Source of the DNA: Meghimatium bilineatum | Lineage: Eukaryota > Mollusca > Gastropoda > Stylommatophora > Philomycidae | Assembly: GCA_034231615.1 (NCBI GenBank) | Contig: CM067298.1 | Span: forward strand, 27,744,483-27,808,482 | Length of the DNA stretch: 64,000 nucleotides | Direction of reading: 5' to 3' | Part shown: positions 1 to 64,000 of the stretch, in pieces | Layout of the letters: every line of letters begins with the position of its first letter | Position numbering within the stretch: position 1 is the stretch's first letter | Translations under genes and position numbers: made by a program | The notes under the pieces: model-generated | Told to the model about the DNA's origin: nothing | Database searches by the model: none | What the model saw: the letters and a program-made list of their open reading frames with translations, nothing else

Positions 1-94
1 CGCTTTCTGACTGTCAACATCATTTCCTGTTTATGATTTTTAAAAAGTAATGGTGGGACTTTTTATTGAATAATTCATTTGTTAAGAGCATTAC

Positions 95-235
95 ATGGAT
101 ATACTGCCCTGGTTATGTTGGGGTCAGAGGAAACGAGAGAGCCAACTTATTGGCAGGTAATATGGCAATCGACGGAACAATGCTGAGAAGAGATAAAGCA
201 GACATGATCAAGGCAATAATAAATTAATTTTCTTT
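95..235 (+). pseudogene. RNase H LINE fragment (family R)
   Basis: The + strand reads CPGYVGVRGNERANLLAG followed by about 20 residues ending MIKAI. This matches the end of the RNase H domain and linker of a LINE family seen several times here (20790-21165, 36619-37065, 37145-37512, 56151-56626, 56870-57360). The piece lacks the distal HRTGT and CPxC sections and breaks off just before the candidate DNA element at 252. It is a dead fragment. Confidence 0.6.
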
Positions 236-539
236 TTAATTGACCTAATGGTAGGTACTTGGACATCCGGCTGAAATTACGTAACTGATTTTCACATTTT
301 GGCAATTAATATTTGGCTATGCATTTATCAAGTACCTATTGATATAATGTGGTTTCTTCGGGAATTTCAATACTAAATTATTGTGTACATTGGAAAGAAT
401 GAATGATTCTTGATCGGTTAATCTGGCGCGAAATTGAGACATCGTTTTTTTGTGAAAATGTCATGATACATTTAATTAATTACGAATCTATTGCTCATAG
501 GTAAGTTATAACCATTTTTTCACTTTTCTTTGTGTTGCG

Positions 540-900
540 ACAAGTTTGTTAATAGTTTTATAAAGTTCTCTGACTATTTTTATATAGATATGTGCAATTG
601 TTACGAATGTTTGACAGTGCAGGAAGGCAAAAATAATTTTTGAACACCTCACCATTTTCTGCTTATATCGCGCATATTGTTTTTATGTTTATAAACGTGA
701 GTTTATAAACATTTATGTTTATAAATGTTTTAAATGTGAATTTATAACCATTTCATTAGCGTACAATTCCTACAACAACACATTTAGTAGTCTTAATAAT
801 TTCTTTGACCATTTTAATATAGATATATGGTACTTTTAAGAATGTTTGACATTGCAGGAAGATGAACAGAATTTTTAAAGACATCAATATTTCATGTTAG
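540..900. repeat. Two-copy internal duplication
   Basis: The stretch near 540-660 (containing AATGTTTGACAGTGCAGGAA) is repeated with changes near 790-890 (AATGTTTGACATTGCAGGAA). The copies lie about 260 bp apart. Between them is an AT-rich stretch with short repeats of TTTATAAAC type. Both copies are inside the 252-2755 candidate element. Confidence 0.55.
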
Positions 901-1539
901 TCATGTCGGATTTCTACGCATGTAATGTAAATATATAGTTTTGTTGTTTTGGTGTTTGATTTATGGCATAAGCTTAATAAATACATTGTAGCAATTAAAA
1001 ATGTAGACTGATTTCAAATTTACTTAGGCTTGTAGTATTGAATAATATATTATATAGCTGGGCCTGCTGTACAGACTAAGCATGTCGTGCAATTGCACAG
1101 TAATCACTATGGTTACTGTAAATAATCACTAGGTCAAATTATTGGCATTTATCTGCTATCAAATTTGCATAGTGAACATCAGTTTTTTTTCTTTTGTAGT
1201 TATTTAGAAATATAATTTCATAAATGTAAGCTGACCAAAGGTCCATAGGTGATCTGAGGTAACATGCAAACCCGTAGTTGGTGGAAAGGGGGGGGGGGAT
1301 TTATGAAAAAAAATTTCCATGCTTCAGGACATGGAAATTAAGCTCATAATCAAGAAATCTGACTTAGGCCCTACAAGTTACTTTTGTTACAATTTTTTTT
1401 TCCACAAATTCTTCAACTAATATTCCTAGAACATGACTATGCACAATAATGCTACCAATAATTATATGAATAATGGTATTTTTTTTTGTCGGGGCCCCCA
1501 ACAAAGGAGTAAAACAGTAGAAATAAAATCTCTACTTAC

Positions 1540-1633
1540 CAGTTGATGCACATGAATAATATTCCTCCACACAAGCTGCTCACAAAACTAGCTAAACACA
1601 TCACTATGCACATAATCCATGAATGTTTTGTCA
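1540..1633 (-). other. Possible membrane-helix exon (weak)
   Basis: On the minus strand a good donor (CTG|GTAAGTAGA) follows an open frame of about 30 residues, including CLASFVSSLCGGILFMC, which reads as a hydrophobic helix. The acceptor guessed at 1634 (TTAAAAAG) is poor. The segment lies inside the candidate transposon, which argues against a host exon. I do not recognise the peptide. Confidence 0.2.
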
Positions 1634-1689
1634 CTTTTTAAGCACAGAAAAATGTTATTATATTTAACAATCCTATATTTAAAAAAATA

Positions 1690-2560
1690 ATTAATTATGC
1701 AAATTAGCCATTCTGAATATTAATCAGCTTTGGTTGTATCTAAAAATTATGGCAATGCAATCCACAGATTTGTCTAGTTTTACAGAACACAAAAATGTAT
1801 AGTTTATATAATATTTTATTGTAAACAAAAAATTTTTTTAATAACTAGATTACTCAATGTAATGTTATTTATGCAAATTAGCCATCAATTTGGATTTTAT
1901 TAACCCTAATTTCATATGAAAATTAGCACAATGTAATCAACAGATGCAGCTTGCCTTTGTGAACCAACAAATTTATATTTTATGTGGTATTTTATTATAT
2001 TTTATATTTATATAGTTTATTTTAATTATGCTAATTAGCTGCCATTTTTAATAATAATCGGTAAACCTAATAATCATTTTTTTCGCGCATATTAAAATTA
2101 TAGAAATGTAATTAATAGATGCGTCTAGTCTTTGCGCACACAAAAATATATAGTTTCTATGGTATTTTATTATATTCAATAATTATATAAATTATTTTCA
2201 TCTTAATTACACTAATTATCTGCCATTTTGAATATGAATTAGTTCTGCGTGCATCTGAAAATTATAGAAATGTGATCAACAGATCTGCCTTGCCTTTTCG
2301 AACACAAAAATATATATATATTATGTGGTATTTAAATATATTTAATTGCAATATAATTAATTTTTATATTTTAAATATGCTAATTAGCTGCCATTTTTGA
2401 ATATTAATTAGTTGTGCGTGCTTCTTAAAATTACAGAAATGGGATCAATAGATGCATCTTCTCTTCGCGAACAAAAATATGTATACTTTGTGTGTTGTAT
2501 TATTGAAAATAACAAATATAATTTAAAAATTATCAGTTTGACTACATTTTGTGGGGACAC
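1690..2560. repeat. ~170-bp tandem repeat, about five copies
   Basis: Copies start near 1696, 1865, 2026, 2205 and 2375, each at an ATGCAAATTAGCC or ATGCTAATTAGCTGCC motif. Shared downstream words are AAAATTATAGAAATGT, GATCAACAGATGC and CACAAAAATATATAGTTT. Spacing is about 160-180 bp and divergence is moderate. The ORF at 2412-2594 is part of the repeat and not a gene. Confidence 0.75.
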
Positions 2561-2762
2561 GTTTTATTTATATTTTCCTATATGTTTCATGTAAACTATT
2601 TTTATGTCAAATTAATTCGAAAAAATTTGTAACGTTTTTCATGGTTGACGTACAGACTTGGTTGAGGTATCGTTGAATTGCAATTTTTAAGGGCTATCTA
2701 ACTATACTATTTGTAATTATGTAGCATTATTTTGAAAATTTTGTCCAAGTACCTACTAATGG

Positions 2763-3930
2763 TGACCACATAACAGTGACCTAATTAATTCTATACAGAG
2801 GTCTAATACACACGATGGCCTCACACAAATACGTCACTTCTGGAATATCACCCTCTTAGGCAGTCTTTTTTTTTCTTCTAAACCTGTGTTGGAGGGAGGG
2901 GGAGAGCAACCAAAATCAATAAGGCGTCTTCTCTGTTCCGTCACTTTCGAAAAGTGGTCCCAAAACCCACAATCAATATAAGGTAATAATGATGTGAAAT
3001 GGAACAACAATAGTTTTTACATAGAACTCAGATTTATGAAGTTTTACTTAAACACAACAGACAGACTATTTTTGGGTTATGACAACAGACACTAAGGGGT
3101 TATGGGATGTCAACACATAAAAATACAAATGACAATACACAAGACATTTACAACGTTTTTAACCATTAGGTCTTTGTCAAGTATATAAAAAAAAAACATG
3201 AAGTACAAAGAAAACAGTAAAAACACTGTTACCACCACAGAGGCACTAGATACACTATTGACATATAAACAGTTTGAAGTTCAATGTGAAAAATCCAAAT
3301 CCCAATATATCATTCCCCCCGTAATTGATAGATTAATTTCAAAATCCTCTCTCATGTTTAATGTTTATGTTTAATACTGTACACTCCCTAAAAGGTAAAG
3401 ATGCATAATGAAATTCAAATTCTTCTGTAGCCTATAAAAACAAATTTCATGGTATCATTTCCCACTTAGACTTTACTGTCTGACTTTACTATTACCTTGC
3501 ATCTTACGTTGGCTAAAGTGTGTGTTAATTTCCTTTTAGCATGATTTCACTTGCCCTTCATTTTTACAATAAATGGATTCTAGACTTTTGCCATATTTTG
3601 GACATTAAAATCATGTCCTTGGTTTATAATATAATTGGTTTATAAATGAAAATTAACAGCAATCTTTTTTAGAATCAGCCTTTTTGAGCATTTTTTTAAT
3701 TCTATAGTGGTGCTAACTTGTGACAATACCACATTTCATACCCAGTTCCTTTATTGTGCAAATAGAATAGGAATCATTATTCTTATTATTTTCAGTTGTC
3801 TCCGCTATTTCTCATAATGAGCTATATATCTCAGCAAAATCCATTATCATCCAATAAATAGGCAATTTATACCATCTGATCCACTTTCTCATTCCCCTAA
3901 ATACCCTAATAAACAGTCACGAAAATGACT
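2763..3930. other. No gene recognised
   Basis: AT-rich sequence with short homopolymers and no coding signal I can support. The words AACACAACAGACAGACTATT and GACAACAGACACTAAGG around 3050-3100 are low-complexity. Confidence 0.5.
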
Positions 3931-4196
3931 CCTCCCAACTTCCATCTCTCCACTACCTCATGTCACTACTCCCAACTTCCATCTCTCCACTACCTCATGT
4001 CACTACTCCCAACTTTCATCTCTCCACTGCCTCATGTCACTACTCCCAACTTTCATCTCTCCACTGCCTCATGTCACTACTCCCAACTTTCATCTCTCCA
4101 CTGCCTCATGTCACTACTCCCAACTTTCATCTCTCCACTACCTCATGTCACTACTCCCAACTTTCATCTCTCCACTACCTCATGTCACTACTCCCG
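3931..4196. repeat. 37-bp minisatellite, about 7 copies
   Basis: The unit begins TCCCAACTTTCATCTCTCC and ends CCTCATGTCACTAC. Copies are nearly identical, with a C/T change and a TAC/TGC change. Because 37 is not a multiple of 3, the reading frame rotates through the array, which creates two overlapping spurious ORFs (3925-4254 and 3960-4241). Confidence 0.95.
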
Positions 4197-4674
4197 AATA
4201 CTGATCACATATTTTTCTGGTCATGCTCATCAAATAACTGAGGAAGTAGACTGAGTTGCATTTTGTGCACTTATCCAGTTCAAGGCCTTGGTCATAGCCA
4301 TAATATGTCAAAGACTATTCAAACAATTTATTGCAAATTACTACAATCGTAGAACAGCAGAAATGGATAAGTTCTCTAAACTTGGATGCATCTATTTATA
4401 AAACATTCACACACATCCTCCCATTTACAGCAAAGAGACAGAAAATATAATTTTCCTGATCAATGGGATCTACACACGTTATTTGAGAGATGCAGAAATG
4501 ATCCCCATTTCCATTCTTGTACTGGAAATTTCAAGTACAATCAATATGATTACATCTATGGATTATCCAGCACTCTGGAGAAATCTATGAGAAATCTATA
4601 CAAACTCAGATCTTCGCCTTTAAAGAGAAATCAATGTGGCATAGCTAACTGTATCAGTTCTATATTTTTTTCAG

Positions 4675-4875
4675 TGTGTTGCTGAGGTTCATAATTGGGG
4701 CACAGAATAGCAAAAATATCATGCAAGTTGCAAGAGGTGACTAAGGTGGTTCTTGGTATGTAGTTGGCTATCCCACATCATATAACCCAAAAGTCATGCT
4801 ATGTTGAAGATGGTGCCGATATAGCAGTCAAGCTATAAACAATGACACAATAAATTTCACTCTTCATAAAAAGTA
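4675..4875 (+). mobile_element. SINE family 2, diverged copy
   Basis: Matches the landmarks of the copies at 14335, 39525 and 41135 in order: GTTGCTGAGG, GCACAGAATAGCAA, TTGCAAGAGGTGACTAAGGT, GTTGGCTATCCCA, GATATAGCAGTCAAGCT and AACAATGACACAA. The 3' end with the GAA tail is lost. Confidence 0.7.
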
Positions 4876-4904
4876 AAGTAACCCATAGCATTTATTAATG
4901 CCAT

Positions 4905-5140
4905 AGGGGTGTGAGATGTTAGCGATCTCACATTTCACAGGCTCTGCAAATGAGGGCGGTAGCCATCTCCTCTCCCTCGCAGTCTTTACTTCCCGGATTA
5001 ATCCGGTACCCATTTAAGGCTGGGTCGACCTGGGAGCCGTTGCGATCTGAAAACATTTCCGCCTCAACTGGGGAATGAACCCAGGACCACTCATATGCGA
5101 AGCCAGTGCGCTAACCACTGCGCTAACGCGGCTCCCTATA
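4905..5140 (-). mobile_element. tRNA-derived SINE (family 4)
   Basis: On the minus strand the head reads GGGAGCCGCGTTAGCGCAGT then GGTTAGCGCACTGGCTTCGC. The A box is TTAGCGCAGTGG and the B box GGGTTCATTCCCC, as in RNA polymerase III promoters. A body follows with GGTCGACCCAGCCTTAAATG. The paired termini GTGAGATGTTAGCGATCTCAC at the distal end form a small palindrome. Core-domain SINEs of this style are known from molluscs and other invertebrates; the exact family needs a database search. Confidence 0.75.
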
Positions 5141-5384
5141 TCCTGAAAACTCTTCATACTATATCCTGAAAACCAACAGAAGTTTGAACACACACACAGA
5201 CATGCATTACAAATAAATATATAGATGAAGTAGAGAGTACAAAGAGCATAGAGGAGTAAAAGAAGAGTCGAATGAAAATTGCTTTAAAATAAAAAATTGT
5301 TTTAGTTTACTCCTTCAGCAATCCTACAGAAAATCCACAGCAGCCCCATTTTGGGGTTGGGAAACATGGTATCACTAACCGGAG

Positions 5385-5640
5385 TCTCATCATCAAGTAG
5401 CATAACATGAGCAGGATGTAGTAGTCATCACAGCCTTTAGAAACTTCAGTCGATCTTGAGCCAGTCTTCCTGCTTCTGCAAGTGTCATGTTCAGGTGGTT
5501 TTTGATATCTTTCATCTATCTTCTTCTTGGTCTGCCTCTTGTTTGTCTCCCTGGCATCATCCCCTCCATTATGGTCTTCTCTAGACTGTCACAGCATTTG
5601 ATATAGCCAAAATATGACTGGAGTCATTTTATAAATGATG
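5385..5640 (-). pseudogene. LINE RT C-terminal fragment
   Basis: The minus strand encodes a broken version of the C-terminal RT tail (xEKTIMEGMMPGRQTRGRP-like). The same text in better shape is at 45535-45730: both contain TCTTCTTGGTCTGCCTCTTG and CCATTATGGTCTTCTCTAG. It is a 5'-truncated, decayed non-LTR fragment. Confidence 0.6.
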
Positions 5641-5759
5641 TGATTATTTCCTATGTGACAGTATCAATAGCAACGTTTTAGGACTATCTCCTAAGAAAAC
5701 ATTTTAGGTTACAAAAATTAATATTTTAATTATAAAATATGACAAATATGTCTCAATAC

Positions 5760-5847
5760 CTGCAATATCTTGCAAATCAGTTGATGTTTTTGTGCTCAGT
5801 CCTTTATCCAGAAAGCTGATTTTTCTGTTAAATTCTTCTCGCAATGT
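5760..5847 (-). CDS. Possible internal exon, unknown protein
   Basis: On the minus strand a strong acceptor (TTTAATTTTTTCACAG) precedes 88 bases with a single open frame, TLREEFNRKISFLDKGLSTK then TSTDLQDIA, followed by a donor (GCAG|GTATTG). The peptide is charged and helix-like and I do not recognise it. It starts in phase 0 and ends in phase 1. It could belong to the RING gene whose exon lies 17.5 kb upstream on the same strand, but that exon ends in phase 1, so at least one more exon would be needed between them. A chance exon cannot be ruled out. Confidence 0.4.
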
Positions 5848-5984
5848 CTGTGAAAAAATTAAATCAACCAAATATTTCATGGACATCTCTACAAAACAGA
5901 TGATGATAAAATGGTCTGATGTGTTAGCAATAACCAGTAATTGAGTTCATCAACCAACAAATACCAATAAACCCGTAACCCTTC

Positions 5985-6180
5985 AGGGATGGGTTATTGA
6001 TACTTCAGCATCCCTGTACAACATTGGATGCTTCAGCACACAGAGTCCTCCAGCGAATTCTATCCTCAGAGATGCGGATGAGTGTGGAAATATCTTGTCC
6101 TGTCCATGGCTTTATTTGCCCTCTTCTACTTCTTCCCCCTTCGACAGTTTTCTGCAGTATTTTGGCAAGGAATCATGTCT
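5985..6180 (-). pseudogene. LINE C-terminal fragment (uncertain)
   Basis: The minus-strand text around GAAGAGGGCAAATAAAGCCA and GGACAGGACAAGATATTTCC resembles the C-terminal RXRGRxxKxW..D..GQDI section that closes many LINE reverse transcriptases. Stops and frame changes are frequent. Weak assignment. Confidence 0.35.
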
Positions 6181-6724
6181 ACATACATGTCAAAACCTTG
6201 CTAGTTGGGTTCATATATGTATATAAATTAGATACAAGGAATAATTCATAAATTGTTAGCATAGATTATATTTGATTGTATCTATATATCAAATATACTT
6301 AATAATGCAATTAAAAAGAAAATTCTGGACAGGAGATATATCTCGATAAATAACAAATATTTCTTGAGAAGAACTTCAATCCATTTAAGAAGCATCATGG
6401 GAATCCTAAGATATATTATTTGGACATGCGAATTGGAAACACTCTTGTAAGCATATATCGCCATATAATTTATTTAATATTGCTAATCCTTGTATTTTGT
6501 ACTCACACTCCATGCTCTTACAGTTGTAGCAAAAAAAATTTGTGACTGGTTTTCTTTCTCATAAGATGACATTTTAATTTCTGTCTCCCTACATATTTTC
6601 CTGGTGTGAGGGTTAGATAAACTACAAGCACATGCTTATAGGAAGGAACTGGAACCACTTATTCCATGCTGCGAATGCTTGTCAGGATCAACTTATAATG
6701 CTGCCAATATATAGTATAAAAAAC

Positions 6725-6950
6725 AGAGTGACCATAATAAGACATAGTAATCACAATAAGACAAGAGTGGTAAAAATAAGTCAGTTGTCACAACAATGAG
6801 GGAGTGATAAAAATAGAACAGAGTGAAGACAATACAACAGATTAATCACAATATATCAGAACAAACATAACAAGAACGAGTCATCACAATAAGAAAGAGT
6901 GATCACAATAAGAACAAGTGATACAATAAGACAGATTGATAATGATATGA
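6725..6950. repeat. Degenerate ~20-bp tandem repeat
   Basis: The word AGTGATCACAATAAGACA recurs with many changes about ten times (for example CAGAGTGACCATAATAAGAC, AGTAATCACAATAAGACAAG, GAGTGATCACAATAAGAACA). It is an old, eroded minisatellite. Confidence 0.7.
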
Positions 6951-7119
6951 GGCGTTTTCCAATGAAACCCACACTTGCTGCATCACCTAGGCCAACATGC
7001 AAGAAGCATGAAAATACCATCACTAACATAATAAGAACCCAATGAACAAATGGTCACATTGTCATTTTCTTTATACCCTTAGCGTCTGGTACAGCCAGTT
7101 TACAACACAGTCTGTGCAA

Positions 7120-7700
7120 AAATGAATCCTTCCAAACTGAACTAACGAGCAGTGATTCCATTTCTTTCAGCCACCAAAGGATGTCAACAGAGATTCATCA
7201 AAGAATGCAGGCAGTTTATAGTGAAAAATGTGTGTTGAAGACAAGAGTGAAGGATTGTGCAAGAATGTTTTTGAAAGTGCGACAGGTAATGAATGATATT
7301 CTGCTTCCGGGTTAGACAATGTTGCTGTGACAGAAGAAGCCACCCATATGATGAAATACGGTAGACCATCGTTGGAGTTTCTATTTTCTAGCTCATGCAC
7401 TTTCTGTATTCACTAGGTTCAAATACTGTCTGGATAAAACTGAAGTATTGGAAGGTGTGTCTTAGCTGGTATCATGGTTACTGACTGACCATCATAAGGA
7501 AGAACAAATGTGGTTGAGTTTGCAGCATTACCATGTGGATGGTGAAGCATTCCTTTCCCAAACAGTGACGAATCATGTGACAAGTAAATTACATAATAAA
7601 TGGAAGTAATAGTGACAATGGATGGAGGAACAGGTAAAGATGTTTGCAGCAGTTTCAACCAACCTAAAGAACATCTGAAATCCCTTCAGTACCCCCCCCC
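7120..7700 (+). pseudogene. Decayed mariner-like transposase
   Basis: The + strand, read across frames, gives MSTEIHQRMQAVYSEKCVLK, then a V..CARMFLKV region, which fits the N-terminal helix-turn-helix block of DD34D mariner transposases (EI...M..VYGE.CLS...V..W...F). Farther on, LQHYHVDGEAFLSQTVTNH corresponds to the conserved LL.RY..EGD.FL..IVTGDE block around the first catalytic Asp; here the GDE is lost. Stops and frameshifts abound, the second and third catalytic residues are missing, and no inverted repeats are assigned. Antisense ORFs in 7167-7658 are shadows. Confidence 0.6.
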
Positions 7701-8289
7701 CCTCACAAGCAACATAAATAATTGTAAAGGAGGTGGAATATTGGAAAATTATAGAAAAATATGCATCAAGATTATCCTCTTCATCCAAACTGTGTAAAAA
7801 GGGTATTATAGGGCAAGACTAAAACTTCAAACAGGAAATTTCCAAAAACAAGAGATGGCCTTAACACAAAATAATAGAAGGATAACTGAATACTCCATGA
7901 CCTCAGATTATAACTGATATCATCAACAGAATCTTGTTGGCAGGCCACTTGTGGCAAAATAAAGGAGAAAACTTAGGAAAGAACTGTTAGATATGTAATT
8001 TAAAAATATTTATGTCATAATGTCCACTAATGTCTTTGTTATTTTCTAGTCTATGAAGACAGCAGAAAAAAAATTATTATTTGTTTTTGTTGCTTGCTTG
8101 TTTGTGTGCATGCTGAAACTTTCATCATTGTACTCCAGTCAATAATCATGGTACAATTCTCATAGTCTCATGACATTCTTAAAGGTATCACTATAACACT
8201 AAAATATAACAATAGTTTAAATATCAAAAGTTAATCCCCATTTGATATTTAAAACCACATTTGATATTTAAACTATTCAGTTGGCGACA

Positions 8290-9095
8290 CACCCCATCAG
8301 ATGAGATATCGTGAGATTGACACGTACCACAGCCCATGCACAATCGAAGCCGGTATATTCCCCACTTCCGACATGATCATTACTGAGAATGGCTAGCTAG
8401 TCTTACACGTTTAAGAGCAATTAATCTGACCACATCTGCACACCGGTACGATGCCATGATGGTGGATCGGTTTTATAGACCTTTATTTCATCGTATTTTG
8501 AATAAAATAACATTGAATCGTGGCTTGAATCATGAATTGTTAGGTTATTTAGTTTTACAGCAGTAAATATACAGAATGCCGTGATGGTTTGGGGACTTGT
8601 ACGTTTGATATTGAATATGTTGAAGTGGTACCAAAAATGACTCTATGCCTAAGCTCAAAGAACGATTTTACTGCACATCTACATGTTTTATACAGTTCCC
8701 CCGGCTATATTTTGATAATTTCGCAGTGAAAGAACATAAATACAACAGATTTGTGTGATTTAGTTTACAGTGTTGCCAAGGAATTCGATAAGTAAGGTAA
8801 GTTATTTTTTTACTAATTTTTTCCTCTTTATTTGTTATATATGTTTTTTGTGAAAAACGTATTTACCACTTTCTCATACGTCTGGTATCACAAACACACA
8901 CACGTACATAAATTACACCAATATATGCATAATTCAATTCTTTATTTATATGTGCAAATATTATTTAAATATCTCTAACAACCACAAAATTATCACATTT
9001 TCAAAACAGTCACCATCAATAACGCAAATTTTCAAAAAAGAATCCGGTGGTAGGGAGATGTTTCGTATGATAATCTGGCTTGATAAAGGTTAATT
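8290..9095 (+). repeat. Arm A of a ~0.8-kb inverted repeat
   Basis: This segment matches the reverse complement of 19722-20530 over its full length with scattered differences. Shared words include CAATCGAAGCCGGTA, TTAAGAGCAATTAATCTGA, CAGTTCCCCCGGCTATATTT, CAGTGTTGCCAAGGAATTCG, ATACGTCTGGTATCACA and AAGAATCCGGTGG. A strong donor-like AAG|GTAAGTTATT at about 8800 is kept in both arms. No protein is encoded. A more distant relative of the distal part lies at 10610-11190. Confidence 0.85.
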
Positions 9096-9469
9096 CAGAA
9101 AAAAATCATCATCTTGCTGTTAACTCCCAATCCTGAAGAACCTAACCAGAAAACATCATTCCCACACACTTTCACTTAAACCTAATTAACAGTCTGCTAT
9201 AGTAAAAATGTTTCGTTTTCAAAGGTTAAGCTCCATTTAAAAGGATGGAAGGTTAAGTGTCAAAGGCTAACTCCACTTTAAAAGGTCAACCCAGTATTTT
9301 AGTGATACACATCACCCCTAAAAAATGGTCATGTCCATATTGACTGGTAGATTATGATGATAGCACCATATTCAGTTGTGCTCCAACACCTTTCTCTCAC
9401 ACAAAAAATTAATGGAAAAAAACGAAGGTATTTGTGTTGCATATTGGTTTTTTTTTTTTAATTGTTAGT
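9096..9469. other. No gene recognised
   Basis: AT-rich text with a short local repeat, AAAGGTTAAGCTCCATTTAA and AAAGGCTAACTCCACTTTAA, near 9220-9285. Nothing coding is visible. Confidence 0.5.
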
Positions 9470-9620
9470 TTCATTCTTAAACTCCAATTTGATATCTCTT
9501 GCAGGAGGATGATGGCTCAACTTGATTTCCAACAGGATCCCCTAGTCCAGGGAACAGAATTGTGCTGTGGACAGCTTTATTTGTGCCAATGGTCAGACAC
9601 AACACTCGACTTTTTACTTT
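9470..9620 (-). mobile_element. SINE family 1, diverged copy
   Basis: Reverse-oriented body matching the complete copy at 38367-38602: AACTCCAATTTGATATCTCT, GATTTCCAACAGGATCCCCT, TTTATTTGTGCCAATGG and CAGACACA appear in order. The tRNA-like head is missing or unrecognisable. Confidence 0.65.
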
Positions 9621-10609
9621 GGCATTATAACTAATGTTTTCCATATTTTTACCAATGTCATTGAATAATGATCCTGAAAAGTTATATTGATAGTAGACCA
9701 GCAGTATGTGAGAACTGGTTCCTGTACTGTACATTGAACACCAACCTGAAAGCTAACCACAGTCAAGAATGCTTAACATTTTCACTGCTGTAGATGCTAA
9801 CTTGGAAATGCTGGATGATTATTGTACTTACATCAAAGTATCTCTTGTGTGATAATAAACTAGACTTCATATGCTCTGTGGAAAGAAAATAATTAATGCT
9901 TCAAAATGTATATAATTATCTGCCAACATGGTCAACTACATTCTAAAAACACCTGCAGATCATGAGTGAATATTTCTGATTCTGTTATATGTTCAGGTGG
10001 TATATGATGTATTGCATCTATCTTCTCCATGGCATATTTCATTTTTGTTGCCATGGTATTCCCTAAGTTATGTAAAAACATTTACATAACTAACCCTAAC
10101 CCCATCCCTAAAAAATTAATATTTAAAATAATTTTTGATTCATTATTGATATAATATTTATATTAATTAATCCTAAAATAAGCAGGGAGACATGGGTTCC
10201 AAACAAGAACCAAAGAGTCTGCTTAAATGGCTGTTTTAGCAGATTGTCTGAGACAAGAAGTTTCATGATAATAGCAAACCATGTGATTTAGTTGTTGAGT
10301 ATTGTATGGTTAAGTCAACGATCTCTATGATTATACAAAAATTAAAAGGTCATCAAAGAAAGAAAAAGCCATTATTAAATAAAGATTACAGATATTGGAA
10401 GAGATTGTTTTTTTTTATAATTTCAAATTAGACTATTAACAGGTGATGACAGCATGTATGAGGCTATCATTTGAGAAACAATTTTAATTTTAAATTACCT
10501 TAAAATTGATATAAATACCACAGCAATGAGTAATGATACAAGTAGTGAAGTGTTCAAAACCAGTTACAGATTGTGTGAGAAATTAACCTCTAGTACACTG
10601 CATTAAAGT
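9621..10609. other. No gene recognised
   Basis: AT-rich intergenic or intronic sequence. An inverted word pair, CCTAAGTTATGTAAA and TTTACATAACTAACC, occurs near 10060-10095. No coding or RNA gene signal found. Confidence 0.5.
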
Positions 10610-11190
10610 TATACAATCATTCCCCACCACTGGTTCCTTTTTTGAAAATTTGTTATTTTTGGTTGGTGGTAGGAAAAATAACTATTTTATTTTTAAAGAT
10701 TTAAAATTTTAATTTGTGCACATTTAAATAAAGAATTGCATGCTGCAAATATGTGTGTAATTTGTTTTGTATGTGTCATACAACAGGCATTAGGAAGTGG
10801 TGAAGACTTTTTTTCTTTTCGCAAATTACAAAAATACAAACAAACACGGATGATACTGTTTAGAAAGTGCAATAACTTGTTTGTTCTTTGAGATTTAAAA
10901 ATAATTTATGTACATGTGAATAAATAATTGAATACTGCATACATTGAAGTAAGTTGTGTTTGTGTGATGCAAGAGTTGCGAGAATGTTGGGTAATGTGGT
11001 GAAATTTTTTTTAAATTGGAATATAATTATTCAAAAATTACCTTTATTTCCGATATGGCAACCTTGATGACATACGTTTAAACATCTAAGTCTATTGTCT
11101 TTATGGTGTTTCCCAACCAAACTAGAATTATATTGTTAGGGAAATAAATAAAACATGTAAAAGTAACTTACCTTACAAAATAAATTGTTC
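10610..11190 (-). repeat. Diverged relative of the 8.3/19.7-kb repeat
   Basis: The same landmarks occur as in 19740-20030 and in the same orientation: CTTTTTTGAAAATTTG, AAATAAAGAATTG, TGTGTGTAATTTG, GGAAGTGGTGAAGAC, then a minus-strand donor-like AAG|GTAAGTTACTTTT (+ strand AAAAGTAACTTACCTTAC, about 11160). The middle part is itself tandemly duplicated (about 10690-10830 and 10890-10990). Overall identity is far lower than between the two arms. Confidence 0.55.
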
Positions 11191-11999
11191 CCGAATCATA
11201 GACATAGTCTTGTCGGTAGTTAATGTCAATTCAGTAGGTCTATACTTGTGACGTCATTCCATAATGAAACAAACGTTTTACCATATCTAATTTGAAAACA
11301 AATGTTATTCCCAAGAATTCCTTACTATCAGAATCACAATCCATAATGATTTTACGTCAATTAGGTCTATATATATTGATGGCCATTATAATTCGCAGAC
11401 TGATTCCAAAATGGACAGATGTTTTCATGTATTTACAATGTGTTTGATGTAATGCTCTTCATTCTTTATAGATTTAACCAGCATCGGAAGTAGGAAATTT
11501 CTGTTAATTATGATTCACTGATTTTAGTTACATTACATTAACGATCATGTGATTTTAACTTCACTGAATAGGGGGCATTGCAACAGTTGCAAGGCTGCAA
11601 CAACAGATGTAAACACACACAAAAAAAATTGTTGCAGACTTGCGACCGTTGCGTGCAAAAGGTTAAGAGGATAAGTCATAGAAATTACTTTTATAAGTGT
11701 AACAAATGAGATCTGAGATGGATTGAATCAGTTTAGATTATGTACTATAGGAAAATATTTTCATCACTTTAACAACAAAATCAATTTGAGTACCAAGATA
11801 CCTCTCTCTAAATTATATACGGTATATATAAATTCAGTGATATAGGAGAGAGAGAGTATACATACTTTTCAATATTTCTTCAAATGGAGATTTTATGATT
11901 TTCTCTTCAGAACCTCAGAAAAAAAAATAAAGTTAATTATAAGATAACAAAAATAAATAGCTTTCATACAACAACTATCAACACAAAATTGTAGTATAA
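11191..11999. other. No gene recognised
   Basis: Contains a short GA-rich run near 11845-11860 and a GTTGCAAGGCTGCAACAAC self-complementary word near 11590-11610. No coding evidence. Confidence 0.5.
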
Positions 12000-13170
12000 A
12001 GAATATATTTGTCTATTGTCTTATCTCCAGGTGGTGTTGTCATAGCTGAGCAAATGAGTTTGTGAAGGAGATGTAGTCTCCGTTCCAGAGCCAGGTGTGT
12101 TGCTCTGGTTGAGGTGTAGTCATGTTTATTCATGTTTATTCAGGATGGTCTTGATGTCTATCCATTTTTTTCCTAGGTCTGCCCTAGGCTCTGTATCCAG
12201 ATTACATCTTCTTATAAGCTCTTATGGGAAGTTGATCATTCATCCTCATAAGAATGAATGCCATTTTATCTGTTGTTTCTCTCTATATTTGATGCATGAT
12301 GGTATACCTATTATCTTTCTGATATTGTCACTGCACATTTTGTTGAGTCTGGTGACTCCAATAGCCATCCGTAGACATTTCATTTTACACATCTCAATTT
12401 TTCTCTTATATGTAGATGTCAGTTAACAAGTCTGGCACTGGTAGCATAGAATTGGTATAAAGATGCTCTTAATCATTTGTTTCTTTACTTCCATGTTGAT
12501 TTTTGGGATGCAAAAGCAAAGTATCAGTTAGTATGTTACAGCATTTGCCTTTTGACATCTTGTTTCTATCTCTGTCAAATCGTCTGTCTTCTGTGAAAAT
12601 ACTTCCCAGGTACTTGAACTCTTTGACTTACTTTATTTTTGTGTTCTCTATTTGGATGTTTAAATGATCTGTTGATCTCGTTATTTGAATAGTTTCTGTC
12701 TTTTGTGTGTTAATCCTTATTGTATTTATTGTATATTCTTGATAGTGAGTTGATGTGAGTCTGCAGTTTTTCTTCGTCATCATATATAAATAATGCTTTG
12801 ATCATCAGCAAAAAGCAGTTCATTGAGTTCATATTTCCTTCTCTGTTGTTTTGTTATATATCTCATTTTGTGTTTCTTTTATAATTCTGTCTATGTAGAT
12901 GTTGAATAGAATAGGTGACAACACACATCCATGTCCGACTCCTGTTTTTGTTGTGAATATTCCATACGTTGTTCTTACCTAGCTTTGACTTTTTTGGTAT
13001 AATTTAGCGTTTGTCCCTTAATTTCATATATTTCTAGCATTTACCATAGTATGTCTCTGTTTATTCTAACGCTTTTTCTTGGGACAAAAATGATGTTTAG
13101 CTTTTTGTCATATCCAATAGCTTTTTCGCTTAGATTTCTATGGATAAAGAGTGCATCTAAAGGAAAGAAT
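12000..13170 (-). pseudogene. Decayed non-LTR reverse transcriptase (family C)
   Basis: On the minus strand a broken frame reads ALFIHRNLSEKAIGYDKKLN then IIFVPREKA and NRDILW. This aligns with the RT palm of the copy at 53345-54505 (ALFTLRQLSEKSIEYNQDLN, VFVDQEKAFDRVDRNILW). Both copies also share a 3' tail of the form CACCTGG.GA.A.GACAATAGACAA. Many stops and frameshifts. It is a fossil LINE with its 3' end at about 12015. Confidence 0.75.
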
Positions 13171-13439
13171 ATATAAGACATAAAATCAATACAGGGGTTG
13201 GTAAATTGTATAAGTTACAGGACTTATTTTTCCTCAGGAAAATCACAATATATATATATATTTTTGCTACTGCTGGAGAATATTGAGTATCAATCTATGT
13301 CGTATGTAGAAACTGGAAGAATGTTACTTTACACATGCTCTGTGTGGTGACCTGAAAGTGAAGGTAACCTAGTTTGTATTGTCATATTTAAAAAATAAAC
13401 ATTAATCTTCAACAGCATGTGTGCATTGATTTCTGCTTT

Positions 13440-14140
13440 TGGTTTGGACAAAATAGTTCAGACACTTTCAAAATGATGCAGTTCAGCTTTCAGAGAGTCC
13501 TGTCTAAGTAAGTCTACAATATGTGAATGGTGTTTCTGTTCAAAAGTGGTGCACATCAGTTGAAGATGATCCCATGCAGACCATTCATCACCCACACTAA
13601 TGAGATTGTAACATATGTACAATAAAGCATATGCTCTGACAGACGTCTGACTATCAGAGATGTTGCTCGGGATATTGGTATATGAATTGGGTCTAAATGA
13701 AATCATAACTGAAGATTTGCAACGCTTTGCACAGACATTGTATTGAAAATGTCTGTAGTGTACAGGTAACTGGAACATGCATCATGACAGTGGCCTTACA
13801 GACAGGTCTATCACTAAAAAGACATTTTTGGGAAAACACAATATTCCACTGCTCCCATAACCTCTATACTCATCTGATCTTCATGTGAATTTTTCTTGTT
13901 TTTGCAGCTTAATAAAACAATCAGAGGTCACTGATTTAATGAGATTGACGAGATTCAAGACAATGTGATGAGAAAAATTAGAGCTATATGTGCTCACAAG
14001 AAATGTTTCCCTCAGCGGCAGGAGCATTGAAATAAGTGTATACAACCACAATGGAACTACTCTGAAGGAGATAGAACCAACTAGTCCGTAAGTATAATGG
14101 TTTTCTTGGGGAAAAAGATCCATCTAGTAACTCACAGCGC
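13440..14140 (+). pseudogene. Decayed mariner-like transposase
   Basis: The + strand yields CLSKSTICEWCF (helix-turn-helix region), ALTDV.LSEMLLGILVYELG (the RE.A...GIS.GS...L block) and LNEIITEDLQRFAQTL. After an internal deletion comes HDSGLTDRSITKKTFLGKHN with IPLLP.PLYSSD, the HDNA..H.......L..H.I..L.HPPYSPDL block carrying the second and third acidic sites of mariner DDD. The tail IDEIQDNVMRKIRAI and a KCIQPQWNY.EGD ending also fit. Frameshifts and stops occur throughout; the first catalytic Asp region appears deleted. Antisense ORFs here are shadows. Confidence 0.7.
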
Positions 14141-14334
14141 ACATATTTAAGCTTATTAAAAAATCAATATTGATGAGTTGCTGTTGAATGACATAACTTT
14201 ATGATAACAAGAAGTTAATTTTAGAAAAATGTTAATCATCCTGGCGTACTCATCTAAAAAAATATGAGTTTCAGAACAAAAAAAGAAACCTTACATTAGC
14301 AAACACATAGTGAACAATGTTGAACTCAAGTCGT

Positions 14335-14598
14335 CAGTGTGTTGCAGGGGTCTGAAAGGGGAATACAGAACAGCAACACTGTTTACCCTCCATGCATATT
14401 GTAAGAGGTGACTAAGGAGATTTTGGAATGGTTGGCTGTTCCATCCCATACAGGATCAAAGTAACCCAGATGACATCGGATGTGTTAGACTGAAAGGCGT
14501 AGGTATCGCAGTAAAGCTGTAAACAATAGCACAACACATTCCTTACTCTAGACTACATCCTACTAATCTGCTGGAGCTTGAGAACGAACACAGAACTC
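14335..14598 (+). mobile_element. SINE family 2 copy
   Basis: Landmarks in order: GTTGCAGGGGTCTGAAAGGG, AACAGCAACACTGTTTACCC, TGTAAGAGGTGACTAAGGAG, GGTTGGCTGTTCCATCCCAT, ACATCGGATGTGTTAGACTG, AGGTATCGCAGTAAAGCTGT, GACTACATCCTACTAATCTG and GGAGCTTGAGAACGAACACA. The GAA tail is missing; the I-like LINE's target duplication begins at the next bases. Confidence 0.8.
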
Positions 14599-14778
14599 AA
14601 TTTAAACTTCCCCATCGAGACCAGCACCGTGCAGAGGTGATGGGGCTTAGTTCAGCCATCAGGGGCTGGAAACTAAGACTGGTCGGGCAGTCCCACTCGA
14701 GCAGGACCATAGTCCTGCCCAAGTAAGCAGAGTGCTGAAGACGGAGGCATCCAGCCAAAAGGCGCACAGATAATCAGC

Positions 14779-15759
14779 ATGCCACGCACAAAACACAATG
14801 GAAATATGTCTACATCTATAAATAATTATGGTGCCTGCCCTGTGGCGGAAGTTCAGGCAGGGACGGTGCCGGGCCCTATACCTCGAAAGGGCCCAACCTC
14901 AGTTACTGGAAGTCCTTCTCAATTGCCCCGAGGAGCCAGGAGGCAAGGGAATAGAGCTACTGGCCAAAGAAACAAATGACCAATAAAAATAATGCACTGG
15001 AATGCTGAGGGTGTCAACAGTAAAAGAGATGGATACAGCAAAAAATTGGAACTTGAAAATGTCCTCAGTGAAGAACAAGTTAGTATATGCTGTATCCAAG
15101 AAACACACCTCAGCAGCGACATAGCCTTCAAAATCAGAGGCTCCCGGTCTGACAGAAAGGACAGGCGAAAGGGTGGAATTCTGACACTTGTTAAAAACAA
15201 TATCAGCGCATGTCAGCTGGAAGTATATATGGAAGGGGCAGAATACCAGATGCTCCACCTAAAAACAGACAGTGCAGAATTCCATCTCCTGAACTACTAC
15301 TGCCCAAATGATAAACCATTGGCACTAGACACAATTCCAGACAAAGAGAGACTTATGGTGTGTGGTGACTTCAACAGCCACTCTCAGAGCTGGGGCTACG
15401 ATCATATCGACAAGAGAGGTGAGGAACTTGAGAGCTGGCAGGATGAAAATAATCTCATCCTTATTAACCAGCCAGCAGACTCGCCAACCTTCTACTAGAG
15501 AGCATGGCACACCACCTCTACACCAGACCTGGCATTCCACTCACTAGGTCTGGAATGGAACATCACACGTGTTGTTGGAAAGCAGCTTGGAGGTAGTGAC
15601 CACAGACCAGTATTTCTGGAAATCCACAATGAATTTACCAAGGACAGCAGCACGCTCACTAGGTGGAACTATAAAAGGGCAGACTGGAAAATGTACCAGC
15701 ATTTAACCAGTGTTCTAGCTAAGGACATGAACTTGGACAAAGACATCAACAGGGAGTGA
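14779..15759 (+). pseudogene. LINE endonuclease region
   Basis: One frame carries a 66-residue leader (MPRTKHNGNMSTS...), a TGA at 14977-14979, then an AP-endonuclease (EEP fold). Recognisable motifs are HWNAEG, CIQETH, VCGDFNSHSQSWG and, after a TAG at 15496-15498, AWHTTSTPDLAF and GGSDHRPVFLEI. The Asn, Glu, Asp and Asp-His active-site residues of the family are present in these motifs. A further TGA at 15757-15759 and a frame change lead into the RT. The domain nicks target DNA to prime reverse transcription; this copy cannot make it intact. Confidence 0.85.
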
Positions 15760-17557
15760 GTGAATTTAATAGATGTATACTACATGCTGCTAGTAAAACC
15801 ATACCCAGGGGGGTACGCAAAAACTACAAACCCTACTGGAATGATGAACTGGAAAAGCTGCAAAATGAGATGGAAACATCTAGACAGCAGGCTGAGAACA
15901 GACCTAGCCAACAACATCACAACAAATATCAGCAAACAAAGGCTAAATTTCAAAGAGCCAAGTTACAAGCCAGACGGAGCAGCTGGAAAGAAAAAACAGA
16001 GTCGCTGAACCTAGAAAGAGATACTAGGAAATTATGGAAACTTGTAAAACAACAAAATGATGAAGGTACAGGGAGAAATACCAGGATCACACTTTATAAA
16101 GATAGAAACATTTTAACAGGTAAACATGCAGCTGATTACTTTGCAGATTCCTTTGCAGAAGACAATAACGTCAAAGTCAGCCCAGACAAACAACAGGAGG
16201 TTTGAGAGAACCAGCAAAACATTGGACAAGGTGAACCTATACCTGAAGTCATGGAGGCACCAATCACAATGAAAGAACTGGAGCATGCAATATCCAAATT
16301 GAAAATGAAAAAGTCCCCTGGAGCTGATGGAGTGTCAAATGAAATGATTAGAAACCTGGGAATTGCAGCAAGAGCAAAGCTACTGCAGATCTTTAACACA
16401 AGCTGGTCCACAGATAATGTACCACAGGCGTGGAGAGAAGCAATAATGATACCACTCCTCAAATCAGGAAAGATGGCAACACAGTCTCCAACTACAGGCC
16501 CATCAGCCTCACAAACTGTCTATGTAAAACAATGGAACGCATTATCAATCTTAGGATGCATTGGTACCTTGAAAGTGAAAACCTTCTGGTATCAAAGCAA
16601 GCAGGTTTCAGACAGTGCTACTCTACTGAAGATCAGGCAACCTACCTCTCCAAAGAGATTGAGGATGCCTTCCAAGAAAAGAAACTGGTACTAGCAGCAT
16701 GGATAGACCTCAGAAAAAAGCATTTGATAAGGTCTGGAAAGAAGGGCTCCTAAAGAAATTACAAAATTGCAGGGTTAGCTCAAGAATGTAAAAATGGGTA
16801 AAAGCATACCTGCATAATAGAAGAGCCAGTGTACAATTAGATGGTCGCAAGAGCAAGAAAGTTCTACTGCGTCATGGAGTCCCCCAGGGAGGAGTCCTGT
16901 CACCCACACTTTTCTTGGTTTACATCAATGACCTAGTTGCTGAACTACCACACGGGATCAAAGTGGCAATGTATGCTGACGACCTGGTGCACGGAAGAAC
17001 AGGCAACAGTGGCCACTAAGCAAATACAAAGAGCTATCGATGCCCTAACCTTATGGGCAAATAGATGGTGCGTCAGCATTAACACAGATAAGTGCAGCAC
17101 TACACTCTTTACCCTCTCACCAAAACAAAAAGCTGGTCATATCAAGATAGATGGAGAGCTCTTGAAAGAAGACAAACAACCCACATACCTTGGAGTTACT
17201 TTTGATGATAAGCTGACATGGAAGCAGCACATAAACAAAGCAACAACAAAAGCCAGGAGGAAGCTAGCTATCCTGAGAAAACTAAGTGGAACCACATGGG
17301 GAGCCAGTGGGAATATACTCAGTAAAGTTTACCAGCAAGGCATAAGACCACACCTGGAATATGGTTCAGCTGCGTGGTGTCCTGCATCAAACACCACATT
17401 ACAAGATCTAGATAAAGCTCAAAACCAGGCACTTAGAATCATGTTGGGAGCAATGAAATCTACACCCATAGCAGAGATGCAGAAAATGGGAAGAATGCAA
17501 ACACTTAGCGAACACAGAGACACAAAAGTACTAATTCAAGCAGAAAAGTTTCAGTGA
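15756..17557 (+). pseudogene. LINE reverse transcriptase region
   Basis: Motifs in order: KKSPGADGVSNEMIRNLG (about 16309), NYRPISLTNCLCKTMER after a frameshift near 16470, AAWIDL then, after another shift near 16715, KAFDKVW, RHGVPQGGVLSPTLFLVYIN (about 16870) and MYADDLV (16969), the YADD box holding two catalytic Asp. A shift near 16990 leads to the thumb: TYLGVTFDDKLTWKQH and GIRPHLEYGSAAW. A stop lies at 16203-16205 and another at 17555-17557. Non-LTR RT of the I/jockey group; dead copy. Confidence 0.85.
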
Positions 17558-18612
17558 TTGCCAAGTCATCCAATGAAGGAAAGATTCCAAAATCTAGCAA
17601 TGGGGCGACTGAAAAGGAGCAGCTTTATCCATCAAGCTAAACGACTCCGTAGACAACTTACAGACCTACCTGAAGTTGATAGCCCCTTAAGGTCTGTACC
17701 AGAACAAACCCAGTGGAGTGAAAGCCATGGAACGCCAATATACATTCAGACCCATGTGAAAGGAATACTAAGCGAGGACGAACAGAACAGTGTGCAGCGA
17801 ATGACAGTCACCCTCAGTTTCCTGGATGAGGAATATCCACAAGATATATGGGTCAGAGTGTACACAGATGGGTCAGCACAGAATGCTGTGAGGAATGGAG
17901 GTGCAGGTGTATATATAGAATATCCACACAAGCCTAGAGATACAATCAGAACACAGACAGGAAAATTCTGCAATAATTATGATGCAGAAATCCAGGCAAT
18001 TAGTGTGGCAACTAAAAAACTGCTGAACTCCAACTCTGGCCTACAGCCTGTGGTATTCCTGACAGATGCAAGGTCAGTGCTTCAAGCTCTCCAGTCTTGA
18101 AAACTAACAGACTTGCAAAAACTACTTAGCGAATTGTCATACCAGTACAGGGTAACCATGCAGTGGATACACTCTCACTGTGGAATACCAGGAAATGAAA
18201 AAGCAGACCAACTGGCTAAGGAAGGTGCTGCCGAAGACCAACCAGATATACCAATCACCTACCATCAGAAAAAACAGATGATAAAGTCAATAAGAAAGCC
18301 ACAAACACCAACACAAGATGACTATCACATTATGAACAGATCAGAACAAGTTATAATTCTACGTCTCAGAACAGGACACAACCGACTCCGCAGTCACATG
18401 TATACAAAGTTCAATATTGGAACACGGCCATGTGTAAATGTGGACAGGCAGCACAGAGTGCCAAACATATACTTCAAGAGTGTTCTGAGCATGAAACGCT
18501 GAGGCAGACATATTGGCCAGAGGAAACAACACTGGAATCAAAGCTCTATGGGACACTGTATGAACTGCAAAAGACAGTGAGTTTTATTGGGGAGACGGAA
18601 TTACAGATATAG
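17558..18612 (+). pseudogene. LINE RNase H and C-terminal region
   Basis: The RNase H motifs are visible: VYTDGSA (first Asp), DAEIQAI (Glu), FLTDARSVLQALQS (second Asp) and, after a TGA at 18098-18100, WIHSHCGIPGNEKADQLA (His and last Asp). The C-terminal part has LRLRTGHNRLRSHMY and, after a frameshift near 18420, CKCGQAAQSAKHILQEC, a Cys/His cluster common at this place in I-group and jockey-like elements. It ends with ETELQI and a stop, followed by the 3' UTR and the GAA tail. Confidence 0.85.
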
Positions 18613-18657
18613 ACATGTTTCAAGTGAACGAAAGAAGAAGAAGAAGAATTTAAACTT

Positions 18658-19339
18658 GACCACATCTATAATCTTATAAAGTATCATTCTCTATAAATGT
18701 TTATTTACGTAGTAGTCACCTTTCTACTATTCTCTCTACTACATGGTTCTATGAAACAGACTATAGATTCCATAAAATTTACATACAAACTTGGTCTTGA
18801 GTAAAGATTTTGTCAAAGTATGCTTGTTCTGCTTTATCTCTTTCCAGAAGGATGTCCTCTGTTGAAATATATCACATTAATATAGACAATAATTAGGACA
18901 ACATAAGCTTGACAATTGCAAATGTTAAATAATGAATCTCTGAGGTTCTCTCTTTCTTAGTGAATTCCCTCATATTCAAGTGACCCTTCCTGGTTTTATT
19001 CTATTCTAGTACTTGGATCCTCAAGGGCTGTTAACCTTCCAATTAACTTTGGGAATTTCTATTGCCTATCTTTTATTAATTTAAGAGGACTCTGTCTTAC
19101 TTCCCTCATGTTTCTGAGGAGTTGAAAGAAAAATTGTGTTTTTCTTGTGTATTTTTTGTACATCTTATGTCAAAATTCTTCCCATGACTTCTATTTGTGT
19201 TTAGGACCTGTGATCTTATGATGATCTGTTAAACTTCTTATGATCTGTTAACATTTAATTTTATATTTATTATTCTTCCTGCTTTTTTAGTTCATAATTA
19301 TTGTTTCCAAGTGATTTTCTTAAATCTTATTTTCAATTT
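18658..19339. other. No gene recognised
   Basis: AT-rich text, possibly an old transposon remnant on the minus strand, but I cannot assign a family. Confidence 0.4.
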
Positions 19340-19720
19340 TGATTACCCCTATAGAACAGACATAGCAATACTCAACTACATGGACATCCATTGACCTTTG
19401 CTGATGGCATCCTAACCTACAGGACCAGTTCCAAATGACAGAAGATGACCCAAGACATCCAGGAGAATTTAGATGCAATATCGACTTGGAATCAAGTTCC
19501 CATGTAAACCATGTGAAAAAATGGAAATTCTATGGTGCTCATTGAACAATTGTATACGGCTGAAGTCCTTGGAGTCTACTTGGAGTCTCTGTTGATGGGA
19601 CAAATATTGAGTGTTGTGATATATTGTATTATCTGGGAGTAACCTTTGATTGCAGTCCATCTTACAACCAACATGTTGAACAAATAATATTGTAATGTAA
19701 GAGAGGGCTTGAAGCACTTA
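19340..19720 (+). pseudogene. RT fragment of an RNase H LINE (family R)
   Basis: Broken + strand frames give FTGPVPND and, later, GVSVDGTNIE and LYYLGVTFDCSPSYNQHVEQ, followed by KRGLEAL. This is the RT thumb of jockey/I-group elements (LGV.FD....FN.HV......). A reverse-oriented relative is at 41765-41960: both hold GTAAGAGAGGGCTT and GAGTAACCTTTGA. Confidence 0.6.
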
Positions 19721-19721
19721 A

Positions 19722-20530
19722 CCTTTAGCAAGCCAGATTAAAAAATACAAAACGTCTCCCTGCCACCGGATTCTTTTTTGAAAATTTGCGTTATTGATGG
19801 TGACTGTTTTGAAAATGTGATAATTTTTTGGTTGTTAGAGATATTTAAATAATATTTGCACATATAAATAAAGAATTGAATTGTGCATATATTGGTGTAA
19901 TTTATGTACGTGTGTGTGTGATACCAGACGTATGAGAAAGTGGTAAAGACGTTTTTCACAAAAAACATATATTTTATAACAAATAAAGAGGGAAAAAATA
20001 AGAAAAAAAAAATAACTTACCTTACATATCGAATTCCTTGGCAACACTGTCAACTAAATCACGCAAATCTGTTGTATTTATGTTCTTTCACTGCGAAATT
20101 ATCAAAATATAGCCGGGGGAACTGTATAAAACATGTAGATTTGCAGTAAAATCGTTCTTTGAGCTTAGGCCTAGAGTTATTTTTTCTGCCACTTCAAAAT
20201 ATTCGATATCAAACGTACAAGTCCCCAAACCAGCACGGCATTCTGTATATTCACTGCTGTGAAACTAAATAACCTAATAATCCATGATTCAAGCCACGAT
20301 TCAATGTTATTTTATTCGAAATACGATGAAATAAAGGTCTGTAAAACCGATCCATCATCATGGCATCGTACCGGTGTACAGATGTGGTCAGATTAATTGC
20401 TCTTAAACTTTTACGAATAGCTAGCCATTCTTAAAAACGATCATGTCGGAAGTGGTGGATGTACCGGCTTCGATTGCGCATGTCCCCAGCTATGTGCACG
20501 GACTGTGGTACGTGTAAATCTCACGATATT
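19722..20530 (-). repeat. Arm B of the ~0.8-kb inverted repeat
   Basis: Reverse complement of 8290-9095, as described there. On this arm the minus-strand donor-like sequence is GTAAG|GTAAGTTATT near 20020. Differences are small and scattered, so the copies are fairly young or conserved. ORFs in 19738-20149 are chance. Confidence 0.85.
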
Positions 20531-20534
20531 ATCG

Positions 20535-20645
20535 TTGGGAGGGCCGGACCGCCATCAGCGCGCGCGGCCATTTTGTTTTTCGGCGGCTGGATATGATATC
20601 GGCTCGGTGAAGGTTAAAGCTATGGTTGAGGTTGCCACTGCTGTC
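20535..20645 (-). promoter_or_regulatory. CpG-rich promoter-like patch
   Basis: GGGCCGGACCGCCATCAGCG, CGCGCGGCCATTTTG and CGGCGGCTGG form the most CpG-dense stretch in the window. On the minus strand it contains AAAATGGCCGC, which resembles a YY1-type initiator element of animal promoters. It lies directly upstream, in minus orientation, of arm B with its conserved splice donor. Promoter function is inferred only. Confidence 0.35.
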
Positions 20646-20789
20646 CTTAAATAAATCTCTGGGACCTCAATCATCAAAGAAATTATTGTGCCAGACTCCT
20701 AGTACACGTTGCAAAATAGCCAAAATGGCCAATATCGATATGAGTGGATGGCATCTATAGCTAAATCCAATCTCCTAGAAAATCACATA

Positions 20790-21165
20790 GATTTACTGCC
20801 CAGGACATGCTGGTGTTTGTGGAAATGAATGAGAGAGCAGATAGACTTGCATCCCAGACACCACTAGGTGGGGCGTTGGCGATGGGTAAGGGAGATGTGC
20901 TGAAACTGTTTCATGGGTGCCTGTGGAATGTAGACACCAAGATTGATGAAACATCGAAGCTGAGATTTGAAGAATTCAGTATTAAGTGTGGTAGTAGTAA
21001 AACTAGACTGTAGGGAGGAACAGATGAACAAGAAGAATGTTTAACCAGTGGGCCACAAGAACCATCATTTTGCATATCTGTTATCATCTGATTAGGTAGA
21101 CTTGAGCACCAATGGGTCTGCCTGGAGTGCAATGATTGTCAGTCCATAAATAATAACCAACCTAT
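20790..21165 (+). pseudogene. RNase H LINE fragment (family R)
   Basis: The + strand reads FVEMNERADRLASQTPLGGA, KGDVLKLFHGCLW and RFEEFSIKCGSS, then GRLEHQWVCLECND, paralleling the copy at 56151-56626 (GGERADQLA, GSKCGVARGEHF, SEQLWMCPVCSDDD). The HRTGT stretch is damaged. 5'-truncated, dead. Confidence 0.7.
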
Positions 21166-22655
21166 TTTCTCTAATTGTCTAAGTCCATCATGGTACCCTT
21201 TCTCTTCTTCCCAATTCATATGACACCACATACTTCTGCATCAGCTGCTTTGATAATGTCTGTAATTTAAGACAGATTGCCTAAATGTTTAATGTGTGCC
21301 CCATGTTTTTTTAAGTTTCCCTAAAACTCTGATGTTTAGTTTTGATTTTTGACTCTAAAATTGTACACCTTAAGGTTTATTTCTCTTTTTCTTAGATTTG
21401 TGCATGATGCCAGGAAGTTATTGAATTTCATGACTTTTCCTTTCTTATTTTAATTGTTAGGCCGTGAAAATTATAAATATTTGGCCTTATCTAGACTATT
21501 GTATCTGGAACATACATCAATGATCTCTTCCTTGAAACTTATGCTCTAATAAGCAGTGCTTACCAATATTTAAAGTGGTCATTGTGGTCATACTTTCTGA
21601 GACATATTGATATATGAAAGGTGTTTAATTTCCTTCCCTTAACCAGAGTCCATCAAACCCATCTCAAGTCCCGAAAGCATCAACATACTCACTCCACCAA
21701 GCTTAGCCAATGCCATTCCTCAGAGCTCATAACAGATCTGGCCCACTACCTCAATTTCCATCAACCGGTATGTTTTCTAGATAACATAATCCATGACCAC
21801 TCTATCTTATGTGTGTCCTCTTGTGTCTAGGTCAAGACAATGTTCTATGTCACCGGTACATCTATAGTTTTGGTACAATAGAGCCCATTGGGATCAATGT
21901 CATTCCTACAGGTAGATATCCTGATGTTGTGTCGATTTTCAATTTGTTTTGTTTCACCTCTAACCTTTTCATTTTTTACTCTTACATTATGTACTGCTAT
22001 TTAGAATGTAGATAGTGCTGCTCTTACTTGTTGCTTTTTAATGTTGTAAATGTGCTCTTGACAAATGCATTTTGGTCAAAACATGGATTTTCATGTGATC
22101 ATGTGTGCTTTCAGCGATTAGCAAAATTAGATCCTTGTTTCCTATTTTCGCCTGTTAGATTTCAGTTTTGCAGTTATTACCTATTATCTACTTCAAGCAA
22201 CTCTTGTATGGTCATCCAGCTTTTCTGAAGAAAGCATATTAAACTACAAAATCCTATTGTCAATAGCACAAAGCAATAAGTTTCACAGTTGATAAACAGA
22301 GACATGGAAAAAATATAATTGACAATATAGAAAACATACTAAGTTGACATTTCAATCATACAGTTTTTATCAAGAATAAAAATACAAGATAGTGTAAATA
22401 ATAAAAATAATGATAATGCAAATGGAGTAGACTGCAGAGATTTAATAAGAGGTATAATTATTTGTATGTTTTGCTCTCTGTTTGAGAACTATAGGTCTAT
22501 CCATATATGTATGACCTTATTCGTATTGATAGACGGTCTTAAGTCAGCCTGTACCAGATGGAGTCAATCATGCATGAGCCAAACATATCTTTTCATAGTT
22601 ATATTTGCAGATTCATGGGCGATTTAATTTCTTGCAGAATAAGCATTGCAATAAA
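21166..22655. other. No gene recognised
   Basis: About 1.5 kb of AT-rich sequence with scattered short ORFs of 60-70 codons that show no family features. Probably intron or degraded repeats. Confidence 0.45.
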
Positions 22656-22930
22656 ATGCCCTTGATGGGCTGTTGCACCATATACACCTGAACCGTTGTT
22701 CTTCCACTCTGCCCAGAATTGAAGTCTCCAATATTTTAGCACCAGTACATTACACTGTCCTTCATGTGATGCAGTCTTCTGTCAGGTTTTTCCATCTGTC
22801 AGTAGCGATGACAAAACAGCGAGAGTTCCCTGTACAATATTTGTCTTGGGATACAAGCTGTTGTTGATCCTTTGAATGTGCCCAGGCCACATGAGTCTTC
22901 TGTGACCAAGTGTGGAAAATATTGTTGGAA
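22656..22930 (-). pseudogene. Possible LINE C-terminal fragment
   Basis: The minus strand around CACATGAAGGACAGTGTAAT and CATGTGGCCTGGGCACATTC reads like the HVQR...WPGHI.R region that ends some LINE reverse transcriptases. Frames are broken. Tentative. Confidence 0.35.
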
Positions 22931-23311
22931 ACCTAGCTCTGCCCTACCTCACTGTTGTATATATATAATAGAAACTTTAACTTTTAACACAAGAATGTTA
23001 ATAACAACATATAAAACAAGAGAGCTAGTCACTTACATCAAAAGAAGATAGTCCACATTATTTGGACACAGAAGAGGAAAGATGGAGCACATCATGAAAT
23101 AAACAAGAACAAGAGAGGAGATTAACTCCAAGAGAGAAGATGCTAAACAGCTTAGCAGTATGGCGTGGAGGAACATGGATATTGGAGATGATTGGCATCA
23201 TTTGAGACAGATGGATGTGGACAGACATTATGACCAACATCACATGGCATTGATTATAAGAAGAAAAATTCTGAACATAACTGGAGGAAAATGCAACATA
23301 ATTCAACTTAC

Positions 23312-23510
23312 CAACTAATGCATCAAATTGCACATCATAGTAAAATTGTGAAGATGTCAGCCCACTATTGCAACATGGGCATCTGTGTTCACGTTCCACC
23401 CACTCAGTAATGCAGCGGTTGCAGTAGCGATGGCCACATGGTGTCAACACTGCACCTCTGATCACAGACAGGCAAATAGAACACTGTATATGGTTCTCAA
23501 GGGTACCATA
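23312..23510 (-). CDS. RING-finger (C3HC4) exon, probable E3 ubiquitin ligase
   Basis: A 199-base exon on the minus strand with acceptor CTACTTTTAG|TATGG and donor AGTTG|GTAAGTTG. The translation starts YGTLENHIQCSICL and continues VIRGAVLTPCGHRYCNRCIT, EWVEREHRCPCCN and DVQFDALV. The eight zinc ligands fit the C3HC4 RING pattern: CSIC, 11 residues, CGH, 2 residues, CNRC, 10 residues, CPCC. RING domains recruit E2 enzymes and drive ubiquitin transfer; which substrates are served depends on domains outside this exon. The exon starts in phase 0 and ends in phase 1. The frame runs on into the intron past the donor, so a longer ORF call to 23058 is not real. The rest of the gene is not confidently found; a candidate downstream exon lies at 5760-5847. 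Confidence 0.8.
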
Positions 23511-23599
23511 CTAAAAGTAGTATTAGAAATAAAAACATTTATTTAAAAAACTGTTGCAATATAAGCATTAGTATTCTTTGTAAGAAAAATGTAGGTTAT

Positions 23600-23870
23600 A
23601 ATTATAATGGTTGGCTGCTGGTCCAGCAACCTGTGTAAAGGTGAAGGTACAATATGTCATGCTGTAAGGAGTACTTATCTAAAAGAAAAAGGTCTCAGCT
23701 TTCCAAAAGCATGGACAGACAACATCAAGGATTGTACAGGACAAGATTTGTCTGCATCTTTGAAGATAGAAATTGCTGGAGGACTCTGTGTATGGTTTGC
23801 ATCAAATGTGATATCTTTGTGACCATGACTGGTTATGGGTTTATAGATAGATAGATCCCAAATTAAGGAA
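23600..23870 (+). pseudogene. LINE RT C-terminal fragment
   Basis: Shifted + strand frames give a KRSQLSKSMD stretch and AWTDNIKDCTGQDLSASLKI, then CWRTL, matching the R.R.W.DNI..WTG.DL..C...A.DR..WR.LV ending of many LINE reverse transcriptases. Two overlapping ORFs in this stretch are its two frames. 5'-truncated. Confidence 0.55.
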
Positions 23871-25039
23871 GAGCTGAAAATCTCTGCGAATAGGAAACTA
23901 TTGTGATTAAGACTGGCTGCTGTATTGCATAAATTTCTTGAACCAATAGATCTGTGTGAAGACAATAACACAAATAAACATTTCATACTTCACTATCATA
24001 GATTCCAATATAGAACAGACTACAAAGATTGCTACCACATAACATCTCATGATGGTGATGATGTATCAAGCAAGAGAATAAAATTAATATATTCAATGTC
24101 ATTTATTACTATAATAAAATGTTTCTCCCTCCAGGGCCAGATAAATGGAACACATTATATGGAATAAAACAACAGCTCACAAACACATGCATATATCACA
24201 CAATGGCATTGGGTTGAAGGGCATGAGCCCATCGACCACTGGATCAGCATCCAACCAACCAACCATTACTATAATAAAATCCAGAATTTAAAATTAGCAA
24301 GTTGCCTAAAAGATGCAAGAAAAAGTGTGTTGAAATTTACTTCTCTATTTTCTTCTCTAAAATCCAAGGGTATTAAATTTTGCTTGGTGAGGACACCCTA
24401 CTTTTCTAGGACTTACTCTAATCCTTATGAGCTTCCTTCTACTAGCCATTTTTAATAACAAAAATAGTAATAGAAGTGTATCCTGTGCAGAGCATTGCTA
24501 TTTAATTATTAATATTAAAATTTGAAGTGCCCCTAATACATCCAATTGTATCTCCAGTACACACAATGTGAATAGCTGAGTTCAAACAACCTAGTATGGC
24601 AAGTTGAGTTTGTGGAGGCAAGCTTACTATAAACTATGCTACTGCGCCAACACTAGTCCTTTTAGAGCTTCCAAAAGTCCTTCTCTAGACTAATTCTTCT
24701 GAGTTGTCATCTACTAGTTAGGCCCAGTCCTTTTCAGGGCATCTTTCAGTTTTTCTCAAGAGCTTTCATCCTTTACATGTCAACTAGACAATACTAGGAA
24801 TTCACAGTCCTATTTGGATCATCCAAAGGTCTTTTTAAAGACTTCCACTCCTTACTAAACAAGACAATCAATATCATGTATGGCGACAGTGTCAATAGGT
24901 ACATCAATGGAGGGATGTGACATATTTAATGAGTTGAGGGAAATTTCCAGATAAGAAAATTTTCATTAGTTTAATTCAAACTGCTCTCATGATTGTGCAA
25001 GATTGGAGTAAAGATCAGAACAGCTCGTAAAGAGAAACA
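23871..25039. other. No gene recognised
   Basis: AT-rich sequence. A local array-like set of AGTCCTTTT-containing words occurs around 24650-24840 (CTAGTCCTTTTAGAGCTTCC, AAGTCCTTCTCTAGACTAAT, CAGTCCTTTTCAGGGCATCT, AAGGTCTTTTTAAAGACTTC), perhaps a very old ~60-bp tandem repeat. Confidence 0.4.
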
Positions 25040-25182
25040 TAATAGATAGGGGCATATATGAAGAGACTGGCAAATCAGTATAGAACTGGAGCTGTCAGAT
25101 GCTACACTGGAGGATTTATTGAGATAGAGATCTGAGCACCCATGGACTTTCCTGAGTGCCCTGATGATACCTACAATCATAG
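25040..25182 (+). pseudogene. Family R LINE 3' fragment
   Basis: LRRLANQYRTGAV, then APMDFPECPDDTYN, correspond to the VNQHRTGTV ... LWMCPVCSDDDPTTN end of family R. Only the last part of the element is left. Confidence 0.55.
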
Positions 25183-26689
25183 CAACACAATCCGTGAGTA
25201 TTCTTGACAGTTGCTCAGAAAAGAGGTAAGAGTAAAAATTGCCACAAAATTCTTAAGGGCAGCCCTAATGCATATAATAATTTAAGCAAACTTGCCTTAC
25301 TTATTAACTGTGTTACTGCTATATTTATAGTATTAGACTTAGGTCCGTATTGCTTGATAAGGAGGGATCCCCCCCCCCCTTCTTTTGAGTTATGACTAAG
25401 TACTACACAGTTTAAGTTATACGGCTGAATATTATATAGGCCTATTATTTGTAGCATATGCCTGCTACTATGCACTGTGCTGCTGCTATAGGCCTACTCT
25501 GCTCTTCATAGCGTAACTTTTAAGCCTTGTTTCATTTAATTCATACAGAGCGCTTAGATAGAGGCCAGCTACATTAGACATTATTTTCTCAAGCAAATTT
25601 ACGATGAACATTGAACATAATTTAATAATGTAGTCCCTATGTAGTACAAATGTATGTAAATACGACTTACAGGTATGATGAGTTGAGTGTTTGACATGTC
25701 TGTCATAGCGAACTGTTTCCTAAGCAAAAACAATAGCCTTTCTCAAAGAAAAAAAACAAAACAACAACAACATACAAAAAGGGTGGACATATCCTGTATA
25801 TTTGCAGATCAGTTTTCTAAATATAGAAACACGACAGACAACTCTAATTTTTGTCATTGTTTCCAGTCTGGACTTGAAAATGGTTGAACATGAGTAGAGG
25901 ATTGACTTAATTTTCCTGAGGTTACATACGTACTCCGCCCGACTGTATGAAGGTGCACGCCGAGGGTTTGCTGGGTTAAAACATCCCCACTCCCATAATT
26001 AATCTGAAGATTACTTTTAATAGGTCCTACTAGAAACCTAACTAAAAGATAAGTAAAAACTAAACACCGATTTTTCACAAAGATGCTTTCAAATTTCCCA
26101 TCGAAGAATGAAATTTAAACACAACAATTGATTAATGAATTTTTCCCCGCTTCTTACAAAGACACCATAGCAGATAGCATGTTTAAAACCGGCGATTTCT
26201 TATACACACACACACACACAAATACAACAACACGCATGACCAATACTCTAAGGAGATCCTCGGGCTTTACGTTTTTTTCCTTCGAGATCTGAGCGCTTTA
26301 ATCAAACCTAAGATTAATTTGTTCAAATCTTGATTTTTGTTTGTGGATTTTAAAAAAAAATCTATTTACTGAAGAAGAAAGAAAAGGCGCAAATAAGTAC
26401 TTGTTCTAATCAGCTTTAGGGTCTATATTTCTGTTATATTGCCAAACAATTTGATAAACGTGTGCAGTGTTGATGTTGCAATTGCAATTCTTCCCTTGCT
26501 TTCTGCTACACAATTCACTGAATTTATGTTCGCTCTAAAATGTTGAAAATAACATATATTTATATAGAGGCATAAGACTATTTGGTTCAATCACATATCA
26601 AGTGCTTACCTACTTTTCCAATCTATTGACGAAGTTTTCGGTTATGCGCAGCTTCATTCCAAGTTTGATATAGTGCGCGCTTTTTTCGT
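25183..26689. other. No gene recognised
   Basis: Contains a poly-C run near 25370-25380 and a short CA run near 26205-26220. No coding region or RNA gene can be supported. Confidence 0.45.
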
Positions 26690-26905
26690 GTAATGAAATT
26701 ACGGCACTCATCATCATCATCAAGTGCCGTCTCCACAATGAAGGTTGGCTGCAACAGATCTCCAACATCCCCTGTCTCTTGTTTTGGTGTTGCACCCTGC
26801 TAGACTGTAACCTGTACATCGTGTAATGCTTCTCTCCCACTTGTATCTCTGCTTAACTCTTGCTCGCTTCCCTTCGACTTTACCCTCAAGTAAGTTCTTC
26901 AGCAA
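26690..26905 (-). pseudogene. LINE RT C-terminal fragment
   Basis: The minus strand reads LLEGKVEGKRARVKQRYKWE and SVAANLHCGDGT, followed at the 3' end by a (GAT)n run (+ strand ATCATCATCATC at about 26707). This is the EGKR.RGRQR.RWE.....W..L.A.LH.G.GT ending and short triplet tail of RTE/L2-type elements. One frameshift separates the two halves. Confidence 0.7.
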
Positions 26906-27389
26906 AGTATCATGTCTTTTAATGTGTAAAAAATATCGATCCTTTTAACCTTACTAGACTTAAAGCAGGAGGTAAATACGAAGTATATAATAAAGGTTAC
27001 TGAATATAGCCTACCCATCAATATAAATAAATCAGAAATAACAATAAAACAAAGACAATTTTCAACGTGTTGGGAATATTGGGACCTTTTGTCAAGAAAC
27101 AAAAACCAATTAAAACAACACAACTATAAAAAACAAAAACAATGCTAAGCCTTGGACAATGGCTTCCGTACAAAAATGATTGCCAAAGTCAATAATAAAT
27201 CGTAATAAATCGTAATCTACTCACACGTTGAAAATTGTCTTTGTTATTTGTTTTATTATTTTTGATTTATTTATATTGATAGTTAGGCTATGTTCAGTAG
27301 CCTTTATTATATACTTCGTATTTACCTCTTATTTGTCTGGTTACTGCGGTACTTTTCCATTTTGTCGGACATCCTCCGATATTTTGGTT

Positions 27390-27475
27390 GTTTACAGCAG
27401 GAGGTATTCCAGAGAACTGAAATGCGTTCGTTCGTCGTTTTATTTGCACCAATGGCCTGATACATCCGACTTCGG
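27390..27475 (-). mobile_element. SINE family 1 fragment
   Basis: CAGGAGGTATTCCAGAGAAC, TTTATTTGCACCAATGGCCT and ATACATCCGACTTCGG follow in the same order as in the reverse-oriented copy at 32026. Body only. Confidence 0.65.
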
Positions 27476-28084
27476 TGAAATTTTTTCAAACAATGTTTTT
27501 AATCTCTTTTTAAATTACGAGTATTGTGAACAGAACAGATGAAAATAAACATCGAGATGTAACACAGTATTGTTATTTCATTGTTTTATTTATATGTTTA
27601 ATGTTTATAATTTGAATAGAAATGTAATGTTACATTTACCACCGTTTATATTGTTTTCTCCAACTCATGAGAGAATTCGAAAATGTTGTGCAAGCAAATA
27701 ATGGTATAACATACTTTAAGAATAGGGATGTAAATATATACAAACACACACACAGAGACACACACATAAGTAGCTAAATGTTAAAATACGAAATTCTATT
27801 GTTTATAGGGCACAGAAAGTAGAAAAAAATGACTCGACTAAAAAACCTTTATCAAGCAAAGACTCCAAGACACTGTAACAGACTCAACATTGCCATATTT
27901 TGAGAAGTGTCATACAGTTGTTCAGCAAGGGGAAGTCTGAAGTGGCACACCAGATTAGATTAACAACGTTATAACAGCAAATCTTTTGAAATGGACTCAT
28001 TAGGGGTAGTACATTGACTTCATATCTCCTTTCAACTGCGGAAGTTAGTCCAACTTTTAACCAATCGTATCTCTGGAAAAACCA
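27476..28084. other. No gene recognised
   Basis: AT-rich, with a short CA run near 27743-27770. Nothing coding. Confidence 0.45.
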
Positions 28085-28178
28085 ATTTATAAACAAATCA
28101 CTGCAAGTGAGAATCGAACCCGTGACCTCTATAGTACAAAGCGAATGGTTTAACCACTATGCCAGGGAGATCTAAACT
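28085..28178 (-). mobile_element. tRNA-derived SINE head
   Basis: The minus strand reads AGATCTCCCTGGCATAGTGG, TTAAACCATTCGCTTTGTAC and GGTCACGGGTTCGATTCTCA. The A-box-like GGCATAGTGG and the near-perfect B box GGTTCGATTC show a tRNA ancestry. It resembles the head of the complete SINE at 38367. No body of known type follows, so it is a head fragment or a different family. Confidence 0.7.
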
Positions 28179-28254
28179 CTTATTGCAGATGACACGCTCC
28201 CGTGGATATCCTCTTATGAATGCTACTCACATGACTCCATCTGTGTAATTATGT

Positions 28255-28372
28255 TTGTATCACCTCTGAGTAGGAGGCTTCTTACCAAAGCGTTTCCTAC
28301 CCCCTCTGAGAGTCTTCTCGGTATGAAATAAACCTCTGGAAATCAGCCCCCCCCCCTTTTTCTCCTTAGCGG
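28255..28372 (-). other. Possible terminal exon, basic peptide (weak)
   Basis: After a good acceptor (TTTGCTTTTATCTTCAG) one minus-strand frame stays open for 37 codons: AKEKKGGGLISRGLFHTEKT then LRGGRKRFGKKPPTQR and a stop. The dibasic RKR and FGKK sites look like prohormone cleavage and amidation signals, but chance is quite possible, and the ten-G run makes the frame uncertain. A diverged copy of this text lies at about 36300-36440 without the open frame. Confidence 0.2.
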
Positions 28373-28490
28373 CTGAAGATAAAAGCAAACTATTAAAGAT
28401 AATACAAAACAGTAAGAACTAAAATGATGACAACATAATAAAAAAATAAAATTTAACATTGAAAAATGGAAGAAAACGAAACACATTTAC

Positions 28491-28576
28491 CTGACAATGG
28501 GGAAAAAGAATGCCAGAAGTATAAAACCAATGCCGTGCTGTACTAAGATGCAAAGAGGCGGCCGCATCAGGCGGTA
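28491..28576 (-). other. Possible membrane-helix exon (weak)
   Basis: An 86-base minus-strand segment between an acceptor (TTTATTTTGATTAG) and a donor (TCAG|GTAAATG). Frame 0 reads YRLMRPPLCILVQHGIG then FILLAFFFPIV, a hydrophobic helix; another frame is open as well, so the call is ambiguous. Confidence 0.25.
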
Positions 28577-29570
28577 CTAATCAAAATAAATTATCGGGAA
28601 AAACCATACTTTTCGAAGAAAAACCATTTAAGGAGGGGGAGAGGGCAGCATTATTTCGAAGACTTGCATCATTCTGAGAATATCTACCGCACAGTCATGT
28701 ATCAAACAGAAATTTGTGAACATCTAAGCCTTTAGACTGTGTAAAAGTTATCCGCCATAATTTCTTGCCACGGAAAAGAAACAAACCTGTCTAGAAGGTA
28801 CTATTGAAAAAAATGAGAAGCAATTGTAATACATTTTAGGCACAAAAGTTTATCATCGCTCGCCAAAGACATGTTCATCTACAAGAAAATTAATGTGATA
28901 CATAAGGGCCCGCACACACTAATAGATAACGGTGCAGACAACCTCGGAGGTTGTAGTTCGACGAATAACATCATTCATGAATTTTATAAACCCAAAAACA
29001 AAAATCGTTAATATAACCATATTGGTTATAATAGATAAGGATCATTGTCATGATGTCGCTTAGCCAGATGTAAGTGGGATCCTGCTTAAGATCAAGATAT
29101 GGCGACTAGTGACATCAAGCAAGATCATACGAATATCCGTTTAAACGGTCACACACTGGAAGAAGTTACCACCTTAAAATATATGCGGCCAATATATGTG
29201 ATGATGGCAACTCGTGAAATGAGATTATATTTGACTTGAGATTGATATGGACAATATGGCAAGTTTGAATATTTATTAGAATAGTAAGATCAAAATTACA
29301 GTTAATATCAATCTATGCAAATCTCTAGTGCTACGTGTGCTATATACGGATGTGAATACTAGACAGCCAATTCATACACAGAAAGAAGGATTCATATTTT
29401 TGTATATAAGTACTACACACGATTGTTAGAAATACGTAATATAGAGCACAAGACAAATAAATTCGTCTGGCAGCAAGTAAACAAATTTGCAGGTTACTAA
29501 GAATCATTTTTGTCAGTGGTGAAACGGCGTAAACGTTTTTGACTTAAATATATAACGAGACACATATACT
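28577..29570. other. No gene recognised
   Basis: AT-rich sequence, no support for genes. Confidence 0.45.
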
Positions 29571-29676
29571 TATACACACACACACACACACACACGCACT
29601 CACGCACGCACGCACGCTCGCTCACACACACACACACACACACGCACGCACACACACACACACGCACACACATATA
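29571..29676. repeat. (CA)n / (CGCA)n microsatellite
   Basis: Runs of CACACACA broken by CGCACGCA and CTCG units. Together with the next (AT)n it creates a false 159-codon minus-strand ORF. Confidence 0.98.
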
Positions 29677-29718
29677 TAGAATATGGTTCTGAAATTCATA
29701 CAATGCTAATTTTGTTTG

Positions 29719-31083
<1,365 letters not shown>

Positions 31084-31943
31084 TCAATAATTTTCACTGC
31101 GCATATTGTCTTCAGACATTCTAGCACCACTATTGCCTTTCATCAAACTTCTACGTCGGCTCAATGGAGTATGACTGCCAGTGAAAGATATTTCGCGGTA
31201 TTCAGGGCGTCTATTTCTTGAATGAGAATCTTCTTTACTTAGCGAATGCAAACTGATATTATCCAAGTCGTCCCTAGATCTTGATGCAGAAGAATGTCCG
31301 TCAGCAACTGGAGAACAATGTGTTTGAGGTATAAACAACGGTGAGTCTTCATCGGAGCTGTTTTGTGCCTTGTGATGTATGAGTGAATGAGAGTTGGGAG
31401 ATACACTCAGATATCTGTGGGGATCAATTCGTTGATTTGGTGAAGACATCTGAACTTTTTCCTTAGAAATAGGGCTTGACACTTTGCTTCTTCGTCGACC
31501 CTCTTTACGCGAGTCCAAAAAATACTGGACCTCACTACATGATGTGTTCCCGTACGGGATGGGGTGGGTACGACCTCTCACTTCTTTTGCATTTTGATTG
31601 GTTTTTTCATGTTCAGTACCGAATGTTACACAATTACCCAGTGACCTTCTTGAGCAAGTCTTTTGACTATTCATGTTTTCAATAGATTGACGTTGAAAAG
31701 ATGACAAACCAGGAACTCTTGTCCGCTCTGATGATTCTTTGCAAGATCCAGAATGGCAGCCTTTGTACTGTAAGTGTTGATCGTGTGCACGCTGATTTCT
31801 TCTCCTACAACTGTTTTCAGTGAAATCGTAATTCTCATTTAACTTGGATCTCCCAAGAGATTTTTTGTAAGATGGATCGTTGTTTCTTGAGAAATTTAAG
31901 GCAGTTCCATCATCCAACCTGCCCAAACTCATTTGCTGGGCAC
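31084..31943 (-). CDS. Terminal exon of the Cys-rich/Ser-Arg-rich gene
   Basis: A 283-codon open frame on the minus strand, far longer than chance for this base composition. It begins at an acceptor (CATTAACAG|GTGCC) with AQQMSLGRLDDGTALNFSRN and ends HSRNRRPEYREISF, LSRRRSLMKGNSG, EDNMRSENY and a TGA. The product is rich in Ser, Arg, Asn and Asp, has many RRRS/SRRS basophilic-kinase-like sites, and looks disordered; no known domain is visible. The exon needs a phase-1 upstream partner, and the 54-base exon at 45207-45260 supplies it, giving MER-AQQ across the joint. ATG at 31932 could also be a start if this were a single-exon gene, but the acceptor and phase match make the spliced model better. 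Function unknown. Confidence 0.65.
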
Positions 31944-32025
31944 CTGTTAATGAACGAAATGTGTTAATAATAACAAGTTATCACATTTAAATCATCATAC
32001 ATACACATATACATTCTTCTTCTTT

Positions 32026-32185
32026 AGCTTGCATTCTCAAACTCCCGCTGGATCTCCCTTTTAGCAGAACCATTGTTCTACTAGATTTCCAACATGATGT
32101 AGTTCAGAGAATGGAAATGGAAATGCGTTGTGTTGCCGTTTTATTTGCGCCAATGGCCAAACACATCCGTCTTCGGCGGTCAAAT
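32026..32185 (-). mobile_element. SINE family 1 copy with GAA tail
   Basis: In + orientation: TTCTTCTTCTTT tail, GCATTCTCAAACTCCCGCTG, AGATTTCCAACATGATGTAG, GGAAATGCGTTGTG, TTTATTTGCGCCAATGGCCA and ACACATCCGTCTTCGG. The tRNA-like head is absent. It sits just upstream of the 31084-31943 exon in its intron. Confidence 0.8.
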
Positions 32186-32223
32186 ATACATTCATATGAG
32201 AATATTTTATTTGAGATATCACA

Positions 32224-32224
32224 A

Positions 32225-32255
<31 letters not shown>

Positions 32256-32256
32256 G
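32224..32256. repeat. (TAA)n microsatellite
   Basis: Eleven AAT triplets in a row; a C run follows at about 32286-32296. Confidence 0.97.
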
Positions 32257-32801
32257 CCCCCTACTAAAATAAAAGTAATAGTAACCCCCCCCCCCCACAC
32301 CTTCTGCAAGTGATGTATACTATGGTAGTTGTGACTGATTTGAAAACAAATTGTCATTTACATTTTGAGTTCAAATTGTGTATAAGATAGAACATAATAA
32401 TTAACCAAGTGAACATATTCGAATAATTAACAACTAATAGTTAATCAGGCAAAGCAACGATAACTAATCATAGAAGAAATACATGCCACTATTAACTCAA
32501 ACTGTCAACTCACCCGGTAAACAAGGAGTTTTATTCTCGCGAGAATCTAGAGAAGACATAAAGTAACGATGAATTAATTGTCACCATGGAGGAAGTTGTG
32601 AAAAGTAATTCGATTCAAACATCGTATGACTGGAAAAGAGACGACACTAGCTGATGATAATGACTGGAATGTAGTTTTGATTTTAATATCACTATTTGGT
32701 GCTACTATGGCATTTGTTACATAATTCACTGCAAAGTACTAACATATAAATCATGTTTTAACTATTGCACTGCGATAACAATTGTTTTTGTCTTTGTCTT
32801 T

Positions 32802-32941
32802 GTTGTGTGTGTGAGAGAGAGTGAGTGAGTGTGTGTGTGTGTGTGTGTGAGTATGAGTGTGAGTATGTGTGTGAGTGTGAGTGTGTGTGTGTGTGTGCGA
32901 GTGATTGAGTGTGTGTGTGAGTGTGTGTGTGTGTGTGTGTA
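32802..32941. repeat. (GT)n/(GAGT)n microsatellite
   Basis: GT dinucleotides mixed with GAGT and GTGA units. The overlapping ORFs at 32758-33106 on the minus strand are artefacts of this run. Confidence 0.98.
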
Positions 32942-33439
32942 GAATAAATATATATTTGCTTCCAAACAGAAAAATGTATTTGATATATTTCTACAGAAGT
33001 AATACATTGAATTGCTGATAAGAGAAGTGAATGTACCATGCTCCCAGCTGTAGCGAGAGCAGAGATGGCACACGAATATCTTCGCAGAAAAAATAACTTC
33101 CTCCAAGTTTTTTTTTTTTAAATAAGAGACTGCAAAAGAACTTTATAATAAAAAATGTTGATTACTCAAAATAAAAGGTAGTTAAGTAATTACTAGTAAG
33201 AAAAAAACCCCGATAACAGTATAAAGGACATACGTTTTAAACGTTTACATCATAAGTCGAAATCAATGTTTCAATCATAATAAATAAATCGTTGCAGGAT
33301 TTTTCAGTTGTTATTGCTTCCTCTACGAATTTTTAAAGTTTTTATTTCCTGCATTGCCATTAGAACATTACCCAACTAATAAATGAGCATGAGTCAATAT
33401 ATAGAATGCGTGAATTTGGAGTCATCATAGGTGTGGCCC
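32942..33439. other. No gene recognised
   Basis: AT-rich; nothing coding. Confidence 0.45.
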
Positions 33440-33810
33440 GGATCAAGTCAGTAAGAAAGCAACAAACACCAACACAAGATGAATATCACATTATGAACGG
33501 ATCAGAACAAGTTATAATTCTACGCCTCAGAACAGGACAAAACCGACTCCGCAGTCACATGTATACAAAGTTCAAGATTGGCAACATGGCCATCTGTACA
33601 TGTGGACAGACAGCACAGAGTGCCAAACATATACTTCAAGAGTGTTCTGAGCATGAAACGCTGAGGCATACATATTGTCCAGAGAAAACAACACTGGAAT
33701 CAAAGCTCTATGTGACACTGTATGCATTACAAAAGAAAGTGAGTTTTATTCAGGAGACAGAATTACAGATATAGACATGTTTCAAGTGAATGAAAGAAGA
33801 AGAACGCGTG
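33440..33810 (+). pseudogene. I-like LINE, 5'-truncated 3' fragment
   Basis: A 122-codon frame runs SVRKQQTPTQDEYHIMNGSE, QVIILRLRTGQNRLRSHMYT, CTCGQTAQSAKHILQECSEH and ends ETELQI. It is near-identical to 18285-18612 of the full element and here is uninterrupted, so it is the better copy of this domain. The 3' end GTGAATGAAAGAAGAAGAAC matches the parent's tail. It is a truncated insertion, not a host gene. Confidence 0.9.
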
Positions 33811-33889
33811 GCCCGCAGAGAACATTTAATAAAGATTTCTAAAAGAGAAGTGAACCAAAATATAACCGAAACCATGAGTTATATACCGT

Positions 33890-33970
33890 GAGAGATTTAC
33901 TGAGGCGGAGATCTGGGCACTTATGGACATGTCCGGTGTGCGAAGAGGATAATCAACATACCTAATACCT
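33890..33970 (+). pseudogene. Family R LINE 3' fragment
   Basis: VRDLLRRRSGHLWTCPVCEE then DNQHT corresponds to the CPVCSDDDPTTN terminus of family R. Confidence 0.6.
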
Positions 33971-34355
33971 AATATATTACCCAACTTTACTCGTAAAACC
34001 AGTAGTCATTGCATGAACATTGTAGACCTGAACTACAGATATTGCGATACACGGATGGACTAACTACTGGATTTGTCACGTCATAGTACCAAACGGTTCT
34101 AAGAAATCAATGTTGGATTTACCCTAAAAAGTATGTACGAGGCTCGTGCATTTTCAATCTATGCAGGATAAAATTTGTTCAATGACACCATACACAGCTG
34201 GACAAGCTTTCTTCCGGAGCGTCGAAAAAAGTATAGAAAACTAATAGTAAGTATAGGAAATCTCGGCACTGTCTGTTTACAACAGCCTACTACTAGGAAG
34301 TGGGGAATTTTCTAGTTAGTCCTTGAATATATCTAAATATTCGTGCTTGATCTTG
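33971..34355. other. No gene recognised
   Basis: No coding or RNA signal. Confidence 0.45.
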
Positions 34356-34510
34356 GCAATCAATGTAGACATATTTAGCTTCTGTGATTAAACTCAGCAG
34401 TCAATGTAGACATATTTAGCTTCTGTGATTAAACTCAGCAATCAATGTAGACAAACTGAGCTTCTGTGATTAAACTCAGCAGTCAATGTAGAAAGATTGA
34501 AATTCTGTGT
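34356..34510. repeat. 41-bp minisatellite, just under 4 copies
   Basis: Each unit has AATCAATGTAGACATATTTA or AGTCAATGTAGACA followed by GCTTCTGTGATTAAACTCAG. The last copy is eroded. Confidence 0.95.
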
Positions 34511-36528
34511 TGACATCCTCAGCAAGTTGCATTCACGACTTCCCTATCTTAAATCTGCTACCTTTAACTTTCTGTGTATTGGAATGCAATGGACGTTACT
34601 TATCTGCATGTATCTGAAGGTACACCCGTGCACGGCAATACTGTAAACTGCCATACGATAGTCGAGTAGGTACCGCATATCTCTTGTCGATGTGTTTCCT
34701 GTGCACCCAAGAATGATGTAGATAATTATAGAGAAGGATGCACCCAAAAATGAGAGTAGAGCCCGTTAGTTGGACACTTTAAAAGTCATTACTTTATTTT
34801 GCTCAATTGTGTAATTTGCTGGCTTGGTTATGACTACGCTTATGATAATAGTTATGAAAATGACTATCGCATCTACGATATATTTCTTTTTAGGAAACTC
34901 TTCATTACTCCCATGTATCAAAGCTTATGGATTGTGCAAGATTTCACATCATATTTCCAAATGGTCAAGAGTGGAGAAGCAAATTCGAGAACAAAAACGC
35001 ACAGAAGATTCCATAACTCTCTTTCCACCCCACAGAAAAAGTAGATTACACAACTCTAAAAATAAAACGCTGGACACTGCACTCCGAAAATGAAAAGACA
35101 AAAAAAAACATGGAATGGGGAGAGGGGAGCTATATAATGAACCAGCTGGTGTATTTTTATAATTTGCAGTGAATTATACAGCAGTTGTTATATTTCTCTT
35201 TGTATAATGATTTTCTCGCGATATTTATCTGTGATAGTCCCTTGTTAGCTAGCAGTCAGTCGGTTAAGATTGTGGCACAGCCGACGTAGTTATATTACAT
35301 ACATCACTTTATTTCTGGTTGCATCCCTTGGTCTTTACCACTCAAATTAATATCGGACTATATAGCTGCATTTAAAATTGTACGCCTATATATACATAGT
35401 TGAGTGGGAGGTTGTGGTATCAGATTATCTGAACTGGTGATATCATCCCAGCCACCTCGCAACAGTAAATCTCTAGTAGATAATATGCAGTTTATCGAAT
35501 AGGGATTTACTGTTATTTTGTATATTTTATGGTTGACAGCTCCCTCAGCTGTCTTGTCGCATTGGTGATAAGGTTATCTGCATCCTTGAAATGCTGTCCG
35601 TTCAGTGCAGATTATAGTCAAGAGAACAATAAAACTTTAGTCGGTGTAAGGTCGGAAGAATATGGAGGCTGTTCCAAGGTAATCACATTATTATTTTAGT
35701 GGTACTGATTTACCAGTAGGGATTGATGTGCTGGAGAATTTTCATACAGCATAATCCAACTTTTTTTGCTTTTCATGTTTTCCTGAACGTTTTATTCTCA
35801 TTGCATCGCTTAGACGACGAAGGATATTAAAGTTATGTCTTTGAGAGTGACTTCTCCAGAAAAACATGCAATGTGACATTTACACTTTTTGTTCAATCAA
35901 AGATATTTTCAGCTTTGCAACTAAAATAATACACAGACATCTGTATCTTCTCTTCGAGAGTATATGTAAAGGTCATGTCTATTTTGTCCTTTTCTCGAGG
36001 TCATTACCAACTTCTAAACATATAATCTCTATAACAACATCTATCATTCAAAAACTAATCGACTATTCCAGGAACTATTTGAAGCTAGGTAGGTAGGTAG
36101 TTAACGAATTTGTCTCTCTCTAGAGGAGAGGAGTGCCTCTTTCAACCAGCGGACTTAGTCCAATTAGGTTATATCGGGACACAATACCATAAATATTAGA
36201 GGTAACAAAGACCCCCAAGGATTAGTTACTATTTGAAGCTACATCGTATGTTTTCCTCTTATGGAAACCCAAGTAACATTGTATCTATACACTTATCTAT
36301 TTACTCATTCTGAGAAGGAGGCTACTTCTTAAAGTATCGTACACATCTGAGAGTTAGTGCCTTTGGGTACGAAATAAAACTCTAAAACAAAGCTCCCCAC
36401 TGTACAGACATCCACCTTTACCATTTTGAAAATAAGGAGTTAAGCATTGTAAATTATCAATGCACAAAAATATATTTTTAAAAATCACATAAAAATAAAT
36501 GTTCAGACGATTGAAGATGTACCTTTAC
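34511..36528. other. No gene recognised
   Basis: AT-rich stretch with small ORFs lacking family features. A GTAGGTAGGTAGTTAAC run at about 36088-36104 resembles the AACT-type tail of family R. The 36300-36440 part is a diverged copy of about 28230-28400. Confidence 0.4.
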
Positions 36529-36618
36529 CTGGAAGCAACAGGGCGAAGAGGGAGAAACAAATCATGATGTTGACAACAAAAGAATTAATAATGTCAGGCT
36601 TGTTTTCATTAGTGTTCT
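36529..36618 (-). other. Possible membrane-helix exon (weak)
   Basis: Minus strand, ending at a donor CCAG|GTAAAGG. The open frame reads ENTNENKPDIINSFVVNIM then ICFSLFALLLP, either a helix or, from the internal Met, a short signal peptide. Its upstream side is cut by a family R insertion at 36619. Donor phase 1 would fit the candidate exon at 28255-28372. Speculative. Confidence 0.25.
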
Positions 36619-37065
36619 CCCAGTGTTAGTTAGTTAGTTAGTTGTTGGATCATCGTCATTACATTCCGGACAAGTCCATAGGTGCTAAGATCTCTCCTTG
36701 AGTGTATCCGCCATTATACGTTGACTGACAGTCCCAGTACGTCGTTGATTGACCATCATTCTTTCTCGCTCACGAAACCGCTCCTTTCTAGCGACACCAC
36801 ATTTCAAACCAAGCTCCCTTATTCTAGTCATGGAACAAGAGTCATCGTCACTTATACAGTCATTTGTTCGTGAGGTTTTCCGTAGGGCATTCAAAATGTC
36901 TGCTCGATCCATCGCTCCACCAACAGCCGTAGTAGCAGCGTGAGCGGCTAACCTATCCGCCATCTAATTACCCCGGACTCCTGCATGTCCCGCACAAAAA
37001 TAAAAGTCACTCTGCGCACGCAGGATGCATTCACTGCATCCAGTCACTACTCCCGAACGTACCCG
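36619..37065 (-). pseudogene. RNase H LINE fragment (family R)
   Basis: Minus strand: FYFCAGHAGVRGN, MADRLAAHAATTAVGGAMDR, GLKCGVARKERFRERERMM, VNQRRTGTVSQRIMADTLKE and LWTCPECNDDDPTT, then a 3' tail of repeated AACT (+ strand TTAGTTAGTTAGTTAG at about 36629). Close relative of 56151-56626. One stop separates the RNase H end from the MADRLA part. Confidence 0.85.
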
Positions 37066-37144
37066 TGTGAAATGTATCCGCAATGTCTCAGACAAACAAG
37101 GTTATGTTCTTAAATACAAATGTGAAGTATGTAGGCATAGGTGA

Positions 37145-37512
37145 TTTTTGTACTTTGACACGTGGATGCTGAGGGAAATAAAAGGACAGACAGACTTGCC
37201 AGCGTGATTACAGTGACTAGTGACAGTACATTCGACCATTCTTATGTTTTTAATGCAATCATGAGCTGAACCAACTGGTATATATGGGGCGTATTTCTTT
37301 TTCTGTATGTATAGCTAGAATACAGGACCTGGAAGTGAAGCGTGGTGTTGCAAGACACGAACGACATATAGGAATCAAAAGAAGAGTTATCAACCAACAC
37401 AGAACCGGAACAGTCATTTAACACATGCTGAAAAACATACTTAATATAATATTGGAACACATATGGACTTGTTCGGAGTGTCATGATGTTGAACTGACGA
37501 CTAACTAACTAA
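37145..37512 (+). pseudogene. RNase H LINE fragment (family R)
   Basis: The + strand, over broken frames, gives EGNKRTDRLAS, ARIQDLEVKRGVARHERH, VINQHRTGTVI and LEHIWTCSECHDVELTTN and a stop, then an ACTAACTAACTAAAT tail. It lies head-to-head with the family R copy at 36619-37065, with 80 bp between their 5' ends. Confidence 0.75.
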
Positions 37513-37649
37513 ATGTAAATGTATTGTTTAATGACTTTGAAAAATTGTATGTAGCCTAACCTAGTAAGTCACTGCAAAACTACCTTTATTTATTAATAGA
37601 TATCACCGTAATTTACTTCCCAATTAATGGCTATAAGTGATATCAAATG

Positions 37650-37925
37650 ATGAATTGTAGAAGAAAACACACCAGCTAGAGATCAAACCTTGAAAATGGA
37701 GATGGATAGGACATACCCTCAGACAGAAACTTTACAACATAACTAGACCGGCCTTAGACTTGAATCACAACGAAAGAGGATATGCGGAAAACTGATGAGT
37801 ACTTATAGAAGAACAGTGGAGGAAGAGACCAAATGAACTAGGACCTCGTGAACATAGATGATGAGGACAGTGCAGTGAAGAAACTGCTGTGGTGGGAAAG
37901 CTGCAATCATATGGCCTACAGGTAG
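37650..37925 (+). pseudogene. LINE RT C-terminal fragment
   Basis: Frames on the + strand give WRWIGHTLRQ, LYNITRPALDLNHNERGYAE, EEQWRKRPNELG and GKLQSYGLQ. This is the R.WRWIGHVLR......R.AL.W...GKR.RGRP..TWRR..E.E....G ending of a widespread LINE RT group. Frameshifted and truncated. Confidence 0.7.
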
Positions 37926-38366
37926 ATATAATGATATAGATTGTAAATGATAAAGTGCTGCATGGTTGTGACAACTGAATATTATGTAGTCTCTGGTTAT
38001 TTCCTCCTCTATATCAGAGTTATGAACGGACATCATTGCATTCCGGCAGACCCATCGGTGCTAAATCGCCAGCAAATGTCGCACGGCATGCATGCTAATG
38101 GTTCCTATAGGTCGCTAGTAATTCACTCATCATTCTACCCTGTATTCTTCCAGTTGTACTAATTGAAATATCCAAGTTAATATCAAATTCTCCGAATCTC
38201 AGTCTGGATATCTCGTCAATTTCGTTTCCCGCATCCAGCAGGTACTTGTGAAACAGTTACTTCTACTGTAGGTAAGATTGAGAATGATCGACTCTCCAAT
38301 TCTCTTTCCAGCCTGTGCCATTCATGTCATGCCACGTTCGAAACACGTGCCCTTTAGCTCATGAAT

Positions 38367-38602
38367 AGGGAATCTCCCTAACGAAGTGGATAAGCTATTC
38401 GCCTTGTGTTAAAGAGGTCATGGGTTCGAATCTGGTTCCACACCGAAGACGGATGTATCGGGCCATTGGCGCAAATAAAACTGTTACACACCAAATTTCC
38501 ATTCTCTGGAATACATCCTACTGGAAATCTAGTAGGACTGCGATCCTGCTGTAAGGGAAATCCAGCGGGAGTTTGAGAATGAACGCTGAAGAAGAAGAAG
38601 AA
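38367..38602 (+). mobile_element. SINE family 1, complete copy
   Basis: Head: AGGGAATCTCCCTAACGAAG with A box CTAACGAAGTGGATAAG and B box GGGTTCGAATC, from a tRNA. Body: ACCGAAGACGGATGTATCGG, CCATTGGCGCAAATAAAACT, ATTCTCTGGAATACATCCTA, TGGAAATCTAGTAGGACTGC and GGGAGTTTGAGAATGAACGC. Tail: GAAGAAGAAGAAGAA. This copy defines the family. The 3' third is shared with SINE family 2 and the tail with the I-like LINE. Confidence 0.9.
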
Positions 38603-39033
38603 TGTGGTTCATGTCGTCTTGTGTAAAAGGAGAATTTTTTGGAGATCCCTGTGGATTATTGCTCGAAGCTACGGAGTTACGTGCTATAAGTGGTACTCTC
38701 GGCAGGCGGCGTTCCACATCGCTGAGTGTGACATGGTACTTATGGGAAACCAAGTACAGTGAAATCAATCCTCAATGACATTTGAACCATTTTTTCATGA
38801 ATATTCATGAACACTAGGTGTCGTTGGCACGTCTTAATACGCATGTATGACTGAGTTTGAGCACACGAGCATGGCGTGGATGTAGTAATATGAGCTCCAT
38901 CATTCAGCATCAGAATAAGTGTGCAGTTACTTATAGTCGCGATGAGTTTTAGAGTAAACCATAATTACAATCTGTAAGATATATATTACATACATTATGA
39001 ATCATAATGCTCATCTGAAAATATTGTACTACA

Positions 39034-39378
39034 AATTATGACATACTTCATTAACATATCGGTGCATGTATACCTGTAGTATATCTGTCCCCTTCGGCTC
39101 TGAACCTCCCAGACATCCTGCGCGCAACTTCAACTTAAAAATAATACATATTAAAGAAGAATGTCATTGTAGGCATTTTAAGGTGTACAAGTGATAGGTT
39201 TTCCATTATTTAACGTGTACAAGTGATAGGTTTTTGATATTTTAATGTGTACAAGTGATATGTTTTCCATATTTTAATGTGTACAAGTGATACGTTTTAA
39301 ATATTAAAAATTATGACATACTTCATAAACATATAGGTGCATGTATACCTGTAGTATATCTGTCCCCTTCGGCTATTA
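39034..39378. repeat. ~70-bp direct repeat flanking a ~32-bp minisatellite
   Basis: ATTATGACATACTTCATTAA plus GGTGCATGTATACCTGTAGT and ATATCTGTCCCCTTCGGCT occur at 39034-39100 and again at 39306-39374. Between them (about 39180-39305) TGTACAAGTGATAGGTTTT recurs four times. Confidence 0.9.
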
Positions 39379-39524
39379 TTATATTAGGACGCATAGGGTT
39401 GCCTAATTACTTGGGTATTGTCTTAGTGGGAATTCGTTGCTTTGACCTGGAGTATGATCTAATTTAAGGAAGCACCCACTTGTTGCTTGCTGGGTCCGAA
39501 AATGGAATTAAAAAAAGTAACATT

Positions 39525-39735
39525 GCTTACAAGTCATATGAGGCAACTAAGGAGACCTGGGTGTAAAGTTGGCTATCCCATCCCAGAGAGGGCTAAAGTG
39601 ACCCAAACGCCGTGCTGAAGTCGGTTGTGTCAGGACCAATGACGCAGATATCGCAGTCTTGATGTAAACCATGACACAACGCAGTGCATTCCGTTCTCGG
39701 GACTATATCATGCTAATAAGCAGGAGTTTGATGAA
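39525..39735 (+). mobile_element. SINE family 2 copy
   Basis: Landmarks: TCATATGAGGCAACTAAGGA, GTTGGCTATCCCATCCCAGA, CGCCGTGCTGAAGTCGG, GACGCAGATATCGCAGTC, TAAACCATGACACAACGCA, ATTCCGTTCTCGGGACTATA and GCAGGAGTTTGATGAACC. The tail is eroded. Confidence 0.8.
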
Positions 39736-39889
39736 CCATAAATATGGAAAGGGAACAGCTTAAGAAAAACTGATCTTCCCCCAAAACACAGTGGATTTTA
39801 TATAAATAGGTTAGCAAGCGCAATGTAGTGTGATACGGCGAATTTATGTGCTCTTGAATGTTCATTTTCATTTAGAGTTTAACATTTTT

Positions 39890-40120
39890 AGGAAATGTAG
39901 TGATATTGTGCCATGTCATAACGTTGGTAACTCCTTCAATCCACCTTCTTCTTGATCTTCCTCTGTATGTTGTTGTTTCCATTTTCATGTTGTATACTCT
40001 TGCCGGTGGCCAATAAATGGTTCATTCTCAATAGGAGACCGAACCACATCAACATCTGTTTTTCAATATATAGGACCATTGATGTTGTTCCAACAGTTCT
40101 TGTAATCTCTTCATTTCAAA
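39890..40120 (-). pseudogene. LINE RT C-terminal fragment
   Basis: Minus strand: NEEITRTVGTTSMVLYIEKQ, MLMWFGLLLRMN, then HENGNNNIQRKIKKKVD. Corresponds to the region NDIRQRTGTAPILEYIKSQQ of the copy at 54555-55850. The terminal 32 bp (GTTCCAACAGTTCTTGTAAT and on) are repeated directly at about 40380-40415. Confidence 0.65.
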
Positions 40121-40240
40121 TTATTTATTTAATTAGTTAATTTGAATAAAATTAACGAGCAATATTTGGCAAAATGGTTAAGAAAATTCACCGGGCTAGC
40201 AAAAGATGGAGGATTAGATACCAGGAATTAGTGTATTTTC

Positions 40241-40331
40241 CTACAGCTATGTAAAACCATTATTAGTCTCATAAGGGTTCATAATGAAAATGAACCCTTA
40301 TAAGACTAATAATGGTTTTACATAGCTGTAG
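40241..40331. repeat. 41-bp near-perfect hairpin palindrome
   Basis: The left arm starts CTACAGCTATGTAAAACCAT and the right arm ends ATGGTTTTACATAGCTGTAG. The arms match over 41 bp with one mismatch and a 9-bp loop. It could extrude as a cruciform or form a long RNA hairpin. No family assigned. Confidence 0.95.
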
Positions 40332-40805
40332 TCGAGCCATTTCAGTCTCTTTTTTTTCCAATATGTTTGATAAAAGACGTTGCTCCAACAGTTCTTGTAA
40401 TCTCTTCATTCCTCACATGATATCTTGTTTTATTTGCTGCTTTTCATAGACATTTCATTTCACACGCAGTAAGCGACATCGCTTGTTATTAAGTTAGTAT
40501 CCATGTCTGACAATGAAAAACAAAGTTTTTATGAAGACTGAATTATGCCTTTTGGTTTTAATCGGGATAGATTTGTGTTTCGAAATTGGTGAAAGCTCAT
40601 ATTTACGTAATATTTTGTTTTGATTTTAAATTCTTGTCTTGATTTGTCTGTCTATTCTTCCGTCGCCAGAAAAACTGCTGCCCAGTTATTTTACTATAGG
40701 TGCTCATATTTAACTTGCATTTAAACCATGGGTCCATTGTTTTATTTCAGAACGGAAACATGTAATTGAGTTTTCAGTTAACGTAATCCTGTCATCAAAA
40801 AAATA

Positions 40806-40972
40806 TACGCCGAATTCTGATGTGTCGCTCCATTGGCGCAAATAAAACGGCTACACAATGCATTTCCATTTTCTGGACTACATCCTGCTGGAAATCTAGT
40901 TGAACGATTGCCCTGCTACAAGAGAGATCCAGTGGGAGTTTGAGAATGAACGCTGAAGATGAAGAAGAAAAG
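40806..40972 (+). mobile_element. SINE family 1 copy lacking the head
   Basis: GCCGAATTCTGATGTGTCGC, CATTGGCGCAAATAAAACGG, TTTCTGGACTACATCCTGCT, GGAAATCTAGTTGAACGATT and GGGAGTTTGAGAATGAACGC, then GAAGATGAAGAAGAAAAG. Confidence 0.85.
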
Positions 40973-41134
40973 GATATATTCCTTTACAGGTCTATAGCCA
41001 ATAATAACAAATTAACATAGTCCCACTTGAGAAAAGTCATCTTATGCAACTGATGATTGGTCTACTGGTGGACATCTCTCATATACTACAAGATTCATTG
41101 TTTCTCACCATATCAGATGATGAATCGCCCGTGT

Positions 41135-41405
41135 GTTGCCGGGGCCCGAAAGGGGGACAAAGAATAGCAACACTGTTAATCTTCCATGCATGTCGCAAGA
41201 GGCGACTAAGGTGGTTATGGGATGGAGTTGGCTGTCCCATCCCATATATGGTCAGTGACCCATAGACATACTGAAGTCGGATGTGTCAGGTCGAAAGGCG
41301 CATATATCACAGCAATGCGGTAAACCATGACACAACGCATTCCGTTATTCGGACTACATCCTGTTAATCTGCAGGAGTTTGAGAACAAACGCAGAAGAAG
41401 AAGAT
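41135..41405 (+). mobile_element. SINE family 2, best copy
   Basis: GTGTTGCCGGGGCCCGAAAG, AATAGCAACACTGTTAATCT, TGTCGCAAGAGGCGACTAAG, GGAGTTGGCTGTCCCATCCC, ACTGAAGTCGGATGTGTCAG, CGGTAAACCATGACACAACG, GGACTACATCCTGTTAATCT and GGAGTTTGAGAACAAACGCA, then GAAGAAGAAGATGATGA. The head is not an obvious tRNA; its origin is unassigned. Confidence 0.85.
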
Positions 41406-41764
41406 GATGAATGTGCCAGTGGATACCCGTTATACAAAATGATAAACTTGTTACCATTCACGCTATTCGTGGATGGTGAATTGAGCTATACGTTAATATA
41501 TCAACTTACCAGTAGTAGATGTACAATGTCCTCTTACAGTTCCACTTATGGACACGTCGGCCTCCCATGGGCAAAGGTGTGGATCGTAGCCTGGCAGATG
41601 TACATACATTAAGATTAAGCACCGACAAAACAAACATATCTGATGACATAAATGTAGATTTGATATCCAACAATGACTGTTCATATATTACTCAATTTAA
41701 AGCTTAGTCTATCAATTTAATATTAATTTAAATGTTATTGGAAAAAAAGACATTAACTTTAATA

Positions 41765-41960
41765 TAGCTGTAAGTGCTGTAAGCCCTCTCTTACATCACT
41801 GTATTATTTGCTCAACATGATAGTTGGAAGATAGACTGGGGTCAAAGGTTACTCATAGAAAACACAATCTATCACAGCGCTCAATGTTTTGCTTATCAAA
41901 AGAAATTCCGGCATGTCAGCCTTCACTATTCAATTTTCCAGCGAGCACCAAAGCATATCC
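41765..41960 (-). pseudogene. RT fragment (family R type)
   Basis: Reverse complement carries the same words as 19600-19720 (GAGTAACCTTTGA, CATGTTGAGCAAATAATAC, GTAAGAGAGGGCTT), the RT thumb of an RNase H LINE. Confidence 0.6.
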
Positions 41961-42020
41961 GGTTTTCAGTGTTGACCTGTGAACTTGATTCCGTACACCT
42001 GGTCGATATTGCATCTATAG

Positions 42021-44498
42021 CAGGCATGTCAAACGTGCGGCCCGCGGCCCGCATGTGGCCCTTTGCAAGTACGTGTGCGGCCCGCACAAAGAATACTGCA
42101 ATTGTCTCATTTAATGGTGAAAATTGCAGTTTTAATACTTTAAACTGGGTGTAGAAAACATAAATCTGGCATAGTGCCACGTATAAGAAAACAATACGGC
42201 TATTTTAAGCTAGTAATGGTTTTCTATCTATGACAATTGACCGGAAGTAGCAGACAGGTTGTTATTGACATGTTAAAATTTTAAAACAATAATAAATTTT
42301 ATCTTGTGGATTCGTGCCGGTAATTATATTATTTGTTTTAATGAAGTACTGCATAAACTGACCCCGTTTAAAATGGCTACAGCACCTTCAGCTAAGAAGA
42401 AAAGGACACTTGATGAAGAAAGGCAAGTATTTCAAGAAAAATGGGAACTACAGTATTTTTGTGCAATGGTAAATGGAAAGATACATTGTTTAGTATGTAA
42501 TAACAGCATTGCCACGTCAAAAGAGTACAACTTAAAAAGACATTATGAAACCAACCATCGATCCTGCGACAAATGTAAGAGCTTAATACGTGTTTCAAGA
42601 CTCCATGAACTGAAGCTAACTTAATACAGCAACAGACATGTTTTACAAAAATAGATCAATCCAATGGCGCTTCCGTTACTGCAAGCTATGAACTCAACCG
42701 AATGGTCGCCATGAGTAGGCAATCTTATAGTGAATGAGATTTCGTAAAGCATTGCCCTGTAAAAGCTGCTGACATTGTGTGCCCACAGAAAGCACAGTTA
42801 TTTAAGGATATTTCGTTAACCAGGAACACTTTTGCTGGACGGATTGGCGAAATAGCAGATGATTTGAAACAACAGTCTGCATCATCCAAATTTGAACTTT
42901 TTTCTATTGCTATTGATGAGACCGTTGAAATCACTGGAATAACACAACTTGCATTTTTTTTATTAGGGACAGTGAATTTAATATTTATGAAGAACTGATT
43001 GAACTAGTCCCAATGCATGAGATTACAGCGAGCGAAGACATCTTTGAATAAGTCGAGCAGGTTCTGCATGACATTGATTTTGATTTGAGTAAACTTGTAT
43101 GTTTATCTACTGACGGTGCTGCGAATATGGTTGGCAGACATAATGGTGTTGCTGCGAAGTTGCGAACAAAAATTGAGAACTCGTATCCAGATTCATTATT
43201 TGCACATTTTCACTGCATTATTCTTCAAAAAAATTTGTGTTCAAAGACTTTAAAATTGAATAACTTGCTTAGTGTTGTCACAAAAACAGTAAACTTTATC
43301 AAATGCAATGCTCTCAACCATCGTCAGCTCAGTTAGCTGTTAGAAGACATGAATAGTCAGTTCACCGATGTACTATTCTACACAACAGTCCTTTGGTTGT
43401 CGTGTCACAAAGTGCTGAAAAGATTTTATTTCTGAGACCAGAAACTACTTTATTTTTCGAGATTAAAGGTAAAAACACTGATGAAATACAAGATGAAAGT
43501 TGGGTCCAGGATCTAGCGTTTGCTGTGGACATTACTGCACATTTAAGTGATCTAAATTTGAAATTACAAGGGCAAAACAAACTCATCACTCAGTTGTACG
43601 ACAACATCAAGTATTTCATTACAAAACTAAGCTTATGGAAGACACAGTTGTCACGTGAAAATTTGATTCATTTTCCTAACTGCAAAGAACTCAAAAACCA
43701 GGCCAATGCTGAATCTGTACTTACCTCTGCTAAATATGAGAGACACCTAGAGTTATTGTCAGAAGAGTTCCAGAAAACATTTAGTGATTTCTCATCGTTT
43801 GAATACCATTTTGCATTATTCTCTGCACCATTCAACTGTGATGTTGTCAATGCAGAAGAAAACTTGCAGATAAAGCTATTAGAAATGCAGTCTGATTCTA
43901 CACTCGAAGCAAAGTATCTAGAAGTCGGGATACTTGGCTTTTATTCATACCTTCCTAAAAAGTTTACAAACTTCAGAAAGTTTTCAACTAGGATTGTGGC
44001 AATGTTCGGTTCCACCTATGTGTGTGAATAGTTATTTTCCTTCATGAAACTAACAAAAACTTCTCAGAGAATAAGGCTGACCGTGGACACTTGTCATCCC
44101 TGCATTTCAGCCACATATACATTTCAGCCAGATATACGAAAAATTGTCATGAAAAAGAGGCATCAAACCTCAGGACAAAACACGGATTAAAGAGTAAAAT
44201 TGATTGATTGTTCTTAAATAAATGTTGGATTTCACTCCTCAGGTCACAACACTGACTAAACAGTGCAAATAATTGAATGTTCTTAAATAAATGTTGCATT
44301 ACAATTGTTATATTTGGCGTTGTGGGGCGTTAGCTTAATAAAACCGTTGTAGTAGGCGTGCAAATTAATTAAATATAATTAAATAAGATTTAATAAGATA
44401 TAATTCAACAGTGTTTCTCAGATTTGTTGGTGTGGCCCGCCGGTATACTCAAAGTATCATATGCGGCCCATGGTGTTTTTTTGAGTTTGACACGCCTG
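42021..44498 (+). mobile_element. hAT transposon with TIRs and 8-bp duplication
   Basis: The element starts CAGGCATGTCAAAC and ends GAGTTTGACACGCCTG, inverted termini of the CAG..CTG type common in hAT elements. Subterminal GGCCCGC-rich words appear at both ends (GTGCGGCCCGCGGCCCGCAT at the left, GTGTGGCCCGCCGGTATAC and ATGCGGCCCATGG at the right). ATCTATAG flanks both sides (42013-42020 and 44499-44506), the 8-bp duplication expected of hAT. The cargo is a decayed transposase of the ZBED5/GTF2IRD2-like type. Confidence 0.93.
42304..44190 (+). pseudogene. hAT transposase (BED finger, ZBED5/GTF2IRD2-like), decayed
   Basis: From the ATG at 42373 the frame reads KKKRTLDEERQVFQEKWELQ, YFCAMVNGKIHCLVCNNSIA and KEYNLKRHYETNH, a BED-type zinc finger (CLVC and H-x4-H). 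After a stop at 42622 and frame changes come ISLTRNTFAGRIGEIADDL, FELFSIAIDETVEITGITQ (first acidic site, DET), LVCLSTDGAANMVGRHNGV (second Asp in TDGA), FAHFHCIILQKNLCSKTL, WVQDLAFAVDITAHLSDLN and LKLQGQNKLI, and the C-terminal dimerisation block VAMFGSTYVCE, stop, LFSFMKLTKTSQRIRLT. Stops at about 43048, 43333 and 44029 and at least three frame changes kill it. Domesticated relatives exist in vertebrates, but this copy is a simple fossil. Confidence 0.9.
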
Positions 44499-44689
44499 AT
44501 CTATAGTCTTCTAGATGACATCCGACATATTCTGTTAGAAAGTCATCAGAAAAAAATCAACGTCAGTTCCTGTCCACGGGGTTGAATGATGGAGGCTTCA
44601 AAACTTGCACAAATGACAAATCTTTGGCAAAACTCCAGCTGTAGAACAACATTACATCCGATTAGAGCTAGTATATTAAAAGTAACACA

Positions 44690-45075
44690 TTTACAGACAC
44701 TTAGTTACTAAAACAGTCACTAAAAGATAAAAGATGACTTTAGAATGAGATGTTACAAATGAATTTTGAGAATACCATGAACGGCGAAAAAGGACTAATC
44801 AAGAAGTGATACGAATATTACACGTTGAAGAGTGATGGCTCGTAAACGACATTACAATATGAACTGAGATTTTTTGATCATATAAAGAGACATACCAACA
44901 TGGAGAGATTTATAATGGAAGGCATGATTTCTGAAAAAGGGGTAAGGGCCGCCAAAGATGGATAAGACATCTTATATTGTTTGAACGTGCTCCTGACTGT
45001 GAACGGTAAATGACCAGAATCGTGAGGAGTTAAGAAGGTCCACAAAGAAGCCTACATTCTAAAGAAATGTCACAC
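44690..45075 (+). pseudogene. RTE/L2-like LINE C-terminal fragment
   Basis: The + strand over several frames gives EMRCYK.ILRIP and, later, RYFGHIKRHTNMERFIMEGM in broken form (TTTTTTGATCATATAAAGAG, ATGGAGAGATTTATAATGGA), then KRGKGRQRWIRHL. It parallels 60900-61110 of the RTE element (FYRRMLRIPWTA, FFGHFMRKAGLENII). Confidence 0.6.
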
Positions 45076-45206
45076 GTATTATCACACACCAGGTGATTAC
45101 AGTTCTCAAAATGTTGAATATAAAGCAGTACAGATTATAAATCGCTAGTCTGGAGGCATTTAAGATACATAATTAAATTTTTTTTCGCTTAGAAGAATAT
45201 ACTTAC

Positions 45207-45260
45207 GTTCCATACATGGGCCCAGTCGTCTTGATTTTTCATAGAAATTCTCAGAAGGAC
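45207..45260 (-). CDS. 54-base internal exon of the Cys-rich gene
   Basis: On the minus strand this segment has both a good acceptor (GTTTTGCTTTATCCAG) and a consensus donor (GTAAGTATAT). In the frame set by its neighbours it reads PSENFYEKSRRLGPCME flanked by split codons: the upstream exon gives the G of a Gly codon (G|GT) and the downstream exon completes CGT (Arg). 54 is a multiple of three, so the exon is symmetrical and could be skipped without changing frame. A second frame is open (VLLRISMKNQDDWAHVWN), so translation alone is not decisive; splice sites and phase are the evidence. Confidence 0.6.
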
Positions 45261-45299
45261 CTGGATAAAGCAAAACATATTTGGGAATGTAATTTTAAA

Positions 45300-45528
45300 A
45301 AAAAAAGATTATATATATTAGTAGCCTATCCTATTTAGTACATAGCTATTAACCCAGTATTTTTGGCTGTAGTTATTTTCTAGGTAATATAAATACATAG
45401 GTTCAGTAGTTTGCCATTTTCTTTCTGAACGGTCCAGATGAACACTTGCCTGTTACGGGAATCGAAACCGGTGCCTTGGCTCTCACAGACGCGCTCTGTA
45501 CCACTCCGATACAGGACTGGACATATAT
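45300..45528 (-). mobile_element. tRNA-derived SINE family 3
   Basis: Minus strand head: TGTCCAGTCCTGTATCGGAG, GTGGTACAGAGCGCGTCTGT, B box CCGGTTTCGATTCC, then CAGGCAAGTGTTCATCTGGA and ATACTGGGTTAATAGCTATG. The second copy at 48880-49089 has the same order. Confidence 0.8.
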
Positions 45529-45534
45529 ATATAT

Positions 45535-46480
45535 CATCATCATCAGGTAGCATATCCTGAACATGATGCAGTCATCACAGCCTTTCGAAACATCTTGCTT
45601 CTCTTACTGTCATGTTTAGGTGGTCTTTGATTTCCTGGCTCCATCATCTTCTTGGTCTGCCTCTTGTTCATCTACCTGGCATCATCCCTTCCATTATGGT
45701 CTTCTCTAGGCTGTCATGGCGTTTGATATGGCCAAAATATTGCAGTTTTCTGGAAGGAACCATGATGTTTAGTCAGTTTTTTTTACATTCATTTATCTCA
45801 GGATGGCTAAGCTGATTACCTTTTTGTTCCATGGTATCATGAAGATTTTTCTGTAACATTTTGTTTCAAATGCAGATCTTTTATTTTAAAGTTTGTTGGT
45901 GATTGTTGATGATTCACACCAATATATTACCACTGGAATATGCAAGCTTTTAGGATTTTAGTGTTGTTGTTTTGCAGCAGTTTAGCCATATGTTTTTCTT
46001 TTGCATCAGCTTCTTTTACGCAATAGCCAGCCTCCTTTTGACTTCTTCATAGCAATTACCGTTAATATTGATAAGAAAACCAAACTAGTGACCCTTTAGA
46101 ATTCGCTGTTGTTGATACTGATTGAAAACTTGCTAGTGGTTTTGTCACTTGTCACAATCTTGGTCTTGTTTCCATTAACAAATAAGAGGTGTTTTTTCAC
46201 TATGTTCTTTAAACGAGTGTATGAGGTGCTCGAGACCTGCTTGACTGTGTGCCAATAATGTTGTATCGTCAGCATATCTTAGTTCTGGTATCTAACTATG
46301 ATACCTCCGATGTTGAGTGGGTCAAAGTTATTTCTCTATTTGTCATTTCTTATCAGATGTTTCACTATTTATTCTAACGGCTGCTTGTTGGTCCAATGTT
46401 TGTATGAGGCGGATTAGGTGTAGCGGGAAACCCATGTCCTACTTTATATACCAAAATGTTTGATGGTGTACGCAACGGAA
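45535..46480 (-). pseudogene. RTE/L2-like LINE RT remnant
   Basis: Minus strand: pieces of the RT thumb (EVKRRLAIAKEADAKEKHMA, KLLQNNNTKILKA) and the C-terminal LEKTIMEGMM.GR.TRGRP..W motif, followed by a (GAT)n run near 45536-45545 (+ strand ATCATCATCATC). Many stops. Same family as the piece at 5385-5640. The ORF at 45612-45815 (+) is an antisense shadow. Confidence 0.65.
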
Positions 46481-47465
46481 TGCTTTGGTATAGTGAATAT
46501 ATATATATATATATATATAATTTTTAAATAATATACTTGTGTTTACAAAGCAAATTGCACTTAATTACATGGTGGTTATACTAGCTCATATAAATTGTGC
46601 GTATTTAGTGATGATCTGATCTGTGTGACGTCACTGTACAACGACTTAATAGATCCCATATATATATATATGTTGGTAAATAACTCCAAAAAAATGGCGC
46701 AACGTCTATATGTATATACATAGGCATACATACATAAATATATCTATTTGTTTACCAATGTATTTTGTAACATTTCAAATAAAAGTTTAGAGGACGTAGA
46801 TGAATGACTTCAATGTACACGGGATTCGTCATAAGTACTCGATCCCTCTCAAAGCAGCGGCATACCGCCTACTGAGAGTACTTCAGATAGCTCGTAGTAC
46901 TTACGTAAAACACAAGGTCTATCAGATTTCCAATGAACTATCAGAGTAGTATATGCTTATGAGAAAATACAAATAACTATACAAGACAGTATTACTGCTT
47001 TAAACTTAAAATATTTTCAATGAAAATTCAAGACAAACAGTGAATAAACAGTAAAATTAATGACACTGTCACAAAAGCATTAGACGGCAGGCATATAACA
47101 GCATAGACATCCAAGATAGCAATGACGTACGTATGCACAAGTATTGTCATAGAAACGCACATCGAAATATCTGGGGAATGAGAACGAAGAAAAAATCTTT
47201 TTGAAAACAAAATGATCAACAACACAGAAATGGTTGCATCTCTCTTCCTTTTTCCCCCAGATCTAAATAAATGAATGGTCGGTATTAAGACCACATGACT
47301 CAATGGTACGAAACTGCAGTATATAGCGATTTTCAAGAGTGTATCTAGCTCTATTATTAGTGGTGCTTGATATTAATGCAGAGCCTTGAATATCACGGGT
47401 ACCACGATGACCAGCGTCATTGAAATATATAGCGATAGGAGTAGGTGTTCTGTGGTTAATGACAT
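46481..47465. other. No gene recognised
   Basis: Short (TA)n runs near 46496-46520 and 46662-46672. A minus-strand ORF at 47028-47336 has hydrophobic stretches but no splice or family support. Confidence 0.4.
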
Positions 47466-47576
47466 GAATAGGTTGGCATAAACGATCATTTAGTCTTTTG
47501 TTAATAGGTTGGCATAAACGGTCATTTAGTCTTTTGTTAATAGGTTGGCATAAACGGTCATTTAGTCTTTTGTCAG
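47466..47576. repeat. 36-bp minisatellite, 3 copies
   Basis: TAGGTTGGCATAAACGRTCA followed by TTTAGTCTTTTGTTAA recurs three times. Confidence 0.95.
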
Positions 47577-47852
47577 ATTTATCTATTGATGTTTTTAAAC
47601 ATCACTTTTACTGGAATTATAGTTCTGAGTTTCATGGTCTTTTCCCCTAGTTGAGGGTTTGAGCTCCCAAATCCCCTTCCATATCTATAAGTGCGACTGT
47701 GCCCAGTTTGCTATTCTACTGTTCGGTTTATGCACCAAAATTATAAATTTTGGCTTCTACTGGAGGGAGGGGGATGGGAGGATTAGGGGTGGGTTTATAC
47801 CCCCTTTTCGAAACTGAAACATGACATTTACTAATATGGAGCTAGCAGAACA

Positions 47853-47965
47853 GCGGGTAAAGTCCCTCCTATAATGGTTTCCCTTAAAACAGCAGGTAAA
47901 AAGTCCCTCCCATAACGGTTTCCCTTAAAACAGCAGGTTAAAAAGTCCCTCCCATAATGGTTTTA
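47853..47965. repeat. ~43-bp minisatellite, 3 copies
   Basis: AAGTCCCTCCYATAAYGGTT plus TCCCTTAAAACAGCAGGTA recurs with small changes. Confidence 0.92.
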
Positions 47966-48411
47966 CCTAAAACGGTCTTCAAAATATCACCAAAGATTTG
48001 CCCACAAAAATGAAAAAAGGCACTTTTTTAGCGCAAACACCTCAGCTCTTATCAAAGCCGTATCTACGGCCCTGGTAATATACGGTAATTAATTGTTACC
48101 ATCGTCTTCGGCACATTTAGAAGGTTCAACGTTTGCCACTTCACAAGCTGGTTCACTAGAGTTCATGCAACTGCAATTATATATGTCACATCCACAACTC
48201 CTGCGCAAAAGAACCAAGAAATAGATCAATCACTGAAGAGTTATGTACATCTGAAATATATATTGTAATGACAATAATAGCGATAAAATACTCACAAATA
48301 TGTGTACATAATGATGTTTGAATGTATTTCTGCGCGTGAGCTCGTGTGTTTGTCAATTCTATGTGATAATGAGTTTGTGGAAGTAATTAGTTGTACTGAA
48401 GTATAATGTGT

Positions 48412-48477
48412 CGGTCTGAAAAGCACATTATTTCAGCTAAGCTGTAAACCATGACAAAACGCATTCCGTTCTCCGAA
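48412..48477 (+). mobile_element. SINE family 2, 5' part of an interrupted copy
   Basis: TCGGTCTGAAAAGCACATTA, CTAAGCTGTAAACCATGACA and CGCATTCCGTTCTCCGAACT match the middle of the family. The expected next part (CATCCTGTTAAT) occurs 610 bp downstream at 49090, so a later insertion split the copy. Confidence 0.75.
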
Positions 48478-48639
48478 CTAGTTAGTTAGCTCCTTTTGGG
48501 TCAGAAATGACTCATAGGCCAGTAATAATTTCTTTCCATGTTGAGGGCCGCATTGTAAATTGCTGTAGTTCTTGCGTATTGTTTATGCCCAATATTGATT
48601 GTTCTGTAACTTCCAGACTACCAACAGATAGCATGTCAT

Positions 48640-48830
48640 AATGTCATAATTGCCATAACACATATACATCACGGCTATAAAGCCAGAGGCAGACGATGTA
48701 AAAGATGGATCACAGAACTCAAAGAAGCTACAGGAACAAGATTACAAACAGCACACAAGAAGGCTATCTCCAGAGAACTCTTCTACCCTTGACGCCGCAA
48801 GGCAAACAAGGGCCACAGCATATGTATAAA
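48640..48830 (+). pseudogene. LINE RT C-terminal fragment
   Basis: The + strand reads RGRRCKRWITELKEATGTRL, QTAHKKAISRELFYP and a stop, then AAGGCAAACAAGGGCCACAG and an ATAGATAGATT tail. It matches the RGR...RW......TG.....A..A..R..W closing segment of LINE RTs. Confidence 0.65.
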
Positions 48831-48879
48831 TAGATAGATTGTTGTGTAGAGTTTGTTTAGGACGGTAACCGTATTATAA

Positions 48880-49089
48880 CAAAATACAAAATTGGTAGCA
48901 TATTGTGTTCAGGATATAGTAATCAACCCATAATTTTTTTGCTGTAATGATTTCTTGACAACATAAGTACGTACGGTAGTTTTCAATTGCTTTCTGAAGG
49001 GTACAGATGCACAATTGCCTGAGGCGGGTTTCGAATCCGGTGCTTTGGTCGTCACAGACGCGATCTGTACCACGCCCCGACAGAGCCGG
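48880..49089 (-). mobile_element. tRNA-derived SINE family 3 copy
   Basis: Minus strand: TGTCCGGCTCTGTCGGGGCG, GTGGTACAGATCGCGTCTGT, B box CCGGATTCGAAACCCG, AGGCAATTGTGCATCTGTAC and TTATGGGTTGATTACTATAT. Same order as 45300-45528. Confidence 0.8.
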
Positions 49090-49140
49090 ACATCCTGTTA
49101 ATTTATAGGAGCCTGAGAATGAACACAGAAGGAGAAGAAA
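49090..49140 (+). mobile_element. SINE family 2, 3' part of the interrupted copy
   Basis: CATCCTGTTAATTTATAGGA, GCCTGAGAATGAACACAGAA and GGAGAAGAAACC complete the copy begun at 48412. Confidence 0.75.
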
Positions 49141-49589
49141 CCACCAGCGCTATTCACTTGTCAAGTCTGTACCATGTTCAAATACATATGTGGCCACATA
49201 TCCCTTATGTAAATCATCCGGTATAACAAATAAATATATTTACTCGTCCACCCAAAAGTAACACGTATGCAAAAGTAACATGGAGAAGCAGAGCTGAAAC
49301 TGTCAGAGCTGAAACTGACCTTTTAACATATACTAAATTTATTTCGGTTGTGACACTCCTGGGAATTGCTTTCGCTCTACTCAATCGGTGCAGCCATCAC
49401 GATAACCGCTGCCTATTTTTGCTCATGTGAACAAGGTATTGAGTTCATCTCCAAAAGGAACACTCGTGTAAGCTAATACAAGTTCAGTACTGCTCATGTT
49501 TCCCGTGAATGTTCCCAGTGCGTATGTTTCACCAAATAGCAAATATTATTCTAAATATAATATGTCAAGGAAATATGAGTTTTGAATCA
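49141..49589. other. No gene recognised
   Basis: AT-rich sequence before the minisatellite. A local direct repeat of CAGAGCTGAAACTG lies near 49293-49318. Confidence 0.45.
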
Positions 49590-50515
49590 GCGTCATAGCA
49601 GACGGTTTCCTATAAGTGTTCAGCTGCCTAGTCAGTGGTTGAGATAGAACACGGATTCCCATAATTGTTCAGCTGTCTAGTCAGTGGTTGACATAGAACA
49701 CAGTTTCCCATACGTGTTCAGCTGCCTAGTCAGTGGTTGACATAGAACACAGTTTTCCATAAGTGTTCAGCTGCCTAGTCAGTGGTTGAGATAGAACACG
49801 GATTCCCATAAGTGTTCAGCTGTCTAGTCAGTGGTTGAGATAGAACACAGTTTCCCATAAGTGTTCAGCTGCCTAGTCAGTGGTTGACATAGAACACGGT
49901 TTCCCATAATTGTTCAGCTGCCTAGTCAGTGGTTGAGATAGAACACGGATTCCCATAATTGTTCAGCTGTCTAGTCAGTGGTTGACATAGAACACAGTTT
50001 CCCATACGTGTTCAGCTGCCTAGTCAGTGGTTGACATAGAACACAGTTTTCCATAAGTGTTCAGCTGCCTAGTCAGTGGTTGACATAGAATACAGTTTCC
50101 CATAAGTATTACGCTGCCTAGTCAGTGGTTGATATAGAACACGGTTTCCCATAAATGTTCAGCTGCCTAGTCAGTGGTTGACATGGAACACAGTTTCTGA
50201 TAAGTGTTCAGCTGCCTAGTCAGTGGTTGACATATAACAAGGTTTCCCATAAGTGTCCAGCTGCCTAGTCAGTGGTTGACATAGAACAAGGTTTCCCATA
50301 AGTGTTCAGCTGCCTGGTCAGTGGTTGACATAGAACACGGTTTCCCATAAATGTTCAGCTGCCTAGTCAGTGGTTGACATAGAACACAGTTTCCCATAAG
50401 TGTTCTGCTGCCTAGTCAGTGGTTGACATAGAACCGATTTCCCATAAGTGTTCAGCTACCTAGTCAGTGGTTGACATAACAAATGGCTTCCCATAAGTGC
50501 TCAGCTGTCTAGTAA
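49590..50515. repeat. 49-bp minisatellite, about 19 copies, with higher-order repeat
   Basis: Unit: GTTTCCCATAAGTGTTCAGC, TGCCTAGTCAGTGGTTGACA, TAGAACACG. Most units differ at one to four positions. The variant order starting with GAGATAGAACACGGATTCCC at 49641 recurs at 49935, exactly 294 bp (six units) later, so a six-unit block was duplicated. Confidence 0.95.
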
Positions 50516-50862
50516 GTAGTTTGACAAGAAACCGCTTGACTAAGGTCACCTACAGGACCTGCCAGTAGCCAATGCACCATTAATTTCTCGACCTTCCCAT
50601 AATTTTTGACCATTGTACCGTACTTTCTGGTGCTGAGTGAAGCGCTAGAGCAAATTAAGAATAAATTTCGAACCACGAATGCCTCGAAACCCAGGTTTGT
50701 TGGCAAGTTGATGAATAACTGAACATTACCACATGACGACTGCCAATGATGATGATGATGATTTATGATGTTCCTCCTTCGCAAGCGAAGATGAGCATGG
50801 CATGAAAAAACATTAAATGCGATGGAAAAATATTATATATAATAATTAAAATTGGTAAATAA

Positions 50863-51690
50863 CTAATTTGGTATGTGAGTTCGTAGATGCCCGGTGAGTT
50901 CGATTCGTGCACGGAAAGTTCTATTGCAGTGCATGCAGGAGTGCTGAAGGTTCGGGGTAGGAGAATGTACGGATTTGTCCTTCCGCTTTTTGCACTTGTG
51001 GATTGCCTGCAGTATTCTTTCTTTTTCAAATTTCGTGATGCCAGCAGCGATCTGGGTGTGCCAGGCTGAGCGATCAAGTGCTGTAGTCTCCCAGGAGCTA
51101 GGATCGATGCTGCAGTTCTTGAGAGAGATTTTTAGGTGAATCTTGAAGCGCTTTTTCTGCCCTCCACTTGAACGTTTACCTTCGCACAACTCCCAATAGA
51201 ATAATTTCTTTGGAAGGCGCTTGTCTGGCATACGGAAGATGTAGCCAGTCTAGCGGAGTTGGGACCTAGTCAGCTTTGCGTGTATGCTTTGCATACGTCT
51301 TCTGAAGAATTTCCGTATCTAGTACACGATCCTGCAAACGTACTCCTATGAGGTTTCGTAGGCACCAAGATGAAAATAGTTAAGCTGTCTAGCGTATCTC
51401 GCATAGACAGTACAGGATGACGCAGCATAAAGCAGTGTTGGTAGAACCACTGCGCGGTACACGTCCAACTTAGTTGTCAGACTGAGACCACACCTGATCC
51501 AGACGTTGGCTTGAAGGCTCCCGAATGCTACACTGGCACGAGCAATACCAGGGCAACATCCTCATCAATTGTCGCAGTTTGTGATAGTGTGCTGCTGAGA
51601 TATACAAACTTATTGGCAGTATTAAGTTTTTGTCCCTTTACTGTGATCACTGGCTCCGTGTAGGGGACACCTGGCGCTGGTATGACTACC
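50863..51690 (-). pseudogene. LINE RT C-terminus with C2H2 finger
   Basis: The 3' half is open for 122 codons: MPDKRLPKKLFYWELCEGKR, SSGGQKKRFKIHLKISLKN, WETTALDRSAWHTQI and CMHCNRTFRARIELTGHLRT-H, a complete C2H2 finger (C-x2-C-x12-H-x3-H). Upstream, in broken frames, are LNTANKFVYL, ARASVAFGSLQANVWI and TKLDVYRAVVLPTLLYA, the RT thumb. A GQKKR.KD.LK..L element ending in a zinc finger is known among animal LINEs. The 3' end is followed by a (GAT)n-type run (50745-50760). Not a host zinc-finger gene. Confidence 0.8.
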
Positions 51691-52404
51691 AATATATATG
51701 TACATAGATAGTAAGATCAAGTAAAGATGTAATATAATATGCAAGCTCACTAAATAATAGTTAACGTTTTTACCCAATAGCACAGGATTTCAGAGGAACT
51801 TCCTTGGGATAGCAGACTTTTCTAAAGTTGTCACAGGACAAATCTCTCAATTTTATTCTGGACAATGCTATACAGAAAACAGTGGTTAATTTTTCATAGT
51901 GTAACATTTAATATTAACATTTGGCTCGTTGCAATGTGGATAATTTTTACTAGAGATGGACAAACTAACGAACACACAAATGTATGAAAACACAAATAAA
52001 TTGCATGCGATGAATTTTTTTTTTATCAATGACGATTTGTAGCTTTACAACAGCAGCAATAACTAATGTTTAGTATTAATATTTGGAAAAAAAACAACAA
52101 CAACAATTACAACCGTTGCTTATTTTTTAAAATATTTAGTTGGTGTTCTCTCTTCGTATTAGCGAGACCGTTGGCAGTGTAGAAGACCTGTTCGCAGAAT
52201 AATTATGCCTTTATTCGTTCATTTTCTTGATTATTCTCGTGTGTTTCGTTGGTCACTATTTGTATACTTGGAATCGCTGCCAAAAAATAGCTAAGATGAC
52301 TTCAAGTATATAAATAGTGATCAACCGAAATAACGACAATAATAAAAAACATTACAAATGAAGACCTAATTAATTCTTGGAAAGTACTTTATTGAAGAAG
52401 ATCA
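51691..52404. other. No gene recognised
   Basis: AT-rich with short homopolymers. Confidence 0.45.
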
Positions 52405-52480
52405 TGGTAGTGGTTGAGCCGCTCGCTTTGCGCTCACGAGGTCACGGGATCGAATACCACTAATGCATCCCACTTCTATT
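52405..52480 (+). mobile_element. tRNA-like SINE head
   Basis: GTAGTGGTTGAGCCGCTCGC, TTTGCGCTCACGAGGTCACG and GGATCGAATACCAC keep an A-box-like start and a B box with a change from GGTTCGAATCC. The arms no longer pair as a functional tRNA. Confidence 0.6.
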
Positions 52481-52569
52481 GCAAGGCATGATCTGGAACT
52501 TCTGTGTTAGACTTTGGCGTTGTTACTTTTTGAATGTTAAACTTAAGTAAATAACTCTTTGGTTGTTGG

Positions 52570-53325
52570 TTGCTTCATCATTCAATCGATACTCGGTTCA
52601 TTTTTCGTGTACCATTAGAGAGTGTTGCGATGGCTCATGTTGAATGCTTCAGGTTTCGTGTACCATTAGAGAGTGTTGCGATGGCTCATGTTGAATGCTT
52701 CAGGTTTCGTGTACCATTAGAGAGTGTTGCGATGGCTCATGTTGAATGCTTCAGGTTTCGTGTACCATTAGAGAGTGTTGCGATGACTCATGTTGAATGC
52801 TTCAGGTTTCGTGTACCATTAGAGAGTGTTGCGATGGCTCATGTTGAATGCTTCAGGTTTCGTGTACCATTAGAGAGTGTTGCGATGGCTCATGTTGAAT
52901 GCTTCAGGTTTCGTGTACCATTAGAGAGTGTTGCGATGGCTCATGTTGAATGCTTCAGGTTTCGTGTACCATTAGAGAGTGTTGCGATGGCTCATGTTGA
53001 ATGCTTCAGGTTTCGTGTACCATTAGAGAGTGTTGCGATGGCTCATGTTGAATGCTTCAGGTTTCGTGTACCATTAGAGAGTGTTGCGATGGCTCATGTT
53101 GAATGCTTCAGGTTTCGTGTACCATTAGAGAGTGTTGCGATGGCTCATGTTGAATGCTTCAGTTTTAGTGTACTAGCAGAGTGTGTTGTGATGGTTCATA
53201 TTAATTGCTTCAGTTTTCACGTATCAGCAGATGGTGTTGCGATAACTCATCTTACATACTTCAGTTTTGAACCTTTAGCCAAATTTGTTGCGGTCTGTGA
53301 GTCTATATATCGATCTATTCGCTAA
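52570..53325 (+). CDS. Open 251-codon frame of 17-residue repeats (hypothetical)
   Basis: A 51-bp unit encoding FRVPLESVAMAHVECFR is repeated 11 times, nearly without change (one unit has AMTHV). Three degenerate units follow in the same register: FSVLAECVVMVHINCFS, FHVSADGVAITHLTYFS and FEPLAKFVAV, then a stop. The period is a multiple of three, so the array stays open automatically, and the frame could be a by-product of a minisatellite. In favour of coding: the eroded units also keep frame and hydrophobic pattern without a stop. Against: no splice context, no recognised domain and no known family. ATG at 52570 is the first in frame; it gives no clear signal peptide. Protein status unproven. 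Confidence 0.3.
   Translation: MLHHSIDTRFIFRVPLESVAMAHVECFRFRVPLESVAMAHVECFRFRVPLESVAMAHVECFRFRVPLESVAMTHVECFRFRVPLESVAMAHVECFRFRVPLESVAMAHVECFRFRVPLESVAMAHVECFRFRVPLESVAMAHVECFRFRVPLESVAMAHVECFRFRVPLESVAMAHVECFRFRVPLESVAMAHVECFSFSVLAECVVMVHINCFSFHVSADGVAITHLTYFSFEPLAKFVAVCESIYRSIR
52609..53165. repeat. 51-bp minisatellite, 11 copies
   Basis: Unit: TTTCGTGTACCATTAGAGAG, TGTTGCGATGGCTCATGTTG, AATGCTTCAGG. Copies are almost identical, implying recent expansion or ongoing homogenisation. Diverged copies continue to about 53280. Confidence 0.97.
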
Positions 53326-53344
53326 ACCCTTTATTGCCTTTCAG

Positions 53345-54505
53345 CGTCTGTTGTCTATTGTCTTTCCCCAGGTGAATGATTGTTGATCGCATTCACACTT
53401 GCCGTTAAGCGTAGGGGTGGTAGCTTAAGCTGTCGTTTCAAGGCCAAATGTGTCGCCAAATGTGTCGATACATGATATTATACCAACTCTTTTCCTAATT
53501 TCTTCATTTCTTATTTTATCTAGTTTGGTAACCATTGCAGTTTTTCTCAGACACTTCATTTCACATGTGACGATTTTTCTTTGCTGCGAAGCTGTTAAAG
53601 ACCATGTTTGACATTGGTAGCACAGTGTTGGTATAAAAATTGTAGATATTATTTGTTTTTTAATTTCCATCTTGATCTTTGGATGAAGAAATAATGGTGA
53701 AAGTTGGTAAGTCACTGTGTTTGCTTTCTGGCACCTTGTTTCTATTTCTCTGTCTAGTCTTCCATCTTCGAAAAAAATGCTGCCTATATATTTGAATTCT
53801 TTCGCTTGTTTCACTTTGGTGTTATCTATTGTTATATTCATTGGTGTTGAAGACTTGCTAATTTTCATAACTTCTGTTTTCTGTAAATTAATTTTCATGT
53901 TGTACTTCTGACATGCTAACAGCAATGCATTGATGTGCTTTTGCAAAGTTTCCTCATCTTTGTACATTAGACTTTGATCATCGGCAAATAATAGTTCATT
54001 GATTTCATTATTAAGTTCCTCATCAGGTTTATTTGCAATGTTTTCCTCTTTGTTGATATGAGCTTCTTTTATTATTCTGTCCATTTATATGTTGAAAAGT
54101 AGGGGTGAAAGTACGCATCCTTGTCTTACTCCAGATCTTGTTTCAAAAGGTTCAGTCATTCCATCTGTTGTTCTTGCTGAGCTTTGGCATTTTTGATATA
54201 TCGCTTTTATGTTATCTAACAGTTGTCCTTTGATATATATTTCTATGGTTTCCCATAGAATGTTTCTATCTACTCTGTCGAATGCCTTTTCCTGGTCTAC
54301 AAATACTGTGTTTAAATCTTGATTGTATTCGATTGATTTTTCGCTCAGTTGTCTCAGTGTGAAAAGTGCGTCTGTACAGCTTGCTACCCTTCTGAAGCCA
54401 AATTGAGAGGGGGTCAACTGTGGTTCTGCAATATATCGCATTCTCTGTTCTATTATTTTTGCATAGATTTTACCTGTGTGACTTAATAAGGAGATGCATC
54501 AGGAT
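53345..54505 (-). pseudogene. Non-LTR reverse transcriptase (family C)
   Basis: Minus strand from 54505: SHTGKIYAKIIEQRMRYIAE, LTPSQFGFRRVASCTDALF, TVFVDQEKAFDRVDRNILW (catalytic motif A), SGVRQGCVLSPLLFNI, a TAA at 54085-54087, then NELLFADDQSLMY (FADD box), KINLQKTEVMKISK and FKYIGSIFFEDGRLDREIET. Below 53430 the 3' end carries the same CACCTGG...GACAATAGACAA tail as the copy at 12000. Only one stop interrupts nearly 340 codons, so it is the better copy. 5'-truncated: no endonuclease. Confidence 0.85.
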
Positions 54506-54554
54506 GCTTTCAGCGTCAGGGGTAGAATAGTTCTCTGGAGAAGGCCCTCATATT

Positions 54555-55059
54555 GTGCAATTTGTCACCTCTTTTATTTCGGTGGTTCATTGTTTTCGAG
54601 GTCTGCCTCTAGGTCTTCGCTCACTGTATCTGTGTAGCATAGCTTGCTGTGGCATGCTGTCTGGTGGTAGTCTGCTGATGTGTGCAAAAACTTTAACCTG
54701 TTGGCTCTTAATATACTCCAAGATTGGGGCGGTGCCGGTTCTTTGTCTAATGTCATTTCTCACTCTGTCTCTTATCGATATTCCTAGGATTCTGCGTAAG
54801 CATGCTATTTCAACTGTCACTAGTTAACGTTTGTTTTGTGCTGTCGTTGTTCATGTTTGGCATTGGTAACACAGCGTTCGCATAATAATCGTTTTGAATA
54901 GTGTTATTTTGGTGTTTAAATAAACATTTTTGTTTCTGAGTATTCGTGTCATTTTCCCTAGGGCTTGGTATGCTATACTTCATATATTGTGTATTTCTGT
55001 ACTGCTCTTGACATCTGTTGCTATGTTGCTTCCTAGATATGTGAATTTTAAGTCTGTTG

Positions 55060-55129
<70 letters not shown>

Positions 55130-55850
55130 ATGAGTGGTTTTTTCTGTTCCTCATATTTTCATTACTTCCGTCTTTTCTATGTTTATATTCATGTTAAAGG
55201 TTTGACATGTTTGATGTAACCTGTCTATTTGTCTTTATAGTTGCTATTCTGATGATGCTACAAGTGATTGGTCGTCTGCAAATAGCAATTCGTTTAAGTT
55301 ATCATTCAGATTGTTTTCTTTTGTTGTCTTTACTACTTTGAAGATGTGATCTATGTATGTTATAAACAATAGGGTGGGGGGATAGTATACACCCCTGTCT
55401 TACTCCCGAGTGGATTTGAAAATAATCGGATGTGCCTTTGTTCGTTCTTACTACGCACTAACTATTAGTGTATATGCTCTGACATATGCTTATCAGATGT
55501 TGTGGCACTCCATATGTCTCTAATGCTATCCATAATTGTGCTATATCGACTCTGTCAAATGCTTTTTCTCGGTCTACGAAAGCCAAATATAAATCTTGGT
55601 TATGTTCCGTCGCTCTTTCTGCAAGTTGTTTGAGGGCGAATATTGCATCTGTACAGCTTTTACTTTTTCGAAATCCCATTTGTGTGTTGTTGAGCTGTGG
55701 TTCTATATATATATATGCGTATCTTCTTCTCTATTATCTTGCTAACGATTTTTCCTATGTGGCTTAAAAGTGATATGCCTCTATACTTAGTGCAGCCCTT
55801 TCTACTGTCTTTTTTCTTCCAGGTTGGAACAATCACCGCTGTATTACACT
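54555..55850 (-). pseudogene. Non-LTR reverse transcriptase, relative of family C
   Basis: Minus strand: GISLLSHIGKIVSKIIEKKI, MGFRKSKSCTDAIFALKQLA, LAFVDREKAFDRVDIAQLW, GVRQGC, then damaged text, a (TA)n expansion at 55062-55128 inside the element, and finally RILGISIRDRVRNDIRQRTG, YIKSQQVKVFAHISRL and RPRGRPRKQ. It precedes the 53345-54505 copy in the same orientation, so the two lie in tandem. Confidence 0.8.
55062..55128. repeat. (TA)n microsatellite
   Basis: Dinucleotide run inside the LINE remnant. Confidence 0.98.
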
Positions 55851-56150
55851 CTTGCGGTGTCTTTTGTGTCTATCATATCTCATTGAACAATCTGTGTAAC
55901 CACTTTATAACTGTCACTGTTAGAATTTTTCTTAGTTCTATATGTATTCCGTCTGTGAGTCATGTAGATGAAAATATTTCTGCAATATTAAATGTTATAC
56001 AAACCTTTGGTCGTCTTCATGCTGTAAATGATAATCTATATTTATGAGCCCACTGCAATATCTAAATGAACTTCGTTGTAATCAACTATTGTAACAAAAC
56101 ATTGCTTTTTTATCTCCCTATCTTGTTTTGATTGATTTCCAGTCCTTTTA

Positions 56151-56626
56151 GTTAGCTAGTTAGTCGTCGGATCATCATCACTGCAAACTGGACACATCCA
56201 TAGTTGCTCCGATCTCACCTTGAGTGTATCCGCCATCACACTTCTGCTGACAGTACCGGTCCTATGCTGGTTGACCATCATTCTTCTGCGCCCTCCAAAA
56301 TGTTCACCTCTAGCAACACCGCATTTCGATCCCTGATCTTTAATCCTAGCCATTGAAACGGAATCATCATCCACATTCGTCTCACTCTCGCGTGTGATAT
56401 CTCTTAAGGAGTTCAAAACGTCAGCGCGATCCATTGCCCCATCGCCCTTTGCTACAATCGCACACGCTGCCAGCTGATCCGCTCTCTCACCGCCCCGAAC
56501 GCCCACATGTCCCGGCACGAAAATAAATGCAACCGCTTTCAAGCTCGCATTTCTCAAGGCCTCAATCCACTGTTCGCGAACGAGACCCACCCGTACCTTC
56601 CCAATCACACCCACATCTTGGGTGAC
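56151..56626 (-). pseudogene. RNase H LINE insertion (family R), with target duplication
   Basis: The 13-mer TCCAGTCCTTTTA lies at 56138-56150 and at 56627-56639. Between them the minus strand is open for 152 codons: VREQWIEALRNASLKAVAFI, FVPGHVGVRGGERADQLAA, SKCGVARGEHFGG, VNQHRTGTVSRSVMADTLKV and LWMCPVCSDDDPTTN and a stop, then a 3' tail TAACTAGCTAAC. It holds the end of an RNase H domain plus the C-terminal domain with a CPVC pair. It is a young, 5'-truncated retro-insertion and the reference copy for family R. Confidence 0.92.
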
Positions 56627-56869
56627 TCCAGTCCTTTTATTTTGATATATTAAAAACAGTTGATGAAAACGTCGATAATGTTAATATATAGAAATTAAAT
56701 TACAACTCATTTCTTAACTGGGTTTTTTCTATAACCAGCAATCAATAAGGTCAATTGGTTTCAAATAGTAATCTATGTGTGTCTGTATGATAGTAGTATA
56801 TCTTGTGAATAACTGAACTATGAACAAGATATCTTTTATGGTTTTCAACACATAATTGAAATATCTAAA

Positions 56870-57360
56870 TGTACTTACAGCTAACTGCAGAGAATGGTGT
56901 CCCATGACTGTGCAGCAAGAGATGCAGACTTTGGTCAGTGAAAATGCCAAAGAGGGAGTTGTGATTATATACACTGATAGATCTGTGATTAGACATGTTC
57001 GTAGTGCTTGGGTCTTCACAGCTCAGTGCGCAGATAAGAAGACCAGGCAGGAGAGTGGGACCTTATCTGTGACTACGAGTAGCATGACCATGGAGATTAT
57101 GGTGGTGACCAGGGCATTTGAGTATGTAAGCACAGAGAAGGTAACACGGGTCTGCAATTTGAGTGGCTCTATGAGTGTGATTAGGTAGGTACAACTGGGT
57201 CTCGTTTGCGAACAGTGGATTGAGGCCTTGAGAAAATCGAGGCTGCAAAGTGTTTACATTTATTTTCGTGCTGGGATATGTGGGTGTAGAGGAAAGGAAA
57301 GAGCAGATCAACTGGCGTCATGCACGATTATGGCGCTGGACATGAGGTAATGTATCGAGC
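56870..57360 (+). pseudogene. RNase H LINE fragment (family R), RNase H domain
   Basis: The + strand gives EGVVIIYTDRSVIRHVRSAW (the first Asp of YTDGS with G changed to R), SVTTSSMTMEIMVVTRAFEY (Glu) and, after a stop near 57185, CEQWIEALRKSRLQS and CRGKERADQLAS (last Asp). This shows that family R has a full RNase H domain upstream of the part seen elsewhere. Dead fragment, head-to-head with 56151-56626. Confidence 0.75.
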
Positions 57361-57596
57361 TGACGGTCTGAACGGTCTGAGAAGGTTATGTTAAATTGAA
57401 TTAGCATGTTTTTTGGAAAGTTTGCAGATACATTAAAATCTTTGCTCTTTGTAATATGAAGTGTTTGATTCAGGGCCACACATTTTTTGAGGGGAGGGGG
57501 TGGTGGTTGACGGCTCTTAACACCCCCTCATAATGGAAACAAAACATTAAATCTATCTTTTTCGTGGGGCATAACATGTAACGGAAAGGATATAAC

Positions 57597-57600
<4 letters not shown>

Positions 57601-57652
<52 letters not shown>
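57601..57652. repeat. (TA)n microsatellite
   Basis: Uninterrupted TA run. Confidence 0.98.
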
Positions 57653-57654
<2 letters not shown>

Positions 57655-57716
57655 CATATGGAATTAACATATCGGTAATTTGGGCATTATTGACGATCTT
57701 TTTCTCTAGGAGTCTT

Positions 57717-57971
57717 TTGTTTATTTATTTTTGTCGCAAAACCCAAACTATATTCCAGATTTGGTTGTTTTGAGTGGTCTCTATTCAATATAAAAAATTC
57801 AACCTATGTTTCAGGTTTTGTTGCTTTGGTGTTCTCTTTCCAATTAAAAACTCAACCTACGTTACAGGTTTTGTTATTTGAATGTTCTTTCTAATAAAAT
57901 AAAGGCAATAGTTATTCTAGGTTTTGTTGTTTGAGTGTTCTCGTTCCAATTAAAAACTCTACCTACGTTAC
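57717..57971. repeat. ~57-bp tandem array, left part
   Basis: Units read CCTACGTTACAGGTTTTGTT, ATTTGAATGTTCTTTC, TAATAAAATAAAGGCAATAG or CAATTAAAAACTCAA. At least four units. The array continues at 61236-61500 after the RTE insertion. Confidence 0.9.
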
Positions 57972-58369
57972 TTGGACTTCCGGTAGCAACATGGCTCAAT
58001 TTTGAACGTTATTCACTCAGTCGTCACTTGAGGATTATTTTATTATATATTATCGTATTATGTGTTATTTTAAGTGAATGACTAATAACTAATGTGCAGA
58101 AAATTTCTTGTGTGTTTTCTATTGGGGAAAGTTGAATATTCCTGGAGGGGAGTCTGGAGTTTAGTCGTTAATTGTGCCGTCATGATGTTCGCTAGGAACG
58201 AACAAGGAAGCGACCGATAGCCACCGGTATAAGTGGTAGCTCTACAACTGGGCAGGGCGGGGCACCCATTTGTCCCGACATAAAATATTGTCAAAGGGAG
58301 CGGATATAAATGGATATCCCCCATATGGATGTGGAAAGCAACGGGAAACTACCACATTATTCTCCCAAG

Positions 58370-59374
58370 ATGAAAGTCATGGCGACACACAGAAGTAGAC
58401 CTACAGTTAGTGTTAATATAGCAACATGTAACGTCAGATAGTTAGCGCAGTGTGGTAAATTAGACAACATCAAGCAAGAAATGGAAAGAATGAAAATAAA
58501 AATCTTAGGAATGAGTGAAATGAGGTGGACTGGGGCAGGAGAGATACAATCAGATAAATTTAAAGTCATATACTCAGGAGGACAAAAACACGAGAGGGGG
58601 GTAGGTGTATTATTAGACACAGAAACAGGAAAAACGGTGAAGGGTTTTATGGCAATATCAGATCGGGTAATATTAGTTAAACTACCAGGAAAACCGTTGG
58701 ATATCAACATTGTGCAGGTATATGCACCCACATCAAGCAGTTCAGAGGAGGACATCGAAATTTTCTATGAAGATCTAGAAATCGCAATGAAACAGTGTAA
58801 AAATCAGGAAGTAACTATAGTAATGGGGGACTTTAACGCAAAAGTAGGTGAAACAGAAATAAAAGATGTGACAGGAAGATTTGGTTTAGGAACTAAGAAC
58901 GAAAGAGGTGATTTATTGATAGAGTGGGCACAGGCACATAATTTAATAATAGGGAATACATGGTTCAAGCAACATCCAAGAAGGCTGTGTACATGGATTA
59001 GCCCAGGTGATAATACTCGGAACCAAATTGATTACATTTTAGTCCCTAAAAAACATAGAAACAGCATTAGATCTATGAAAACAAGACCAGGTGCTGACTG
59101 CAACAGTGATCATATACTACTGGTAGCGAAATTGTGTATAAGATTAAAGAAGATCAAGAGAGCACCAAGGAATATGAAATTAGATTTAGTTTTATTGAAA
59201 TCAATTGCTGACATTAAAGAAAGATACAACATAATTGTACACAATAGATACAATGCCATTGCAAAGATTCAGAGTATTGAAGATCAATGGAACATGCTAA
59301 AGCAGTCGATAAACCAAACATCTAAAGAGATAATACCAAAAGTAAAACACATCAAAACAAAAATTGATGACTGA
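58370..59374 (+). pseudogene. RTE endonuclease region
   Basis: From ATG 58370: MKVMATHRSRP, VNIATCNVR, stop (TAG 58439-58441), then KLDNIKQEMERMKIKILGMS and EMRWTGAGE (catalytic Glu), IVQVYAPTSSSSEEDIE, TIVMGDFNAKVGE (Asp and Asn), RFGLGTKNERGDLLIEWAQ, RLCTWISPGDNTRNQIDYIL and RPGADCNSDHILLVAKL (final Asp-His). All active-site motifs of an AP-type endonuclease are present. An ATG at 58481 could start a shorter product, but it would lack the N-terminal Asn strand. The frame ends with KIDD and TGA at 59372. Confidence 0.92.
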
Positions 59375-59387
59375 AGAAATATTATAA

Positions 59388-61230
59388 TTGATAAGCACCA
59401 GAAGGAAAAATAAACATAAGATAGCGGAATATCAGAAAATACATAAGGAGATACGAGAGAAATGCAAAATAGCAAAAGAAAGCTGGCTGAACAAGAAATG
59501 CACAGAAATAGAATTGCATTACAACCAAGATACAACATTACTATATAGGAAAATTGAGATGATAACAGGAAAGAGAACGCAAACAGTTACAGGGTGTCTA
59601 AAATCTAAGACAGGGCAGGTATTAATGGGAATAGATCACATAGTACAGAGATGGTCAGAATATATCAAAGAACTTTATGATGACTATAGACCAGAAATAA
59701 ACATACAAGATAACGGCGAGGGTCCATCAATACTCACAGCAGAAGTAAGGGAGGCACTACGATACATGAATTATGGCAACGCCCCAGGTCCAGACAATAT
59801 CACATTAGAAGAATTAGCAGCTTTAGATGACTTTGGAGTTGAAATAATCACAAAATTGCTGAATGACATATATAACAGCGGAAACATACCCGATGACTTA
59901 ATGAGGTCCATATTTATAGCCTTACCTAAGAAACCAGGGACCTCCAAATGTGAAGAATACCGTACAATCAGCCTCATGAGCCAAATAACCAACATACTTC
60001 TCAGAATCATCATGAAGAGAGTGAGAAACTAAATAAAATCAGAAATAAGTCCAGAACAATGTGGATTTGTAGAAGGCAAAGGCACCAACAATGCGATTTA
60101 TATATTGAGAACACTAATAGAGAGGTCTATAGAGGTAAAAACAGATCTGTACCTCTGTTTTATAGACTACACTAAAGCATTTGACAAAGTTAAACATAGC
60201 GAAATTATACACATTCTAGAGAATCTGAATATTGACAGCAAGGATTTAAGAATAATCAAGAACATGTACTGGCAACAAACAGCAGCAATAAGAGTAGGAA
60301 ATCAATTTGGCCCTTTTAAACAAATAAAACAAGGAGTCAGACAGGGATGCGTGCTTTCACCAGACCTCTTCTCTTTATACAGTGAAAACATATTGCGTGC
60401 AATAGTAGATATCCCAGGAATATCAGTGGGAGGACATAAAATAAATAATTTGAGATATGTGGATGATACTGTTCTGATTGCAAAAAGTGAGGAAGACCTT
60501 CAAAATTTAATTAAAGTAGTAGTCACAGAAAGTAAAGAGAAAGGCCTCTTCCTAAATATCAAGAAAACAGAAGTAATGGTTATTTCAAAGAAAGAAAATA
60601 ACACACCTTGCAAGATCATAGTGAATGATATAGTATTAAAACAGGTCCACCAATTCAAATATTTAGGTACAATGATTACAGCAGATGGAAGAAGTTCAAC
60701 AGAAATAAGATGCAGAATAGGACAGGCAAAAACAAAATTCAGAAAAATGAATAATATACTGTGTAATAAGACCTTGTCATTAGAGGTGAGAAAGAGAGTT
60801 CTGCAGTGCTATATAACCCCTATACTAACATATGGGTGCGAGTTTTGGACAATAAACAAACTGGAAAGTGGGAGATTGGAGGCAACAGAGATGTGGTTCT
60901 ACAGAAGAATGCTGAGAATACCATGGACTGCCAGAAAAAACTAATGTACAGGTGTTGAAAGAGTTCAATGCGAGACGGACCTTAATCAACAATATAAGAA
61001 AAAGGCAATCTTCTTTTTTTGGCCACTTCATGAGAAAGGCAGGTTTAGAGAACATAATCACAACAGGCAAGATTGAAGGCACCAGAGACAGAGGACGAAA
61101 ACGTGAGAAAATATTAGACAGTTTGACAACCTGGCACGGCAAGGAAACAACAACGACTTTGATACATAATACTGTGGACAGAGAGCTGTGGAGAGCCATG
61201 ACCGCCTACGCCACCCGGCATGGCACCTGA
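59388..61230 (+). pseudogene. RTE reverse transcriptase region
   Basis: From about 59388, another frame: KKCTEIELHYNQDTTLLYRK, MNYGNAPGPDNITLEELAAL, IALPKKPGTSKCEEYRTISL and then TAA at 60030-60032. In the same frame: PEQCGFVEGKGTNNAIYILR, LYLCFIDYTKAFDKVKHSEI (motif A), GVRQGCVLSPDLFSLY (B), LRYVDDTVLIAKSEEDLQNL (YVDD box, C), FKYLGTMITADGRSSTEI and FYRRMLRIPWTARKN. A frameshift at about 60945 leads to SSFFGHFMRKAGLENIITTG, KIEGTRDRGRKREKILDSL and RELWRAM, ending with a TGA at 61228. Catalytic Asp residues are kept; the frame is not. Confidence 0.92.
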
Positions 61231-61235
61231 TGATG

Positions 61236-61500
61236 ACCTACGTTACAGGTTTTGTTATTTGAATGTTCTTTCTAATAAAATAAAGGCAATAGTTGTTCCA
61301 GGTTTTGTTGTTTAAGTGTTCTCTTTACAATTAAAAAACATAACCTTTGTTCCAGGTTTTGTTAAGTTTTCTCTTTCCAAATAAGATACCCAACCTATGT
61401 TCCAGGTTTCGTTGTTTGAATGTTCTTTCCAATTAAAAAATTAAACGTATTCTCCAAATTTCGTTGTTTGAGTGTCCTCTTTTCAATTAACCAGCATACA
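61236..61500. repeat. ~57-bp tandem array, right part
   Basis: The first ~60 bases repeat those at 57855-57915 almost exactly (CCTACGTTACAGGTTTTGTT, TTCTTTCTAATAAAATAAAG). Several more units follow, increasingly diverged. Confidence 0.88.
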
Positions 61501-61517
61501 GTTTCTTCTAATGTGAT

Positions 61518-61547
61518 AGCCAGAGAGAGAGAGAGAGAGAGAGAGTG
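61518..61547. repeat. (GA)n microsatellite
   Basis: GA run after the array. Confidence 0.95.
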
Positions 61548-61649
61548 AATACATTATGACAGGATTTCTTCCTGTCATATAAACCTACCCCAAATATTTG
61601 CAAAATTCCTCTGATTCAGTTGAGCTTCTCTAGAATGCCGATAGGAGTT

Positions 61650-62380
61650 GGCTGGCTAGCTTCTTCATCTTATTTCGTAGGCATGGAACGTGCTTATATA
61701 TAAAGTTTTGTTGTTTCTTCTGGGAACGTGACTGTTTTGTAATTCGTACAGAGATCCGTTGAGTTTTTGTTCTACTTTTGTCTCTCTTGACAATTGTATG
61801 TGCCTGATAATTTCATATGTCGGGTATTTCTGAAGAATATGCTCGGCTGTCTGAGGTGCCTGTCCACATGCATACATGTCCATGTTGCCAATCTTGAACT
61901 TTCTATACATGTGGCTGTGGTCTCGATTGTGTCATGTTCTGAGGCACAGAATGACAATGTGGTCTGGTCTGTTCATAATTGGTAGTCATCTTGTATTGGA
62001 GTTGGTTTTCTAATTGCCTTGATCATCTATTTATTTTAATGGTACGTTATTGGCAGATTTTTTTGATCATTAGCAGCACCCTCCTTAGCCAGCCGATCTG
62101 TTTTCTCGTTTCCAGATATTCTGTTGTGCGATGGTATCCACTGCTTAACTGCTTTACACTGATTGCTTCATTCGGTCAATAGTATTTATAGTTCTGGTAG
62201 TTTTCTAGATTAGAGAACTCGGTGTACTGATCTTACATCTGTCAGTAATACTACCAGCTGTGAACCAAGGTTGGTCCTCAGCGGTTTTTCAGTTGCCACC
62301 TTGACAGTCTGGATTTCTGCTATCACCAACAATTCTCTTAGACTTGGAGACTAATCTGCCCCTGAGTGATAGTTTCCTGT
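61650..62380 (-). pseudogene. I-like LINE, RNase H and C-terminal fragment
   Basis: Minus strand: QWIPSHNRISGNEKTDRLAK then EGAANDQ (RNase H end), broken text, then HMYRKFKIGNMDMYACGQAP, QTAEHILQKYPTYEIIRHIQ and SLYELQNSH, parallel to 18150-18610 (HSHCGIPGNEKADQLAK; CKCGQAAQSAKHILQEC). More diverged than the copy at 33440. Confidence 0.8.
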
Positions 62381-63247
62381 GTGAAAAGGATAGGCAGGAA
62401 GATGGACTCAGTCAATTACGTATATCTTGTACCAGGTGTTCAAGTTATGTTTTCTGATCTCCCGTGATTAGATGACACAAAGCTTTTTGTGTCAACGCAT
62501 ACGAAGCTATTTATCACATACGGATCTGGTTTCGTTATAGGAGATTATCGACTATAGTACTAGACTACGGTTCTATCTGATGTTTCTTTCTCCAACATTG
62601 TGATGCCATTGTCAAAGTCCACATTCCTACACATATTTTGTTTCTGTGGACTGGAACTATTTGACATCATGCCAATTTCTTTATAACTTTGTTTATAGAA
62701 GATGACTAAGAACTCATTCTCGACCAGTACCATTGACTTGATCATGACTTCTGTAGTTAATTGTTTTGAATATACCGCATCATGCCATAAGCGCTTCCCT
62801 CAAGCATCGTGCTGTCGTTGTCTTAGACAGTACCCAATAAAAATAACCTGCTCGACATGTCCGAAGTTAGCTCATTAATATTGCCAACTCGATCTAAAGG
62901 CATGACAACATAGCTCTTTTGGCCAGTTTTTGTCTTATGATGTGCTGGGACAGTGTTTTTGTGTGAGATGTATTAATCAGTGATGCAAGTTTTCTTGTTC
63001 GCAAACAATTCTCATTGCACCTCAGTCTAAGCAGCTCGGACTCGATTCCCATTTTGTGTGTCAGGTGTTTTTGTAATAGCATTGAAAAACTACCTGATAT
63101 TTGAAGGTGCGTTGTGAACTTGACTATTTACTAACCCTGGTATTAGCACTATAGCATTGTAAAGACATTTGCTTGGCGGCCCAGTTTTCAATTCATACTT
63201 AAGATACATGTAAGATATTATCAATGAACTCAATCATTTACTATTAC
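62381..63247. other. No gene recognised; intron of the Cys-rich gene
   Basis: A minus-strand 62-codon ORF at 62894-63082 has no family signal. Otherwise AT-rich intron-like sequence. Confidence 0.4.
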
Positions 63248-64000
63248 CTGAACTGTTGTCGTATGGCAGGCAGTGTCTGGGATGACAAGGTTCACGAATT
63301 CTACTGTTGCAAGGTCCACAGACGGATGAATAGCATGGTTTACTAGGATCACAAAATGTACGTGCCATGTTGGACTCAAATGTTTTTCGTCGTCTTGGTG
63401 TACAGCACAAATCACACTTCTGTGGACAACATGGGTCACACTTTGGTAAGTCACAAGGGATGCAGGACTCCCACTTAGGTTTATAATTTGGTCTTGTTGG
63501 ATAACAAGGGGTACATGAGTTCCACTTAGGCCGATATGACGATATAGGTGCATCACAAGGGATGCATGAATCCCATTTTGATCGATAAGAAGGTCTGCAA
63601 CTCCAAGGATAGCACGAGTCACATTTATCATATTTTCTAGGATAGCAATAATCCCTTCCTGTGGGACACGTATCACACGGGCGTGTAAAACACGAGTCAG
63701 CTATGCACGGGTAGGACAATGTACTTGGGAGATATTTACATCTCAGAGTTGAACCACATCTACGTGACGCGCAGCATTTACGAGTAGGACGATCACCAAA
63801 GCAGCATGTTCTTGCCTGACAAGGACCAAGTGTTGTTGAGATATCTGTTCTGCATCTGGGAGAACAGCCAGAAGTAATCGGTTTGCAGACATCACATAAA
63901 GAAAGCGATTCTCGGACATCATAAGGGCTTGGGTGATGTTCATAGAATTGTCGTACAGGTCGTTTTGGGCTTAGAGATCGGCACCGCCGTCTAGGTAGAC
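63248..64000 (-). CDS. Cysteine/proline-rich exon, gene continues past the window edge
   Basis: An uninterrupted minus-strand frame of about 250 codons runs in from the right edge with about 38 Cys. Near the edge it reads RRRCRSLSPKRPVRQFYEHH, then LCDVCKPITSGCSPRCR and ARTCCFGDRPTRKCCASRRC. The middle holds three spaced repeats, KWDSCIPCD, KWNSCTPCY and KWESCIPCD, about 18-19 residues apart, in CxxC-Pro context, then CDPCCPQKCDLCCTPRRRK and CGPCNSRIREPCHPRHC. Either the exon ends at CAG|GTAATA (63248), my preferred reading because it matches the phase of the next exon, or the frame ends at TGA 63234-63236 (GNSK). Paired Cys with Pro and basic residues recall structural proteins such as sperm outer-dense-fibre or keratin-associated types, but I see no true homologue. 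No transmembrane helix; the start lies outside. Confidence 0.75.

Follow-up and report, generated by a model that had tools for sequence, protein, structure and literature searches.

The minus strand of a 64,000-nucleotide stretch of the Meghimatium bilineatum genome (the window) holds two long reading frames, one rich in cysteine (A) and the other rich in serine and arginine (C), and the question they raise is whether both belong to one host gene and what kind of protein such a gene would encode.

Frame A is stop-free from base 63998 to a TGA at 63236–63234, a length of 254 codons, 250 of which precede a proposed donor site (GTAATA) that is followed 11 bases further by the in-frame TGA (63234..63247), such that the protein would end there if the donor is unused. 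The corresponding exon (63248..64000, minus strand) is incomplete at the window edge, and the Cys-rich frame described in the first-pass annotation is present and open throughout, with 38 cysteines in its 250 codons. Five acceptors scoring at least 0 lie inside A between 63998 and 63601, and the exon could begin instead at the best of these (63855, scoring 6.6); the residues before 63855 also include Cys and Arg. An overlapping alternative frame of 156 codons (63230–63700) was set aside as the shorter of the two, on length alone. Frame C, also on the minus strand, extends over 297 stop-free codons between 31977 and the TGA whose last base is 31084. The 860-base terminal exon proposed for it (31084..31943) comprises the two bases left over from a split codon, then 285 complete codons and the stop, with an acceptor at its 5′ end, and both the frame and the acceptor are found as claimed.

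In order-3 Markov simulations of the window (n = 60) the longest stop-free frame did not exceed 242 codons (median of the maxima, 149), and base shuffles of each of the two stretches gave an equally long frame in none of 2000 trials. This limit of 242 codons is passed by three more frames, two of them in retroelement sequence (310 and 303 codons) and one in a 51-base minisatellite (256 codons), so length alone is not proof of a host gene. The presence of several retroelement frames, and of a minisatellite that by itself yields so long a frame, would favor reading A and C as functionless, either decayed or derived from transposons. However, both are open throughout, neither matched a transposon domain, and tblastn (E up to 1) found no second copy of A or C in the window; we regard this explanation as very improbable. 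One 40-residue tblastn match of C within the window (E 0.76) is taken as chance. The GC content at third positions is similar in A (0.32), C (0.34), and the candidate middle exon B discussed below (0.29), as would suit a single gene. That A and C are two minus-strand coding exons is well supported.

Eight frames from a listing of 160 were scanned together against Pfam, and five of the seven that lie between A and C match a family; those recognized among the scanned frames in this interval are all of retroelement or transposon type. Endonuclease and reverse transcriptase matches (58442–59374 and 60033–60944, plus strand) fall in the first and third of three open pieces of a non-LTR retroelement spanning 58442–60944, and two frames at 53425–54498 (minus strand) match reverse transcriptase. 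A Spin-doc zinc-finger match (42277–42624, plus strand) begins a segment extending to 44031 that includes a downstream 224-codon frame with no Pfam match; the segment as a whole is perhaps a decaying hAT-like transposase or a derivative of one. An RNase H match at 56156–56680 (E 0.0026) is under its cut-off. Transposon-type frames of this kind suit a long intron equally well as intergenic DNA. Two minisatellites are also present in the interval, one with a 49-base period (49594–50530, 19.1 copies) and the other with the 51-base period noted above (52603–53268, plus strand, 13.1 copies), which lies within a single 256-codon frame of 17-residue repeats that is kept open by the repeat period and is not clearly a gene. 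Beyond C, a RING-finger exon (23312–23510, minus strand; zf-C3HC4_2, C3HC4, Pfam E 9.5e-10) with an acceptor TTTTAG and a donor GTAAGT probably comes from the host gene that follows downstream, likewise on the minus strand. ARAGORN calls no RNA genes in the window, and the sole Rfam match is tRNA-like (5060–5132, minus strand, 34.1 bits), perhaps a tRNA-derived SINE.

The link between A and C was examined by scoring splice sites with a simple general animal splice-site table, which is crude and also insensitive, as the very likely real RING exon (23510–23312; acceptor −1.1, donor 4.2) would fail by it. The donor at 63247 scores 2.9, a value equaled or exceeded at 70 of the 3673 GT dinucleotides on the minus strand; only one other donor within frame A scores at least 0, and it is the weaker. 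At the acceptor before 31943 the score is 4.3 (equaled or exceeded at 68 of 3477 AG dinucleotides on that strand), and no other acceptor between 31990 and 31701 scores at least 0. Both sites are phase 1, and joining A, B, and C generates a single continuous frame of 554 residues plus the stop, the split codons at the two junctions reading Gly and Arg as had been predicted. Among 161 stop-terminated frames of at least 70 codons, a set that includes A and C, a donor of such a score lies near the 3′ end in seven (~4%), two of these being A and the overlapping frame that shares its donor, and an acceptor of such a score lies near the 5′ start in seven (~4%). The one-gene link is drawn from the equal phase of A and C, a 1-in-3 coincidence, together with these end splice sites, and is unproven. 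On the minus strand between A and C, 28 acceptors are as good as that of C (that of B included), so A could join elsewhere.

The proposed middle exon B (45207..45260, minus strand) is 54 bases long with splice sites at both ends in phase 1-1, and the frame is kept if it is skipped. In the interval between A and C three phase 1-1 candidates on the minus strand score at least as well as B (B included) and four do so on the opposite strand, and the remaining 31 kb contributes one on the minus strand and none on the opposite. Fifteen order-2 Markov simulations produced three such candidates in all, and by this control B looks better; real DNA is preferred as the fairer control. With three candidates of equal or better score on its own strand (itself among them) versus four on the other, B does not rise above chance and is rejected as a proven exon, its splice sites notwithstanding. 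The annotated gene of more than 33 kb and at least 550 residues is thus borne out in its two coding exons and its continuous frame but not in the A-B-C join, which is plausible and unproven.

That B does not exceed chance also suits an arrangement of two genes. A Cys-rich protein would then have A as its final exon and stop at the TGA at 63234, and C would belong to a separate gene, whether intronless with its start at an ATG at 31932 or preceded by further exons of its own. The in-frame TGA just beyond the A donor would make a plausible C-terminus, and AGTAAA is present 101 bases past it, but neither AATAAA nor ATTAAA occurs within 1 kb of this stop. At C, an ATTAAA is located 185 bases 3′ of the stop, and the ATG is in frame and 11 bases beyond the acceptor, but it has a weak context with C at −3. 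A and C are also unlike in composition, as two genes might be, whereas each ends at its best splice site and in equal phase. We consider two genes a possible, if somewhat doubtful, arrangement. The reading that we tentatively favor is that A and C together make up the 3′ portion of a single host gene, encoding a fast-evolving, cross-linked structural protein, likeliest of the sperm flagellum, with a disordered tail. One or more long, transposon-bearing introns would then separate A from C, and B would be a small and possibly optional exon.

The Cys-rich head has a pattern beyond its composition. Its 250 residues include 34 Pro, 29 Arg, and 29 Ser in addition to the cysteines, and C-x-P occurs 16 times versus 5.1 expected, a count reached in none of 5000 shuffles. 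C-x-P-C occurs five times versus 0.8 expected (reached in 3 of 5000 shuffles), and C-x-C is absent where shuffles predict 5.6. The excess of C-x-P and C-x-P-C and the absence of C-x-C thus indicate an ordered arrangement rather than mere abundance of Cys and Pro. C-x-x-C is weakly enriched (9 versus 5.6 expected; 394 of 5000 shuffles reach 9), and the description of the head as CxxC-Pro repeats is therefore imprecise, being apt for the strongly enriched C-x-P but not for CxxC. Three imperfect tandem copies of a 17-residue unit, spaced at 51 bases, are present at 63451..63596 (minus strand) with the core Tyr-x-x-Lys-Trp-x-Ser-Cys-x-Pro-Cys. The pairwise base differences among them are 16, 17, and 21 (54 in total), with eight in each pair (24 in total) at third positions, a share that hints mildly at coding constraint. 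Between two paired 8-residue units in A there are eight base differences, four of them at third positions.

Exon C is Ser/Arg-rich in composition (Ser 49, Arg 31, of 286 positions with the stop counted), without being an SR-repeat domain: SR/RS dipeptides number 13 versus 10.6 in 5000 shuffles and are not enriched. Its 285 residues include 46 Lys plus Arg versus 32 Asp plus Glu. The tail had been described as phosphosite-rich, a weak claim, as S/T-P lies above the shuffles (6 versus 2.8 expected; 190 of 5000 reach 6), but RxxS/T (5 versus 6.6) and basic-basic-x-S/T (2 versus 1.6) are not enriched over 5000 shuffles. A single-sequence structure model of C has a mean pLDDT of 42.4 with no residue at 70 or above, which is compatible with disorder but cannot prove it. 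The corresponding model of A has a mean pLDDT of 33.1, again with no residue at 70 or above, though modeling of this kind often performs poorly on Cys-rich proteins. Together with the lack of any Pfam domain above cut-off in A or C, these models would fit a disordered protein.

No relatives of A or C were found in Pfam (with no match for A up to E = 1), NCBIfam, or PDB, nor in IMG/VR or GTDB, viral and prokaryote collections in which an animal gene would hardly be expected. Pattern scans of the latter two for A and C touched 1, 2, 19, and 40 stretches, none of which was confirmed by tblastn. As the genome collections covered were viral and prokaryote, the absence of relatives says little. A Pfam match of C to ALMT (E 0.64, below cut-off) and PDB matches of C to choline-sulfatase (E 1.5 and 1.6) were taken as chance.

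The annotation's remark that it knew of no family with this layout overlooks two systems in which Cys-x-Pro is repeated; both are analogues, and kinship is not implied. In mammalian ODF1/HSPB10 the C-terminal domain carries C-x-P repeats and the N-terminal domain a putative leucine zipper, and the protein is expressed in the testis, especially in spermatids; although described as testis-confined, it has been found in kidney ducts as well (PMC8913478). In the Drosophila sperm proteins of the Mst(3)CGP family (Mst84D, Mst87F) the repeat is Cys-Gly-Pro, and the axoneme is abnormal when the Mst84D genes are deleted (PMC10645079). The repeated C-x-P is shared with ODF1, but ODF1 also has an alpha-crystallin (HSP20) domain, for which there is no Pfam match in C or, up to E = 1, in A, the N-terminus of the head lying beyond the window. 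Furthermore, the C-x-P motifs of ODF1 are in the C-terminal domain whereas here a Ser/Arg tail may follow the C-x-P head, and the 17-residue repeat is a further difference. The likeness to Mst(3)CGP is likewise in the repeated Cys-x-Pro, but one Cys-Gly-Pro is found among the 16 C-x-P motifs in the 250 residues of A, in contrast to the repeated Cys-Gly-Pro of that family, and A does not qualify as a member. The best reading is that the head has a motif pattern with known analogues and may work as these do, relatedness not being implied.

If A and C are joined in one gene as we favor, the Cys/Pro/Arg-rich head would be cross-linked by disulfides or zinc to form a stiff fiber or sheath that the disordered Ser/Arg tail would tether or regulate. 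The likeliest site would be the sperm flagellum, in dense fibers or the fibrous sheath, or some other stiff sperm structure, a tentative assignment made by motif analogy alone. A single gene might also encode a head of another kind, either an extracellular, cuticle- or capsule-type cross-linked protein or a metal-binding protein, with no role in sperm. Cys-Pro-rich repeats are also found in secreted structural proteins, and the N-terminus and any signal peptide would fall outside of the window, but the basic, Ser-rich tail looks intracellular, and we think this unlikely.

Outer dense fibers and a fibrous sheath have been seen by microscopy in octopod sperm (Octopus vulgaris; PMC11753710). In the literature covered we met no protein named for the octopod dense fibers, and neither 'outer dense' nor 'ODF' occurs in the main text of PMC6341066, PMC11202624, and PMC12691039. 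A more specific and rather improbable proposal is that the gene encodes a lineage-restricted sperm-tail or sheath protein fused to a long disordered tail, its C-x-P repeat chemistry having evolved independently of that in mammalian ODF1. Should A and C be merely two ordinary orphan exons, they would have little significance. If instead the head is that of a dense-fiber or sheath protein outside the vertebrates, it would suggest that Cys-x-Pro cross-linking for stiffening of the sperm tail arose more than once, and it would offer a candidate gene for study in those animals in which dense fibers are known by microscopy.
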